A stretch of 64,000 nt of DNA, from NCBI GenBank assembly GCA_030527825.1, contig JAUNAC010000001.1, positions 744,001-808,000 on the forward strand, in the 5' to 3' direction. Both the position numbers and the translations under genes were made by a program. How positions within the stretch are numbered: position 1 is the stretch's first letter; the number at the start of each line of letters is the position of its first letter. The notes beneath the pieces are model-generated. The model worked only from the letters and a program-made list of their open reading frames with translations, was not told the DNA's origin and did no database searches. Below, piece after piece: positions 1-64,000 of this stretch. Source of the stretch: Lautropia sp. (lineage in GTDB: Bacteria > Pseudomonadota > Gammaproteobacteria > Burkholderiales > Burkholderiaceae_E).

Positions 1-1029
1 CGTCTGCTGCAGATGCATGCGAACAACCGCGAGGAAATCAAGGAAGTGCGCGCGGGCGATATCGCGGCCGTTGTCGGTCTGAAGGAAGTCACCACGGGTG
101 AGACGCTGACGGACATTGGTTCGCCGATCATCCTGGAACGCATGGTCTTCCCCGAGCCCGTCATCCGTCAGGCCATTGAACCGAAGTCGAAAGCCGACCA
201 GGAAAAAATGGGTCTTGCGCTCAGCCGTCTGGCGGCCGAGGATCCGTCCTTCCGCGTGCATACCGACGAGGAATCCGGTCAGACCATCATCGGCGGGATG
301 GGCGAGCTGCATCTGGAGATCATCGTTGACCGGATGAAGCGCGAGTTCAACGTGGAAGCCAACGTTGGCAAGCCGCAGGTGGCCTACCGCGAAACCATCC
401 GCAAGACGGTGGATTCGGCAGAAGCGAAGTTCGTCAAGCAGTCCGGCGGTCGTGGTCAGTATGGTCACGTCGTGCTCAAGCTCGAGCCGCTGGAGCCGGG
501 TGGCCCGAACTTCGAGTTCGTCGATGCCATCAAGGGTGGTGTGGTGCCGCGCGAGTTCATCCCTGCCGTACAGAAGGGGATCGAGGAAACGTTGCCCACT
601 GGCGTGCTGGCTGGCTATCCGGTCGTGGATGTGAAGGTGACGCTGCACTTCGGTTCCTACCACGATGTGGACTCGAACGAAAACGCCTTCAAGCAGGCAG
701 CTTCGATGGCCTTCAAGGAAGGGATGCGCAAAGCCAGCCCGGTTCTGCTGGAGCCGATGATGGCGGTGGAAGTGGAAACGCCCGAAGAATATGCCGGTAC
801 CGTGATGGGCGATCTGTCATCGCGGCGGGGCATGATCCAGGGGATGGAAGACATGGTGGGCGGTGGCAAGCAGGTCAAGGCCGAAGTGCCGCTGGCCGAG
901 ATGTTCGGCTATGCCACCACACTGCGGTCACTGACCCAGGGGCGTGCTACTTACACTATGGAATTCAAACAATATGCCGAAGCGCCGAAAAACGTCGCCG
1001 AGGCTGTCATCGCGGCCCGGACCAAGTAA
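1..1029 (+). CDS. fusA: Elongation factor G, C-terminal part (5' end outside window)
   Basis: Translational GTPase that drives tRNA-mRNA translocation on the ribosome. The frame is open from the first base ([16 protein letters not shown]), so the window starts inside the gene; about 342 of roughly 700 residues are present. These cover the end of domain II and domains III to V, with the family-typical stretches [19 protein letters not shown] and SSRRGMIQG. The GTP-binding domain lies upstream of the window. It is followed after 60 bases by tuf, the usual str-operon order. No irregularity is seen. Confidence 0.97.
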
Positions 1030-1089
1030 CACGGGTTCGGACCACACACATACACTCTGACAGAAAGAGCATCAGGAGCAAGATAGAAA

Positions 1090-2280
<1,191 letters not shown>

Positions 2281-2353
2281 TAGACACGTACACATCTTCT
2301 CGCAGACATAGGGGCGCGTTTGCCGCGCGCTCCTCGCTCTTTAAGGAATCACC

Positions 2354-2665
2354 ATGGCAAACCAGAAGATCCGTATCCGCTTGAAAGCGTTCGACTACAA
2401 GCTGATTGACCAGTCCGCCGCTGAGATCGTTGATACGGCCAAGCGTACCGGCGCAGTTGTTCACGGCCCGGTGCCGTTGCCAACCCGCATCGAGCGTTTC
2501 GATGTGCTGCGCTCGCCGCACGTCAACAAAACCTCGCGTGACCAGCTGGAAATCCGTACGCACCTGCGTCTGATGGATATCGTGGATCCGACCGACAAGA
2601 CGGTCGATGCCTTGATGAAGCTCGACCTGCCCGCCGGTGTCGACGTGGAAATCAAGCTGCAGTAA
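2354..2665 (+). CDS. rpsJ: 30S ribosomal protein S10
   Basis: Small-subunit protein of the 30S head, also the transcription antitermination factor NusE. The 103 residues are full length ([20 protein letters not shown] at the start, [29 protein letters not shown] region at the end). AAGGA lies just upstream of the ATG. It would normally be followed at once by rplC, but here a factor-independent terminator comes 12 bases after the stop and rplC lies 15 kb downstream. Confidence 0.98.
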
Positions 2666-2677
2666 TCATGATGGATC

Positions 2678-2712
2678 GGGCAGCCCAGGTTCGCCTGGTG
2701 CTGCCCATTTTT
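2678..2712 (+). terminator. Rho-independent terminator after rpsJ
   Basis: GGGCAGC-CCAGG, a TTCG tetraloop, then CCTGG-(T)-GCTGCCC forms a 12-bp stem with one bulged base, followed by ATTTTT. It closes the fusA-tuf-rpsJ transcription unit and cuts it off from the accessory genes downstream. Confidence 0.85.
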
Positions 2713-2903
2713 AGAAGTTTCCCCTCCTTTTTTCTCTTGCCTTGCTGTGCTCGGCCCATGTGCGGCTTGCCATGTGGCTGACCGGGCGAGAGAGTCCCCA
2801 AGGATCCGGCCCGAATCACCGGTAGCTGGATCAGATGGGTGTTGACGGCATAGGACGTGCCCTGCCCACGGTACAAATGCCTGTTGACGCCCCCGATGCG
2901 CTG

Positions 2904-2936
2904 AAGCACTGGATTGCAGGCAGCATCGCAGTGCTT
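2904..2936 (-). repeat. Inverted repeat downstream of the receptor remnant
   Basis: AAGCACTG and CAGTGCTT form a perfect 8-bp inverted repeat with a 17-base loop, about 20 bases beyond the stop of the minus-strand receptor fragment. It may be the old 3' end of that transcript, but there is no T-run. The rest of 2713-2955 shows no recognisable gene. Confidence 0.4.
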
Positions 2937-2955
2937 CCCGATCTCATCACCGCAC

Positions 2956-3080
2956 TCAAAAATCGAACGAAGCCGACAGCTCGAAGGTCCGCGGCGCGCC
3001 GAGCGCCAGGCTGGACACCAGCGGCATGCCCCAGTATGCCTTGTTGGTGAGGTTGGTCACACTGGCAGTTGCTGCCGTTC
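2956..3080 (-). pseudogene. TonB-dependent receptor, C-terminal remnant
   Basis: On the minus strand the last codons read ...TASVTNLTNKAYWGMPL, then VSSLALGAPRTFELSASFDF and a stop. This is the classic end of a TonB-dependent siderophore receptor: the NLTNKAYW strand and the final aromatic beta-strand ending in F. Only about 40 residues of an expected 700 or so remain. The homology breaks off near 3070-3085, exactly where the plus-strand ABC fragment begins. It cannot encode a working receptor. Outer-membrane siderophore uptake is the family role; the substrate cannot be told. Confidence 0.75.
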
Positions 3081-4337
3081 CCGGGCTTTTTTCTTTTCTT
3101 CGGGCGCGCTGCCAGGGCCAGCAAGACGAATATGGACGGTTTTGTGACGGGCCTGACGCGCATCAACCATGCGGCGATCGAATTTGTGCAGGGCATCCCT
3201 GTCGTCAAGGCGTTTGGTGCCAGCGGCCGTGCGCATGCCGGTTATCGGCAGGCAGTCGATGCCTTTGCCAATGCCTTTGCGGATTTCACGCGGCCGCTGG
3301 TGGGTTCCATGGCCAATGCGAATGCGCTGGCGGCACCGGTGACGGTGCTTGGAGTGGCGCTGGCGGCAGGCGGCGTGTTTGTGGCGCTGGGATGGGCGGC
3401 ACCGGTGGATGTGTTGCCCTTTGTGCTGGTGGCGCCGGGTATCTCTGCGCCGCTTCTGCTGTTGCATTATCTGATCCATGACCTGAACAATGCCACCGGG
3501 GCGGCGCAGCGTGTGCTGGCGCTGCTGGATATGCCGGTGCTGACACAGCCGGCCCCAGGCCAACAAAAGGTACCGGCAGACAGCGAGGTGCGGTTCGAGG
3601 GGGTCAGTTATGCCTATGGTGCGCAGAATCCTCACGTGCTGGCGGACATCAGCTTTGTCCTGCGTCCAGGCACCGTGACCGCCGTGGTGGGTGCGTCCGG
3701 CGCGGGAAAGTCGACACTGGCCCGGTTGTTGCTGCGGTTTTTTGATCCGTCTGCCGGTCGCATCACCCTGGGTGGGGTCGATCTGCGGCAGATCGAGGCC
3801 ACGCAGCTGTATCGGCGCATCGGTTTTGTGCTGCAGGAGGTGCGTCTGGTCCACGCCAGCCTGCGCGAGAACATCGCGATGGGGCGACCGTCGGCCAGCC
3901 AGCAGGAGATTGAGGACGCGGCGCGTGTCGCCCAGATCCATGAGCGCATTCTGGCGCTGCCGCGCGGCTATGACTCGGTGGTGGGTGAGGACGCGCAGCT
4001 GTCGGGCGGCGAGCAGCAGCGTGTGAGCATTGCGCGGGCCGTGCTGCTTGATCCTGCCGTGCTGGTGCTGGACGAGGCCACTTCGGCGGCGGACGCCGAG
4101 AACGAGGTGCTCATCCAGGAGGCGCTGTCGCGTTTTGCGCAGAACCGCACGGTGCTGGTCATTGCGCATCGGCTCGACAGCGTGATGCATGCCGATCATA
4201 TCCTCGTGCTGGAGGATGGCGCCATTTGCGAACAGGGCAGCCATGCCGATCTGCTGGCGCTGGGGGGGCGCTATGCCCGCCTGTGGGCGCTGGGTCACTA
4301 CGGGGACAGGGCAGAACAGGAGGGCTCCACATGCTGA
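3069..4337 (+). pseudogene. Siderophore-type ABC transporter (permease-ATPase fusion), 5'-truncated
   Basis: Exporter-fold half transporter of the YbtP/IrtA type, which imports ferric siderophores. The frame opens at a TTG (3069) inside the membrane domain (FLFFGRAARASKTNMDGF...EFVQGIPVVKAFG); about 150-200 N-terminal residues with the first transmembrane helices are missing. The ATPase domain is whole: GASGAGKST Walker A, LSGGEQQR signature, VLVLDEATSAAD Walker B and VIAHRL H-loop. It overlaps the next ABC gene by 7 bases. The lost 5' end abuts the truncated receptor, so one deletion probably removed both starts and their shared promoter. It is likely non-functional. Confidence 0.75.
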
Positions 4338-6091
4338 AGATGCTGGCACAACTCCTGGGAGATGATGCGCCTGTTCTTTACCGCTACGTCCGGATGGCCG
4401 TGGCCTATGGCGTGCTCGGTGGGCTGACGATCCTGCTGCTGGTGCCAGCCCTGAGTGCACTGCTGGCGGGCGATGTCGGCCGCTCGGTCGTCTGGCTGGT
4501 GGTGCTGATCGTGGCCATGCTTGTTTGCTGGCTGTGGCGACGCCAGGTCGAGCGGGCGGGGGTGCGCGTGGGCGTAGGGGTGTTGCAGGGCGGGCGGCAG
4601 TGCACCGGTGACCACGTGGCCACGCTGCCGGTCGGCTGGTTCACGCCCGAGAACACGGCGTGGCTGGAGCATGTGGTGACGCAGGGCATGATGCAGGTGG
4701 CGCAGCTGCCGGCCCATGTCTTTACGCCAGTGATCAATGGCATCGTGATGCCGGTCGTGCTGCTGGCGCTGGACTCGCGCATGGGGTTGATGGCGCTATT
4801 GGCCCTGCCCGTGCTGGGCGGCATGATGTGGTGGACGGCGCGGCTCGGCGAGCGTGCCGATCAGGTCTTCAATCACCAGTTCGCGCAGGCCAGCCAGCGC
4901 ATGGTCGAGTTCGCGCAGGCGCAGTCCGTTCTCCGCGCCTTTCAGGGCCATGGTGGCAGCACGCGCCTGCTGGAGGAGGCGGTGGCGCTGAAGCAGGATT
5001 CAACGCGGCGGCTGATCCACCAATCCACGCTGTCATCGGTGCTCAACGCCTGGACCGTTCAGGCCGTGTTTGCGGTCTTGCTGGTGGCCGGCGTCTGGCA
5101 GTTGCAGGGGGGGCCGGCCGGTGGTGTGGACATGGCGCAGGCCATTGCCGTGACCGTGGCGCTGGTGCTGACATGCCGCTTCATTGATCCGCTGCAGGAG
5201 CTGGCCGGCTATGGCGACATCCTGCGTGGCGCGCGTGGACAGCTCAAGGCAGCCCAGGCGATTCTGGCGGTTCAGCCTCTGCCCGAGCCGGCCTACCCGC
5301 AGGCGCCGCAGGATGCGTCGGTGGAATTGCAGGCGGTGCGGTTCCGTTATGCGCCCGACCAGCCTGATATCCTGCACGATGTGAGCCTGCGGGTAGCGCC
5401 CGGCAGCATGGTGGCCCTGGTGGGCGCCTCGGGGTCGGGCAAGACCACGCTGATGCGGCTGCTGGCGCGCTTTTTCGATGTTCAGGCGGGCAGCGTGCGG
5501 GTGGGCGGGGTGGATGTGCGCGAGATGTCCAGCGCGCAGCTCGCGAGCCAGATCGGCCAGATCTTTCAGGAGAGCTACCTGTTTCAGGGAACCATTGCCG
5601 ACAGCATCCGCGTGGGCAAGCCTGATGCGAGCGATGCCGAGGTGCGGCAGGCCGTGCAGGATGCGGGCGTTGCGGACATCATCGCACGCTTGCCGCAAGG
5701 GCTGGACACGTTGGTGGGAGAAGGGGGCGCGCGGCTGTCGGGTGGCGAGCGCCAGCGCATTGCGATTGCGCGCGCCTTGATCAAGGATGCGCCGATCCTG
5801 CTGGTCGATGAGGCCACGGCGGCCCTGGATACGGAAAATCAGGCGGCGATTGCCGCCACGCTGGCGCGACTGCGCGGCAGGCGCACCTTGATCGTCATCG
5901 CCCATCAGCTGTCCACCGTGGCGATGGCGGACCACATCGTGGTGCTGGCCAATGGCCGGGTGGCTGAACAGGGTACGCCGGCGCAACTGCAGGAGCAGGG
6001 TGGCCTGTATGCCCGCTTTCTGGCGCAGCGGCAGGCAGCCAGGGGGTGGCGGATTGCGTCGCCTGGTCGCGGGGGCCATCGTGCCGCCTGA
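4331..6091 (+). CDS. Siderophore-type ABC transporter permease-ATPase, second subunit
   Basis: Partner half transporter (586 residues) of the YbtQ/IrtB type: an N-terminal membrane domain with about six helices, then an ATPase domain with GASGSGKTT, LSGGERQRIAIARAL, ILLVDEATAALD and the IVIAHQ H-loop. It starts at 4331, overlapping the end of the truncated partner, as in heterodimeric ferric-siderophore importers. The frame is intact, but the partner and the upstream promoter are gone, so a working heterodimer is unlikely. The last 15 residues (GWRIASPGRGGHRAA) look like read-through sequence. Confidence 0.8.
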   Translation: MLKMLAQLLGDDAPVLYRYVRMAVAYGVLGGLTILLLVPALSALLAGDVGRSVVWLVVLIVAMLVCWLWRRQVERAGVRVGVGVLQGGRQCTGDHVATLPVGWFTPENTAWLEHVVTQGMMQVAQLPAHVFTPVINGIVMPVVLLALDSRMGLMALLALPVLGGMMWWTARLGERADQVFNHQFAQASQRMVEFAQAQSVLRAFQGHGGSTRLLEEAVALKQDSTRRLIHQSTLSSVLNAWTVQAVFAVLLVAGVWQLQGGPAGGVDMAQAIAVTVALVLTCRFIDPLQELAGYGDILRGARGQLKAAQAILAVQPLPEPAYPQAPQDASVELQAVRFRYAPDQPDILHDVSLRVAPGSMVALVGASGSGKTTLMRLLARFFDVQAGSVRVGGVDVREMSSAQLASQIGQIFQESYLFQGTIADSIRVGKPDASDAEVRQAVQDAGVADIIARLPQGLDTLVGEGGARLSGGERQRIAIARALIKDAPILLVDEATAALDTENQAAIAATLARLRGRRTLIVIAHQLSTVAMADHIVVLANGRVAEQGTPAQLQEQGGLYARFLAQRQAARGWRIASPGRGGHRAA

Positions 6092-6417
6092 TCTGGCGCG
6101 TGTCCAGGCGCTTGCTGCTCCGTGTTCGGGGCGCTGGGCGTAAAGCCGCCAGCCCGGCGGTCGGAGTTGACCTGCACAGCATACCCGCTATCGGGGCGGG
6201 TGTAGGGCCCCGCATGCCCGTGAGGGGTGGATGTGCTCGAAGGTCAGGGCGGTTGCGTGCTGCAGGTGTGATGCGGTTTCATCATCTCCATTAACATAGG
6301 CGCGATGGATTGATGCGCTTTGTCGCATCTGTGTTGCGATGGATGCCATGGATTGGCCTATGCGCATGCCCCGGTTCAATCCATTCATGCATCCATTTTC
6401 TGCATTCATCATTCATT
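6092..6417 (+). other. Intergenic region upstream of xanP
   Basis: No gene is supported in these 326 bases. The last 120 bases are rich in the near-repeated words GATGGATTG/GATGGATGCC and CATTCAT/CATCCAT (6304-6417), leading straight into the xanP start. No clear sigma70 promoter or riboswitch fold was recognised. The frame of xanP stays open back to 6310 but that extension has no permease similarity. Confidence 0.5.
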
Positions 6418-7800
6418 ATGAACCCTGACTCCCGGAACCTGGCGCATGCCGATCTGATCTATGGTCTGGAAGACCGGCCGCCAGTCGGCAAGGCCCTGCT
6501 CAGTGCCATCACCCACCTGCTGGCGATCTTCGTCCCGATGATCACGCCCGCCCTGATTGTCGGGCGTGCCCTGGAGCTTCCGGTGGAGATGACCTCCTAT
6601 CTCGTCTCGATGGCGATGGTCGCCTCCGGGGTGGGCACCTGGCTGCAGATCAGCCGCTTCGGCCCCGTGGGATCGGGCATGCTGTCCATCCAGTCGGTGA
6701 ACTTTTCGTTCGTCACGGTCATGATTGCGCTCGGAACCGGCATGAAGGCCGGGGGGCTGGACGCGCAGGCGATGATCTCGTCCCTGCTGGGTGTCTCGTT
6801 CGTCGGGGCCTTTCTGGTGTGCGGTTCGGCCTGGCTGCTGCCGCTGCTCAAGCGTTTCATCACGCCCACGGTCAGTGGCGTGGTCGTCATGCTGATCGGG
6901 TTGAGTCTCGTCCATGTCGGCATCACGGATTTCGGGGGTGGCTTCGGCGCCAAGGCCGATGGCAGCTTCGGGTCGATCGAGAATCTGGGGCTGGCCAGTG
7001 CGGTCCTGCTGATCGTGCTGCTGTTCAACTGCATGCGCACTCCGCTGATGCGGATGTGCGGTGTCGCGGTGGGGCTGCTGGTGGGCTACCTGCTGGCGCT
7101 CTACTGGGGCAAGGTGGATTTTTCTGCGCTCAGGGGCCTGCCGCTGGTGACGGTGCCGGTTCCCTTCAAGTATGGCTTTGCCTTCGACAGCCATGCCTTC
7201 ATCGTGGCGGGCGCCATCTACCTGCTGAGTGTGTTCGAGGCGGTGGGGGATCTGACGGCGACCGCCATGGTGTCCGGCCAGCCGATCGAGGGGGATGACT
7301 ACCTGCGCCGCCTGCGTGGGGGGGTGCTGGCCGATGGCCTGGTGTCGGTCATCGCCACGGCGCTGGGCTCGCTGCCGCTGACGACGTTTGCGCAGAACAA
7401 TGGCGTCATCCAGATGACAGGTGTCGCCGCTCGCCACGTCGGCCGCTACATTGCAGCCATTCTCGTGGTGCTCGGTCTCTTTCCGATGGTTGGTCGTGCA
7501 TTCACGACGATCCCGGCGCCGGTGCTGGGGGGCGCGATGGTGCTCATGTTCGGCCTGATCACGGTTGCCGGGGTGCGAATCCTGATGAGTAACGGCATCC
7601 GTCGTCGTGAGGCGGTGATCGCGGCTACGTCCGTGGGGCTGGGTCTGGGGGTCGCCTTCGAGCCGGACGTCTTTCGGCAGCTGCCGGTGCTTTTCCAGAA
7701 CTCCATCTCGGCCGGGGGCATCACGGCCGTGTTGCTGAATCTGCTGCTGCCACACGACCATACCGAGAAGACGGTCTATCTCAGTGGTGAGCTCGACTGA
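6418..7800 (+). CDS. xanP: NCS2-family xanthine permease (XanP-like)
   Basis: Proton-coupled purine-base symporter of the inner membrane. The 461 residues match the length of XanP (about 463) and carry its hallmarks: LIYGLEDRPP at the N-terminus, the SGVVVMLIGLSL helix, FEAVGDLTATAMVSGQPI in TM8, and QNNGVIQMTG before TM10. Acidic and glutamine residues at the TM8 and NNGVIQ positions bind the purine in the family. The start at 6418 is chosen because similarity begins there, although the frame is open upstream. Xanthine or urate is the likely substrate; the exact specificity is inferred. Confidence 0.88.
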   Translation: MNPDSRNLAHADLIYGLEDRPPVGKALLSAITHLLAIFVPMITPALIVGRALELPVEMTSYLVSMAMVASGVGTWLQISRFGPVGSGMLSIQSVNFSFVTVMIALGTGMKAGGLDAQAMISSLLGVSFVGAFLVCGSAWLLPLLKRFITPTVSGVVVMLIGLSLVHVGITDFGGGFGAKADGSFGSIENLGLASAVLLIVLLFNCMRTPLMRMCGVAVGLLVGYLLALYWGKVDFSALRGLPLVTVPVPFKYGFAFDSHAFIVAGAIYLLSVFEAVGDLTATAMVSGQPIEGDDYLRRLRGGVLADGLVSVIATALGSLPLTTFAQNNGVIQMTGVAARHVGRYIAAILVVLGLFPMVGRAFTTIPAPVLGGAMVLMFGLITVAGVRILMSNGIRRREAVIAATSVGLGLGVAFEPDVFRQLPVLFQNSISAGGITAVLLNLLLPHDHTEKTVYLSGELD

Positions 7801-7940
7801 AGTGGCGTTCTCTGTCCTGGCACAGTCGGGGCGCCGCTGGTGCGAGGGCGCTGCAGCCCCGTGCGCCTGTCACGTATCGGGCATGGAGCGCAGCCGGTCT
7901 GTCCGCTTTCTTTTGCCTGCGCGTGCAGGCCGGTGACGAT

Positions 7941-9416
7941 ATGAACATGATTTCCCCGCAGCGGCACGAATACCTCGACGATGATCCGGCATTTCCGAGC
8001 ACGCTGGTTGTTGCGACTCTGTTTGTCGGTGCATTTTTTGGCTACCTCAACGAGACCCTGCTGAATGTGGCCTTGCCCACCCTGATGCAGGAATTTTCGG
8101 TGGACCGAACCACGGTACAGTGGATAGCAACCGGTTTCCTGCTGGTAATGGGGGCCCTGACGCCGCTGACGGCCAGTCTCGTTCAGTGGATGGCGACCCG
8201 GCGCCTGGTGCTGTTGACGCTCGGCACCTTCCTGCTGGGCTCACTGGTGTGCGCTGCCGCGCCCGGTTTCGGGATTCTGCTGGCGGGCCGCCTGGTGCAG
8301 GGGGCCTCGGCAGCACTGATGGTGCCGCTGCTGATGAATGCGGTGCTGGTGATCTATCCACCCGAGCGACGGGGCAGGATCATGGGTATGGTGGGTATGA
8401 TCTTCAGTATGGCGCCCGCGCTAGGGCCTACGCTGTCGGGCATTATCCTCGACCATGTCGGCTGGCGCTGGCTGTTCCTGCTGACCGTGCCTCTGGTACT
8501 CGTGGCCATGCTCCTGGTGGCGCGCTTCCTGAAAGTGCCTCTGGTTCCGGTGACCCGGCCTCGCATCGACATGTTCTCTGTCATGCTGTCGGTTTTTGGC
8601 TTCGGCGGGCTGGTTTATGCCAGCAGCCGTTTTTCCGAGGAGTCCGGGAGCACGCTGGCCGTGCTGCTGCCGGTTTCGCTGCTGATGGTGCTGGCGTTTG
8701 TGCTGCGCCAGTTCCGCCTCAAGGTGCCACTGCTCAACCTGCGCGCCTTCGGACATGCCCAGTTTGCCTATGCCGTTCTGATCCTGGCGGGCAACCTTTT
8801 CCTGTTACTGGGGATGGAGCTGCTGATGCCGATGTATGCTCAGCAGGTGTTGCTGCTCTCGGCGACCGTGACCGGCATCGTTCTGCTGCCGGGAAGCATC
8901 GCACAGGCGATGCTGATGCCGCTGTTCGGCTCGCTGCTCGATCGCCGGGGCGGGCGTTTCGTCGTGCTGCCGGGTACGCTGATGGCAGCAGCCTGCCTGC
9001 TGGCCATGCGGCTGACCTTCAATGGCACGGCACCGGCGTGGTGGCTGGCGACGTTGTTCGGGCTGTTTTTGGCGGGCGGGGCGGCTATCATGGTCGCGGA
9101 AACCGGTGGCCTGAATGCGCTGCCCCGTTCGCTGAACCCGCATGGCGCGGCCATCGTGGCGACCTTGAACCCGATCGCCGGTGCGCTGGGGGCCGCCTTC
9201 TTCGTGGGGATTATCCGTATGGGAGAGCAGCTTTCGGCTACTAAGCCTAACAACGCGGTCGAGCCTATGGGGTATGCTGTTGATGCTGGTGTGGCAGCGC
9301 TGTCGGAAGCGGCGCGCCAGAGGATGCTGGCTGGGGTGCATCTGGCACTCGGGATAGCCCCGCTCGTCGCATTGCTGATGGCCTGGGCGGCGAGCCGCCT
9401 GATTCGCAGTCGCTGA
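7941..9416 (+). CDS. MFS transporter, DHA2 (14-helix) drug:proton antiporter family
   Basis: Inner-membrane efflux pump of the EmrB/QacA-like family. 491 residues if started at the ATG at 7941; an in-frame GTG lies 18 bases earlier. Family motifs: NETLLNVALPTLMQEF with TTVQWIATGFLL in the first helices, and GPTLSGIILDHVGWRWLFLL (motif C followed by the WRW loop). Many hydrophobic segments agree with 14 helices. It lies between xanP and the tannase-like gene on the same strand, but spacing (140 bases before it) does not prove one operon. The substrate is unknown. Confidence 0.8.
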   Translation: MNMISPQRHEYLDDDPAFPSTLVVATLFVGAFFGYLNETLLNVALPTLMQEFSVDRTTVQWIATGFLLVMGALTPLTASLVQWMATRRLVLLTLGTFLLGSLVCAAAPGFGILLAGRLVQGASAALMVPLLMNAVLVIYPPERRGRIMGMVGMIFSMAPALGPTLSGIILDHVGWRWLFLLTVPLVLVAMLLVARFLKVPLVPVTRPRIDMFSVMLSVFGFGGLVYASSRFSEESGSTLAVLLPVSLLMVLAFVLRQFRLKVPLLNLRAFGHAQFAYAVLILAGNLFLLLGMELLMPMYAQQVLLLSATVTGIVLLPGSIAQAMLMPLFGSLLDRRGGRFVVLPGTLMAAACLLAMRLTFNGTAPAWWLATLFGLFLAGGAAIMVAETGGLNALPRSLNPHGAAIVATLNPIAGALGAAFFVGIIRMGEQLSATKPNNAVEPMGYAVDAGVAALSEAARQRMLAGVHLALGIAPLVALLMAWAASRLIRSR

Positions 9417-9462
9417 GCCAGGCAACGGAGGCAAGCGTGACATGGCCCTGACTGGAGAACTC

Positions 9463-11190
9463 ATGAGCTTGACATTCGATTCCACGGCGCGTCGGCCCCC
9501 GCGCCGCTGCGTGACACCATCTCGGCTTGCTTTCCGGTCGTTCGTGTATCCGGTGGGTCGGCTAACCTGGATGGTGGGCCTGCTGGCGGGTAGCGGCGCC
9601 CTGGCGGTTGCTCAGGCGCAGGCCGTTGCACCGGATCACCATCAGGCGCGCGTTCAGACAGATACCATGGATCCACTCGATTTCTCGCATCTCGTCCCGA
9701 TTGCCGCCAGCACCCAGGTCGAGGGCCGAACTATCGCCTTCCGTGCCTACGAGGATGTCGTCTATGTGCGCCATCCGCTCGATGCCACCTACCAGCGCAT
9801 GAACATCTATGTGCCGGAAGCCTACTTCCACGGCCGTCAGGTCAATGGCTATTCGGCGGACACGGCGCCGATTTTCTTTCCCAATCCGGTGGGGGGCTAC
9901 ATGCCCGCCAGGCCCGGGGTGCCTGGCAAGGGCGGATTCGGGCCCCCGCCAGCCGGTGGCAGCAGGGCTGATGCCATGCAGATGGCGCTGGCGCATGGCA
10001 TGGTGGTGGCCTCGCCCGGCGCTCGGGGCCGGACCCAGGCCACGGGCAAGGCGCCGGCCGCCATCGTCGATCTGAAGGCTGCAGTCCGTTACCTGAAGTA
10101 TAACGACCGGGTGATGCCGGGCGATGCCCGGCGCATCATCTCCAATGGCACCAGTGCGGGTGGCGCATTGTCCGTGCTGCTCGGCGCCAGTGCCAACCAG
10201 CCAGACTACGCGCCCTACCTGCGGGCACTCGGAGCGGCCGATGCGCCGGACGACATCTATGCCGTCTCGGCCTATTGCCCGATCTCCATTCTCGGGCAGG
10301 CCGATGCCGCCTATGAATGGGAGTTCAATGGCGTCGATGCCTATGAAAAGCTCGACATCAGCCAGGTCGATTTTCACGTCCAGCGAAAGCTGGTCAAGGG
10401 AGTGCTCACTTCCGCTGAAAAGGCCGTATCCGCTGATCTGAAGCCACAATTTGCCTCGTATGTGAATTCCCTGGGGCTGCGTGGGCCAGACGGTCTCATG
10501 CTGTCGCTGGATGCCAGGGGCAATGGCAGCTTCAAGGCACATGTCGCCTCGTATCTGGCGGCTTCGGCGCAGCAGCAGCTCGACGCTGGCAAGGATCTGG
10601 CAGGGCGCGACTGGCTGACCATCCACAATGGCAAGGTGGTCGCCGTCGACTTCGACCGCTTCGCCCGTGCGATTGGCCGCCAGAAGGTCCCGCCAGCCTT
10701 CGACGGCCTGTCGCTGGAGAACGCCGAGAACGAGGAGTTCGGCAACGGCGAGAAAGAACGTCGGCATTTCACTGAATACTCCTCCCGCCACAGTGCGGTG
10801 CAGGGGGCAGGCACGGCCGATGAGGAGGTCATCCGGATGATGGATCCGATGAGCTACATCGCCCGGGGGCAGGCGGGCCCGCAACACTGGCGCATCCGTG
10901 TCGGCACGGCCGACCGGGATACCTCCCATGCCATCGCGGTGATCCTGGCGACGCGTCTGCAGAACAGTGGCCGACAGGTGGACATGGCTATGCCCTGGGA
11001 TGTGCCCCACAGCGGAGATTATGACCTTGATGCGCTGTTTGGCTGGATCGAGGCGGCGGTGGCAGCTGATGGGGCCGCAGCCGGGGCGGCCAGCGCGATG
11101 CCAGCCCCGGAGGCAACCGTGCCGCCGACGGCAAGGCAACAGATGACATCAGCACCAGAAGGTCAGGCAAGCAGGCGCCGGCAGGATTGA
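9463..11190 (+). CDS. Secreted alpha/beta hydrolase, subtype B tannase-like
   Basis: Probable carboxylesterase of the bacterial tannase (subtype B) group, which cleaves galloyl esters of plant tannins. 575 residues from the ATG at 9463, which has GGAG at good spacing; an upstream ATG (9442) is a worse fit. Residues 1-55 look like an export signal (Arg-rich start, hydrophobic 37-52, AQAQA). The nucleophile elbow is NGTSAGG with Ser231; candidate His lies in VPHSGDYDLDALFGW near the C-terminus. A low-complexity Ala/Pro tail follows. Family call is moderate; substrate is inferred only. Confidence 0.7.
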   Translation: MSLTFDSTARRPPRRCVTPSRLAFRSFVYPVGRLTWMVGLLAGSGALAVAQAQAVAPDHHQARVQTDTMDPLDFSHLVPIAASTQVEGRTIAFRAYEDVVYVRHPLDATYQRMNIYVPEAYFHGRQVNGYSADTAPIFFPNPVGGYMPARPGVPGKGGFGPPPAGGSRADAMQMALAHGMVVASPGARGRTQATGKAPAAIVDLKAAVRYLKYNDRVMPGDARRIISNGTSAGGALSVLLGASANQPDYAPYLRALGAADAPDDIYAVSAYCPISILGQADAAYEWEFNGVDAYEKLDISQVDFHVQRKLVKGVLTSAEKAVSADLKPQFASYVNSLGLRGPDGLMLSLDARGNGSFKAHVASYLAASAQQQLDAGKDLAGRDWLTIHNGKVVAVDFDRFARAIGRQKVPPAFDGLSLENAENEEFGNGEKERRHFTEYSSRHSAVQGAGTADEEVIRMMDPMSYIARGQAGPQHWRIRVGTADRDTSHAIAVILATRLQNSGRQVDMAMPWDVPHSGDYDLDALFGWIEAAVAADGAAAGAASAMPAPEATVPPTARQQMTSAPEGQASRRRQD

Positions 11191-11223
11191 TCTGGCCAGG
11201 GATGTCCCCATCTGGTTGGGACC

Positions 11224-12321
11224 ATGCTCTATATCCTTCCCGTCCTCCTTTGTTGTTTCTGCCTCTGGCGCTTCCTGAGGTTTGGCCCAGTCTTCGGCGG
11301 CCAGCCGGATGCCCGCAGTCAGGCCCGCATCCAGGCATCTCCCCAGTTCGACGGAACGGCCTTTCAGAATGCCGAGCCCACACCGATGATGGTGCCGGGG
11401 GTCACGAAGCCAGTCAGTGTGCTTGGCTGGTTGCGGCAGGTGGTTTCTCCACCACCGGGCAAGGTTCCGAAGGAGCCTTTGCCCAATCATGCGCTGAACC
11501 TGCACGCGTCGCCCCTGCAGGACGGCCAGTTCGTCTGGCTGGGACACTCGTCCGTGCTCTTCCGGCTGGCCGGGCAGGTGATGATCACTGATCCGGTGCT
11601 GTACCGTGCTTCACCGATTTTCGTGGCCGGGGCTCCGTTCCGGCTGCAGCATGCCATCACGGCGGCTGACCTGCCGGCCATCGATGCCGTACTGCTCTCG
11701 CATGACCATTATGATCACCTGGACTGGCGAGCCATCCGCAAACTGGATGCCCGGGTAGGGCACTACTTCGTGCCGTTGGGCGTGCGCGCCCACCTGCTGC
11801 GGTGGGGCGTGGCCGACGAGAAGATTACTGAGCTGGACTGGCACGAGTCTGCCAGCCTGGGTGAGGTGAGGTTGACCTTGGCGCAGGCCCGGCATTTCAG
11901 TGGGCGCCGGTTCAGCAATCGCAATTCGACGCTCTGGGGATCCTGGGTGGTGAAGGGCCCGGACTTCTCGCTGTTCTTTAATGGTGACAGTGGCTATGGC
12001 CAGCATTTTGCCGATATCGGCAGACGCTATGGGCCCTTTGATGTCGCGCTGATGGAGAACGGTGCTTACGATGAGCGCTGGGCCTATATCCACATGCTGC
12101 CGGAACAGTCGGTGCAGGCGGTGCAGGATGTGGCAGCCCGCCGGGCCGTGCCCATTCATTGGGGCAAATTCGATCTGGCCTTTCATCCCTGGCAGGAATC
12201 CATCCGCCGCTTTCTGGCCGAAGCCGACAGGAAGGGGGTGGACACTGTCACCCCGGCGATCGGGGAGGTCTTCGACTTTGCCGATCCTCCGCGTTCGCGC
12301 TGGTGGGAGTCGGTGACGTAG
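11224..12321 (+). CDS. MBL-fold metallohydrolase (NAPE-PLD/RomA-like)
   Basis: Metallo-beta-lactamase-fold hydrolase with N-terminal membrane anchor or signal (residues 1-20, LYILPVLLCCFCLWRF). The zinc motif LSHDHYDHLD (H160, H162, D164, H165) is intact, followed by the expected downstream ligands in QARHFSGR, FNGDSGYG and PIHWGKFDLAFHPW. Length 365 fits the group that includes RomA outer-membrane-associated proteins and N-acyl-phosphatidylethanolamine phospholipase D. It starts 33 bases after the tannase-like gene, suggesting co-transcription. The actual substrate cannot be read from sequence. Confidence 0.78.
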   Translation: MLYILPVLLCCFCLWRFLRFGPVFGGQPDARSQARIQASPQFDGTAFQNAEPTPMMVPGVTKPVSVLGWLRQVVSPPPGKVPKEPLPNHALNLHASPLQDGQFVWLGHSSVLFRLAGQVMITDPVLYRASPIFVAGAPFRLQHAITAADLPAIDAVLLSHDHYDHLDWRAIRKLDARVGHYFVPLGVRAHLLRWGVADEKITELDWHESASLGEVRLTLAQARHFSGRRFSNRNSTLWGSWVVKGPDFSLFFNGDSGYGQHFADIGRRYGPFDVALMENGAYDERWAYIHMLPEQSVQAVQDVAARRAVPIHWGKFDLAFHPWQESIRRFLAEADRKGVDTVTPAIGEVFDFADPPRSRWWESVT

Positions 12322-12338
12322 TCAGAAGGGTGCTGTCT

Positions 12339-12366
12339 GAAAAAAGAATCGCCCCTTGGAAGGGGC
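12339..12366 (-). terminator. Terminator of the sucrose operon
   Basis: On the minus strand GCCCCTTCCAAGGGGC, a self-complementary stem, is followed by GATTCTTTTTTC. It lies about 120 bases past the stop of the minus-strand MFS gene and between convergent genes. A second inverted repeat, CGCGAAAGG/CCTTTCGCG (12440-12473), sits between it and the gene. Confidence 0.55.
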
Positions 12367-12486
12367 TGTCTGGCCTGGCAGTGACGGGAAAGCGGTGCAA
12401 GGACCGGTGCCTCCCTTGTCTGCCGGGTATGGGGCGCGCCGCGAAAGGCCGTTCTCCCGAATAACCTTTCGCGACAGCGGCCGTGC

Positions 12487-13845
12487 TCAGGTATTAGTGT
12501 CCCGGCGCATCGGGAAGTTGGTGGCTCCGGTAGAGTGAGGTGTAGAGACGCCAAGCGTTGCGAGGCAGGCTGCCAGCAGCAGCAGACCGGCACAGGTCAT
12601 TGCTGCCCCCGGGCTGCTGTTCAGCAAGTGTTTGTAGATCCATCCGAAGGTCAGCGTCTGGATCAGCATCGGGATCACGATCATCATATTGATGATCCCC
12701 ATGTAGACGCCATAGCGCTCTTTCGGAATCTCGGCCACGGCGATCAGGTAAGGAACCCCCATGATGCTGGCCCAGGCGATACCGAAGCCGATCATTGGCA
12801 CGAACAGCAGGAACTTGTTGGTCACGTGCGGGAAGATGCACAGCGCCAGCGCGGCCAGTGCCAGGGCAAAGGCGTGCACGAGCTTGGCCTGGTACTTGCG
12901 GGCCAGATACATCAGCCCGAAAGCCGACAGGAAGGTGACAACGTTATAAAAGCCGTTAACGAGGCCCGTCCAGGCGACTGCCTGCTCATACACCTGAGCT
13001 GCCAGTTTCTCATCAGGAATGCTGCTGACCCCGAAGGCCGATTCGGCGATGCTGTGGGAAACATACTGCCAGTAGATGAACATGGCATACCACTGGAACA
13101 GATAGACCAGGGCAAGTTGCCAGAGGGTTTTGGGCATCAGCCGGATGGCCTCGGCAATGTCCTTCACGGCCACACCGAGCCCGTGCGGCTTGGCGCGCAG
13201 CTCGGCAAGCGCCTCGGGGCTGGGGGCGTTTTCCGGTGTGCTGAACACGGAAATCAGCACCGTGACGATCGAGCAGAAGGAGCCGACGTAGAAGGAGCCG
13301 AACACCCAGTAGGGGATGCCGGACTCGGTCACGCCGGTGATATGCCGTTCGAAGAAATACAACGACACATTGGCCAGCGTGATACCCAGCCCGGTGAAGA
13401 AGCTCTGCATCAGAAAGCCGGTCGCGTGCTGTTCTTCCGGAAGCTTGTCCGCGATGAAGGCGCGATACGGTTCCATGGCCGTGTTGTTGCTGGCATCCAG
13501 CAGCCATAGCAGCAGCACCGCCATCCACAGGGCTGTCGAGTGGGGATACAGGAACAGACAGAGGCTGCAGCCGATGGCGCCGACCAGGAAGTAGGGCCGA
13601 CGCCGGCCCAGGCCGGGAACCCAGGTGCGGTCACTCATGGCACCGATGAGTGGCTGGATCAGCAGTCCGGTCACCGGGCCGGCCAGGTTCAGGATCGGCA
13701 GCTGTTCAGGGTTTGCATGCAGGAAGCTGAACACGGGGTTGATGGCAGTCTGCTGCAGGCCGAAGCTGTACTGGATGCCGAAAAACCCGAAGTTCATCAA
13801 GAGTATCTGGCGAAACGTCATCGCCACGCGGGCATCTATTTTCAT
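12487..13845 (-). CDS. MFS sugar transporter, SLC45/GPH-like (probable sucrose or maltose uptake)
   Basis: Twelve-helix inner-membrane symporter, 452 residues. The N-terminal half has QYSFGLQQTAINPVFSFL, GPVTGLLIQPLIGAMSDRTWVPGLGRRRPYFLVGA (the SDR...GRRRP loop typical of SLC45-type carriers) and LLDASNNTAMEPYRAFIADKLPEEQ. It is the last gene of a minus-strand set with an outer-membrane porin and amylosucrase, which makes sucrose (or another alpha-glucoside) the best guess. The neighbours drive the substrate inference; the family assignment comes from the sequence. Confidence 0.8.
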   Translation of the reverse strand: MKIDARVAMTFRQILLMNFGFFGIQYSFGLQQTAINPVFSFLHANPEQLPILNLAGPVTGLLIQPLIGAMSDRTWVPGLGRRRPYFLVGAIGCSLCLFLYPHSTALWMAVLLLWLLDASNNTAMEPYRAFIADKLPEEQHATGFLMQSFFTGLGITLANVSLYFFERHITGVTESGIPYWVFGSFYVGSFCSIVTVLISVFSTPENAPSPEALAELRAKPHGLGVAVKDIAEAIRLMPKTLWQLALVYLFQWYAMFIYWQYVSHSIAESAFGVSSIPDEKLAAQVYEQAVAWTGLVNGFYNVVTFLSAFGLMYLARKYQAKLVHAFALALAALALCIFPHVTNKFLLFVPMIGFGIAWASIMGVPYLIAVAEIPKERYGVYMGIINMMIVIPMLIQTLTFGWIYKHLLNSSPGAAMTCAGLLLLAACLATLGVSTPHSTGATNFPMRRDTNT

Positions 13846-13982
13846 GGGAGCAGGATTCCTCTATATATTGGGGCGCCAGACTGGGGTGGCCGTACACATC
13901 GTGCGTTATCGGGTTCACAGATAAACCCGGTGCCCAGACCGGGGAGATCCGTGATGCCGGATGAGCCGGCCGCACCTCCGAT

Positions 13983-14077
13983 GAATACAGATGATCCGTA
14001 TTCGTCGGGGGGAAGCTCTGACCGATTTGCCCTGTACCGGTCAGGCGCTTCCAGAAAGCCAGCACCCCGAGGGGTGC
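13983..14077 (-). repeat. Three hairpins between the porin and MFS genes
   Basis: The 244-base spacer holds GAATAC/GTATTC (13983-14003), CTGACCG/CGGTCAG (14018-14044) and GCACCCC-GA-GGGGTGC (14062-14077). None has a good T-run on the minus strand, so they may slow decay or attenuate rather than terminate. Confidence 0.45.
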
Positions 14078-14089
14078 CGGGTAAAAAAA

Positions 14090-15523
14090 TCAGAACCAGG
14101 CTTCGACCTGGGCACCATAGGTCACGGCACTGCGTTTGTTGGCAAATGACGTGACAGCCGTGGCGCAGTCGCGGCCCGTGCAGGCAACCGGACCGGCCTT
14201 GGCAGCTGCGTCATTCCACTTGGCATAGGTCGCGAACAGACGGATAGCGGGTCGCGCCGTGACGCCGGCACCCATGGCAAACTGCGTGCCGATGGTTGCC
14301 TTGGACAGGGTTCGTGTCGCCTCGCTACCTTGACGGACACGCTGGTGACTCAGTTCGCTGAACAGGCCGAGCACTTCACTGATGCTGTAGAAGGGCCGGG
14401 TGCCGAGCCAGGTCTCGCGGACCTTCACATCATTGACTTCCGCATGCCGGTAGCCAGCAGTCGAGGTGGCGGACCATTGACTGTGCGCCGGCTGGAACAG
14501 CCAGTGGTCAAACAGCATCCATTCGCGCCGCTTGTCCGTGCTGCCACCCACACCATAGCCCTTGAGCAGTGCGGCATCATGGGCATACTGCAGGCCGAGG
14601 GTGTTGGTGCCGCCAAAACCCAGCGGATCACGCTGTTCGTGGGTCAGGGTGAAGGCGGTGCCGTTGTTGCCTGCCGCGTTGTCAAGTGTGCGGGTCTGCC
14701 GGACCACGACATCCACATTCGGCGTGGCCGGGTTGTTGTCCAGATCGACCGATTGCGTGGTGTCTACTGTATAGGTACCCGTGCCGCTGCGGTTGCTGGC
14801 ACGGACGATATCTACCCCGGCTGTCAGCAGCCCGCCCCGGTTCACCGGAAGGGCTTCCAGGCGAAAATCGTGCACTGTCGCGGAACGCGAACCGCCACCA
14901 ATCAGATCGGGGTTGTAACCACCGAGTCCGTTGTTGACCCCGTAGCCGGTGAAATCACCCATGCGGAACATGGCATAGGCAAATTTGCCTGGGCCCAGCG
15001 TGACATTGTCCAGACCGACACCTGGCCCCTGACCCGGTTCCCAATAGGTGTAATCCAGCATGTGGATATCCGGGTTTTTGTAGAAGCGTTTGCCAGCCCA
15101 GAGAATGGCGCCATCCAGAGCGCGGACATCCAGCGAGGCGCCGATGTTCGATGCAGTGACAAACAGCTCACGCAACGCTGGGGTACTCTGCTCCCAGTTG
15201 GCCATGCCCTGGGTTCCATGCGAGAGTGTAATTTTGGCATCGAACTGCGTGCCCTTGACTTCGCCGAGGTGCGATCCCAGTTTCAGATCGACATAGGAAT
15301 CACATTCGTTGCCCAGACGAAAGAAAGTCGCAGCGCCCGGGAGCCGAAAGCACGCCTGTGAGCCGCCATCCGTAGTGGTGCCCAGACCACTGCGCAGGTA
15401 GGCACCAAAAGTGAATGTGGGAGTCGCTGCCTGCGTCCCGTCTGCCAGGACTGGTGTGCTGAGGCATGACACGGCCAGCGCGACGCTGGTGCCGGCAGTG
15501 GCCATGATTTTCTTCTTATTCAA
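14090..15523 (-). CDS. LamB/ScrY-type maltoporin or sucrose porin
   Basis: Outer-membrane sugar channel, 477 residues. N-terminal signal peptide (MNKKKIMATAGTSVALAVSCLSTPVLA). The mature start FTFGAYLRSGLG followed by CFRLPGAATFFRLGNECDSYVDLKLG matches the LamB family, with a cysteine pair across the first loop as in LamB. WAGKRFYKNPDIHMLDYTYWEPGQGPGVGLDNV is the conserved mid-region; the protein ends in QVEAWF, with the terminal aromatic needed for outer-membrane assembly. It lies between amylosucrase and the MFS gene, so it probably lets sucrose or glucans through. Confidence 0.87.
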   Translation of the reverse strand: MNKKKIMATAGTSVALAVSCLSTPVLADGTQAATPTFTFGAYLRSGLGTTTDGGSQACFRLPGAATFFRLGNECDSYVDLKLGSHLGEVKGTQFDAKITLSHGTQGMANWEQSTPALRELFVTASNIGASLDVRALDGAILWAGKRFYKNPDIHMLDYTYWEPGQGPGVGLDNVTLGPGKFAYAMFRMGDFTGYGVNNGLGGYNPDLIGGGSRSATVHDFRLEALPVNRGGLLTAGVDIVRASNRSGTGTYTVDTTQSVDLDNNPATPNVDVVVRQTRTLDNAAGNNGTAFTLTHEQRDPLGFGGTNTLGLQYAHDAALLKGYGVGGSTDKRREWMLFDHWLFQPAHSQWSATSTAGYRHAEVNDVKVRETWLGTRPFYSISEVLGLFSELSHQRVRQGSEATRTLSKATIGTQFAMGAGVTARPAIRLFATYAKWNDAAAKAGPVACTGRDCATAVTSFANKRSAVTYGAQVEAWF

Positions 15524-15595
15524 GGGGGCTCCTGTCTACGTCTAGAAAAAGATGGGAAGGAACTGCAACTTGTGATGAACTTCACGGCGCTGGAA

Positions 15596-15664
15596 CCTGG
15601 CCAGGCGGATCTGGCCAGGTGTCAACGTCTGGTGACCCACAGCCTCTAAATGAGGAAGCTGTGG
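15596..15664 (-). repeat. Two strong hairpins between amylosucrase and the porin
   Basis: CCTGGCCAG-6-CTGGCCAGG (15596-15619) and CCACAG-CCTC-TAAAT-GAGG-AAG-CTGTGG (15637-15664) lie back to back in the 150-base spacer. The second starts 9 bases past the amylosucrase stop. Neither has a minus-strand T-run, so transcription probably continues into the porin gene. Confidence 0.6.
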
Positions 15665-15673
15665 GGCGCCTCA

Positions 15674-17611
15674 TCAGGTCGCGGAATGTGCCTCTGATAC
15701 CAAAGGTGAAATTTCCAGCCAGAGAACTCCATAGGGGGCCAGGGTTGCTCCGCGCCGCAGGTCATACGCCCGGTCGGTCAGCAGATCGCGGACCGGCCGC
15801 GCGGGCATGGCCTGAAAGACCTGGGCGGGGCAATGCTGCTCATACTCGCTGTAATTGGCCAGCACCAGCACCGTTTGCTGCTCATGGGCGCGCGTGTAGC
15901 CCAGCACAGCCGGATGGCCTGCCCGGAAGCCGGTCAGTTCGCCGCCGGCAAAGGCCGGCGTGTTGCTACGAATGATGATCATGCTACGCAGGCCGGTGAA
16001 AATCTGTCCGGGCACAGTATGGGGGTTATTACGCTGCTCATAGCGGTTTTCGTCCCGATAGGGGCGATGAATCCAGCGGCTGTCATCAGCCTCGTCAGGG
16101 ACTTCGAGATAGTGGCGGTCATTCAACGTGCCAACCTCGTCACCCAGGTAAATCAACGGCAGACCGCCGGTGCTGAGCGCGACGCTGAACAGCAACAGCA
16201 TGCGCTGCACGCCCAGCGGGTCACCCTGCTCAAGCCCGACAAGGGAAGCAAAGGTACCACTCACCCGGGCATCGCCCGTATCAGGGTTTTCCTGAAACGG
16301 CACCCCTCGAGCAAAGCTGCCGGGAAACTGGTTGTTGTAGAACCGGTTCAGGAAACGGCGGTGGTCATAACCATTGATGCCGAACTGGGCGGCGTCTTCA
16401 TCGGCAAATGTCCAGCCGATATCGTCATGGCTGCGGACATAATTCACCCATGCGGTGTCAGGAGGCAGCTGATGCCATTTTTCCAATGCCTGCTGTAACA
16501 GATTGACCTCCCGGGTAGCCAGCGAATTCCATTGCAATGCCATTTGCAGCGGGTTGTATGAGAGCTGGCATTCGTTGGGTGAGATGTAGGACATGACCTC
16601 GGCTGGATGGACAATGGCCTCGGACTTGAAGAGTAGTGAAGGCGCTGCAATTCTGGCCAGGGCGTTGAAGGCGCGGATGATGTGATGGACTTCGGGCAGG
16701 CTCTCACAGGGGGTACCAAGGCGTTTCCAGACAAAGGCCACGGCATCCAGACGCAAAACTTCGGCGCCCAGGTTGGCGATGGCCAGCATCTCGCCTGCCA
16801 TGGCCCTGAATACATCCGGGTTGCTGTAATTCAGATCCCATTGAAAGGAATGAAACGTTGTCCAGACCCAGCGGCCGTCAGGCAGTTGCGAGAAGGCGCC
16901 CCGGTGTTCGTCGGGAAAGATCTCGCGAACCGTGCGTTCGTAGAGATCCGGCTGCGTGCGGTCGGGGAAAATAAAGTAGAAATCGCGGTATTCGGGATCC
17001 CCTTCAAGAGCGGCCTGGGCCCAGGGGTGGTCATTTGCGGTGTGGTTGAAGATGAAGTCCAGCACCATGCTGATGCCTGCCTTGCGCAATGCCTTGGCCA
17101 GCTCCCGCAGGTCGTCAATCGTACCGATATCGGGATTGACCTGGCGGTAATCGCTGACCGCATAACCACCATCGCTATTGCCCGGGGGAACCTTGAAGGG
17201 AGGCATCAAATGCAGGTACGACAGCCCGAGTTCCTTAAAATAGGGAATTTGCTTGATTAAGTTCTGGATATTGCCGGCAAAGCGGTCGACATACAGCACG
17301 CCGCCGACCACCTTTTCGGATTCGAACCAGGTCGGGTTTTTTTCGCGCGCCTCATCAAGCGCTTTCATCTCTTTTGGACGCTCAGACCAGCCTGTCCAGG
17401 CAGTCTGGATCAGTGCGTCGAGCTGTGCCAAAAAATCGGGGCGATGCCCGTAGAGGGGTTGCAGGTTGTCCAGCAGCGCTGGCAGATGCATTTTCAGTCG
17501 ATGTTCGAACTGCTGCCATTGGTTGCCGGTGGCCTTGCGGCCCAAACGGTGCGCAAGTGCGTTGCGTACATGTTCGAAAGCCAGGTTCTGTTGTTGTTCC
17601 AGTGTCAGCAT
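15674..17611 (-). CDS. Amylosucrase (GH13 subfamily 4)
   Basis: Transglucosidase that builds an alpha-1,4-glucan from sucrose and releases fructose. From the ATG at 17611 the protein has 645 residues (Neisseria polysaccharea enzyme: 636). The catalytic set is complete: Asp289 in VLRLDAVAF, Glu331 in FKSEAIVHP and His395-Asp396 in YVRSHDDIGW, each three residues beyond the known D286, E328 and D393, which supports this start. First gene of the minus-strand sucrose set. A TTGACA box lies upstream at 17684-17689 but with a poor -10. Confidence 0.93.
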   Translation of the reverse strand: MLTLEQQQNLAFEHVRNALAHRLGRKATGNQWQQFEHRLKMHLPALLDNLQPLYGHRPDFLAQLDALIQTAWTGWSERPKEMKALDEAREKNPTWFESEKVVGGVLYVDRFAGNIQNLIKQIPYFKELGLSYLHLMPPFKVPPGNSDGGYAVSDYRQVNPDIGTIDDLRELAKALRKAGISMVLDFIFNHTANDHPWAQAALEGDPEYRDFYFIFPDRTQPDLYERTVREIFPDEHRGAFSQLPDGRWVWTTFHSFQWDLNYSNPDVFRAMAGEMLAIANLGAEVLRLDAVAFVWKRLGTPCESLPEVHHIIRAFNALARIAAPSLLFKSEAIVHPAEVMSYISPNECQLSYNPLQMALQWNSLATREVNLLQQALEKWHQLPPDTAWVNYVRSHDDIGWTFADEDAAQFGINGYDHRRFLNRFYNNQFPGSFARGVPFQENPDTGDARVSGTFASLVGLEQGDPLGVQRMLLLFSVALSTGGLPLIYLGDEVGTLNDRHYLEVPDEADDSRWIHRPYRDENRYEQRNNPHTVPGQIFTGLRSMIIIRSNTPAFAGGELTGFRAGHPAVLGYTRAHEQQTVLVLANYSEYEQHCPAQVFQAMPARPVRDLLTDRAYDLRRGATLAPYGVLWLEISPLVSEAHSAT

Positions 17612-17851
17612 GGCCAAGCCCGTCCTGCAGGGGAGTTGCGGGGTACCCAAAATGGGCATGTATGACGCGGTCTGTAGCCGGAATGTCAATTCGCTCGACG
17701 AAAAATGTTCCAAGCAGGGGAACCGGAATCGCAAACGGAACGTTGCAATACGTCACATGACAAAATGTACTACTTAGCCATACGCTGCGGTGCATCAAAA
17801 CCAACGACGAGGCATGGAATGGGAAAAAATGCGTGCGTGCGGTGTACCAGC

Positions 17852-17880
17852 TTGCGTACTGGATTGAGGGTGTTTATAAT
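17852..17880 (+). promoter_or_regulatory. Strong sigma70-type promoter for rplC and the following ribosomal genes
   Basis: TTGCGT at 17852-17857, a 17-base spacer, then a perfect TATAAT at 17875-17880. Transcription would start near 17887, giving a leader of about 64 bases before rplC. The rest of 17612-17850 holds only the amylosucrase upstream region on the other strand; no gene is seen there. Confidence 0.8.
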
Positions 17881-17950
17881 CGCCAGCTTGGCAAGGCTTG
17901 CGGCCAATCGAAGCCGCAGGTATCAATAATCGCTTGAAGGGGGTCTCCGA

Positions 17951-18685
17951 ATGGGGTCTCAGACTGATATTTCCGGCGGGGCCGGAGATCAGGCTAATTC
18001 CGCTTTTGGCCTGCTGGGTCGAAAAGTTGGGATGATGCGAATCTTTACGGACGATGGTGAGAGTGTTCCTGTCACCGTCATAGATGTTTCAGGTAACCGC
18101 GTTTCGCAGGTCAAGTCCGTTGAAAAAGACGGCTACACGGCTGTCCAGGTTGTTTATGGCGAACGCCGTGCGTCTCGTGTATCCGCGGCAGAAGCAGGGC
18201 ACTATGCCAAGGCGGGTGTGCAGGCGGGCTCCGTGGCAGCGGAGTTTCATGTGTCTCCGGAGCGGGCGGCTGAAGTTCCTGCGGGCACCGTTCTGGGCGC
18301 TGACCATTTCGTGATCGGTCAATACATTGACGTTCAGGGTACGACGCAAGGCAAGGGCTTTGCGGGCACCATCAAGCGGCACAACTTTGGGTCGCAACGT
18401 GCCTCGCACGGCAACTCGCGCTCGCACAACGTGCCTGGTTCCATCGGGATGGCCCAGGATCCTGGCCGGGTGTTTCCAGGTCAGCGCATGTCCGGGCAAA
18501 TGGGTAATGTCACCCGTACTGTCCAGAATCTGGTTGTTGAGCGGATTGATGTGGATCGCGGCTTGCTATTGGTTCGCGGTGCCGTGCCGGGTTCTGCAGG
18601 CGGCCATCTGGTCATCACCCCGTCGGTCAAGCGTCGTCTGAAGCCCGTTCGGGCGCAGGCTGCCGAGGCCAAGGGCAAGGCTTGA
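17951..18685 (+). CDS. rplC: 50S ribosomal protein L3, with N-terminal extension
   Basis: Large-subunit protein that binds 23S rRNA early in assembly. The family sequence starts at GLLGRKVGM (residue 20); before it lies an unusual 19-residue polar extension beginning [11 protein letters not shown] good ribosome site (AAGGGGG) sits 8 bases before this ATG and no alternative start lies nearer the family start, so the extension is probably real. Total length 244 versus about 210-217. The RNA-binding loop [21 protein letters not shown] contains the glutamine that PrmB methylates in relatives. First gene after the dedicated promoter. Confidence 0.95.
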
Positions 18686-18702
18686 AAGAGGATCGTTCGA
18701 AC

Positions 18703-19323
18703 ATGGAAATCAATATCTTGAACGATCAGGGCCAGAAGGCTGGCGCCGTGTCGGTGGCTGACACCGTATTTGGTGCAGAGTTCAACGAGCCGCTGGTTCA
18801 TCAGATCGTCGTGGCCTATCAGGCCAATGCCCGTAGCGGAAATCGCGCACAGAAAGACCGTACCGAGGTTCGGCACTCCACCAAAAAACCGTGGCGCCAG
18901 AAAGGCACAGGCCGCGCCCGTGCCGGTATGACATCCAGCCCGTTGTGGCGTGGAGGCGGTCGTATTTTCCCGAACAAACCGGATGAGAATTTCTCTCAGA
19001 AAGTTAATCGCAAGATGTATCGGGTGGGGATGCGTGCCATTTTTTCGCAACTGGTCCGCGAAGAGCGTCTGTCGGTCGTGGAGCCGATCAAGCTGGAAGC
19101 TCCCAAGACCAAGCTGCTGGTTGGCCGTCTCAATGGCATGGGATTGAAATCGACGCTCATCCTCGTGGATGACGAAGACGAAAATCTCTATCTGGCGGCA
19201 CGCAACCTGCCTCATGTGCTGGTACTGGAAACCCGCCATGTTGACCCGCTGTCGCTGGTTCACTACGACAGGGTGCTGGTCACCCGGCCGGCTCTGGCTC
19301 AGATTCAGGAGATGCTGGGATGA
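18703..19323 (+). CDS. rplD: 50S ribosomal protein L4
   Basis: Large-subunit protein that lines the exit tunnel; in E. coli it also represses its own operon. 206 residues, the usual length, from the ATG at 18703 (AGAGGA upstream) rather than the TTG at 18682. Conserved [22 protein letters not shown] loop is intact. 17 bases after rplC. Confidence 0.97.
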
Positions 19324-19616
19324 ATCCGATTCGTCTGACACAGGTTGTGATCGCACCGGTCATTTCCGAAAAAAGCACCTTGGTGGGCGAAAAGCAAAAC
19401 CAGTACGTCTTTCGTGTCGTGCAGGATGCCACCAAAGGTGAGGTCAAGGCTGCCATCGAATCACTGTTTAAAGTGACGGTGGAGGCGGTCAATGTGGTGA
19501 ATATCGCGGGCAAACAGAAACGCTTTGGCCGTGGCATGGGGCGTCGGCGAAATATTCGCAAGGCGTATGTCAGTCTGGCAGCGGGCCAAGAGATCAATTT
19601 CGCGGAGACCAAGTAA
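19320..19616 (+). CDS. rplW: 50S ribosomal protein L23
   Basis: Large-subunit protein at the tunnel exit, docking site for trigger factor and SRP. 98 residues with [10 protein letters not shown] near the start. Its ATG overlaps the rplD stop (ATGA), so the two are translationally coupled. Confidence 0.97.
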
Positions 19617-20444
19617 ATGCCGGTCGTGAAACTGAAACCGACGTCGCCTGGTCGCCGGGCGATGGTCAAGGTCGTAACGCCGACCTTGCATAAAGGCGCC
19701 CCGGTTGCGTCGCTGATCGAACCCAAGAAAAGGGGTTCTGGTCGCAATAACCTGGGTCATATCACCACCCGTCACCGTGGCGGTGGTCACAAGCGTCATT
19801 ACCGGATCGTGGATTTCCGTCGTAACAAAGACGGCGTTCCAGCACGTGTTGAGCGTCTGGAATACGATCCGAACCGAAGTGCACACCTTGCCTTGTTGCT
19901 ATATGCAGATGGGGAGCGTCGTTATATTCTTGCTCCTAAGGGCGTGGCCGCTGGTACCGAGTTGATGTCCGGCTCGGAAGCGCCGATCCGGGCGGGAAAT
20001 GCGTTGCCCATCCGTAATATCCCGGTGGGTTCTACGATCCACAATATCGAAATGTTGCCTGGCAAAGGCGGACAGATTGCTCGTTCCGCTGGTGGCTCAG
20101 CACAACTGCTGGCTCGGGAAGGTACGTACGCACAGGTTCGCCTGCGTTCGGGTGAAATTCGTCGTATTCATATTGAATGCCGGGCAACCCTTGGCGAAGT
20201 GGGCAATGGCGAGCATAGCCTGCGGCAGATCGGCAAGGCTGGTGCTACTCGCTGGCGTGGTATCCGTCCGACAGTACGTGGGGTTGCCATGAACCCGATC
20301 GATCACCCGCACGGTGGTGGGGAGGGTCGTACTGGGGAGGGCCGGGTGCCCGTCAACCCATGGGGTAAGCCTACAAAAGGCTACCGCACCCGTCGCAACA
20401 AGCGCAGCGATTCGATGATCGTTCAGCGGCGCAAGAAGAAATAA
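19617..20444 (+). CDS. rplB: 50S ribosomal protein L2
   Basis: Core large-subunit protein next to the peptidyl-transferase centre. 275 residues; the conserved [28 protein letters not shown]-terminal segment has the essential histidine in [10 protein letters not shown]. Begins directly after the rplW stop codon. Confidence 0.98.
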
Positions 20445-20457
20445 CCGGTAATACGAC

Positions 20458-20733
20458 ATGGCACGTTCAATCAAGAAGGGTCCGTTTGTCGACCATCACT
20501 TGCTGGCAAAAGTCGATGCGGCTGCATCAGGCAAGGACAAGCGCCCAATCAAAACCTGGTCGCGTCGTTCGACGGTGTTGCCTGAGTTCATTGGTCTTAC
20601 CATTGCCGTTCATAACGGCAAACAACACGTTCCGGTGTTCATCAACGAGAACATGGTAGGTCACAAATTGGGCGAATTCGCGCTGACCCGCACGTTCAAA
20701 GGGCACGCCGCTGACAAAAAGGCCAAGCGCTGA
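20458..20733 (+). CDS. rpsS: 30S ribosomal protein S19
   Basis: 30S head protein that contacts the A-site tRNA region. 91 residues, full length ([15 protein letters not shown], ending [10 protein letters not shown]). 13 bases after rplB. Confidence 0.98.
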
Positions 20734-20812
20734 TGTGGTTTGGGTTGTCTTAGTCTTTTGACTCAGGCAATCCAGCCCAAGGCGCCCTGACAAGATCAAG
20801 GGAAAGTTGACG

Positions 20813-21154
20813 ATGGAAACTCAAGCAGTCCTGCGCGGGGTCCGGATTTCCGCCCAGAAGGGGCGCCTGGTGGCAGACCAGGTTCGTGGAAAGTCGGTGG
20901 AAGCTGCGCTCAATATTCTGAATTTTTCGCCCAAGAAAGCGGCGAAGATTCTCAAGAAAGTGCTCGAATCGGCGATTGCCAATGCCGAGCACAATGATGG
21001 TGCTGACGTAGACGAGCTCCGGGTCAGCCGGGTGCATGTTGAAAAAGGCCAGTCGCTACGCCGTTTTTCGGCGCGTGCGAAAGGTCGAGGCGTTCGTATC
21101 GAGAAACAAACCTGCCATATCTACCTGACGGTTGGTACTGGCAAGCAATCCTGA
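20813..21154 (+). CDS. rplV: 50S ribosomal protein L22
   Basis: Large-subunit protein whose loop forms the tunnel constriction. 113 residues from the ATG at 20813; the in-frame TTG 6 bases upstream is less likely. Conserved [20 protein letters not shown] and the [13 protein letters not shown] loop are present. The 79-base gap after rpsS is longer than its neighbours and holds no gene. Confidence 0.97.
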
Positions 21155-21174
21155 GCTGAGGAAGGACCGAGGAC

Positions 21175-22029
21175 ATGGGACAGAAAATTCACCCAACCGG
21201 ATTCCGGCTTGCCGTCAGCCGTAACTGGGCTTCGCGTTGGTATGCAGGTAACAAGGATTTCGCCAGCACGCTGGCAGAAGATCTTCAGGTACGCAATTTC
21301 CTGAAGAAGCGTCTCAAAAACGCTTCGGTTGGTCGTGTGCTGATCGAGCGCCCAGCCAAGAATGCACGCATCACCATCTATTCGGCACGTCCGGGTGTGG
21401 TGATCGGCAAGAAAGGCGAAGACATTGAGCGTCTCAAGGTCGAGTTGACCAAGATGTTGGATGTGCCGGTGCATGTCAACATCGAGGAAATCCGCAAGCC
21501 CGAACTGGACGCACAGCTGATTGCCGATTCGATTACCCAGCAGCTCGAAAAACGGATTATGTTCCGTCGGGCCATGAAGCGGGCCATGCAGAATGCCATG
21601 CGGCTAGGTGCACAGGGCATCAAAATCATGAGCGCAGGCCGTCTGAATGGTGCAGAGATCGCCCGTACCGAGTGGTATCGTGAAGGCCGGGTTCCCCTGC
21701 ATACGCTGCGGGCTGATGTGGATTACGGTACCTCCGAAGCCCAGACCACCTACGGCATTATTGGTGTCAAGGTTTGGGTGTACAAGGGTGACACCCTCGG
21801 CAGGGGTGAAGCCCCCGAAGCGAATGATAAAGAGAACGCTGCTAACGAACGCGAAGACCGCCGTTCACGTCGGCCAGGACGTCCCGGTGCTGCACCGGGA
21901 CGGGGTCGTCGACGTGAGGCTACCGGTGCAGACGGTGCAGAGGCACGCGCGCCGGGCGCACGTCGCGCTCCCCGTAAAGCCAGTGCCGAGACAACGGTTG
22001 CTGCTGGCGAGGACAAGGGCGACAACTGA
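21175..22029 (+). CDS. rpsC: 30S ribosomal protein S3, with long basic tail
   Basis: 30S protein at the mRNA entry site, with KH domain ([11 protein letters not shown], residues about 79-89). Family sequence is normal to about residue 215 ([11 protein letters not shown]). It then carries a tail of about 70 residues rich in Arg, Gly, Ala and Glu (for example [20 protein letters not shown]), giving 284 residues against 233 in E. coli. Some tail is common in Burkholderiales; its length here is at the upper end. Confidence 0.97.
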
Positions 22030-22080
22030 TGGGTCTGCCTGTGCAGTCCGATGAGTGAACCAAGCTAAGGTAGAAGAATC

Positions 22081-22497
22081 ATGTTGCAACCCTCCAGACG
22101 TAAATATCGGAAGGAACAGAAAGGCCGTAATACAGGTCTGGCGACCCGTGGAGCCACTGTTGCCTTCGGCGAATTTGGCCTGAAAGCGACCGCACGTGGT
22201 CGCCTGACGGCTCGCCAGATCGAATCAGCACGTCGTGCCATGACGCGACATATCAAACGGGGCGGCCGGATCTGGATCCGGATCTTCCCGGACAAACCGA
22301 TCTCCCAGAAACCCGCCGAGGTTCGTATGGGTAACGGTAAAGGAAACCCGGAATACTGGGTGGCCGAAATTCAACCGGGCAAAGTGCTCTACGAGATGGA
22401 CGGTGTTAATGAAGCGCTGGCCCGCGAAGCGTTTGCGTTGGCTGCGGCCAAGCTGCCGCTGTCTACGGTTTTTGTTACCCGTCAGATCGGCGCTTGA
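22081..22497 (+). CDS. rplP: 50S ribosomal protein L16
   Basis: Large-subunit protein near the A-site tRNA elbow. 138 residues, starting [17 protein letters not shown], with the conserved [16 protein letters not shown] segment whose arginine is hydroxylated in relatives. Confidence 0.97.
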
Positions 22498-22515
22498 CCG
22501 CCAACGGAGTCGAAG

Positions 22516-22713
22516 ATGAAAGCGACAGAACTGAGAACCAAGGACGTGGCAGGTCTGCAGCAGGAGCTGAGTGATCTGGGGCGCGCGCACTTTGCCCTGC
22601 GCATGCAGATTGCCACCCAGCAGAACAGCAATACTGCCCAACTGAAACGACTGCGTCGCGATATTGCTCGCGTTCAGACAGTGATCAAAGAGAAGCAGGT
22701 GGCAGCGAAATGA
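22516..22713 (+). CDS. rpmC: 50S ribosomal protein L29
   Basis: Small helical-hairpin large-subunit protein at the tunnel exit. 65 residues ([18 protein letters not shown]...[19 protein letters not shown]). Stop overlaps the rpsQ start. Confidence 0.96.
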
Positions 22714-22988
22714 ACGATCAAGCAGCGGTGCAACCCACCACGAACACCCGGACTCTGACAGGTCGGGTAACCAGCAACAAGATGCAGAAAACCGTCACGG
22801 TGCTGGTGGAACGCAAAGTGAAGCATCCGGTGTACGGAAAGTACGTGGTACAGTCCAAAAAATATCACGCTCATACTGAAGAATCATTTAATGAGGGGGA
22901 TCTGGTCGAGATCCAGGAAGGCAAGCCCGTATCCAAGACCAAATCCTGGTACGTGTCACGTCTGTTGACGGCAGCCAAGGTCGTCTGA
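22710..22988 (+). CDS. rpsQ: 30S ribosomal protein S17
   Basis: Early-assembly 30S protein of the OB fold. 92 residues; conserved [28 protein letters not shown]. Starts by an ATGA overlap with rpmC. Last gene before the internal terminator. Confidence 0.97.
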
Positions 22989-23009
22989 AGATCGGCTGGT
23001 GAGAGTTCC

Positions 23010-23034
23010 GCCCGACCCGCGGTCGGGCTTTTTT
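23010..23034 (+). terminator. Rho-independent terminator after rpsQ
   Basis: Perfect 8-bp stem GCCCGACC-CGC-GGTCGGGC followed by six T. It ends the rplC-rpsQ unit, the same boundary as between the S10 and spc operons of E. coli. Confidence 0.92.
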
Positions 23035-23082
23035 GTTCGTTGTGAACAGTGACGAGCTGCTGGCAAAAAGATGTTTTGATTG

Positions 23083-23111
23083 TTGTCAGTGAATGAATAT
23101 CTCACTATAAT
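23083..23111 (+). promoter_or_regulatory. Strong sigma70-type promoter of the spc operon
   Basis: TTGTCA at 23083-23088, a 17-base spacer, then TATAAT at 23106-23111. It lies 50 bases past the terminator and would give a leader of about 270 bases before rplN. Confidence 0.85.
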
Positions 23112-23117
23112 CATCAG

Positions 23118-23387
23118 CTGTTCACCAAAGGTGATTGCAGCACGTTTGTGTCACCAGGTAGTCAGACAATTTCAGCAGGATGGACGCTTGTCTGGCAACG
23201 CGATTGTTTCCTTCCAGTCAGTGATGATTACCTCGTCATCTGGCGGGGAAAGAGGAAGTGGTCGTTTCAATGAATTCAATCCGATCGGCTGCCGCAAGGT
23301 CGTCGGTCAACGGAACCAAGACTGGTCTGCCGGGGCAGAACGCCGAAAGCGGGTCCAAGTTGGGCAAGAAATCGTCAGGATATTGCA
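23118..23387 (+). promoter_or_regulatory. Structured leader of the spc operon
   Basis: This 270-base leader carries a row of possible hairpins: GGTGA/TCACC (23130-23155), CAGACA/TGTCTG (23163-23194), GATGA/TCATC (23223-23240) and TCTGCC/GGCAGA (23326-23339). One frame (ATG at 23224) runs 55 codons and its stop overlaps the rplN start as ATGA, but it has no convincing ribosome site. The leader may serve autogenous control; the regulator is not known. Confidence 0.45.
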
Positions 23388-23756
23388 ATGATTCAGATGC
23401 AGTCGACGCTGAGCGTCGCCGACAACACGGGGGCGCGCGAGGTCATGTGTATCAAGGTGCTCGGTGGCAGCAAGCGCCGTTACGCCGGAATCGGTGACAT
23501 CATCAAAGTGTCTGTCAAAGAGGCTCAGCCTCGCGGGCGGGTCAAAAAAGGCGAAATTTATAACGCGGTCGTCGTGCGTACCGCCAAGGGGGTACGTCGC
23601 CCCGATGGTTCGTTGCTGCGTTTTGATGGCAACGCCGCCGTGCTGCTCAACAGCAAACTTGAGCCGATCGGCACGCGTATTTTCGGGCCTGTCACACGCG
23701 AGCTGCGTACCGAGCGGTTCATGAAGATCGTCTCGCTGGCACCGGAAGTGCTTTGA
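23388..23756 (+). CDS. rplN: 50S ribosomal protein L14
   Basis: Large-subunit interface protein. 122 residues, [33 protein letters not shown], full length. AGGA lies about 10 bases before the ATG. First structural gene of the spc unit. Confidence 0.98.
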
Positions 23757-23799
23757 GCCTGCCGAACAATACGGGATTCAAGCCGAGGGCTGTTTAATC

Positions 23800-24120
23800 A
23801 TGATGCAAAAGATTCGTAAGGGTGACGAGGTGATCGTCATCGCCGGTCGGGACAAAGGCAAACGGGGTATTGTGAGCCAGCGCGTAGACGATCGTCATCT
23901 GCTCGTCGAAGGGGTGAACGTCGTCAAGAAGCACGTCAAGCCCAACCCTATGCGGGGCACCAATGGTGGTGTTGTGGACAAAACCATGCCCATCGACCAG
24001 TCAAATGTGATGCTGTTCAATCCAGCTTCCGGCAAGGGTGATCGGGTTGGGTTCAAGGTTCTTGAAGATGGGCGCAAGGTTCGCGTCTTCAAGTCCAACG
24101 GCGAAGAACTGAAGTCCTGA
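23800..24120 (+). CDS. rplX: 50S ribosomal protein L24
   Basis: Assembly-initiator large-subunit protein with KOW motif ([17 protein letters not shown]). 106 residues; two adjacent ATG codons open the frame, so the start could be one codon later. Confidence 0.97.
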
Positions 24121-24157
24121 TTCCCTCAGGAATCGGCAGACCCAAAAGGAAACATCG

Positions 24158-24697
24158 ATGGCGCGTCTCTTAGAAACCTATCGTGAAAAGCTGGTACCCG
24201 AGCTGACCAAGCGATTCGGCTATAAATCCGTGATGGAAGTGCCGCGGATCACCAAGATCACCCTGAACATGGGTGTTGGTGAAGCTGTTGCCGACAAGAA
24301 GATCATGGATAACGCAGTTGCCGATCTGACCAAGATCGCTGGTCAAAAACCTGTGGTGACGAAGGCTCGGAAAGCGATTGCCGGCTTCAAAATTCGCGAA
24401 GGTTATCCTATTGGTTGTATGGTCACCTTGCGTGGTGTCCGTATGTATGAATTCCTGGATCGTCTGATCACCGTGGCATTACCGCGGGTTCGAGATTTTC
24501 GGGGTGTTTCTGGCCGATCCTTCGATGGACGCGGCAATTACAATTTCGGTGTCAAAGAGCAGATCATGTTCCCTGAGATCGAATACGACAAGGTCGACGT
24601 GTTGCGTGGTTTGAATATCAGCATCACGACGACTGCAAAATCTGACGAGGAAGCCAAGGCGCTGTTGTCTGCCTTCCGGTTTCCGTTCCGCAACTGA
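24158..24697 (+). CDS. rplE: 50S ribosomal protein L5
   Basis: Large-subunit protein that binds 5S rRNA. 179 residues, the family length, with [11 protein letters not shown] and [18 protein letters not shown]. Confidence 0.98.
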
Positions 24698-24748
24698 GGT
24701 TGGCTGGCTTCTCGCCGAAAACCTAAGCTGACCTCCAGGGGTGAATGA

Positions 24749-25054
24749 ATGGCAAAGGCATCCATGATTGAGCGCGAAAAAAAGCGCGAAGCACTGGTCA
24801 AGAAGTACGCCGCCAAGCGGGCCGCACTTCAGGCCATCATTGATGATCAATCCAAATCTGACGAAGAGCGTTATCAAGCACGTCTCGCAATCCAGAAACA
24901 GCCGCGCGCGGCCAGTCCGACTCGTTTGCGCAAGCGTTGTGCACTCACCGGCCGTCCTCGCGGGGTTTTCCGCAAATTCGGTCTGGGACGGAACAAGTTG
25001 CGTGAATTCGCTATGCGGGGAGAGATCCCTGGGCTGACAAAAGCCAGTTGGTAA
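24749..25054 (+). CDS. rpsN: 30S ribosomal protein S14 (zinc-independent form)
   Basis: 30S head protein. 101 residues, the long form without the CxxC zinc ribbon; the conserved end reads [39 protein letters not shown] in two parts. Confidence 0.97.
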
Positions 25055-25147
25055 CAGCGTCGGAGTATAAGAAGTGATCAAGTTCGAAACGAATTTGGCC
25101 TTGCAGGGCGTTCAGTCCGCAGTGGCCTGCTACGGGAGCGATGACCA

Positions 25148-25543
25148 ATGAGCATGAGCGATCCAATCGCGGACATGTTCACGCGGATCCGCAATGCGCA
25201 GCGCGTCGAAAAGGAATCCGTTGTGATCCCGTCGTCCAAATTGAAGGTAGCGATTGCCCGCCTCCTTCAGGAAGAAGGCTATATCGAAGGCTTTGAGGTG
25301 TTGCCAAATGAAGGCAAACCGCTGCTTCAGGTAGTGCTGAAATATTACGCTGGGCGGCCGGTTATTGAGCGTCTGGAGCGTGTTTCGCGTCCAGGGTTGC
25401 GGATTTACAAAGCCCGTAACGACCTGCCCCAGGTGATGAACGGGCTGGGTGTGGCGATCATCACAACGTCGCAAGGCGTTATGACCGACCGGAAGGCGCG
25501 TCAAAGCGGCATCGGCGGCGAAGTGCTGGGTTACGTCGCTTAA
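25148..25543 (+). CDS. rpsH: 30S ribosomal protein S8
   Basis: 30S body protein; in E. coli also the spc-operon translational repressor. 131 residues ([18 protein letters not shown]). The 93-base gap after rpsN holds no gene. Confidence 0.97.
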
Positions 25544-25555
25544 GGAGGCCAGATA

Positions 25556-26089
25556 ATGTCCCGTATCGGAAAAATGCCGATTGCCCTGCCAAAGGGAACG
25601 GAAGTCAAACTGGCCGCTGACAGCATTACCGTCAAGGGCCCATTAGGAACGCTGACGCAAGCCATTAATCCCCGGGCACGCATCAGTCAGGAAGGTGATC
25701 AGCTTCTGGTTACACCAAGTGATGAATCCGCCCAGGCGAATGCCATGTCCGGTACTCTCCGGGCTCTGGTGGCCAATATGGTTAACGGCGTTACGAAGGG
25801 TTTTGAGCGTCGTCTTACCTTGGTCGGGGTGGGTTTTCGTGCTCAAGCCCAAGGCAGTGCGCTGAATCTGTCGCTGGGTTTCTCCCATCCTGTTGTGCAT
25901 CGGCTACCGGAAGGTGTGAAAGCAGAAACGCCCAGCCAGACTGAAATTGTGCTAAAGGGCGCAGACAAGCAGCAGGTTGGGCAGGTCGCCGCAAATATTC
26001 GTGCCTATCGTCCACCAGAGCCTTACAAAGGCAAGGGTGTCCGGTACTCGGATGAGCGGGTTGCGTTGAAAGAAACCAAGAAGAAGTAA
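25556..26089 (+). CDS. rplF: 50S ribosomal protein L6
   Basis: Large-subunit protein near the factor-binding site. 177 residues; [14 protein letters not shown] start and the ending [23 protein letters not shown] are typical. AGGAGG lies upstream of the ATG. Confidence 0.98.
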
Positions 26090-26171
26090 AGGCACATGAG
26101 GATGATCGCCTGCGGGGAGGCTTGTTTTGCCACCCGGCTGCAGGCAGATCGTTTGAGTGCAAGGAACAGAC

Positions 26172-26543
26172 ATGGCAATTGACAAAAAGGCATCGCGCCT
26201 GCGGCGTTCGCGCCAGACCCGGCACAAGATCAGCGAGTTGCGCGTCAACCGCCTGGCCGTTTTTCGCAGTAACGCCCATATTTACGCCAACATTCTGTCG
26301 CCCGAGGGTGACAGGGTGCTCGTCTCGGCGTCGACCGCCGAGGCCGATGTGCGTGCTGAGCTCGCCGGAAAGTCCGGACGGGGCGGCAATGTGGGCGCTG
26401 CTGCCATTATCGGAAAACGGGTGGCTGAGAAAGCTCTGAAAGCCGGTATCGAGTCGGTTGCGTTCGATCGTTCCGGCTATCGCTATCACGGGCGGGTTCG
26501 CGCTTTGGCTGAGGCTGCGCGCGAGGCCGGACTGAAGTTCTGA
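26172..26543 (+). CDS. rplR: 50S ribosomal protein L18
   Basis: 5S rRNA-binding large-subunit protein. 123 residues from the ATG at 26172; a more upstream GTG frame start (26157) adds five residues without family support. Ends [26 protein letters not shown], as expected. Confidence 0.97.
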
Positions 26544-26556
26544 GGACGGAAAACGA

Positions 26557-27084
26557 ATGGCAAAGGTTCAGGCACGGGGCCCTCAGCGAGGGGCCGACGA
26601 ACGTGATGACGGTCTGAAGGAAAAGATGATCGGCATCAACCGGGTCACCAAGGTAGTCAAGGGTGGCCGTATTTTGGGGTTCGCTGCCCTGGTCGTGGTT
26701 GGTGATGGCGATGGTCGCGTAGGTATGGGCAAGGGCAAGGCACGTGAAGTTCCCGTGTCTGTCCAGAAAGCGATGGACGAAGCCCGGCGCAAGATGTTCA
26801 AGGTGCCCCTGCGCAACGGTACCGTTCCCCATGTGGTCGAAGGTCGCCATGGCGCATCGCGTGTCTATATAGCGCCTGCCGCGGATGGTACCGGCGTCAT
26901 CGCTGGCGGTCCGATGCGTGCGGTGTTTGAAGTCACGGGCATCAGCAATGTGGTTGCCAAGAGCCATGGCTCCAGCAATCCCTACAACATGGTGCGCGCC
27001 ACGTTGGACGCCTTCCGTAATTTGTCTACCCCGGCTGAAATTGCTGCCAAGCGCGGCAAGACGGTCGAGGAAATCTTGGGTTGA
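26557..27084 (+). CDS. rpsE: 30S ribosomal protein S5
   Basis: 30S protein important for decoding fidelity. 175 residues with [20 protein letters not shown] and the GAGPARVI-equivalent segment [13 protein letters not shown]. Confidence 0.98.
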
Positions 27085-27124
27085 ATGCTCCCTTCACAGG
27101 GGACGTTCAGTCTGGAGAGACTTG

Positions 27125-27316
27125 ATGAGCAACGAACAGAAAAAAACGGTCAAAGTGAAACTGGTCCGTAGCCCCAGCCGCACGGTTGGGGGCCATCGTG
27201 ATACGGTTCTCGGGCTTGGCCTGAAGCGGATGAATCAGGTCCGTGAGCTGGAAGATACGCCCGCTGTGCGCGGCATGATCACCAAGGTGGCATACCTGGT
27301 CAAGGTGGTGGATTGA
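27125..27316 (+). CDS. rpmD: 50S ribosomal protein L30
   Basis: Small large-subunit protein. 63 residues from the ATG at 27125 (GGAGAG upstream): [18 protein letters not shown]...[25 protein letters not shown]. The open frame extends upstream but not with family sequence. Confidence 0.96.
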
Positions 27317-27317
27317 T

Positions 27318-27776
27318 ATGCGACTCAATGATTTGAAACCCGCAGCTGGTTCGAAACACGCTGCCAAACGCGTCGGACGGGGGATTGGTTCCGGCCTTGG
27401 AAAGACTGCTGGACGCGGTCACAAAGGTCAGAAATCCCGGTCGGGTGGTTTTCACAAGGTCGGTTTTGAAGGCGGTCAAATGCCTTTGCAACGGCGTCTG
27501 CCTAAGCGCGGATTCAAATCGCTCCAGGCCGGCCGTGTTGCTGAGGTGCGTTTGTCCGACCTGCAGCGTCTTGACGTTTCTGACGTTGATTTGGGCATTC
27601 TGAAGAAGGCGGGCATCGTGTCCCAGCTGGCGCTGAGTGCCAAGGTCATCCTGGCCGGCGAGATTAGCCGCAAGGTTTCCCTGATTGGTGTTGGTGCAAC
27701 GAAAGGCGCACGCGCAGCAATCGAGGCTGCGGGTGGTCATGTCCAGGATCCTGTCGTGACGCAGAACGCGTCCTGA
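27318..27776 (+). CDS. rplO: 50S ribosomal protein L15
   Basis: Large-subunit assembly protein. 152 residues with the Gly/Lys-rich N-terminus ([27 protein letters not shown]) and [17 protein letters not shown]. Starts one base after the rpmD stop. Confidence 0.98.
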
Positions 27777-27780
27777 ACCA

Positions 27781-29121
27781 ATGGCTAACAATCGTTCAGT
27801 GCAGGTACGTGAGGCGAATAAATATGGCGATCTCAAGCGCCGTATCGTCTTTCTCGTACTCGCGCTTGTGGTCTTTCGGATCGGAACACACATTCCCGTA
27901 CCAGGTATCAACCCGGAAGCCATGGCCGAGATCTTCGGCGGACAGGAAACGGGTGTACTTGGACTCTTCAACCTTTTCTCGGGTGGTGCGCTGAAGCGCT
28001 TCTCCGTCTTTGCCCTGGGGATCATGCCGTATATTTCGGCGTCGATCATCATGCAGCTGCTGACGGTTGTCGTGCCATCGCTGGAGCAGGTCAAGAAGGA
28101 GGGTGAAGCCGGTCGGCGAACCATCACCAAGTACACGCGCTGGTTTACCCTGGCGCTGGCGACTTTCCAGGCACTGGGGATTTCGGTCGCGCTGGAGTCT
28201 CAGGGCAACCTGGTCATCGAGCCCGGGTTCATGTTCCGGCTCGTAGCTGTCATCTCGCTGGTTACCGGCACGCTGTTTCTGATGTGGCTGGGCGAGCAGA
28301 TCACCGAACGTGGTCTCGGGAATGGCATTTCGCTGATTATTTTCTCCGGCATCGTTTCCGGGTTGCCCGGTGCAGTCGCTGGCATGGGCTCGCTCGTCAG
28401 CAATGGCAACATGAACCCTGTCGCTGCGCTGGTCATTCTTGCGCTCGTCGTGCTCATCACCGCTTTTGTTGTCTTCGTCGAGCGGGGACAGCGTCGCATT
28501 ACGATCAACTACGCGAAACGCCAGGTCGGAAACAAGGTCTACCAGGGGCAGACTTCCTATCTCCCGCTGAAGTTGAACATGGCCGGGGTCATTCCGCCCA
28601 TTTTCGCCAGCTCGATCATCCTGTTTCCTGCCACCATCGCACAATGGTTTACGTCTGGTGACAGCGAGAACGTCTTTGTCCGTACATTGCGTGATATAGC
28701 AGCTACCCTGTCCCCGGGGCAACCCGTGTACATGTTGCTGTACGCGGTGGCCATTATTTTCTTCTGTTTCTTCTACACGGCGCTGCAATACAACAGTCGT
28801 GATACAGCGGAAAACCTGAAGAAAAGTGGTGCTATGCTGCCGGGTATCAGGCCAGGTGAACAAAGTGCCAAGTACATTGACAAGGTGCTTACCCGGTTGA
28901 CAGGCGTCGGTGCGCTTTACATCACTTTGGTGTGTCTGATTCCTGAGCTGCTTATCCTCGAGTGGAACGTGCCGTTCTACTTTGGGGGGACATCGCTGCT
29001 CATCATCGTGGTGGTGACAATGGATTTCATGGCCCAGGTTCAGACTCACCTGATGTCCAATCAATATGAAAGTCTCCTGAAGAAAGCGAACTTCAAGGGT
29101 CTTGGTTCAATGGGTCGTTGA
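27781..29121 (+). CDS. secY: Protein translocase subunit SecY
   Basis: Channel-forming subunit of the SecYEG translocase in the inner membrane. 446 residues with ten hydrophobic segments; [24 protein letters not shown] opens TM1 and the [17 protein letters not shown] cytosolic loop binds SecA and the ribosome. In its usual place at the end of the spc operon. Confidence 0.98.
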
Positions 29122-29152
29122 TTGGTACCGCAGCGACGCGTACAGGAAAACA

Positions 29153-29371
29153 ATGTCGAAGGAAGATGTCATCCAGATGCAGGGTGAGGTTCTGGAAAAC
29201 CTCCCCAATGCAACATTTCGGGTCAAGCTGGAAAACGGTCATGTCGTACTGGGCCATATTTCTGGGAAAATGCGGATGCACTACATCCGTATTTTGCCCG
29301 GCGACAAGGTGACGGTGGAACTTACGCCGTATGACCTTTCCCGTGCACGTATCGTCTTTCGGGCGAAATAG
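29153..29371 (+). CDS. infA: Translation initiation factor IF-1
   Basis: OB-fold factor that occupies the 30S A site during initiation. 72 residues from the ATG at 29153 ([20 protein letters not shown]), preceded by AGGA. The open frame reaches back to 29102 but only the 29153 start fits the family length. Confidence 0.97.
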
Positions 29372-29463
29372 GGCACAGTATCTGCCGTGGCGTCCACTGC
29401 GGCGGGCGTTTGAGGTTGGTTTTCGGGTAGGATTCATTCCCGCCCCGCAAGCAAGGACAGAAC

Positions 29464-29577
29464 ATGAAAGTCATGGCCAGTGTCAAGAAGATGTGCCGGA
29501 GTTGCAAGATCATCAGGCGCAATGGAATTGTCCGCGTTATTTGTGCCGATCCCCGGCACAAACAACGTCAGGGTTGA
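29464..29577 (+). CDS. rpmJ: 50S ribosomal protein L36 (zinc-ribbon form)
   Basis: Smallest large-subunit protein, 37 residues: [20 protein letters not shown] then [17 protein letters not shown]. The C-x2-C ... C ... H zinc set is complete. It is too short for most automatic gene calls. Confidence 0.95.
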
Positions 29578-29593
29578 GTGAGGAATTTGAAAC

Positions 29594-29959
29594 ATGGCAC
29601 GTATTGCTGGAGTCAACGTTCCGGATCGTCAGCACACCGTCATCGGTCTGACGGCCATTTATGGTATTGGGCGCGCACGGGCCCAGGCCATTTGTACCGC
29701 GGTCGGTGTTGAGCCGTCCAAAAAGGTTCGCGAATTGAGCGATGCCGAGATGGAACGGATTCGTGAACAGGTAGGACGTTTTGTGATTGAAGGAGATTTG
29801 CGTCGTGAGGTCTCCATGTCGATCAAGCGGCTGATGGATCTCGGTTGTTATCGTGGTTTGCGGCATCGCCGCGGTCTGCCGGTTCGGGGACAACGTACCC
29901 GCACAAATGCAAGGACCCGTAAAGGGCCGAGCAAAGCCGGCGTTGCATTGAAGAAGTAA
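29594..29959 (+). CDS. rpsM: 30S ribosomal protein S13
   Basis: 30S head protein that contacts the 50S subunit and P-site tRNA. 121 residues; [20 protein letters not shown] and the basic end [21 protein letters not shown]. Confidence 0.98.
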
Positions 29960-29976
29960 TTGGAGCCTGAGCAGAG

Positions 29977-30390
29977 ATGGCAAGAAATCCTACATCACAG
30001 CAGGTAGCCGCTTCGCAGCGGGCCCGCAAAAAAGTCAAGAAAAACGTGTCTGACGGCATTGCGCACGTTCACGCGTCTTTTAACAACACGATCATCACGA
30101 TCACCGACCGCCAAGGTAATACCCTCTCCTGGGCAACCTCTGGGGGTGCCGGCTTTCGTGGTTCTCGCAAGTCAACGCCTTTTGCTGCACAGGTCGCGGC
30201 AGAGGCCGCAGGTCGTGTAGCGGTCGAATACGGCATCAAGAATCTGGATGTCCGCATCAAGGGCCCTGGTCCTGGACGCGATTCTTCTGTGCGCGCGCTC
30301 AATGCGCTCGGCATCAAGATTCTGTCCATTTCGGATGTGACTCCCGTCCCCCACAATGGCTGCCGTCCGCCCAAGAAACGGCGTATTTGA
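29977..30390 (+). CDS. rpsK: 30S ribosomal protein S11
   Basis: 30S platform protein next to the mRNA exit. 137 residues; [19 protein letters not shown] and the end [16 protein letters not shown] are diagnostic. Confidence 0.98.
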
Positions 30391-30482
30391 AGCTTTGAAG
30401 ACCACCTTGTTCGATGCCGGGCCGCTGATGGCCAGGCCGGACTAACCGCAGCACGCGCTGCGTAGCAACAAAGGAACGTAAA

Positions 30483-31106
30483 GTGGCACGTTATACCGGA
30501 CCGAAGGCGAAACTTTCTCGCCGCGAAGGCACCGACCTTTTTTTGAAGAGCGCCCGTCGCTCACTCGACTCCAAGTCAAAAGCAGATACCAAGCCTGGAC
30601 AGCATGGCCGTACAAGCGGTCAGCGCACCAGTGATTATGGTCTGCAGTTGCGTGAAAAGCAGAAAGTCAAGCGGATGTACGGCGTTCTGGAGCGCCAGTT
30701 CCGTCGTTATTTTGCTGCAGCTTCCCGTAAACGCGGTAACACTGGTGAGCTGTTGCTGCAGCTTCTCGAATCCCGCTTGGATAACGTCGTTTATCGGATG
30801 GGGCTTGCCTCCACACGCGCGGAAGCCCGGCAGTTGGTCTCTCACCGCGCAATTCTTGTCAATGGATCCATCCTGAACGTGCCATCAGCGGCGATCAAAC
30901 CAAATGATGTCATTTCCGTTAAGGAATCTGCCAAAAAGCAGGCGCGGATCGTCGACGCACTCAATCTGGCCGAGCAGCATCAGTTTCCTTCCTGGGTTTC
31001 GGTTGATAAGAATAAGATGGAAGGCATTTTCAAATCGTTTCCGGATCGTTCCGAAATCGCTGCCGACGTCAATGAAAGTCTGATTGTCGAGTTGTACTCG
31101 CGTTAA
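30483..31106 (+). CDS. rpsD: 30S ribosomal protein S4 (GTG start)
   Basis: Primary 16S rRNA-binding protein and, in E. coli, alpha-operon repressor. 207 residues. Translation starts at GTG (30483), with AAAGGA upstream; S4 domain around residues 97-160 ([31 protein letters not shown]). The 92-base gap before it holds no gene. Confidence 0.97.
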
Positions 31107-31131
31107 TCAGGCCAAGTGAGGTAAGTCCAAT

Positions 31132-32223
31132 ATGCAGACTGCAATGCTCAAGCCGCGCCTTGTGGAAGTCCAGGAGATTAATGGGCCTGCGCATGCCCGC
31201 GTGGTGATGGAGCCTTTCGAGCGCGGTTACGGCCATACGCTCGGCAATGCATTGCGGCGGGTGCTGCTTTCTTCCATGGTTGGCTACGCGCCAACCGAGG
31301 TGCAGATCGCCGGTGTAGTGCATGAATATTCGACAGTAGACGGCTTGCGTGAAGACGTGGTCGATCTGCTGTTGAATCTGAAAGGCGTTGTTTTCAAACT
31401 GGAGGGACGTGGCGAGGTTTTTCTGACACTGCGCAAGGAAGTTCCTGGCCCAGTCAAGGCTTCTGATATCGAGTTGCCTCATGACGTCCGTATCCTGAAC
31501 CCTGATCATGTCATTGCGACGCTTACCGAAGGCGGCAAGCTGGATATGCAGATCAAGGTCGAGAAGGGACTGGGCTACGTGCCTGGTACCATGCGGAACC
31601 TGGGCGACAGCAAAACGATTGGTCGGGTTGTGCTGGATGCCTCTTTTTCTCCGGTACGTCGCGTGAGCTATACGGTCGAAAGTGCTCGGGTCGAGCAGCG
31701 CACTGACCTCGACCGGTTGTTGATCGATATCGAAACCAACGGCGCTATCACGCCAGAAGATGCCGTCCGCAAGTCCGCCAGCATCCTGATGGATCAGCTG
31801 CAGGTGTTTGCCGCCATTGAACATAACCAGCCCCCCTTCTCCATCGGAGACGATGCTGGGGCTGCCAGGCTGCCTCTGGGTACCCGTATCGGTGCTGGCA
31901 GCCATGACTCTGGCATGATGGATGTTTCAGGTGCTGCGTCTAGCGCCGGGGGTTTTGGTAATTCCGGTGGAACAATCGATCCCATTTTGCTACGTCCCGT
32001 AGATGATCTGGAGCTCACTGTTCGTTCCGCCAACTGTTTGAAGGCTGAGAATATTTATTACATCGGCGACCTGATTCAGCGCACGGAGAACGAGCTGCTG
32101 AAAACGCCCAATCTTGGCCGGAAATCTCTGAATGAAATCAAGGAAGTGCTGGCGTCGCGTGGTCTGACGCTCGGCATGCGGCTGGATGACTGGCCGCCTG
32201 CCGGTTTGGAACGTTCCAGCTGA
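31132..32223 (+). CDS. rpoA: RNA polymerase alpha subunit, extended linker
   Basis: Assembles the RNA polymerase core and contacts activators and UP elements. 363 residues against about 325-330 in relatives. The N-terminal domain (1-230) and C-terminal domain (from [20 protein letters not shown], about 283, to 363) are normal. The extra length is in the linker, about residues 231-281, a Gly/Ser/Ala-rich stretch with [20 protein letters not shown]. Lies between rpsD and rplQ as usual. Confidence 0.98.
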
Positions 32224-32252
32224 ACCCGCTTCGAAAGTACAGGATCTGAATC

Positions 32253-32645
32253 ATGCGTCATCGTCTCGGCCTTAGAAAGCTCAACCGTACCAGCGCTCAT
32301 CGCCTCGCGATGTTGCGCAATATGACCAACTCGCTGTTGCGTCATGAAGTGATCAAAACTACTTTGCCCAAAGCCAAGGAGTTGCGTCGCGTTGTCGAGC
32401 CCATTATCACCTTGGGCAAGAAGCCGTCGCTGGCTAATCGCCGCTTGGCTTTTGATCGCTTGCGCGACCGCGAGATGGTCGTGAAGGTCTTCAACGAACT
32501 TGGTCCGCGTTATGCCACTCGTCCTGGTGGATATGTCCGTATCCTGAAATTCGGTTTTCGGGATGGTGATAATGCCCCCATGGCCTATGTGGAACTTCTG
32601 GATCGCCCGGAAACCCCGGAAGCTACCGAAGAAAGTGCAGCTTGA
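32253..32645 (+). CDS. rplQ: 50S ribosomal protein L17
   Basis: Large-subunit protein near the tunnel exit, last gene of the alpha operon. 130 residues; [24 protein letters not shown] start and [15 protein letters not shown] end. Confidence 0.98.
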
Positions 32646-32684
32646 GTGATTGCTACCCGGCACGCTGCTGCCGGTAGAGGTACG

Positions 32685-32708
32685 TGCCGGGCCATGCCCG
32701 GCATTTTT
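32685..32708 (+). terminator. Rho-independent terminator of the alpha operon
   Basis: TGCCGGGC-CAT-GCCCGGCA forms a perfect 8-bp stem followed by five T, 40 bases after rplQ. It separates the ribosomal block from convergent hemB. Confidence 0.92.
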
Positions 32709-32775
32709 GTCTTGCAGCTACCATTGGGGACGACCAGGCTGTCAGGCGGTCAGCTGACAGGTTGGGCTGTTCTGT

Positions 32776-33900
<1,125 letters not shown>

Positions 33901-34629
33901 TTATGGCTGTACTGAGTGTACTGAGGCGCCGCTACCCTGAGTTTTGAGGATGATGGGCGCATAAGGGCCGCTGTAGCGGCTGGTCAGGAATGCCCACTCA
34001 GCAGCACTACCGGTCAGCAGACTGCTAATAGACTCGCGGAGCGGCTCGAGACCATACCGGTGCAGCGCGGAAAAAATCTGCAACAAAACAGGACCCTCCC
34101 GACCAAGAACAAGGGGATCCTGCAACAGTGAGCGGCGGATACCGAGCCCCTGTTGACGGGACAGTTTGTCGGCTTTGGTCAATACAAGGATTAGTGGCAA
34201 TGACCCGGGTATCCAGGAAATGAGCTGCCGATCCATGTCTGTCAGGCCCCGCCGGATGTCGATCATCAGAACGATGCCGGTGAGCGGCTGGCGACTCGTC
34301 ATATAGTCACCGGCCAACGCCTGCCATGACTTTTTTGCCTGGAGACTTGCGGTGGCAAAGCCGTAGCCAGGCGTGTCCACCAGAAAGCCGATGGGCAGTG
34401 GCTGTCGAACCGGGCCGACAGCAAAGAGGTTGAGTGCCTGTGTCCGACCCGGGGTGCGGCTGGAATAGGCTAGCCGTTTCTGGTTACAAAGGACATTGAT
34501 GCAGGAGGATTTGCCAGCGTTGGACCGTCCAGCAAAGGCCACCTCGGCGAGTCCGTGGGGATTGCCGCGCTCCAGTTGCGAGAGCTTGGCTACAGTGTCG
34601 GAGAATCGGGCGGTCATCAGAATGCTCAT
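33901..34629 (-). CDS. engB: Ribosome biogenesis GTPase EngB (YihA/YsxC)
   Basis: GTPase needed for late 50S assembly. 242 residues from the ATG at 34629; the frame is open further up but the family begins about here. Motifs: GRSNAGKSS (G1), DTPGYGF (G3), LTKADK (G4). The C-terminal 40 residues (SLLTGSAAEWAFLTSRYSG onward) extend past the usual end. Sits upstream of hemB and back to back with the cytochrome c4 gene, a common Burkholderiales order. Confidence 0.93.
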   Translation of the reverse strand: MSILMTARFSDTVAKLSQLERGNPHGLAEVAFAGRSNAGKSSCINVLCNQKRLAYSSRTPGRTQALNLFAVGPVRQPLPIGFLVDTPGYGFATASLQAKKSWQALAGDYMTSRQPLTGIVLMIDIRRGLTDMDRQLISWIPGSLPLILVLTKADKLSRQQGLGIRRSLLQDPLVLGREGPVLLQIFSALHRYGLEPLRESISSLLTGSAAEWAFLTSRYSGPYAPIILKTQGSGASVHSVQP

Positions 34630-34903
34630 GTTGCCATTATCCCGTATCTGGGTCGTTTCCTGTGAGCCGATGAACGGTAACCAGCATGGGGGCAACACCT
34701 TCAAAAGTTTGATCATGCGCAACAACTGGACTGCTTATCGTCGTTATGCTTGGTCAGGTCTGAACTAGCGACAGGTAGGCGATAGAAACATGCGGACGAC
34801 AGGAACGATGGCTGCGTTGCCGAGCGCGATAGGTATCTGTGCCTGTGATTGCCCAGAACCTGTCAGCACCGTGAGCGCTGCAGACGGCAGGGGGTGTCAT
34901 GGC

Positions 34904-35575
34904 ATGAGACTGCGTCCCTATCTACGGCCGCTACTCGCGATGGTGGCGCTTTGTTTCGCTTTGCCAGGGTTAGCTCAAGATAAAGCTGGCGGGTCCGCAT
35001 TGACGCAGCCTGATGTGAAGGCAGGCCAGGAAACCGTTGAAGATGTCTGTGAAGCCTGTCATGGCAAGGCGGGCAACAGCACTATTGCGGCCAATCCCAA
35101 GCTGGCTGGTCAGCATGCAGAATACCTGAGCAAACAGTTGCGTGATTTTGCGCCGGGCGAGAATGGCAAGCCAGCTGCGCGTGCCAATGCGGTGATGGGG
35201 GCCTTTGCTGCCCAGTTGAGCCCACAGGATATCGTCAATATCGCTGCCTATCTGTCGGCCCAGGTCTTGGAGCCGTCCGTCTCGCACAATGCACAGTCTG
35301 TCGAATTAGGGCGCAACATCTATCGCGGTGGTATACCGGCCAAAGGGGTTCCCGCCTGTGCCGCCTGTCATGGGCCCGCTGGCGAAGGAATGCCTGCACA
35401 ATATCCTCGCCTCCAGGGGCAGTTTGCCGAATACACCCAGGCGCAGCTCGTGGCTTTCCGGGATGGCGTGCGCAAGAACAACCAGCCGATGGCAGCGATT
35501 GCCCTCCGCATGACTGATCCGGAAATCAAGGCCGTTGCTGACTACATCGCCGGTCTGCGCCCCGAAACACACTGA
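34904..35575 (+). CDS. Dihaem cytochrome c4
   Basis: Periplasmic electron carrier between the bc1 complex and terminal oxidases. 223 residues from the ATG at 34904, which has AGGGGGT upstream and opens a signal peptide (RLRPYLRPLLAMVALCFALPGLAQ). Two haem sites: CEACH and CAACH, with the expected repeated-domain layout and Met ligand candidates in NAVMGAFA and NNQPMAAIA. The frame is open upstream to 34790 without family sequence. Confidence 0.93.
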   Translation: MRLRPYLRPLLAMVALCFALPGLAQDKAGGSALTQPDVKAGQETVEDVCEACHGKAGNSTIAANPKLAGQHAEYLSKQLRDFAPGENGKPAARANAVMGAFAAQLSPQDIVNIAAYLSAQVLEPSVSHNAQSVELGRNIYRGGIPAKGVPACAACHGPAGEGMPAQYPRLQGQFAEYTQAQLVAFRDGVRKNNQPMAAIALRMTDPEIKAVADYIAGLRPETH

Positions 35576-35591
35576 TCCCCAGGTCGTCGTG

Positions 35592-36899
35592 TCAGCAGTG
35601 CGGGGGCAGGTGTCTTTCCTGGCGAAGCATGTCTGCGGCCGTTTCACGTGTCCGGATGATATGTACATGTCCGTGATCCACCAGAATTTCGGTGGGCCGT
35701 GGCCGTGAATTGTAGTTCGAAGCCATGGACGAACAGTAAGCGCCTGCAGACAGGATAGCCAATACGGCGTCTGCTGGTAAGGCAAGCCTGCGGGATTTGC
35801 CCAGCCAGTCGCCGCTTTCGCAGACTGGCCCGACCACGTCGACAAGTACTGGAGCAGTCTGTGCAGGGTTGACGACCTCAATCCGGTGATAGGCTTGATA
35901 CAGGGCGGGTCGGATCAGATCGTTCATCGCCGCATCGACAATGGCGAAATGATGGCCTTCGTTGTCTTTCAGATACTCAAGGCAGGTCAGTAGCAACCCG
36001 GCATTGCCAATGAGCGCCCGACCAAATTCGAATGTCACCCCGGGCAGATCACCTGCTGGCCGCCATTGCTGAAGACGGGTAAATAGCGCCGTCATCAGCA
36101 TGTCGGGCGTGGGGGGCGTTTCCTCGTCGTAACGTATCCCCAGTCCCCCGCCCAGATCCAGATGTCTGATGGAAATACCCTCTGTCTGCAGTTGATCGAT
36201 GAGAAGGAGGATTTTGTCCAATGCGGCGAGGAAAGGCGCCACATCGGTAATCTGGGATCCGATATGACAATCGATGCCCTGGATGTCCAGATAGGGCAGG
36301 GCGCTGGCCTGGCGATAGGCCGACACTGCCTGGCTGTGAGGAATGCCAAATTTGTTTTCTTTCAGGCCGGTTGAAATATAGGGGTGAGTTGCTGCATCTA
36401 CATCAGGGTTAATGCGCAGGGCCACCGGAGCACACTTATCCAGCTCGCCGGCAATCTGGTTGACTCTCAGCAGCTCTGGCAGTGATTCGATATTGAAACA
36501 GCCAATGCCCAGCGTCAGGGCCTGTCGGATTTCATCGCTGGATTTGCCGACGCCAGAAAAGACAACCCGTTCTGGTGCTCCACCAGCGGCTATAACTCTG
36601 GCCAGCTCACCGCCGGAGACCACATCAAATTTTGCGCCGAGTCGGACGTAGAGTTCCAGAATGGCCAGGTTGGGATTTGCCTTGACCGCATAACAGATCT
36701 GCGCGTTGCGACCTGCCAGTGCATTCATGAAACGCAGCCAGGTGGATTCAATCATCTGGCGGCTGTAGACATACAGTGGTGTGCCATATTCGCCTGCCAA
36801 TACCAGCAGGTTCTGACCGTCTGCTGTCAGTGTACCGTCCGCGGTACGCCGCAACCAGGTATCGGGCGTGTTAAAACGGTCGTCGACAGCGCTGGTCAT
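35592..36899 (-). CDS. lysA: Diaminopimelate decarboxylase
   Basis: PLP enzyme for the last step of lysine synthesis. 435 residues from the ATG at 36899, which overlaps the lptM stop as ATGA. Motifs: CYAVKANPN with the PLP lysine, HIGSQI, DLGGGLGIRY and CESGDWLGK near the C-terminus. Longer upstream frames are only the lptM region in another frame. Confidence 0.97.
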   Translation of the reverse strand: MTSAVDDRFNTPDTWLRRTADGTLTADGQNLLVLAGEYGTPLYVYSRQMIESTWLRFMNALAGRNAQICYAVKANPNLAILELYVRLGAKFDVVSGGELARVIAAGGAPERVVFSGVGKSSDEIRQALTLGIGCFNIESLPELLRVNQIAGELDKCAPVALRINPDVDAATHPYISTGLKENKFGIPHSQAVSAYRQASALPYLDIQGIDCHIGSQITDVAPFLAALDKILLLIDQLQTEGISIRHLDLGGGLGIRYDEETPPTPDMLMTALFTRLQQWRPAGDLPGVTFEFGRALIGNAGLLLTCLEYLKDNEGHHFAIVDAAMNDLIRPALYQAYHRIEVVNPAQTAPVLVDVVGPVCESGDWLGKSRRLALPADAVLAILSAGAYCSSMASNYNSRPRPTEILVDHGHVHIIRTRETAADMLRQERHLPPHC

Positions 36900-37102
36900 G
36901 GATGGGTTCCGGAAGAAGAAGGAGTGGATAGTGGCTTGTCTGCCGCAGCTCGGGTACTGGCGGGTGCAGATGCCAGGGCCGTGGGCAGCGAGGCATCGGG
37001 GCGGGACGGGATGTACAAAGGCCCCTTCTGACCGCAGGCGGTCAACAGGAAAACACTGGCCACCAGAGATAGAAGCTGAGTGATTAGAATGGAGGTGCGC
37101 AT
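36896..37102 (-). CDS. lptM: LPS translocon maturation chaperone LptM (YifL-like lipoprotein)
   Basis: Small lipoprotein that aids assembly of the LptDE outer-membrane LPS translocon in enterobacteria. 68 residues: hydrophobic signal, lipobox LLTAC with Cys23, then the hallmark CGQKGPLYIP. The rest is Ser/Thr/Ala-rich. Overlaps lysA by ATGA and faces cyaY, the normal Burkholderiales arrangement. Confidence 0.9.
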   Translation of the reverse strand: MRTSILITQLLSLVASVFLLTACGQKGPLYIPSRPDASLPTALASAPASTRAAADKPLSTPSSSGTHP

Positions 37103-37162
37103 GATTCATCCAGACCGGATTTTTCGCGGATTACCCGGTCGCAACAGGAACAGAACTTTAGC

Positions 37163-37507
37163 ATGAGCGAAAGCAGGTTTTTACAACGGGTCGGTATCGT
37201 TCTCGATGCGCTGACCGAGGGTATCGAGACAGCAGCCGAGGAGGCAGATCTGGATCTGGAAGTTACCCGGGCAGGCAACGTCATCACTCTGGAGTTTGCA
37301 GATCGTTCCCAGATGGTGATTAATAGCCATGAGGCTGCTGGTGAGGTCTGGGTCGCCTCTAAGCGAGGTGGCTTCCACTTCAGGCCCCAGGAGATGCAAT
37401 GGATCGACAGTCGAAGTGGTCGTGAGCTGCTTGCCTTGCTGGCCGACGAAATCACCTTTCATGCCGGCCAGCCGATTGACCTGTCCAATATACGGCTGGA
37501 GAGGTGA
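37163..37507 (+). CDS. cyaY: Iron donor protein CyaY (bacterial frataxin)
   Basis: Iron-binding regulator of Fe-S cluster assembly. 114 residues; acidic first helix (DALTEGIETAAEEADLDLEV) and the sheet NVITLEFADRSQMVINSHEAAGEVWVASKRGGFHF. Divergent from lptM-lysA, convergent with mrcA, 3 bases from its stop. Confidence 0.95.
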   Translation: MSESRFLQRVGIVLDALTEGIETAAEEADLDLEVTRAGNVITLEFADRSQMVINSHEAAGEVWVASKRGGFHFRPQEMQWIDSRSGRELLALLADEITFHAGQPIDLSNIRLER

Positions 37508-37510
37508 TCC

Positions 37511-39916
37511 CTAGAAAATCTGGTCTCTGGTTGGTTGCCCGTCCTTCAGATCGGGCGACAGACCGTCTACCGTGATGCCAAGAGCCCGCTTGACGCCCGG
37601 GCTGTCCGGCTGTGATTCATCCAGGTAATACTCGCCATTGAGCTGCACCACCCCATGGGGGACAGCCCTTTCCTTTTGTGGTACGCCGGGGATCACCGAC
37701 TTGAGATACTCCAGCCAGATGGGCAAAGCAAGTCCGCCACCGGTTTCCCGTTCTCCCAGGGAACGGGGCCGGTCGTAGCCCAGCCAGGCCACCCCTGCCA
37801 CCCCGGTCGCATAGCCGGCAAACCAGGCATCGCGAGAATCATTCGTGGTACCCGTCTTGCCGGCCAGATCCCGACGTTTCAGCTCTTTGGTGAGCCGTGC
37901 CGCTGTTCCTGACTGGGCGACGGTTTTCAGCATGCTGTCCATCAGGAAGGCATTTCTTGGATCAATGATGAGTGCTTCTTCATTACCCGCCTGTACGGGG
38001 CTGGCCTTGGCCACTTCGCGGCCGGTGGCGTCGGTGATCCGGTCAATCAGATAGGGCTGTAGCCGATAGCCACCATTGGCGAACACGGCCATGCCCGTGG
38101 CGATCTGTACAGGTGTCACGCTGCCAGCGCCCAATGCCATGGTCAGATAGGCGGGATTTCGCTCCGGACGGATGCCGAAACGGCCCAGATAATCCTGCGC
38201 ATAGTCCACACCGATGTCCTGCAATATCCGGATCGAAACCGTATTCTTCGAGCGTGCCAGCGCACTGCGCAGGGTCATCGGTCCATCATAGCCCCCTCCA
38301 TAGTTTTTGGGTTCCCAGAGCTGACCACCAGTCGAGGCCGGATCGAGAATGATCGGTGCATCGTTGATGACGCTGCTGGTCATGAACCCTTTTTCCAGGG
38401 CAGCAGAGTAGATAAACGGTTTGAGAACAGAGCCTGGCTGGCGTATGGACTGGGTGGCTCGATTGAACTTGCTGCGGCCGAAATCATATCCGCCAACCAT
38501 GGAACGGATGGCGCCGTCGTGGGTATCAATGGTGATCATAGCGGCTTCCACCTCGGGAGCCTGTGTGATCTCCCACCCTTGGCTGCCCTTGGTCATTCGT
38601 ACGACTGCGCCGGGGCGCAGGCGCCTGTTGGCTGGCGCTTTCGGATTGAGCCATGCGCTTACAAATGCCAGTCCGGCACCACTGATCTCCTGTGTCGTAC
38701 CGCCACGGGAAACGGTCACGGATTGCGGGCTGACATGGGTGATGACCGCCGCTAGCAGCTTGCCGATATCTCCAGCCTGCGCCACGGCCTCTTCAATGCG
38801 TTCGTTACGTTCGACGCGGTCCGCTGCATCTAGCTCAATCATGGACTCCGGCCCCCGGTAACCATGTTTGCGATCGTAAGCGAATACGGCATCCTGCACC
38901 GCTGTATTGGCAGCGTTCTGATCCTTGGCCCGAATTGTGGTGTAGACCTTCAGCCCACCCGTGTAGGCATCTTCCTTGAACTGGTCGGCAACCAGTGCCC
39001 GCGCCATCTCCGAAGCCCACTGGGCATGCAGCGCAAAGGTGGGGCGATCCGGATGCAGCTTGAGATCCTCGTTCAGTGCCGTCTGGTACTCGGCGTCGGT
39101 AATGAAACCGAGCGTGCGCATCCGCGACAGCACATACTGCTGGCGCTGCCGGGCCCGTGCCGGGTTAGCCACCGGATTGTCACGGGCGGGGGCCTTGGGC
39201 AGCCCCGCCAGCATGGCCATCTGGCCGACGGACAGCTCCGACAGGGGTTTGCCGAAATAGGTCTGCGCCGCTGTGGCAAAACCGTACGAGCGCTGCCCAA
39301 GGAAGATCTGGTTAGCATAGATCTCGAAAATCTGTGCCTTGGAGAGCTGCTGTTCGATGCGCAACGTGAGCAGCACCTCATAGAACTTGCGCACAAAGCT
39401 GCGCTCCCGGCTCAGGAACGTCGTTCTGGCCAGCTGCATGGTGATGGTGCTGGCTCCCTGACCCCGGCCGCCGTGTTTGATGTTGGCCAGCACTGCTCTG
39501 GCCACACCGGAAAGATCGACCCCATGGTGATGGAAGAAATCGTCATCCTCCGCAGCCAGAATGGCCTGCCTCATTTTTAGCGGGAAACTGTCATACGGCA
39601 CGACGGTGCGTTTTTCCGAGCCGAATTCACCAATGAGCAGTCCATCTGCCGAAAAGACCTGCATGGGCAGCTTCGGACGGTAATCGGTCAGGGATGAGAG
39701 GGAGGGGAGGCGACTGGAGGCGACCTCATATGCCACGACCCCGATCAGAGCACCCGAAACGGCCAATGTGCCTCCCAGGACGGCCGACCAACCCAGAAAA
39801 CGCAGGACAGGGTGGACGCGTGGGACGGGTTTGCGGCGCCGTCCAGGCCGGCGTGCGCCGCCGCCCCGGACCGGGGCCTTGGAAGTAGGGTGGTTCGGAT
39901 TGGAAACTGGCTTCAT
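37511..39916 (-). CDS. mrcA: Penicillin-binding protein 1A (bifunctional transglycosylase/transpeptidase)
   Basis: Inner-membrane peptidoglycan synthase, 801 residues. A basic cytosolic N-terminus, one membrane helix (about 40-64), then the GT51 domain with catalytic Glu123 in AAEDDDFFHHHGVD and the QGASTITMQLAR motif. The transpeptidase domain has GSVLKPF (SxxK), SKN and AGKTGTTND. Divergent from pilM across a 464-base gap, as in many proteobacteria. Confidence 0.96.
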   Translation of the reverse strand: MKPVSNPNHPTSKAPVRGGGARRPGRRRKPVPRVHPVLRFLGWSAVLGGTLAVSGALIGVVAYEVASSRLPSLSSLTDYRPKLPMQVFSADGLLIGEFGSEKRTVVPYDSFPLKMRQAILAAEDDDFFHHHGVDLSGVARAVLANIKHGGRGQGASTITMQLARTTFLSRERSFVRKFYEVLLTLRIEQQLSKAQIFEIYANQIFLGQRSYGFATAAQTYFGKPLSELSVGQMAMLAGLPKAPARDNPVANPARARQRQQYVLSRMRTLGFITDAEYQTALNEDLKLHPDRPTFALHAQWASEMARALVADQFKEDAYTGGLKVYTTIRAKDQNAANTAVQDAVFAYDRKHGYRGPESMIELDAADRVERNERIEEAVAQAGDIGKLLAAVITHVSPQSVTVSRGGTTQEISGAGLAFVSAWLNPKAPANRRLRPGAVVRMTKGSQGWEITQAPEVEAAMITIDTHDGAIRSMVGGYDFGRSKFNRATQSIRQPGSVLKPFIYSAALEKGFMTSSVINDAPIILDPASTGGQLWEPKNYGGGYDGPMTLRSALARSKNTVSIRILQDIGVDYAQDYLGRFGIRPERNPAYLTMALGAGSVTPVQIATGMAVFANGGYRLQPYLIDRITDATGREVAKASPVQAGNEEALIIDPRNAFLMDSMLKTVAQSGTAARLTKELKRRDLAGKTGTTNDSRDAWFAGYATGVAGVAWLGYDRPRSLGERETGGGLALPIWLEYLKSVIPGVPQKERAVPHGVVQLNGEYYLDESQPDSPGVKRALGITVDGLSPDLKDGQPTRDQIF

Positions 39917-40001
39917 GGAACGAGTGAGAAATGCGGCGATGGGCGCTGAGCCGTGCTACCCCTGCCCATCAAGATGGCAGCAAATGCCTAGCTGACCCGA
40001 C

Positions 40002-40030
40002 ACTATAAAGGATGTGCAGAAGGAGGTCAT
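40002..40030 (-). promoter_or_regulatory. Probable mrcA promoter
   Basis: On the minus strand ATGACC (40030-40025), a 17-base spacer and TATAGT (40007-40002), about 85 bases before the mrcA start. The -10 is good, the -35 matches four of six. Confidence 0.45.
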
Positions 40031-40295
40031 CCGGCCGTGATAGCCGCCAGTCGGCTGCTGGCTGAGGTCGGCCCGATGGTTGGGTGATCCTGTGCGCTGT
40101 CGCGATAACGGTTCTGTGACCTGGAGTCTGCCGATCCGTGTGATGGATCACGCACCGTCCAGCGCCCGCAATAACCGTTCACCCCTCAAATTCGACAGCC
40201 CTTCCGGAACGAACGACTAAAGGGTAACGAGCATTGACCAGTGGTTCGGGAAAGGGGGTGAAAACGACGAAAAAGCTTTTAAAGTGAATCCCTGT
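40031..40295 (+). other. Intergenic core between mrcA and pilM
   Basis: Middle of the 464-base divergent gap (39917-40380). No gene is supported. Promoters for both directions lie at its two edges; nothing else was recognised. Confidence 0.5.
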
Positions 40296-40324
40296 TTGTC
40301 AGACAGCAAATGGGGAATTGTAAG
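40296..40324 (+). promoter_or_regulatory. Probable promoter of pilMNOPQ
   Basis: TTGTCA (40296-40301), a 17-base spacer and TGTAAG (40319-40324), some 57 bases before the pilM start codon. Confidence 0.5.
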
Positions 40325-40380
40325 GGAAGTCGGTTCATCGACTGATTCCAACGGGATTTTTTTTCAGATCGGGTGGTTTT

Positions 40381-41463
40381 GTGGGATTAGGCCTTCAAAC
40401 ATTGTTATCGCGCGGACCAGCCCCGTTGATCGGGGTGGATTTCAGCGCGTCCAGCGTCAAAGTTGTCGAGTTGTCGCCAGGCGCCCAGGCGCCCATGCGT
40501 CTGGAACGCTATGCCATTGAGCCGATCGAGCGTGGAGCTGTCGTTGACGGCAACGTTGAACGGCATGAAGCAGTGGCTGATGCCTTGTTGCGTGCCTTGC
40601 GCAAAGCGGGCATTTCGACCAAACAGGTCGCCATGGCACTGCCATCGTCTTCGGTCATTACCAAGAAGATTACGCTGCCATCCGATCTGACAGAAGATGA
40701 ATACGAAGTCCAGGTCGAGTCTGAGGCGAGTCAGTACATCCCGTTTGCCATTGAGGAGGTCAACCTTGATTTCCAGGTTCTTGGGCCCTCCAGCACATCG
40801 GAAGGTAGCGTTGATGTGCTGCTGGCGGCCTCGCGCAAGGAGAAAGTCGAGGACCGGGTAGTGGTGGCGGAGCTGGCCGGACTCAAGCCCGTCATCATTG
40901 ACGTTGAACCCTATGCGGCACGAATTCCTATCGATAGTGTTATCAGTCAGCTACCGGCTGGTGGAGAGGGGTTGATTCTGGCAGTTTTTGACATTGGCCA
41001 GAGTACAACCAGGCTGTCTGTCGTCTATAACGGGCAAACCATCTTTGAGCGCGAGCAACCTTTTGGTGGTAACCAGCTGACCCAGGAAATTGTGCGTCAG
41101 TATGGGCTGACGGCGGAAGAAGCCGAGTTGAAGAAACGCTCGGGAGAACTGCCCGAAAACTATGGCAAGAGCCTGCTGCAGCCCTTTGTGGAGGCTGGCG
41201 CGACGGAGCTGGCGCGTTCGCTGCAGTTTTTCTTCTCTTCTACGCCCTATCAGCGCGTGGACCGTATCCTGCTGGCCGGTGGCGCCGCAGTCACGCGTGG
41301 ATTGGCCGAGGCTGTTTTACAGAAAACATCGGTGACAACCGAGATCCTCAGCCCGTTCCAGGGAATGGAAATTGGCGATGCTATTTCCGAAAAACAGATG
41401 AACCTTGATTCGCCTGCCTTGCTGGTGAGTTGCGGCCTGGCCATGAGGAGGTTTGACCAATGA
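40381..41463 (+). CDS. pilM: Type IV pilus inner-membrane platform protein PilM
   Basis: Actin-like cytosolic ATPase-fold protein that anchors the PilN-PilO complex. 360 residues from a GTG at 40381. FtsA-like motifs: IGVDFSASSVKVVEL (phosphate 1) and LAVFDIGQSTTRLSV (phosphate 2), adenosine site LLAGGAAVTRGL. First gene of five joined by ATGA overlaps. Confidence 0.95.
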   Translation: MGLGLQTLLSRGPAPLIGVDFSASSVKVVELSPGAQAPMRLERYAIEPIERGAVVDGNVERHEAVADALLRALRKAGISTKQVAMALPSSSVITKKITLPSDLTEDEYEVQVESEASQYIPFAIEEVNLDFQVLGPSSTSEGSVDVLLAASRKEKVEDRVVVAELAGLKPVIIDVEPYAARIPIDSVISQLPAGGEGLILAVFDIGQSTTRLSVVYNGQTIFEREQPFGGNQLTQEIVRQYGLTAEEAELKKRSGELPENYGKSLLQPFVEAGATELARSLQFFFSSTPYQRVDRILLAGGAAVTRGLAEAVLQKTSVTTEILSPFQGMEIGDAISEKQMNLDSPALLVSCGLAMRRFDQ

Positions 41464-42086
41464 TCCGTATTAACCTGCTGCCGCACCGTGAGCAGAAGCG
41501 CGAGCGGCGCAAACGCGATTTCACGGGCCAGTTGATTATCGCAGCACTGGCTGGTGGTGCGCTGGTATTTCTGGGCGGGATGTTCATCAACCATCAGATC
41601 GAGAACCAGAAAGCGCGCAATGACCTCATCAGCGCCGAGAACCAGAAGCTTGATACGCAGATTGCCGAAATCAAGGATCTGGAGAGTGCGATCGCTTCGC
41701 TCAAGGCGCGTCAGAAATCAGTCGAAGATCTGCAGAGCGACCGGACAATTCCGGTGCATCTGTTCGATGAGCTGGTCAAGCTGACCCCGGAGGGCGTGTA
41801 CCTGACCAAGCTGGATCAGCATGACCGGAACGTCATGCTTTCGGGTATGGCGCAATCAAACGAGCGTGTGGCGGAATTTCTGCGCAACCTCAGCGAACAC
41901 AGCCCCTGGCTTGAAAAGCCGCAGCTGGAAGAAATCCGGGAGGCGGAGGCCCGCAGTCGTGGCAAGGATGGCGACGTGAGCCGTGTGCACGAATTCCGTT
42001 TGAACGTGCTGGTCAAGCGTCCTGACCCAGCAGCTAACACTCCGGCAGGCCAGGTGGCGCTCAACAACCAGGCAGGAGTCAAATGA
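41460..42086 (+). CDS. pilN: Type IV pilus assembly protein PilN
   Basis: Bitopic inner-membrane protein of the pilus alignment complex. 208 residues; the N-terminus MIRINLLPHREQKRERRKRD binds PilM in relatives, then a membrane helix (about 25-45), a coiled coil and a ferredoxin-like periplasmic domain. Overlaps pilM and pilO by ATGA. Confidence 0.95.
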   Translation: MIRINLLPHREQKRERRKRDFTGQLIIAALAGGALVFLGGMFINHQIENQKARNDLISAENQKLDTQIAEIKDLESAIASLKARQKSVEDLQSDRTIPVHLFDELVKLTPEGVYLTKLDQHDRNVMLSGMAQSNERVAEFLRNLSEHSPWLEKPQLEEIREAEARSRGKDGDVSRVHEFRLNVLVKRPDPAANTPAGQVALNNQAGVK

Positions 42087-42724
42087 TGAAGAACATCGAA
42101 CTGGATTTCAGCCGTGTAAGCAAGCAGTTTGAGGGTTTGGGCGGTCGTCACCCCGGGCTGTGGCCCACGCTACCACGCGGTCTGTTGCTGTTTGGCGTGG
42201 TGCTTGTGCTGGTTGTGGCTGGCTGGTTTGTCTACTGGAGCGGCCTGTCGGAGGAGCTGGAGGCGGCACAAGGACAGGAGCAGGTTTTGAAGGACGAATA
42301 CACCCAGAAAGTGGCCAAAGCGGTCAATCTGGATGATCTGCGTCGCCAGAAGGTGCTGGCCGAGCAGTATGTCGGGGTGCTGGAGAAACAGCTTCCCAGC
42401 CGCGCCGAGATGGATGCATTGTTGTCTGACATCAACCAGGCCGGTGTCGGTCGTGGTGCCCAGCTACAGCTCTTCCGGCCAGGTTCGGTGGAGCTGAAAA
42501 AACACTATGCCGAGCTGCCGATTGCCGTGAAAGTAGTGGGAGGTTTTCATGACCTAGCCTCCTTCAGTAGTGATCTGGCCAATTTGCCACGGATCGTAAC
42601 GCTCAACGACATTTCTATCGAACACAGGAATGGTGGGAACCTGGAAATGAGCGCAACCGCAAAAACCTTCCGCTATCTCGACAAGGACGAGATTGCCAGT
42701 CAGTCGGCTGGAGGCAAAAAATGA
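42083..42724 (+). CDS. pilO: Type IV pilus assembly protein PilO
   Basis: Partner of PilN in the alignment complex. 213 residues: short cytosolic part, one membrane helix (about 35-52, RGLLLFGVVLVLVVAGWFVYW), coiled coil, periplasmic domain with VGGFHDLASFSSDLANLPRIVTLNDI. Joined to pilN and pilP by ATGA overlaps. Confidence 0.95.
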   Translation: MMKNIELDFSRVSKQFEGLGGRHPGLWPTLPRGLLLFGVVLVLVVAGWFVYWSGLSEELEAAQGQEQVLKDEYTQKVAKAVNLDDLRRQKVLAEQYVGVLEKQLPSRAEMDALLSDINQAGVGRGAQLQLFRPGSVELKKHYAELPIAVKVVGGFHDLASFSSDLANLPRIVTLNDISIEHRNGGNLEMSATAKTFRYLDKDEIASQSAGGKK

Positions 42725-43269
42725 GCACGACAAAAAGACTGATGTCGGCGGGAGTCGCCCTGCTGGCGGGATCGATGTTGACGGCCTGCAGTGCTGATCT
42801 GGATGAGGTACAGGGCTGGATGGATCAGACCCGAGCGAACACGCCTCGCAGGGTCAGCAAGCTGGATGAACCCAAAAGTTTTGTACCGTTCCGTTACGTT
42901 GAAAAACTGGATTACGACCCGTTTTCGGACAGCAAGCTTGTGGTGGCTGTGGCGAACCTGAGTGAGCGTAGTCGCACGGGACTCGCCCCGGACAGGAACC
43001 GTCGCAGGGAAGTTCTTGAGAATTTCCCGCTTGATACGGTGAAGCTGGTGGGTCACCTGCAGAACAAGACGAACGGTAACGTGGCATTGCTGGCAGTCAA
43101 TGACGTGGTGTATCAGGCACGCGTGGGTAATTACGTGGGCCAGAACTACGGCCGCATTGTCAAGATTGGAGAAACCGAGATGGGGATCAAGGAGCTGGTT
43201 CGGGACGCAGCCGGCGACTGGGTGGAACAGGACACCACGATCACCCTGGAAGACGAACCCAAACCATGA
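42721..43269 (+). CDS. pilP: Type IV pilus lipoprotein PilP
   Basis: Inner-membrane lipoprotein linking PilN/O to the secretin. 182 residues; lipobox region LLAGSMLTAC with Cys22. The C-terminal beta domain has LVGHLQNKTNGNVALLAVNDVVYQARVGNYVGQNYGRI. ATGA overlaps on both sides. Confidence 0.95.
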   Translation: MSTTKRLMSAGVALLAGSMLTACSADLDEVQGWMDQTRANTPRRVSKLDEPKSFVPFRYVEKLDYDPFSDSKLVVAVANLSERSRTGLAPDRNRRREVLENFPLDTVKLVGHLQNKTNGNVALLAVNDVVYQARVGNYVGQNYGRIVKIGETEMGIKELVRDAAGDWVEQDTTITLEDEPKP

Positions 43270-45539
43270 ACCAACGACCTGGGAACTTTACGGCCATGCG
43301 CTTTTTCAAAACCTCCATCGCCGCAGCCCTTGTCGGGTTCGGCACTGTTGCTGCCAGCCCGGCGTGGGCCATCAGCAATTCCATTGAATCGATCATCGGC
43401 GCCCAGCAGGGTAATACGACACAGGTACGTATCCGTATGGGGATGCCCCTGACCGAGGTACCGCCCAGCTTCAGCCTGGCCAATCCGTACCGTTTGGCCT
43501 TTGACTTCAAAGACACCGATAACCGGGTTGGTCGAACCTTGGTCGATCTTAGTGGCGGCGATGTCAAGAGTGTCAATGTGGTCCAGGGCGGGGAGCGTGC
43601 CCGTGTCGTCTTGAACATGACCCGGCCGATGCGCTTTCAGTCCGAGATCGACGGCAACGATCTGGTGCTGTCACTTGATCGTCAAGAGACCGCTGACTCC
43701 GCGCCGGCTGCTCACCAGGGGCCCATGGCCATGGTGTCTCGGGTAGCCAAGAGCGGGGCCAGAGCTGGTTCACAATATGCACATGAAATCAAGGATATCG
43801 ACTTCCGCCGTGGCAAGGACGGTGAAGGTCGCCTGATCATCAACCTGTCTGACGATGGAATGGGGGCCGATGTGCGTCAGCAGGGTAAAAACCTGATCGT
43901 GGAATTCCAGGGAGCGCGTCTGCCGGACAATTTACACCGTCAGCTGGATGTTGCGGATTTCGGCACGCCAATCAAGGTGGTCCGTACGGTGCAGCAGAAC
44001 GGCAATGCCCGCCTGGTTGTGGAGCCGCAGGGATTGTGGGAGCACAGCGCCTATCAAAGTGATTCGCAGTTTGTACTGGAAGTCAAGCCGGTCAAGGAGG
44101 ATCCAAACCGCCTGACACAGGGAAGCCGTCCTGGCTATCGGGGTGAGCGGCTATCCCTGAATTTCCAGAATGTGGATGTTCGCGCACTGTTGCAGGTCAT
44201 CGCAGATTTCACCAACCTGAATATCGTGACCAGTGATACGGTTCAGGGCAAGCTCACGCTGCGCCTGAAAGATGTCCCCTGGGATCAAGCGCTGGATATC
44301 ATCATGCAGTCGCGCGGCCTGGACATGCGCAAGAACGGCAATGTGGTGATGATTGCGCCGCGTGAAGAGCTGGCTACCAAAGAAAAGCTGGCACTGGAGT
44401 CGAAACAGCAGATTTCCGATATTGAGCCGTTGCGTACGGAAACGTTCACGCTGAATTACCAGACTGCCGATAAACTGCGAGACATGCTGACCGATGAAAA
44501 ACACTCGGTCCTGTCCAAGCGGGGCAGCGCGCTGGCTGATATCCGGTCGAACAAACTGTTCGTCATGGATACGCCATCGCGGCTGGACGAAGTGCGTCAG
44601 ATGATCGCCCAGATCGACATTCCGGTCCGTCAGGTGCTGATCGAGGCGCGCATCGTTGAAGCAGATGACCGCTTCTCGCGCAATCTTGGCACCAAGCTGG
44701 GTTACTACGATCGTCGAAGCACCATCTACCGTACTGCAACGCGGCCCAACGCACTGACCGGGCAGCCGGAAGCGGTCAACGTACCGGTCTACGGCCCTGG
44801 GTCATCCCTGGGTCACCGGGTTGGCTTTGGCACCATTTCTGGCAACCTGTCAGGTTCGGCCGAGTTGTCCTCGCAGTTGGGTGGAGAGGGTGGCCAGAGC
44901 GAAGTGATTGGCCTGGGTAAGGCAACTGCGCTGGAAAACACGAACTTCTTCAGTTTCCCCGCAGGGGGTATCAACGGTACCAACCCGGCGTCACTGGCCA
45001 TCAGCCTCTTTGGCTCCAGCCTGTCGCGTTTCATCAACCTGGAGCTGTCCGCTCTGGAGGCTGACCAGCGAGGCAAGGTGGTGTCCAGCCCGCGTGTGCT
45101 GACCGCCAGCCAGCGCCCCGCAGTGATCGAGCAGGGTACCGAACTGCCGTACCAGTCTGCAACGTCTAGTGGGGCCACCTCGGTATCCTTCCGCAAGGCC
45201 AACCTGCGACTGGAGGTTACGCCTCAGATCACACCGGAAGGCAACGTCATCCTTGATGTGGACGTCAGCCGGGATGCGGTCGGACAGCTGACTAACGCGG
45301 GTTATGCCATCGACACCCGCCACGTGAAGACCCAGGTACTGGTGGAAGATGGTGGTACGGTCGTGATCGGCGGTATTTATGAGCAGTTCGAGCGCAACCG
45401 GACTGACAAGGTACCGCTCCTGGGCGATATCCCGATCCTGGGCTATCTGTTCCGCAGCACGACCCGAAGCAACGACCGGACTGAGTTGCTGGTCTTCCTC
45501 ACCCCGCGCATCGTGACCGACACACTGGCACAGCGTTAA
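43266..45539 (+). CDS. pilQ: Type IV pilus secretin PilQ
   Basis: Outer-membrane channel through which the pilus passes. 757 residues: signal peptide (start at 43266 by overlap with pilP, or at 43299), AMIN-type domains (about 30-270), secretin N domains (NVDVRALLQVIADFTNLNIV), and the secretin core ending VPLLGDIPILGYLFRST...LLVFLTPRIV. Last gene of the pilus set. Confidence 0.95.
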   Translation: MNQRPGNFTAMRFFKTSIAAALVGFGTVAASPAWAISNSIESIIGAQQGNTTQVRIRMGMPLTEVPPSFSLANPYRLAFDFKDTDNRVGRTLVDLSGGDVKSVNVVQGGERARVVLNMTRPMRFQSEIDGNDLVLSLDRQETADSAPAAHQGPMAMVSRVAKSGARAGSQYAHEIKDIDFRRGKDGEGRLIINLSDDGMGADVRQQGKNLIVEFQGARLPDNLHRQLDVADFGTPIKVVRTVQQNGNARLVVEPQGLWEHSAYQSDSQFVLEVKPVKEDPNRLTQGSRPGYRGERLSLNFQNVDVRALLQVIADFTNLNIVTSDTVQGKLTLRLKDVPWDQALDIIMQSRGLDMRKNGNVVMIAPREELATKEKLALESKQQISDIEPLRTETFTLNYQTADKLRDMLTDEKHSVLSKRGSALADIRSNKLFVMDTPSRLDEVRQMIAQIDIPVRQVLIEARIVEADDRFSRNLGTKLGYYDRRSTIYRTATRPNALTGQPEAVNVPVYGPGSSLGHRVGFGTISGNLSGSAELSSQLGGEGGQSEVIGLGKATALENTNFFSFPAGGINGTNPASLAISLFGSSLSRFINLELSALEADQRGKVVSSPRVLTASQRPAVIEQGTELPYQSATSSGATSVSFRKANLRLEVTPQITPEGNVILDVDVSRDAVGQLTNAGYAIDTRHVKTQVLVEDGGTVVIGGIYEQFERNRTDKVPLLGDIPILGYLFRSTTRSNDRTELLVFLTPRIVTDTLAQR

Positions 45540-45565
45540 CCAGCGTTCCCTGAGGAAGAATCTGG

Positions 45566-45597
45566 AGCGGGTCCGCCGACGGCGGGCCCGCTTTCTG
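45566..45597 (+). terminator. Hairpin after pilQ, possible terminator
   Basis: AGCGGGTCCGCC-GAC-GGCGGGCCCGCT forms a 12-bp stem with one G-T pair, followed by only TTCT. It may partly end the pilus transcript before aroK. Confidence 0.5.
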
Positions 45598-45612
45598 GTA
45601 ACTTAAGGCGGC

Positions 45613-46206
45613 ATGAAAGCCGCCTTTTCCATTTTTCTGGTAGGTATGATGGGGGCGGGCAAGTCAACCGTAGGTGTACGACTTGCCCGGCGCCTGAATC
45701 GTATCTTCATTGATGCTGACCGCGAGCTGGAAGAGCGGTTAGGCGTCAGTGTGCCAACCGTCTTCGAGCTGGAAGGTGAAGATGGTTTCCGGCGACGTGA
45801 AACCCAGCTCCTGCAGGAGCTGTGTGCACGCGATGGCCTGGTGCTCGCGACGGGTGGCGGAGCGGTGCTTTCCCCACACAACCGCAAGACCCTGAGTACC
45901 TTTGGAGAGGTCATCTATTTGCAGGCATCCCCTGCCGACCTCTGGCAGCGTTTGCGGCGCGACCGTCATCGACCGCTGCTTCGAACGCCCAATCCACGGG
46001 AGCGCATTTATCAGCTGACGCGTGAGCGTGAGCCTTTTTATCTGGAAGTGGCTGATCACATCATTACAACCAGCCGGCAGCCGATTGACCAGATCGTCGA
46101 GGCCATTGTGCAGGTTCTGCAGGACAATACCGGAATCTCTGCCGAGGATCAGGCGAATCAACCTGCTGATCCCCTGGTGCTTCCCCCGTCTGACGCACAG
46201 TCATGA
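45613..46206 (+). CDS. aroK: Shikimate kinase
   Basis: Phosphorylates shikimate in aromatic amino acid synthesis. 197 residues; Walker A GMMGAGKST (11-19), IDADRELEERLG with the shikimate Asp, FRRRE and ATGGGAV. The last 25 residues extend past the usual end. Follows pilQ and precedes aroB, a widespread proteobacterial order. Confidence 0.96.
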   Translation: MKAAFSIFLVGMMGAGKSTVGVRLARRLNRIFIDADRELEERLGVSVPTVFELEGEDGFRRRETQLLQELCARDGLVLATGGGAVLSPHNRKTLSTFGEVIYLQASPADLWQRLRRDRHRPLLRTPNPRERIYQLTREREPFYLEVADHIITTSRQPIDQIVEAIVQVLQDNTGISAEDQANQPADPLVLPPSDAQS

Positions 46207-46225
46207 CCTTGCCAAGGAGAATGTC

Positions 46226-47320
46226 ATGTCCCGTCCCCAGATTCTGAACGTCGACCTGGGCCAGCGAAGCTACAAGATTCAGGTAGGGCAGGGGCTGATT
46301 GACCGAAACCCGGCCCTGCAGGCGCTGGTGCAAGACCGTTCGGTTGCCATTGTGTCCGACAGCCACGTTGATCCTCTGTATGGTGAACGGATCGAACGGC
46401 TGCTCAGCCAGTCTGCCCGCCGGGTGATCCGTATCGTGGTGCCGGCGGGTGAGGCCAGCAAGTGCTGGCAGCAGCTGGATGCCATCCATGACCAAATGCT
46501 GGTGGCTCATCTGGATCGAAAGAGCCTGCTTGTTGCCCTGGGGGGAGGGGTGGTTGGGGATCTGGGGGGGTTTGCTGCAGCCAGTTTTCAGCGGGGCATC
46601 GATTTTGTCCAGGTGCCGACCAGTCTGCTGGCGCAGGTTGATTCTTCTGTCGGCGGCAAAACCGGCATCAACCATGCGCGGGGCAAAAACATGGTTGGCG
46701 CTTTTCACCAGCCCCGTCTGGTGGTGGCGGATACGGATACGCTCCAGACACTACCTTCGCGGGAGTTGGCCGCGGGTCTGGCAGAGGTCATCAAACATGG
46801 TGCCATCGCCGATCGGGGCTATCTGCAACAGGTAGCCCAGGATATGCCGGATCTGCTGAAATGTCAGCCAGATGCTCTGGCCCGCGCCATTCTGACTTCC
46901 ATTCAGATAAAGGCGGCTGTTGTCGCCGCTGATGAGCGTGAAGCGGGCGTGCGGGCTCATCTCAACTTTGGTCACACCTTTGGCCATGCGATCGAAGTGG
47001 GGGCGGGCTATGGCAAGTGGCTCCATGGTGAGGCTGTGGCAGCCGGCATGGTCATGGCTGCAGATCTTTCGGTCCGCCTCGGCCGTCTGTCAGGCCAGGA
47101 ACTTGATACCTTGACGCAGATTATTGCTGGCGCCGGATTGCCCGTCCGAGCTCCGGCATGGCCGGTGGAAGACTATCTCAAGCATATGTCCATCGACAAG
47201 AAGGCCGAAAACGGCACGCCGGTCTTTGTAGTGCTGAACGGCCTCGGCCACGCCTGTACCACACGCGCCGAAGAATCTCTGGTGCGTTCGGTCATTGCCG
47301 CGCACCTTGCAGCGGACTGA
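46226..47320 (+). CDS. aroB: 3-dehydroquinate synthase
   Basis: NAD- and zinc-dependent second enzyme of the shikimate pathway. 364 residues from the ATG at 46226 with AAGGAGA at ideal spacing. Motifs: GGGVVGDLGGFAAASFQRG, VPTSLLAQVDSSVGGKTGIN and the zinc histidines in HLNFGHTFGHAIE. The usual Burkholderiales follower dgt is not present here. Confidence 0.96.
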   Translation: MSRPQILNVDLGQRSYKIQVGQGLIDRNPALQALVQDRSVAIVSDSHVDPLYGERIERLLSQSARRVIRIVVPAGEASKCWQQLDAIHDQMLVAHLDRKSLLVALGGGVVGDLGGFAAASFQRGIDFVQVPTSLLAQVDSSVGGKTGINHARGKNMVGAFHQPRLVVADTDTLQTLPSRELAAGLAEVIKHGAIADRGYLQQVAQDMPDLLKCQPDALARAILTSIQIKAAVVAADEREAGVRAHLNFGHTFGHAIEVGAGYGKWLHGEAVAAGMVMAADLSVRLGRLSGQELDTLTQIIAGAGLPVRAPAWPVEDYLKHMSIDKKAENGTPVFVVLNGLGHACTTRAEESLVRSVIAAHLAAD

Positions 47321-47338
47321 ACCGGAGCAATTCCCATC

Positions 47339-48091
47339 GTGGCGCGCAGACCTCGTCAGATGCTGGTCGGGCAGCTCTATCATGTGCTGCTGCGTGGCAA
47401 TAATGGCCAGAAAGTTTTTTTGGATGATGAGGATCGGCAAGCATGTTGGCAAGTGCTGAGAGATGCTGCCCGGATGAACAAGGCGACACTGCATGCCTGG
47501 CTTTTTCTGAATGACAGCGTGCGGCTACTGCTGACGCCTCAGCAGACGGACTCCGTAGCCAGGATGATGCAGGTGCTGGGCCGCCAGTATGTACGATTGT
47601 TCAATCGGCGCCATCGTCGTAGCGGTACGCTCTGGGAAGGTCGGTTTCGCTCATCACTGATCGAATCTCCCGGGTTTGGCCTTGTGTGCCAGCAGTATCT
47701 TGAATGCCTGCCGGTCATTCGCGGCTGGGTCAGCCACGCGGATGAATTCTACTGGTCAAGTGCTCGGCACCATGTAGGTCTGAGCCATGACCCGGGGATA
47801 TTGCCCCAGCCGGCTTACTGGGCTTTGGGCAATACGCCTTTCGAGCGCGAGCGAGCCTGGCGCGATGCGCTTGCCATTCCCGAGTTGCAGCGTGCTCTTG
47901 ACAGAGCACAGGGCCACCTGCTGCATAGCGATCTGGCCCGGGCATTGGATAGCGGTCACCCCGTGGCTAGTGCGCCATGGTTGCGGCGCTTGGAGCTAAT
48001 CCATGGTCAAGTCCTGCAGTATCAGGCCGTCGGCCGCCCTGCCCGGAAAAGAGGCCAGGCTGGACATTTGGCCGGGATGGGTCATAAATAG
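47339..48091 (+). CDS. RAYT-like (Y1 transposase family) protein with lost HUH motif
   Basis: Related to REP-associated tyrosine transposases of the IS200/IS605 family. 250 residues from a GTG at 47339, 18 bases after aroB. The family frame is clear: LYHVLLRGNNGQKVFLDDEDR, LHAWLFLNDSVRLLLTP, LGRQYVRLFNRRHRRSGTLWEGRFRSSLI. In active members the middle motif reads NHVHLL; here Ser60 and Arg62 replace both metal-binding histidines, while Tyr84 (in GRQYVR) remains. The frame is uninterrupted, so the protein may have been kept for another role. Strand cleavage by the HUH mechanism looks impossible. Confidence 0.75.
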   Translation: MARRPRQMLVGQLYHVLLRGNNGQKVFLDDEDRQACWQVLRDAARMNKATLHAWLFLNDSVRLLLTPQQTDSVARMMQVLGRQYVRLFNRRHRRSGTLWEGRFRSSLIESPGFGLVCQQYLECLPVIRGWVSHADEFYWSSARHHVGLSHDPGILPQPAYWALGNTPFERERAWRDALAIPELQRALDRAQGHLLHSDLARALDSGHPVASAPWLRRLELIHGQVLQYQAVGRPARKRGQAGHLAGMGHK

Positions 48092-48677
48092 AGAAAAGTA
48101 TCTTGAAGATAAATGGCAGGCGTTGGACGCGCTTTAGGCAGGAGGGTTGGAACAGGGGCCAGGAAATACAGGACATAAAATAATTTATTGATTTATATAA
48201 TAAATAATGATTGTCTGCAGGTTTTATATGGGTAGCAATCATGCTAGATTGCTATGATTTTGTTATGTCCCCATTTATCAAAAAGTTGGATTTTTACATA
48301 ATTTAATTTGTTCTGACCCCAATTTTCTGATTGATTTTGCACGCATCTCCTCCTTATCCTTTCACATCGCAACAAGATACGCATTTTCCTCCCTCCTGCC
48401 CCAGGCGCTGGGCGCGCCTGCATAGCGAACTTATTTCCTCGGCAATGTCCGGCGAAACGGGGCGCTTCATGTACCGATCAGATAGTTGTCGGACACCGTC
48501 GTCCACAGTTTTGAGACGTTTGGTGGTTCCGCTGCTGGATCGCTTACAGAACAATTCAGATGTCCGGTGATCGGCTCTGCAGAATTCTGGCGGGCCAAAC
48601 CCGGGGCTGGGCAGGGAGAATCAAGCCACTGTCTGTAGAGCGTTCTTGCCGATTATCAGCCTCCAGGAGAAAGCACC
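48092..48677 (+). other. AT-rich intergenic region between the RAYT-like gene and gltB
   Basis: 586 bases, very AT-rich from about 48170 to 48345 against a GC-rich background. It holds an AT palindrome around 48181-48210 (AATTTATT...AATAAAT) and a repeated 16-base word (see the repeat entry). A 66-codon minus-strand frame (48354-48554) resembles nothing I know. No clear gltB promoter was found. It may be the debris of a mobile element linked to the RAYT-like gene. Confidence 0.5.
48259..48322 (-). repeat. Two copies of a 16-base word
   Basis: On the minus strand TTGGGGTCAGAACAAA (48322-48307) and ATGGGGACATAACAAA (48274-48259) agree at 13 of 16 positions, spaced 48 bases apart, in direct orientation. 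A weaker inverted partial copy (GGACATAA) lies at 48171-48178. Confidence 0.55.
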
Positions 48678-53477
<4,800 letters not shown>

Positions 53478-53604
53478 GCGATGACAGTGATAGCGATCAA
53501 TTAAATAGTCGGGAGATTCCGCCAGCTGCGAGATGGCGGGATAACTCCGAAGTCCTGACTGTCGGACAGTTCTGACGGATATAACGAATTGCAAGGATAG
53601 ATAT

Positions 53605-55089
53605 ATGGGAAAGATCACTGGATTCCTGGAGTTCGCACGGCTTGCCGAACCCGTTGAGGAGGCTGCCAACCGGGTACGACACTATCGCGAATTCGTCATG
53701 CATCTGGATGATGGCCAGGCGCGCCAGCAAGGTGCACGATGTATGGACTGCGGCATTCCTTTCTGTCACAACGGCTGCCCGGTCAACAACATCATCCCTG
53801 ACTGGAATGACCTGGTCTACAAGGGTCAGTGGCAGGAAGCGATCGATGCTTTGCATTCGACGAACAATTTTCCTGAATTCACCGGACGGATCTGCCCCGC
53901 GCCGTGTGAGGCAGCCTGCACGCTGAATATCAATACCGATGCGGTTGGCATCAAATCCATCGAACACGCCATCATTGACAAGGCATGGGAAGAGGGCTGG
54001 GTCAAGCCACAGCCTGCGAAGCATATAACCGGTAGGAAAGTGGCCGTGGTTGGCTCCGGACCCTCGGGCCTGGCCTGTGCGCAGCAACTGGCGCGTGCCG
54101 GGCACAGCGTGACGGTCTATGAAAAAAATGACCGCCTCGGTGGTTTGCTGCGTTACGGCATCCCCGATTTCAAGCTCGATAAATCGGTCATTGACCGTCG
54201 TATCGCTCAGATGCAGGCTGAAGGTGTTGTGTTCCGCACCGGGGTGGCTGTAACTGGCGAGTGGCCCAAAATGGTCAGCAATCTGAGCACGACGACCGTG
54301 AGCGCCGCCAAGCTGCTCAAGAGCCATGACGCGGTCGTGCTGGCGGGTGGGTCAGAGGTGCCACGCGATCTGCCCATTCCGGGCAGGGCGCTGAAAGGGG
54401 TTCATTTCGCCATGGAATTCCTGCCGCTGCAGAACCGGGTGGTGGCTGGTGATGTGCTGCCCGATCAGCTGCGGGCGACTGGCAAGCATGTGGTGGTGAT
54501 CGGCGGGGGCGATACCGGTTCGGACTGTGTTGGTACGTCTCACCGTCAGGGTGCTGCGTCGGTCACCCAGTTTGAGCTGATGCCCCGTCCCCCTGAGCAC
54601 GAAAACAAGATGCTCACCTGGCCCTACTGGCCAGTCAAGTTGCGCACTTCCAGTTCGCACGATGAAGGGGGCACTCGTGACTGGTCAGTGACGACCAAGC
54701 AGTTCAATACTGATGAGCAGGGTCATGTGCGTTCGCTGACCTGCGCCCGGGTGGAATGGAGCAAGGATCGGACAACCGGCAGGATGAACATGGTGGAGGT
54801 CCCCGGTTCCAGTTTTGAGGTGAAGGCTGATTTGGTGCTGCTAGCCATGGGGTTCGTACATCCTGTCGAAGCCATGCTGTCGGCATTTGGTGTCGATACG
54901 GATGAGCGTGGCAATGCACGTGCCACTACTTCGGGAGGTACTGCCTATCACAGCAACCGTGAACGGGTATTCGTGGCAGGTGACATGCGTCGTGGTCAGT
55001 CACTGGTGGTCTGGGCCATTCGTGAAGGGCGGCAGGCTGCCCGTGCTGTGGATACGTTTCTGATGGGCTCATCCAATCTGCCTGGCTGA
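53605..55089 (+). CDS. gltD: Glutamate synthase (NADPH), small subunit
   Basis: Passes electrons from NADPH to GltB. 494 residues. N-terminal cysteines for two 4Fe-4S clusters: [15 protein letters not shown] and [12 protein letters not shown] site [14 protein letters not shown] and NADPH site [11 protein letters not shown]. Full length for the family. Confidence 0.97.
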
Positions 55090-55308
55090 TCCTTTGCTCC
55101 ATGATCGGAGGGGTATCCAGATATTGCTGCTGTGGCCAATCTGCATCGCGAAATAGTCATCAGTCGGTTATGGCTGTCTGCCTGTCGGGTGATTTTTCGT
55201 GAGGATTGGGGCGCTGTCTGACCGTTATTAGAGTCCGGAAATACTGCACCGGGGATGTGCCGGCGCGGTACTCGGTCATGGGATAAGACATTCGGGCAGG
55301 AGAGGGTA

Positions 55309-56691
55309 ATGACGGCGGACTGGATCTGGGCCAGCAGTGAGGAGTTGACAGCGGCCTATGCGCGTGAAGAAGCATCGCCGGTTGACGTTGTACAGTCGTT
55401 GCTCAGGCATATACCGGCCCGTGATGAGGAGCTGGGGGCTATCAGCGTCCTGTATCGGGACAAGGCACTGGAGAGTGCGGCCGCATCCGAGCGCCGTTGG
55501 AAGCGGCGGACACCGCAGTCACCGCTGGATGGGGTGCCGGTCATGCTCCGTGAGGATATGGCGACGCCTGCTTACCCTAATGAGGTGGACGGCATTGCGC
55601 CCGTTGCTGCCCGTTTGCTGGAGGCTGGTTGCATCATCATGGGCAAGACAGCTATGGCGGCACATGAGACCCTGACAGCGGGGGTGTGCCGTGATGGCCA
55701 TATTGTCCGTAATCCATGGCAGCCCCAGCTCAGTCCGGGCGGCGCATCTTCGGGGGCAGCGGTAGCCTGCGCTGCTGGCTATGCGCCGCTGCATGTCGCC
55801 GTTGACCGAATGGGCTCTTTACGCCTGCCTGCTGCGTTTTGTGGCGTTTATGGCTTTAAACCCACGCAGGGCAGGGTTCCTGTTGGAGATCCAGCCACAG
55901 GTATGGTGGCGGGACCGATCAGTCGCACGGTGCATGATGCGGCCGCGTTGATGAACATTTTGGTGCGTCCTGATGATCGGGACTTCACCGCATTGCCTGC
56001 GCAAAGTCAGGAATATCGCATGCGGGTGGACGGACTCAGCCCAAAATCCCTGACGATAGGCGTATTGACGGATATGGGCATGGGGCTGCCAGTAGATCCA
56101 GCCATTTCAGCGGTTGTGTATCAGGCCGCTAAAGCCTTGCAGATGGCCGGTGCAGAGATCGAAATGCTCGATGGAATCATCAGTCCAGAGATGTTTGATG
56201 CCTTGCAGTTGCTGCTGGAGATGGAGGCCCATGCGGATTTGCTGACCATGAATCAGGCTCAGCGAAACGAGGTGCCCCGTTTTGTCCGGGAGTGGGCAGA
56301 ATACCGGGCTGCAGATCTCCAGGGTCCGAATCTGATGGCGGCGTTCAGGACGGTCATGAAGATGCGTGCAGCTATCAATACTGCGATGATGGGCTATGAC
56401 TATTTGCTGATGCCGGTCTGCCCAGTGTTGCCTTATGCGGCCGAGGCGTTATCTCCAAGTGGCAAACCCCAAGATGGGCTGCCACATCTGGTGTTTACCG
56501 CCCCCTGGAGTATGGCGGAAAATCCCGCCGCCAGTATCCATTGGGTCCAAGGGGCCGAGGCGGTTCCGATAGCAGTCCAGGTTATCGGTCATCGTTTCGA
56601 TGACCTTGGAGTGCTGCGCCTGTCCCGGACGCTGGAAATCATGCGCCCCGATCAGCCCGGTTGGCCATGTCTGCCTCAGGACCGAGCATAA
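55309..56691 (+). CDS. Amidase-signature family protein, catalytic triad altered
   Basis: 460 residues from the ATG at 55309 (GGAGAGG upstream). The amidase-signature fold is plain: LDGVPVMLREDM, SPGGASSGAAVACAAG, DRMGSLRLPAAFCGVYGFKPTQGRVP. Active members use a Lys-cisSer-Ser triad. Here the lysine position is Arg81, the cis-serine position is Ala146, and only the nucleophile Ser170 remains. Hydrolysis by the normal route is therefore doubtful. No stop or frameshift is present. It lies alone after gltBD; no partner gene suggests a substrate. Confidence 0.78.
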   Translation: MTADWIWASSEELTAAYAREEASPVDVVQSLLRHIPARDEELGAISVLYRDKALESAAASERRWKRRTPQSPLDGVPVMLREDMATPAYPNEVDGIAPVAARLLEAGCIIMGKTAMAAHETLTAGVCRDGHIVRNPWQPQLSPGGASSGAAVACAAGYAPLHVAVDRMGSLRLPAAFCGVYGFKPTQGRVPVGDPATGMVAGPISRTVHDAAALMNILVRPDDRDFTALPAQSQEYRMRVDGLSPKSLTIGVLTDMGMGLPVDPAISAVVYQAAKALQMAGAEIEMLDGIISPEMFDALQLLLEMEAHADLLTMNQAQRNEVPRFVREWAEYRAADLQGPNLMAAFRTVMKMRAAINTAMMGYDYLLMPVCPVLPYAAEALSPSGKPQDGLPHLVFTAPWSMAENPAASIHWVQGAEAVPIAVQVIGHRFDDLGVLRLSRTLEIMRPDQPGWPCLPQDRA

Positions 56692-56831
56692 AAGTACGCT
56701 GCTTTGCTGCAGGTGCACGGCTCAGGGAGCGAGTGGCGGGTATCATTGGCATATGGGAGCGCGATGACCGGTAATGGTTGTTGTCGCTCGCCAGTATTTT
56801 CCTGCTGACGGAATGGTTTTTAGGTCAGCGT

Positions 56832-56849
56832 CGCCCTGGAAACAGGGCG
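56832..56849 (+). promoter_or_regulatory. Stable GAAA-capped hairpin before apt
   Basis: CGCCCTG-GAAA-CAGGGCG is a perfect 7-bp stem closed by a GNRA tetraloop, ending 25 bases before the apt start, with no T-run after it. It is probably part of the 5' untranslated region of apt. Confidence 0.5.
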
Positions 56850-56874
56850 GCCAACTTGCAACCTCATCAATGCT

Positions 56875-57420
56875 ATGTCTGAACTTGACGAACTGAAGCG
56901 ACATATCCGCACCATTCCGGACTGGCCCAAGGCAGGTGTCATGTTTCGCGACATTACACCGCTGCTGCAGGATCCCCGCCTGCTGCGGGCCATGACGAAA
57001 ATATTTGTCGAGCGCTATGCTGAGGCTGGAGTGACGCTGGTGGCTGGCATTGATGCCCGGGGATTCATTGTCGGGCCTCTGATCGCACACCAGCTTGGAG
57101 TGGGGTTCGTTCCGGTTCGCAAGCAGGGCAAGCTGCCGTTTGAAACGGTGTCTGCAGAGTACGCCCTGGAGTACGGTACTGCCACCGTGGAGCTGCATAT
57201 TGATGCCTGCCAGGCCGGTGACCGGGTGTTACTGGTCGATGATCTGATCGCAACCGGAGGCACCATGCTGGCGGCAGTCAAGTTGCTGCGTGCCCTAGGG
57301 GCCGAGGTGGTGGAAGGCGCGGCCATTGTCGATTTGTCTGACCTTGGTGGCAGTGCCAGGCTCCGGGATGCCGGTGTGTCGACCTTTGTACTGGCGCGTT
57401 TTTCCGAAACTGAACAATGA
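56875..57420 (+). CDS. apt: Adenine phosphoribosyltransferase
   Basis: Salvages adenine to AMP using PRPP. 181 residues; [18 protein letters not shown] start and PRPP loop [13 protein letters not shown]. Its stop overlaps the hslR start (ATGA). Confidence 0.96.
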
Positions 57421-57812
57421 GGGCGGATACTGGGCCTGTCCCGGTCAGGATAGATAAATGGCTGTGGGCGGCGCGTTTTTTCAAGACACGTGCGCTGGCT
57501 CAGGATGCCATCGAGAATGGCCGGGTGCTGGCCGATGGACAGCGTGTCAAGGTGGCTCGCCTGCTCAAAGGCGGCGAGATATTGCACATCCGTGTGGGTG
57601 ACATCTGCAGCGAGGTGGAAGTACTGGCCCTGTCCAGTGTCCGCGGGTCGGCCCCGGTTGCGCGGATGCTCTATCGGGAAACGCAGGCTTCGCTGACTGC
57701 CCGCAAGGCGGCGGAGGAGCGCAGACGTTTCGAGCGCGAGCCTGCCCTTGGCCTGCAGGGGCGCCCATCCAAACGCGACCGGCGGGAACTGTCTCGAATC
57801 CGTCTGGACTGA
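57417..57812 (+). CDS. hslR: S4-domain heat-shock protein Hsp15
   Basis: Binds free 50S subunits carrying nascent chains in E. coli. 131 residues; S4 domain at the N-terminus ([35 protein letters not shown]) and a basic C-terminal helix. Coupled to apt. Confidence 0.9.
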
Positions 57813-57826
57813 AACATTCTTTATAC

Positions 57827-58699
57827 ATGAATCCATATTCTGAAAATGCTGCCCGGCTGGCTCTCAGCCAGCAGGCGGCGTCTCTGGTCTCCGATGGTCT
57901 TGACCCCTTGGGGAGTGGTACGTTGTCCATGCGCTGGCGTCGTTCGGGCGCCGATGGCCTGCTGATGGTTTCGGTCAGTGCCTGTGAAGGACTGTTGAGT
58001 AGTCCGCAAACAGATGACGCAACATGGCGTGCCAAGGGTATGACGGCGGCGGCTGCGCCGGACGATGTCGGGGACGAGTCGAATTTCCCTGTCATGCATG
58101 ACGCGGAGATGGAAACCGAATGGTTGTCGCCTGAGGCAGCAGATCTTCCTGAATGCGGCGGCAACCTTGAGCAGCGGGTGCTGGATCAGCCAGTCTGGCA
58201 TCCCCAGCAGGATGGCGCCTTGACCGGGCTCCATGGTGGCATTTATGCGCAGCGCCCGGATGTCGGCGCGGTGGCCTTGCTGGCATCGCCCTTTGCGGCA
58301 ACGCTGGCGTGCAGTCGTGATGTTCAGCTGGACGGCATCCCGTTTTTTCATCCTATGGTGGCGCTGTCGGGGCGGACAAACATTGTCTGCTGCCCGGCTG
58401 ACGTGTACGCGGTCCTCGCCGGAGCTAGAGATGATGGCGACAGGGCGCAGAATGCCGCTTTTGCAGACGGGTCCTCGTCATGCTCTGCGATGGCGTGTCT
58501 GGACAGCGCCCAGAAGATGGTGCTGGATGCCATGGGAAGCGGCAATGCCTGTCTGATCGCCCATTATGGTCTACTGACGGTGGGACCTAATCCACGGGCA
58601 GCTGTATCCTTGGCCAGGCAGATCGAGACGCTCTGCCGGATCTACTGGCAGGCCCTGCAGGTGAGTGGAGCGCGGGTCATGCCGATCCGTGGCCGATAA
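57827..58699 (+). CDS. Class II aldolase/adducin-like protein, metal site lost
   Basis: 290 residues; 14 bases after hslR. The fold is recognisable: LGSGTLSMRW, LHGGIYAQRPDVGAVALLASPFAATLA, SGNACLIAHYGLLTVG. In FucA-type aldolases the second motif carries HxH zinc ligands (VHNHA) and the third an HHG or NHG ligand. Here they are Leu151, Ala153 and Tyr247, and the catalytic Glu position is Leu. An insert of about 50 acidic residues (about 60-115) splits the N-terminal part. It is likely a non-enzymatic homologue; its role is unknown. Confidence 0.72.
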   Translation: MNPYSENAARLALSQQAASLVSDGLDPLGSGTLSMRWRRSGADGLLMVSVSACEGLLSSPQTDDATWRAKGMTAAAAPDDVGDESNFPVMHDAEMETEWLSPEAADLPECGGNLEQRVLDQPVWHPQQDGALTGLHGGIYAQRPDVGAVALLASPFAATLACSRDVQLDGIPFFHPMVALSGRTNIVCCPADVYAVLAGARDDGDRAQNAAFADGSSSCSAMACLDSAQKMVLDAMGSGNACLIAHYGLLTVGPNPRAAVSLARQIETLCRIYWQALQVSGARVMPIRGR

Positions 58700-58708
58700 T
58701 TATCCGAG

Positions 58709-60814
58709 ATGGCGCGTGTGAAGGCCGGCAAACAGGCATCCATGCCGGAGCAGACATTGCCTGTGGGCGGCCTGGGGATGAAGTTCGTCGGCCGGGGTAG
58801 CGAGTATTTCCGTATCTGGATCGCCGACATGCTTTGCATGATGCTGACGTTCGGCCTGTACTGGCCCTGGTTGCGTCGACGGCGCTGGCAATATCTGGAT
58901 GCCAACACCTGGGTGGGGTCTCATCGGATGAGTCGCCTGTCCCACATCCCCGACAGCCGAATCTGGCCTACCTGGCGGCAACAGCTGGTGGTGGGCATGG
59001 TCATCGTGGGGCTGTGGCTGTTTGTTACCCGTCCGATGGGGATTGTCGGCTGGCCCATGTTGGTGATCCTTTTTGGCATGACCGGGCCGTGGTGGCTGTA
59101 TACCGCCTGGCGGGCACGACTGGAGCTCCTGTTCTGGAAAGGGCACTCGCCTGAATTTACCGGACGCCTGCAGACAGCATGCCTGGTCTGGCTGCGTATG
59201 TGCCTGCCATGGGTGCCGGTGCTCATGTTTGCGGCAGCCCTGTTTCTCGACAATGTCCGGCTATGGCTGCTGGGGGGAAGCTGGACGGCCCGATACGGAT
59301 TGACGGACGACCTGAGAGCGCTGATTCCCTGGGCCGGCGCTCTGCTATCGGCTTTTGCGCTGGCCAACTGGTTCTACGCTGCGGCGCGGTTCGGGCTTGA
59401 GCATATTCGACATCCGCTGGGTGTCGTGCGCTCGCATCTCCGCTTTTGGCCACTGTTGCGGGCGGCGCTGGTTGCATTGGTCATGATTTTGCCTGCACCG
59501 TTTCTGGCCATAGGTCTGGTTTATGCCAATTGGCCTGTGCTGCTGTCACTGCTGAGCATCGAACCGCCGGGCACGCTGCAGAATCTGTCGAATCTGGCAC
59601 CGGATCCCGATTCCCTGTTTGGCAGTTTGCGTCTGGATGTATCCGTCCTGGATGGTCATGTTCTGGCCGGCGCCGGGTTATGCGTGACCTGCCGCGCGTC
59701 TCTGGTGCTGATCCTGCTGGTTGGCTGCGCGCTGATGATGATGATGGGCTGGCGATATTTTTCAGCGCGCCTGTGGAATTGTGGCTGGAATACGTTTCAA
59801 ATTGCCGGTTATGCCTTTGAGGGGCATCTCGCAGCGGGGCGCCTGATGGCCACGGGTTTCTTTTGCGACCTCCTTAGTCTGCTGACATTCGGGCTGTATT
59901 ACCCCTATGGCGTTATACGTTTGGCTCGATTACGGCGGGAGTCCGTTCGGGTTCTATCCTTTACTGAAACACTCGAGGGTGTGGATGGCGTTTTCGTTCC
60001 ACGTTCGGTGGCCGTTGTGGAGCCACGCACGCATTGGGGGCTAGCATTGGGCCTCCTGTTGTTGCCATGGGTATTGCTCGTTTGGGCGGTTTTGTATGGA
60101 AAGCCGGTTCTCAGTGAAGTGCTGGTGCGTTCCATGCCCCCCGCGCTGGATAAAGCCCTCGGTCATGCCGCGATGGATGCCTTGTGGAGTGCGGGGGTAC
60201 AGCCGTCCGCGCTGTCTGCCATGAGCCAGGCTCAACTGCGTGCAGGTCTGCAAGAAGCTGTCCTGAAAGCCTGGCCAGCTAGTGTTCTACCGGAATATCG
60301 TATCGAGTTTGTGAAGGGGGGGAGCGTCCTGGGGCCAAATGCGGTGGCCTTACCGGGTAATATCATTCTCCTGACTGATGAACTGCTGACACTGGCAGCA
60401 CGGCAGCCGGCGCATACCGCTGTGCTGATCGGTGTGATGGGCCATGAAATAACGCATGTCATTCATCAGGATCCGCAACGGATCCTGCTGCTGGCCTCCC
60501 TGACGAAATCAGTCAGGATGGTGCTGACGGGTTATGGCATGGCAGACCTGCTCGCTTCTGGAGTCGATACGGTGCTGTATCAGGGCTATGGGGCCGGTGT
60601 TCAGCAGGCTGCGGATCAGGGCAGTATCCACATGTTGCGTGCCAATGGTCTGAGTCCGGAAGTGATGGTGCCCTTCCTGAGGGCATTGCAGTCGGCGCGT
60701 TTTGATAATCCAGCGTGGATGGCAGCAGCGCAGCGAGTTCCGATCAGTCTGTCGGCACAGGCTACTGATCCATTGCGTCTGAAGCGGTTCTGCCGGAATC
60801 AGATTTGTCCATGA
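58709..60814 (+). CDS. DUF898 (YjgN-like) membrane protein fused to M48 peptidase domain
   Basis: 701 residues, polytopic. DUF898-type start FVGRGSEYFRIWIADMLCMMLTFGLYWPWLRRRRW (27-60), about eight further hydrophobic segments, a second DUF898-like half near 370-415 (TFGLYYPYGVIRLARLRR), then a peptidase M48-like domain with GHEITH (His579, Glu580, His583). The third zinc ligand in M48 is a Glu before an AD pair; here the segment reads VQQAADQGS (631-639) with no Glu, so activity is uncertain. The product ends with an ATGA overlap into a small gene. Substrate unknown. Confidence 0.75.
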   Translation: MARVKAGKQASMPEQTLPVGGLGMKFVGRGSEYFRIWIADMLCMMLTFGLYWPWLRRRRWQYLDANTWVGSHRMSRLSHIPDSRIWPTWRQQLVVGMVIVGLWLFVTRPMGIVGWPMLVILFGMTGPWWLYTAWRARLELLFWKGHSPEFTGRLQTACLVWLRMCLPWVPVLMFAAALFLDNVRLWLLGGSWTARYGLTDDLRALIPWAGALLSAFALANWFYAAARFGLEHIRHPLGVVRSHLRFWPLLRAALVALVMILPAPFLAIGLVYANWPVLLSLLSIEPPGTLQNLSNLAPDPDSLFGSLRLDVSVLDGHVLAGAGLCVTCRASLVLILLVGCALMMMMGWRYFSARLWNCGWNTFQIAGYAFEGHLAAGRLMATGFFCDLLSLLTFGLYYPYGVIRLARLRRESVRVLSFTETLEGVDGVFVPRSVAVVEPRTHWGLALGLLLLPWVLLVWAVLYGKPVLSEVLVRSMPPALDKALGHAAMDALWSAGVQPSALSAMSQAQLRAGLQEAVLKAWPASVLPEYRIEFVKGGSVLGPNAVALPGNIILLTDELLTLAARQPAHTAVLIGVMGHEITHVIHQDPQRILLLASLTKSVRMVLTGYGMADLLASGVDTVLYQGYGAGVQQAADQGSIHMLRANGLSPEVMVPFLRALQSARFDNPAWMAAAQRVPISLSAQATDPLRLKRFCRNQICP

Positions 60815-61059
60815 TGCCGCTAGTTGCACAGGGCTATGCGGCGGGCGCCCCCTGGTTCGGCTGGCTAGCCCTGCTGGCGGCCTATGTGTATGGTCTATAT
60901 TCGCGTGCCGGAAGCTTTCTGAGGTTGGCCCAGCGGTTCCTTCGAGGCTTCAATCGGGCAACATCGCGCAGCGCTCACGAGCAGGGTGGTCTGCTGGTTC
61001 CATTTTGTGTGAATCGTCTACGAAGCGTTTCAGATGAACGGCGCGCGGATGGGATGTGA
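60811..61059 (+). CDS. Small hypothetical membrane protein
   Basis: 82 residues; the ATG overlaps the stop of the DUF898-M48 gene. One hydrophobic segment (about 14-31, APWFGWLALLAAYVYGLY) then a basic soluble part. No family recognised. The overlap is the main reason to believe it is translated. Confidence 0.45.
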   Translation: MMPLVAQGYAAGAPWFGWLALLAAYVYGLYSRAGSFLRLAQRFLRGFNRATSRSAHEQGGLLVPFCVNRLRSVSDERRADGM

Positions 61060-61145
61060 GCGCGCAAAAAAGGAGACAACGCATAACATCCTCCGTCAGC
61101 GCCGTCTCCCGTCCGGTCTATCTGCAACAGACCGGGCGTGTGATA

Positions 61146-62300
61146 TCAGGAGGCGGGCTCGACAGCTGTCCGGAAATAGCGCTGCCCGTTTTCGTTAGGA
61201 TAGACATTGCGCTGGTCAACAACATACTGATCAATATCCTGAAGTTGCTGGCCGCGTCTCCAGTTGTCCGGCACTTGCCAGACCTGGCATTGCAGGCGTT
61301 TGACGAACAGCGTATCGATGTTCCAGCACAGTTGTACCTGATTCGTCTGGCCGGGGAGAATCATGAGCTGAACCGAGTTTTTCCCGCCTTCCCATTGCCG
61401 GATGACCTGTCCGAAGGCGATCTGGTCCGTCAGTTTGAAAGAAAAATCGCCCGACTTGGCTACAAAGGTCAGATCTTCTGAAGTTGGGGTCAGGCGCTGC
61501 TGGATATCGTCGGGATAAGGTCTCAGATCGCGGTAGGCATTGCCAGCCATTTTGGCTGACAGGGTGGCGGAGCCGCTCGCAATGGTGAGTTGAGGCGTCA
61601 GGTTAACGCTATTAAAACCTTTGTTCAGTTTGTCCGGCGCTGTGCGGCTGAATGCAGATGATGCAACGTTGAGTGTGTACGATCCTGCTGCAGCTGGATG
61701 GTAGACGAATGCGCCGCACGGACGACTCAGATAGGTTGCGCCATTAGGAGGCTGCTGGAAGTCAGGATTCTGGCTGTAGTTTCCGGGGTCAAGGCTGAAT
61801 TGCACCTTTGCGTCGGATACCTCATTTTGGTCACGGGGGTAGGCAGGGCCACTGGTGGAGCTGGTTTCGCTGAGATCCTGCTTGCAGGGTATTTGATCCA
61901 GCATGGTCAGCAAAACGTCTCCACGGATGCCCGAAGCGGAGATGGCGGCAGCCACTTGGGTTGTGGCCGGGCCTGCGGCCGTATTGTTAACGTTTGTATC
62001 GCTGGTGTTGTTGGTGCTATTGGCGTCGCCGCTATTGGCGTTGCCGCTGCCGTCGGTATTGCTGGTACCGGATGAAGCGACGGCTTCCGGACTACTCCCG
62101 GAGGGTGATGGCACACGTAACGTGGCGCCGTTTCGGGGAGCAGCAGAATCATTGGTGCTTGCACTGCTGCTGGAGGGCGCACTCGGGCTGGCAGAAACGG
62201 CCGTATTGGCTGAGCTGTTGTCGCTGCCACCGCCGCAGGCAGCCAACAGCAAGGAGAGCGCGGTCGCCGCCAGTGGCGTCGCAAGTCTGAAACTCGACAT
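61146..62300 (-). CDS. Hypothetical lipoprotein, paralogue of the next gene
   Basis: 384 residues from the second of two adjacent ATG codons (better spacing to GAGG; the first is at 62303). Lipobox LLLAAC then GGG, followed by about 100 residues of Ser/Asn/Thr-rich linker. The folded part begins at ISASGIRGDVLLTMLDQIPC. Four further cysteines (IPC, SRPC, QLCWN, RLQCQVW) all have counterparts in the neighbour. Shared endings: VKRLQCQVWQVPDNWRRG and QYVVDQRNVY. No family is recognised; a surface or periplasmic disulfide-bonded protein is likely. Confidence 0.75.
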   Translation of the reverse strand: MSSFRLATPLAATALSLLLAACGGGSDNSSANTAVSASPSAPSSSSASTNDSAAPRNGATLRVPSPSGSSPEAVASSGTSNTDGSGNANSGDANSTNNTSDTNVNNTAAGPATTQVAAAISASGIRGDVLLTMLDQIPCKQDLSETSSTSGPAYPRDQNEVSDAKVQFSLDPGNYSQNPDFQQPPNGATYLSRPCGAFVYHPAAAGSYTLNVASSAFSRTAPDKLNKGFNSVNLTPQLTIASGSATLSAKMAGNAYRDLRPYPDDIQQRLTPTSEDLTFVAKSGDFSFKLTDQIAFGQVIRQWEGGKNSVQLMILPGQTNQVQLCWNIDTLFVKRLQCQVWQVPDNWRRGQQLQDIDQYVVDQRNVYPNENGQRYFRTAVEPAS

Positions 62301-62592
62301 CATGTACCTCGTCTTGTTGAATCCTGCGAAGATAATTCCACGGGCCGTTCAGTGGCGCCGCGGGTATCTTGATGCGGACAGCATAAGACGAAATAGAGTC
62401 CCTTATCTTTTGCGGTACGTTAGCCAGGGCAAAAGTGCATCATTTAGTGCTGTTCAGGAAATAATTGTTACACATTTATGTGTCTTGTGGTTCTGGTGCG
62501 TCAACGGGATCGACACCTGACGGTGATTTATCCACCAGCCGACAGGTGTACGGAAAGGCCCGTTCAGTACGCCATCAGCGGTGCGCGCTGTG

Positions 62593-63714
62593 TCAGTTGT
62601 TGCCGGCGCGCCAGATGGCTGTTCCTTTTTCAAGCTCGGTATAGGTACTGCGGTCATCAACAAGGTATTGTTGAACGCGCATTTCTGATCCCTGGCGGAA
62701 GTTCGTGGGGACGTCCCAGACGGTGCAGTGCAGGCGTTTGACATACGTCAGGCTGGCATTCCAGCAGAGTTTCGCCTGTTGGGGTTTGTCGGAGGCGAGC
62801 AGCATGATCTGATAGAGCATGTTGCCCTGTTTCCATTCCTGAAGCATGCCAAAGGGAACCAGCGCGTCATTTCGGATGATCCGTTCATCCGGGGCGGTCA
62901 GAGTATGGGTCTGACTTGTTTCCTGATTGGCGGTATCGGGATTGGCAGCCCGGTATGCCCTGCCCAGATCCTGACGCTCGTTCAGCGTGATGGTGTTGCC
63001 GAGGCGGAATTCATCGTTGCTGACCCGTAGCGATAGCAGGGCCGTCAGATAATGAAATCCGTATTTGACAGATTCAGGCGTAAAGCGATAGACAGGCCCG
63101 CTTGATTCATGGAGTTCGTAAGTGGTGCCAGGTTTTGCGGGGGCGTACATCTGATCGGTATGACACACGGCATTAGGTGCAGCAAGCGGGTTGCGGGTGC
63201 TGCCCGGACGCTGCACATAGTTGCCGGATGCGTCAGCATCGCCATGCTGATGTAGGGTCGTACTGAATGTGACTTCGGGCGTTTCGTCCTGGGCCAGAGG
63301 CAGGGCATTGCCATCGATACCTGATGACAGGACGCCGTAGTTGTCGCAGGGCCGCTGGTCCAGCATGCTCAGCAGGACTTCGCCGCGCACTCCCTTGGCA
63401 GAGATGGGAGGAACAGGTGTGGTATTGGCCGCAGCGGTGTGCGTGGTGTCTGGCACCGGTACTGGAGTGGTTGTGGTGGTGGCCGTGGCATCGCTCGGTT
63501 CTGCGGCGGTTGCGCTGCTGGTGTCGGTCGTCGCTGGCGTCTGATCCGAAGTCGTTACCCCTGTGTTCAGTGAATATTCGGGTGTGGGTGCACTGGGGCT
63601 GGCTGATACCGCCTGTCCGGCCGTGGGCTCTCCACCACCCCCGCCGCCACAGGCTGCTTGCAAAATTGCCAGCATGCCGGCTGCCAGGGGCATGCAAATC
63701 CGATTCTTTGTCAT
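62593..63714 (-). CDS. Hypothetical lipoprotein, paralogue of the previous gene
   Basis: 373 residues from the ATG at 63714 with GGAGAG upstream; the frame is open to 63747. Signal MTKNRICMPLAAGMLAILQAAC, with Gln at the usual Leu (-3) position of the lipobox, then six glycines and a Thr/Ala/Pro-rich linker. The core ISAKGVRGEVLLSMLDQRPC aligns directly with the neighbour, as do NAVC, KLCWN, VKRLHCTVWDVPTNFRQG and QYLVDDRSTY. Overall similarity is low outside these blocks, so the duplication is old. Separated from its paralogue by 292 bases with no other gene. Confidence 0.75.
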   Translation of the reverse strand: MTKNRICMPLAAGMLAILQAACGGGGGGEPTAGQAVSASPSAPTPEYSLNTGVTTSDQTPATTDTSSATAAEPSDATATTTTTPVPVPDTTHTAAANTTPVPPISAKGVRGEVLLSMLDQRPCDNYGVLSSGIDGNALPLAQDETPEVTFSTTLHQHGDADASGNYVQRPGSTRNPLAAPNAVCHTDQMYAPAKPGTTYELHESSGPVYRFTPESVKYGFHYLTALLSLRVSNDEFRLGNTITLNERQDLGRAYRAANPDTANQETSQTHTLTAPDERIIRNDALVPFGMLQEWKQGNMLYQIMLLASDKPQQAKLCWNASLTYVKRLHCTVWDVPTNFRQGSEMRVQQYLVDDRSTYTELEKGTAIWRAGNN

Positions 63715-63932
63715 GAATACTCTCCGTGCCGTGGTGATTGGCACCATGAGGTGCCCGCGTGCAATGAGAAAAGAATACGGATTGCCGGGTTGGACAGGTG
63801 CCGGGATGCCGATTCGGCGGTATCGCTGTGACGAATGGATGCCGGGTGTGGCGTCAGACGCGACGGGGAGGATGTCTTGCCATTGATTTTGATTGACGGT
63901 TTGGCCGTGGCCTCAAGTGCGTATGGCCTGAA

Positions 63933-64000
63933 TCAGGGGTTGGGGTCTGACAGAAGGGGGCGCAGATAGCGGCCAGTGTGGCTGGCTTCACAGGTTGCGA
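63933..64000 (-). CDS. uvrA: UvrA excinuclease subunit, C-terminal end only
   Basis: The minus-strand frame reads ATCEASHTGRYLRPLLSDPNP then stop. EASHTGRYLRPLL is the conserved end of UvrA, the damage-sensing ATPase of nucleotide excision repair. Only about 21 residues fall in the window; the rest lies beyond the right edge. Confidence 0.85.
   Translation of the reverse strand, partial: ATCEASHTGRYLRPLLSDPNP

Follow-up and report, generated by a model that had tools for sequence, protein, structure and literature searches.

The adjacency of rpsJ and rplC is often cited as a frozen gene order. In E. coli, autogenous control at the S10 leader is mediated by L4 and acts on both transcription and translation, as set out in the available part of PMC10931766. 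The available part of PMC5725501 describes boxA/Nus-factor autoregulation for suhB in E. coli and its prediction for rpsJ in gamma-proteobacteria; putative boxA sites precede rpsJ in three genera, and autoregulation by NusE is argued there. Single-hairpin ribosomal leaders, such as the five L31 motifs, have also been reported (Eckert and Weinberg, 2020). In the main text of PMC7247131, as far as available, the sole mention of rplC concerns an archaeal (Archaeoglobi) L4 candidate, and neither 'Betaproteobacteria' nor 'Burkholderi' occurs. The open-licence PMC literature yielded no paper on a conserved untranslated rplC hairpin in Burkholderia, on autoregulation through an rplC ribosomal protein leader in Betaproteobacteria, or joining Lautropia and amylosucrase; such papers may be in print elsewhere. 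No rplC leader was found in the available parts of PMC11109978 and PMC7186457, and rplC does not occur in the available text of the start-site papers on Burkholderia cenocepacia and Neisseria gonorrhoeae.

The locus described here lies in a 64,000-nt stretch of a Lautropia genome (the window), in which the ribosomal gene run is interrupted between rpsJ and rplC (Table 1). The upstream half contains fusA (partial), tuf and rpsJ; the downstream half resumes at 17951 with rplC-rplD-rplW-rplB-rpsS. A sequence-only reading of the window had reported a split of ~15 kb, a TTCG-loop terminator after rpsJ, and nine accessory genes or remnants on both strands, and all three observations were borne out. 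The gap between the rpsJ end (2665) and the rplC start (17951) is ~15.3 kb. The terminator stem has a folding energy of -24.9 kcal/mol (z -3.64), matched by none of 200 shuffles. The block reads as nine genes, one of them 5'-truncated, and one remnant, distributed over both strands. The truncated gene encodes an ABC exporter half lacking approximately the first 176 profile positions, and the frame of the remnant looks by eye like the C-terminus of a TonB-dependent receptor.

Table 1. Features of the split rpsJ/rplC locus (positions in the window).
Feature	Position	Strand	Evidence
boxA-like site CGCTCTTTAA, 9 nt upstream of the start codon of rpsJ	2335..2344	+	9/10 match to TGCTCTTTAA
rpsJ (S10/NusE), closes the fusA-tuf-rpsJ run	2354..2665	+	99-100% identity in genus genomes where found
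rpsJ terminator: stem 2678-2706, TTCG loop, T-run 2708-2712	2678..2712	+	folding energy, shuffles
Remnant, frame like a TonB-dependent receptor C-terminus	2956..3093	-	by eye; no Pfam match
ABC exporter half, N-terminally truncated	3069..4337	+	match to MsbA-related profile begins at position 177
Second ABC exporter half	4331..6091	+	profile matches
NCS2 xanthine/uracil-type permease	6418..7800	+	TIGR00801 4e-121, above cut-off
DHA2-type MFS exporter	7923..9416	+	TIGR00711, above cut-off
Subtype B tannase	9463..11190	+	NF041556, above cut-off
MBL-fold hydrolase	11224..12321	+	PF12706
MFS transporter, sucrose/proton symporter-like	12487..13845	-	TIGR01301 70.9 bits, below cut-off 511
LamB-family sugar porin	14090..15523	-	PF02264, above cut-off
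Amylosucrase	15674..17611	-	phmmer 3e-256 to 1g5a
rplC promoter-like site TTGCGT-17-TATAAT	17852..17880	+	comparable sites in relatives without the split
rplC leader hairpin: stem 17896-17904/17913-17921, loop CAATCGAA 17905-17912	17893..17924	+	covariance model, folding
rplC (L3), opens the second unit; followed by rplD and the remaining genes	17951..18685	+	gene calls

The split is real and no join error, because the window sits in a 1.54 Mb contig and the same split is present in a relative assembled as one contig (G007). The assembly error that the sequence-only reading had allowed for is further contradicted by six other Lautropia assemblies, all of them split. G006 has a second copy of leader and amylosucrase at a contig end, which points to strain mixing in its assembly, but an assembly artefact or strain mixture as the origin of the split is exceedingly improbable.

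Both genes were located in eight Lautropia genomes, all of which are split, with gaps of 4.6-15.3 kb and with strand and order retained in both halves. Lautropia forms one clade on the ribosomal-protein tree (support 100/100). The label 'split' is taken here to include G188, where the gap is just 0.76 kb, and also G021 and G399, where the genes are on different contigs. So defined, it applies to 11 of the 40 remaining family genomes in which both genes could be located (G021 among them), and the other 29 are unsplit; rpsJ and rplC are separated by other inserts or moves in 10 genomes of other families, and at least four changes of state are required on the tree. For want of a located gene, G004, G010, G011, G013, G025 (partial rplC), G027, G028, G035 and G045 were left out of the first 61 genomes, and G072, G073, G078 and G083 out of the family sample; in G006, rpsJ is only partial, at a contig end. 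Across the order, which we take to be broadly the Betaproteobacteria, rpsJ and rplC lie at most 300 bp apart in 133 of 145 genomes with both genes among the matches listed; G342 and G371, with gaps of ~16.7-16.8 kb, were counted in addition. The sequence-only reading had named a split widespread in the order as a finding that would refute it, and this is partly borne out: the split is present in all eight genomes of the genus with both genes located and recurs elsewhere, but in the sampled order it is a minority state.

The sequence-only reading left insertion and an inversion breakpoint side by side. Insertion is supported because neither half has changed strand or order, different species carry different inserts, and most other family genomes (29/40) are unsplit. 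The breakpoint reading, in which an inversion or translocation parted the halves and the intervening genes are old breakpoint neighbours, draws on events in other families: in f27, the order of rpsJ and rplC is disturbed in G446 and the two are on opposite strands in G402, and gaps of 27.7 and 78.5 kb occur in f4. Rearrangement may therefore occur at this junction elsewhere, but it is an unlikely origin of the Lautropia split, where eight genomes retain strand and order within a short distance and the same gene pair adjoins rplC. The pattern as a whole fits repeated insertion at one place rather than assembly error or a single inversion.

That pair, amylosucrase and the LamB porin, adjoins rplC in 8/8 Lautropia genomes, and the sucrose-symporter-like MFS gene is present in six of the eight. 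By homology, the product of 15674..17611 is an amylosucrase: it resembles the solved enzyme 1g5a, which we take to be from Neisseria polysaccharea, over nearly its full length (residues 29-634, 3e-256). Unlike 1g5a, it is encoded here beside a LamB porin and a sucrose-type permease within a ribosomal gene run. The genes on the rpsJ side vary between Lautropia genomes. The NCS2 permease is common to the window, G001 and G007, and the DHA2 exporter to the window and G007; the subtype B tannase recurs in G007 and, broken up and accompanied by an IS21-like insert, in G001, and the MBL-fold hydrolase has no match in the other seven Lautropia blocks.

A single genomic island in Lautropia, a mobile element inserted at the rpsJ end by a site-specific enzyme and since decayed, would account for a block that differs in content and length, for the truncated gene and the remnant close to rpsJ, and for an IS21-like element within the L. 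dentalis block. This origin is nevertheless improbable. The nine genes annotated in the window block include no integrase, phage or conjugation gene, nor were attachment repeats found there: among 20 of the 25 families of direct repeats at 2300-18000, none pairs the block ends. The window contains no tRNA. A plasmid origin of the block was considered and rejected, since just two plasmid records matched, each in part and in the ABC genes. Furthermore, the same junction carries different cargo in other genera, including ParDE in G017, PhoX in G022, ABC and malate synthase G genes upstream of rplC in G021, and Rieske/CoA-transferase/LysR genes in G080.

Between the promoter-like site and rplC lies a short hairpin with an 8-nt loop, CAAUYGNA. 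With E values up to 5 allowed, the covariance model has a single match in the window, scoring 28.7 bits. The hairpin is found upstream of rplC in 71/73 relatives and in ~142/150 order genomes among the matches listed; a model match within 150 nt upstream of rplC accounts for 130 of the 150 among the matches listed, and 12 more were recognized by inspection. Among the order genomes not used in model building, 106/126 have such a match among the matches listed. A phylum sample contained 20 order genomes, of which the model detected 11 at E 0.01, each time ahead of rplC; its two matches outside the order do not precede rplC. In family f15, none of four genomes inspected has the hairpin. A weak version is present in G165 and G252 and a degenerate one in G352 and G368. 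It stays with rplC in 29/29 split genomes, even where rpsJ is up to 78.5 kb away or out of order.

In an alignment of 47 distinct sequences, 98.2% of cells are paired. Covariation reaches 0.613 versus 0.280 in shuffles (0/500 as high) and 0.022-0.157 when the structure is slid; a second measure is weak, since two-sided change occurs at all 6 pairs but 30/500 shuffles also reach 6. A conserved, covarying structure upstream of a ribosomal-protein gene is one mark of a ribosomal-protein leader, and the hairpin is a candidate for one, with an operon protein as its putative ligand. It matches no Rfam family: the window (1-32000) gave no match at the gathering threshold, and nine related loci, searched with E up to 5, gave six weak matches, all of them away from the rplC leader. 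Mimicry of rRNA is not claimed. E. coli 23S reads GGCCAATCAAACCGG at position 787, similar in sequence to the leader loop, but by a rough estimate several such loop matches are expected by chance in a 2.9 kb RNA; the best score of the leader model against E. coli 23S/16S is E 1.4, which is not significant. Not every leader resembles the rRNA site of its protein. No 23S gene was found in the window's own assembly.

The candidate leader resembles the E. coli S10 leader in being a leader RNA by which an operon protein would limit the L3-L4-L23-L2... operon (PMC10931766, available part). It differs in being a hairpin of ~20 nt placed after rpsJ and before rplC. A long, structured leader of the E. 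coli L4/S10 type was not found upstream of rpsJ in the window, where rpsJ starts 73 nt after tuf. With its short hairpin and ribosomal-protein gene downstream, the candidate leader is like the single-hairpin leaders of Eckert and Weinberg (2020). The hairpin could also be a true RNA structure without a sensor role, stabilizing the mRNA end or spacing the ribosome-binding site. It is short, bears no significant similarity to E. coli rRNA and lies near the presumed 5' end, the first base of the Lautropia -10 being 30-33 nt before the loop and 24-27 nt before the 6-bp stem. We regard this as a less probable reading, though a more serious one than island or rearrangement, because throughout the order the loop is nearly invariant and the stem free to vary, which suggests a specific binder. 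A simple occlusion model for such a sensor is weakened by the distance from loop end to start codon, which is 38-39 nt in Lautropia versus 18-21 nt in 40/42 other family genomes.

The putative rplC promoter had been called near-consensus. Its -10 is perfect (TATAAT, 17875-17880) with 17-nt spacing, and a -10 with at least a 5/6 match recurs at the equivalent place in 8/8 Lautropia genomes. The -35 is weak (TTGCGT, 3/6, 17852-17857), and the description is slightly generous because a strict consensus scan leaves the site unlisted. Among non-Lautropia family genomes, 36/42 have a -10 with at least a 5/6 match, and in 32/42 the top-scoring promoter-like pair attains p 0.1 when compared with 60 shuffles; in other families just 6/19 genomes do so. 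Terminator-like hairpins 3' of rpsJ are present in 8/8 Lautropia, 6/11 other split and 6/22 unsplit genomes. Because of these last two proportions, termination after rpsJ, as predicted from such hairpins, is not general. Unsplit relatives already have the promoter-like site between rpsJ and rplC together with the leader. Since they do, and since rpsJ lies only 73 nt after tuf, the two-unit layout is probably older than the split. The proposal that the split now obliges the cell to balance S10 with the other proteins from two promoters should accordingly be read the other way, with the two units probably first and the split second.

The boxA consensus used for scoring, which we take to be TGCTCTTTAA, is matched near the rpsJ start in the window. 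The loose core YGYTCTTT occurs within 45 nt of rpsJ at 61/74 loci of the order (0.4 expected), a strict match (8/10) at 28/74 (1.1 expected), and the core is missing at 13/74. The site is boxA-like, a putative NusB/NusE site, and as in the described boxA/Nus autoregulation systems it directly precedes the gene for NusE (S10). The boxA-like core is seen here at most sampled loci of the window's order, unlike the three genera named in the available part of PMC5725501.

These observations are probably best explained by a boundary of two control units at the rpsJ/rplC junction, and inserts there would therefore be tolerated. In this explanation, rpsJ would end the tuf unit, and the boxA-like NusB/NusE site where this gene begins would let S10/NusE curb its own synthesis. 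The remainder of the S10 operon would begin at rplC, transcribed from its own promoter behind a short leader hairpin; a protein of the rplC operon, most likely L4 or L3, would limit translation of the unit by binding this hairpin, which lies ahead of the rplC ribosome-binding site. DNA inserted upstream of the rplC promoter would then break nothing. The Lautropia ancestor would have acquired a sucrose module, presumably of benefit to its host, comprising amylosucrase, the LamB porin and, in most genomes, a sucrose-type permease, and transcribed away from rplC, and later genes would have accumulated at the rpsJ side.

A more specific and wider proposal, for which we see about an even chance, is that the Betaproteobacterial S10 region comprises two feedback circuits parted exactly at rpsJ/rplC, NusE/S10-boxA on one side and an L3/L4-type sensor hairpin on the other, the natural splits placing the hairpin's partner on the rplC side. 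If so, the leader hairpin would be the feedback element of a very large ribosomal operon for which no leader in this group is described in the literature searched. Should the control boundary hold group-wide, the gene order may persist for reasons besides co-transcription of rpsJ and rplC, and the repeated natural insertions would serve as a test of order conservation.

The sequence-only reading had claimed that the ribosomal super-operon is split by about 15 kb between rpsJ, the last gene of a fusA-tuf-rpsJ run, and rplC, which opens a second run (rplC, then rplD, rplW, rplB and rpsS). This observation is correct. The locus lies within a 1.54-Mb contig (C2) of a 2.80-Mb genome in six contigs, and Lautropia is placed in Betaproteobacteria, Burkholderiales by NCBI taxonomy. 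A strong terminator-like hairpin (−24.9 kcal/mol, z −3.64) follows rpsJ. One gene remnant in the block resembles by eye the end of a TonB-dependent receptor, an identity for which Pfam gave no confirmation.

Features of the window (window coordinates)
Feature	Position	Strand	Remark
boxA-like site, CGCTCTTTAA	2335-2344		immediately upstream of rpsJ
rpsJ	end 2665		
Terminator-like hairpin	stem 2678-2706, T-run 2708-2712		downstream of rpsJ
Gene remnant	2956-3093	-	
ABC exporter half, truncated	between rpsJ and rplC	+	
ABC exporter half, second	between rpsJ and rplC	+	
NCS2 permease	between rpsJ and rplC	+	
DHA2 MFS exporter	between rpsJ and rplC	+	
Subtype B tannase	between rpsJ and rplC	+	
MBL-fold hydrolase	between rpsJ and rplC	+	
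MFS protein resembling sucrose symporters	between rpsJ and rplC	-	
LamB porin	between rpsJ and rplC	-	
Amylosucrase	between rpsJ and rplC	-	
Leader hairpin	stem 17896-17904/17913-17921		upstream of rplC
rplC	ATG 17951		N-terminal extension (17951-18010) relative to L3 of most relatives
rpsC	21175-22029		long charged C-terminal tail
rpoA	31132-32223		363 aa, presumably longer than the usual RpoA; glycine/serine-rich stretch ahead of the last domain
ORF	47339-48091		between aroB-like and gltB-like genes; resembles by eye a REP-associated (Y1-type) transposase
Two ORFs	61146-62303, 62593-63747		adjacent, similar-looking, lipoprotein-like by eye

Among the nine Lautropia genomes, the two genes are split in all eight in which both were placed; neither was located in G004, which stands outside the count. 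The gap is 15.3 kb in the window's genome and 11.7, 10.0, 6.6, 4.65, 15.0, 10.5 and 8.5 kb in G001, G002, G003, G005, G006, G007 and G008, respectively. Amylosucrase and porin genes lie next to rplC in 8/8 genomes and the sucrose-symporter-like MFS gene is found in 6/8. The rpsJ side is variable: it reads permease-DHA2-tannase in G007, Lautropia dentalis (G001) has the permease together with a tannase that is interrupted by an IS21-like element, and relative to both the window additionally has the ABC pair, the remnant and the MBL gene. In the L. dentalis locus (L039), the tannase pieces and the IS21-like IstB gene between them lie at about 8192-12362. A second copy of the leader and amylosucrase at a contig end in G006 (L194, G006:C50) suggests that this assembly mixes strains. 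Beyond Lautropia, the nearest amylosucrases among the matches listed, at 67-68%, come from Rhodoferax, Comamonadaceae and Burkholderiales MAGs; none of five ribosomal or tuf queries was found in the DNA retrieved around them, which is short in all three. An amylosucrase 58% like that of the window, among many actinobacterial relatives, comes from a record titled Vibrio cholerae 35D (L125), possibly a mislabelled contig.

Elsewhere in the family, 11 of 40 genomes with both genes located are split: 8/9 of genus g15 (gaps of 1.1-6.3 kb), G017 (1.1 kb), G080 (7.0 kb) and, with the genes on different contigs, G021. The cargo differs: G017 has ParD/ParE, G022 has PhoX, G080 has genes of the LysR, CoA-transferase and Rieske types, and G021 has ABC and malate synthase G genes within 15 kb upstream of rplC. 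On a 48-row ribosomal-protein tree, in which Lautropia (100/100) and g15 (100/98) each form one clade and some deeper forks are open, at least four changes of the split label are required. One genome from each of 23 other families showed gaps of at most about 255 bp. The distance comparison proposed as a check was also run on 160 genomes of the order, which judged from its families is broadly Betaproteobacteria. Among the matches listed, both genes were present in 145, with a gap of ≤300 bp in 133 and of 301-600 bp in two; ten, two of them Lautropia, had a wider gap, displaced genes or different contigs, to which two further widely spaced genomes (G342 and G371) were added. In G320, one of the widely spaced genomes, the cargo includes an MscS-type channel and a regulator of the LacI type. 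Gaps in family f4 (L241-L245) reach 78.5 (G349), 27.7 (G428) and 5.3 kb (G449); in f27, the genes lie on opposite strands in G402, and in G446 their order is disrupted, with a displacement of about 153 kb. On these family and order counts, splitting at rpsJ|rplC is a recurrent but minority state. The sequence-only reading had offered insertion or an inversion breakpoint, and its interpretation was partly right: insertion is supported, with the 15-kb block read as an insert specific to this lineage and placed at a natural boundary.

Its further proposal was that the split now obliges the cell to match S10 to the rest with two promoters; the two-unit layout probably came first. A TATAAT-like site is already present in the rpsJ-rplC spacer of many unsplit relatives. 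Scored against 60 shuffles per genome, the best promoter-like pair reached p 0.1 in 6/8 Lautropia genomes, 32/42 further genomes of the family and 6/19 genomes of other families. The rplC restart signal thus looks older than the split, with good evidence inside the family and weak evidence in other families. Terminator-like hairpins follow rpsJ in 8/8 Lautropia, 6/11 other split and 6/22 unsplit family genomes.

Between the promoter-like site and rplC lies a hairpin with the loop CAAUYGNA and a 6-bp stem (9 bp in the window), seen in all but two (G042 and G050) of 73 relatives inspected, 71 in total. In 47 distinct sequences, pairing holds in 98.2% of cells; covariation scores 0.613, versus 0.280 (sd 0.020) in shuffles, none of 500 scoring as high. 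Two-sided changes occur in all six pairs, a count reached by 30/500 shuffles. With E allowed up to 5, the covariance model had a single match in the window, and no Rfam 15 family was found at this leader. Among order genomes with rplC in the matches listed, the model matched ≤150 nt upstream on the same strand in 130/150, and in 106/126 once its 24 building genomes were left out. Eleven of the 20 without a match have the exact loop and at least five pairs, and G431 has 7/8 of the loop; the hairpin is partial in G165, G252, G352 and G368 and missing from G050, G356, G386 and G433 of family f15. Model and inspection together give about 142/150 among the matches listed. At E 0.01, 13 of 249 phylum genomes matched: 11 of the 20 that belong to the order, each immediately ahead of rplC, and two from outside it, not before rplC. 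Weaker matches elsewhere in order genomes also occur: of 150 model matches listed, 20 were unpaired with a listed rplC, and three of these (G342, G371 and G418) turned out to precede rplC.

The hairpin stays with rplC in 29/29 split genomes, even with rpsJ 78.5 kb off or out of order: all 19 in the family (110 nt from the start codon in G021) and G320, G349, G428, G449, G188, G402, G446, G342, G371 and G399. Its partner is therefore unlikely to need rpsJ in cis, and the natural candidate, we infer, is a protein encoded on the rplC side, such as L4 or L3. From the end of the loop to the start codon there are 38-39 nt in Lautropia versus 18-21 nt in 40/42 other family genomes, so that occlusion by steric means would act less directly in Lautropia.

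The rpsJ side has a boxA-like site of its own. A loose core (YGYTCTTT) lies ≤45 nt from rpsJ in 61/74 loci (39/40 within the family), against 0.4 expected by shuffling, and 28/74 match at least eight of ten positions of the boxA consensus (1.1 expected). Baniulyte et al., 2017 (PMC5725501) demonstrated boxA repression of suhB and, for three genera in their gamma-proteobacterial set, reported a putative boxA upstream of rpsJ.

In the proposed mechanism, promoter and leader would set rplC onward apart as a unit of its own, limited by L4 or L3 binding the hairpin near the ribosome-binding site, and NusE would limit rpsJ via boxA. Inserts ahead of the rplC promoter would be tolerated, and the sucrose genes, pointing away from rplC, would not read into it. 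Judged from these motifs, each half of the split region may have its own feedback site, a putative answer to the matching of S10 that had been ascribed to two promoters. The hairpin is a candidate new ribosomal leader, and the boundary at rpsJ|rplC with its hairpin is a more general result than the block itself.
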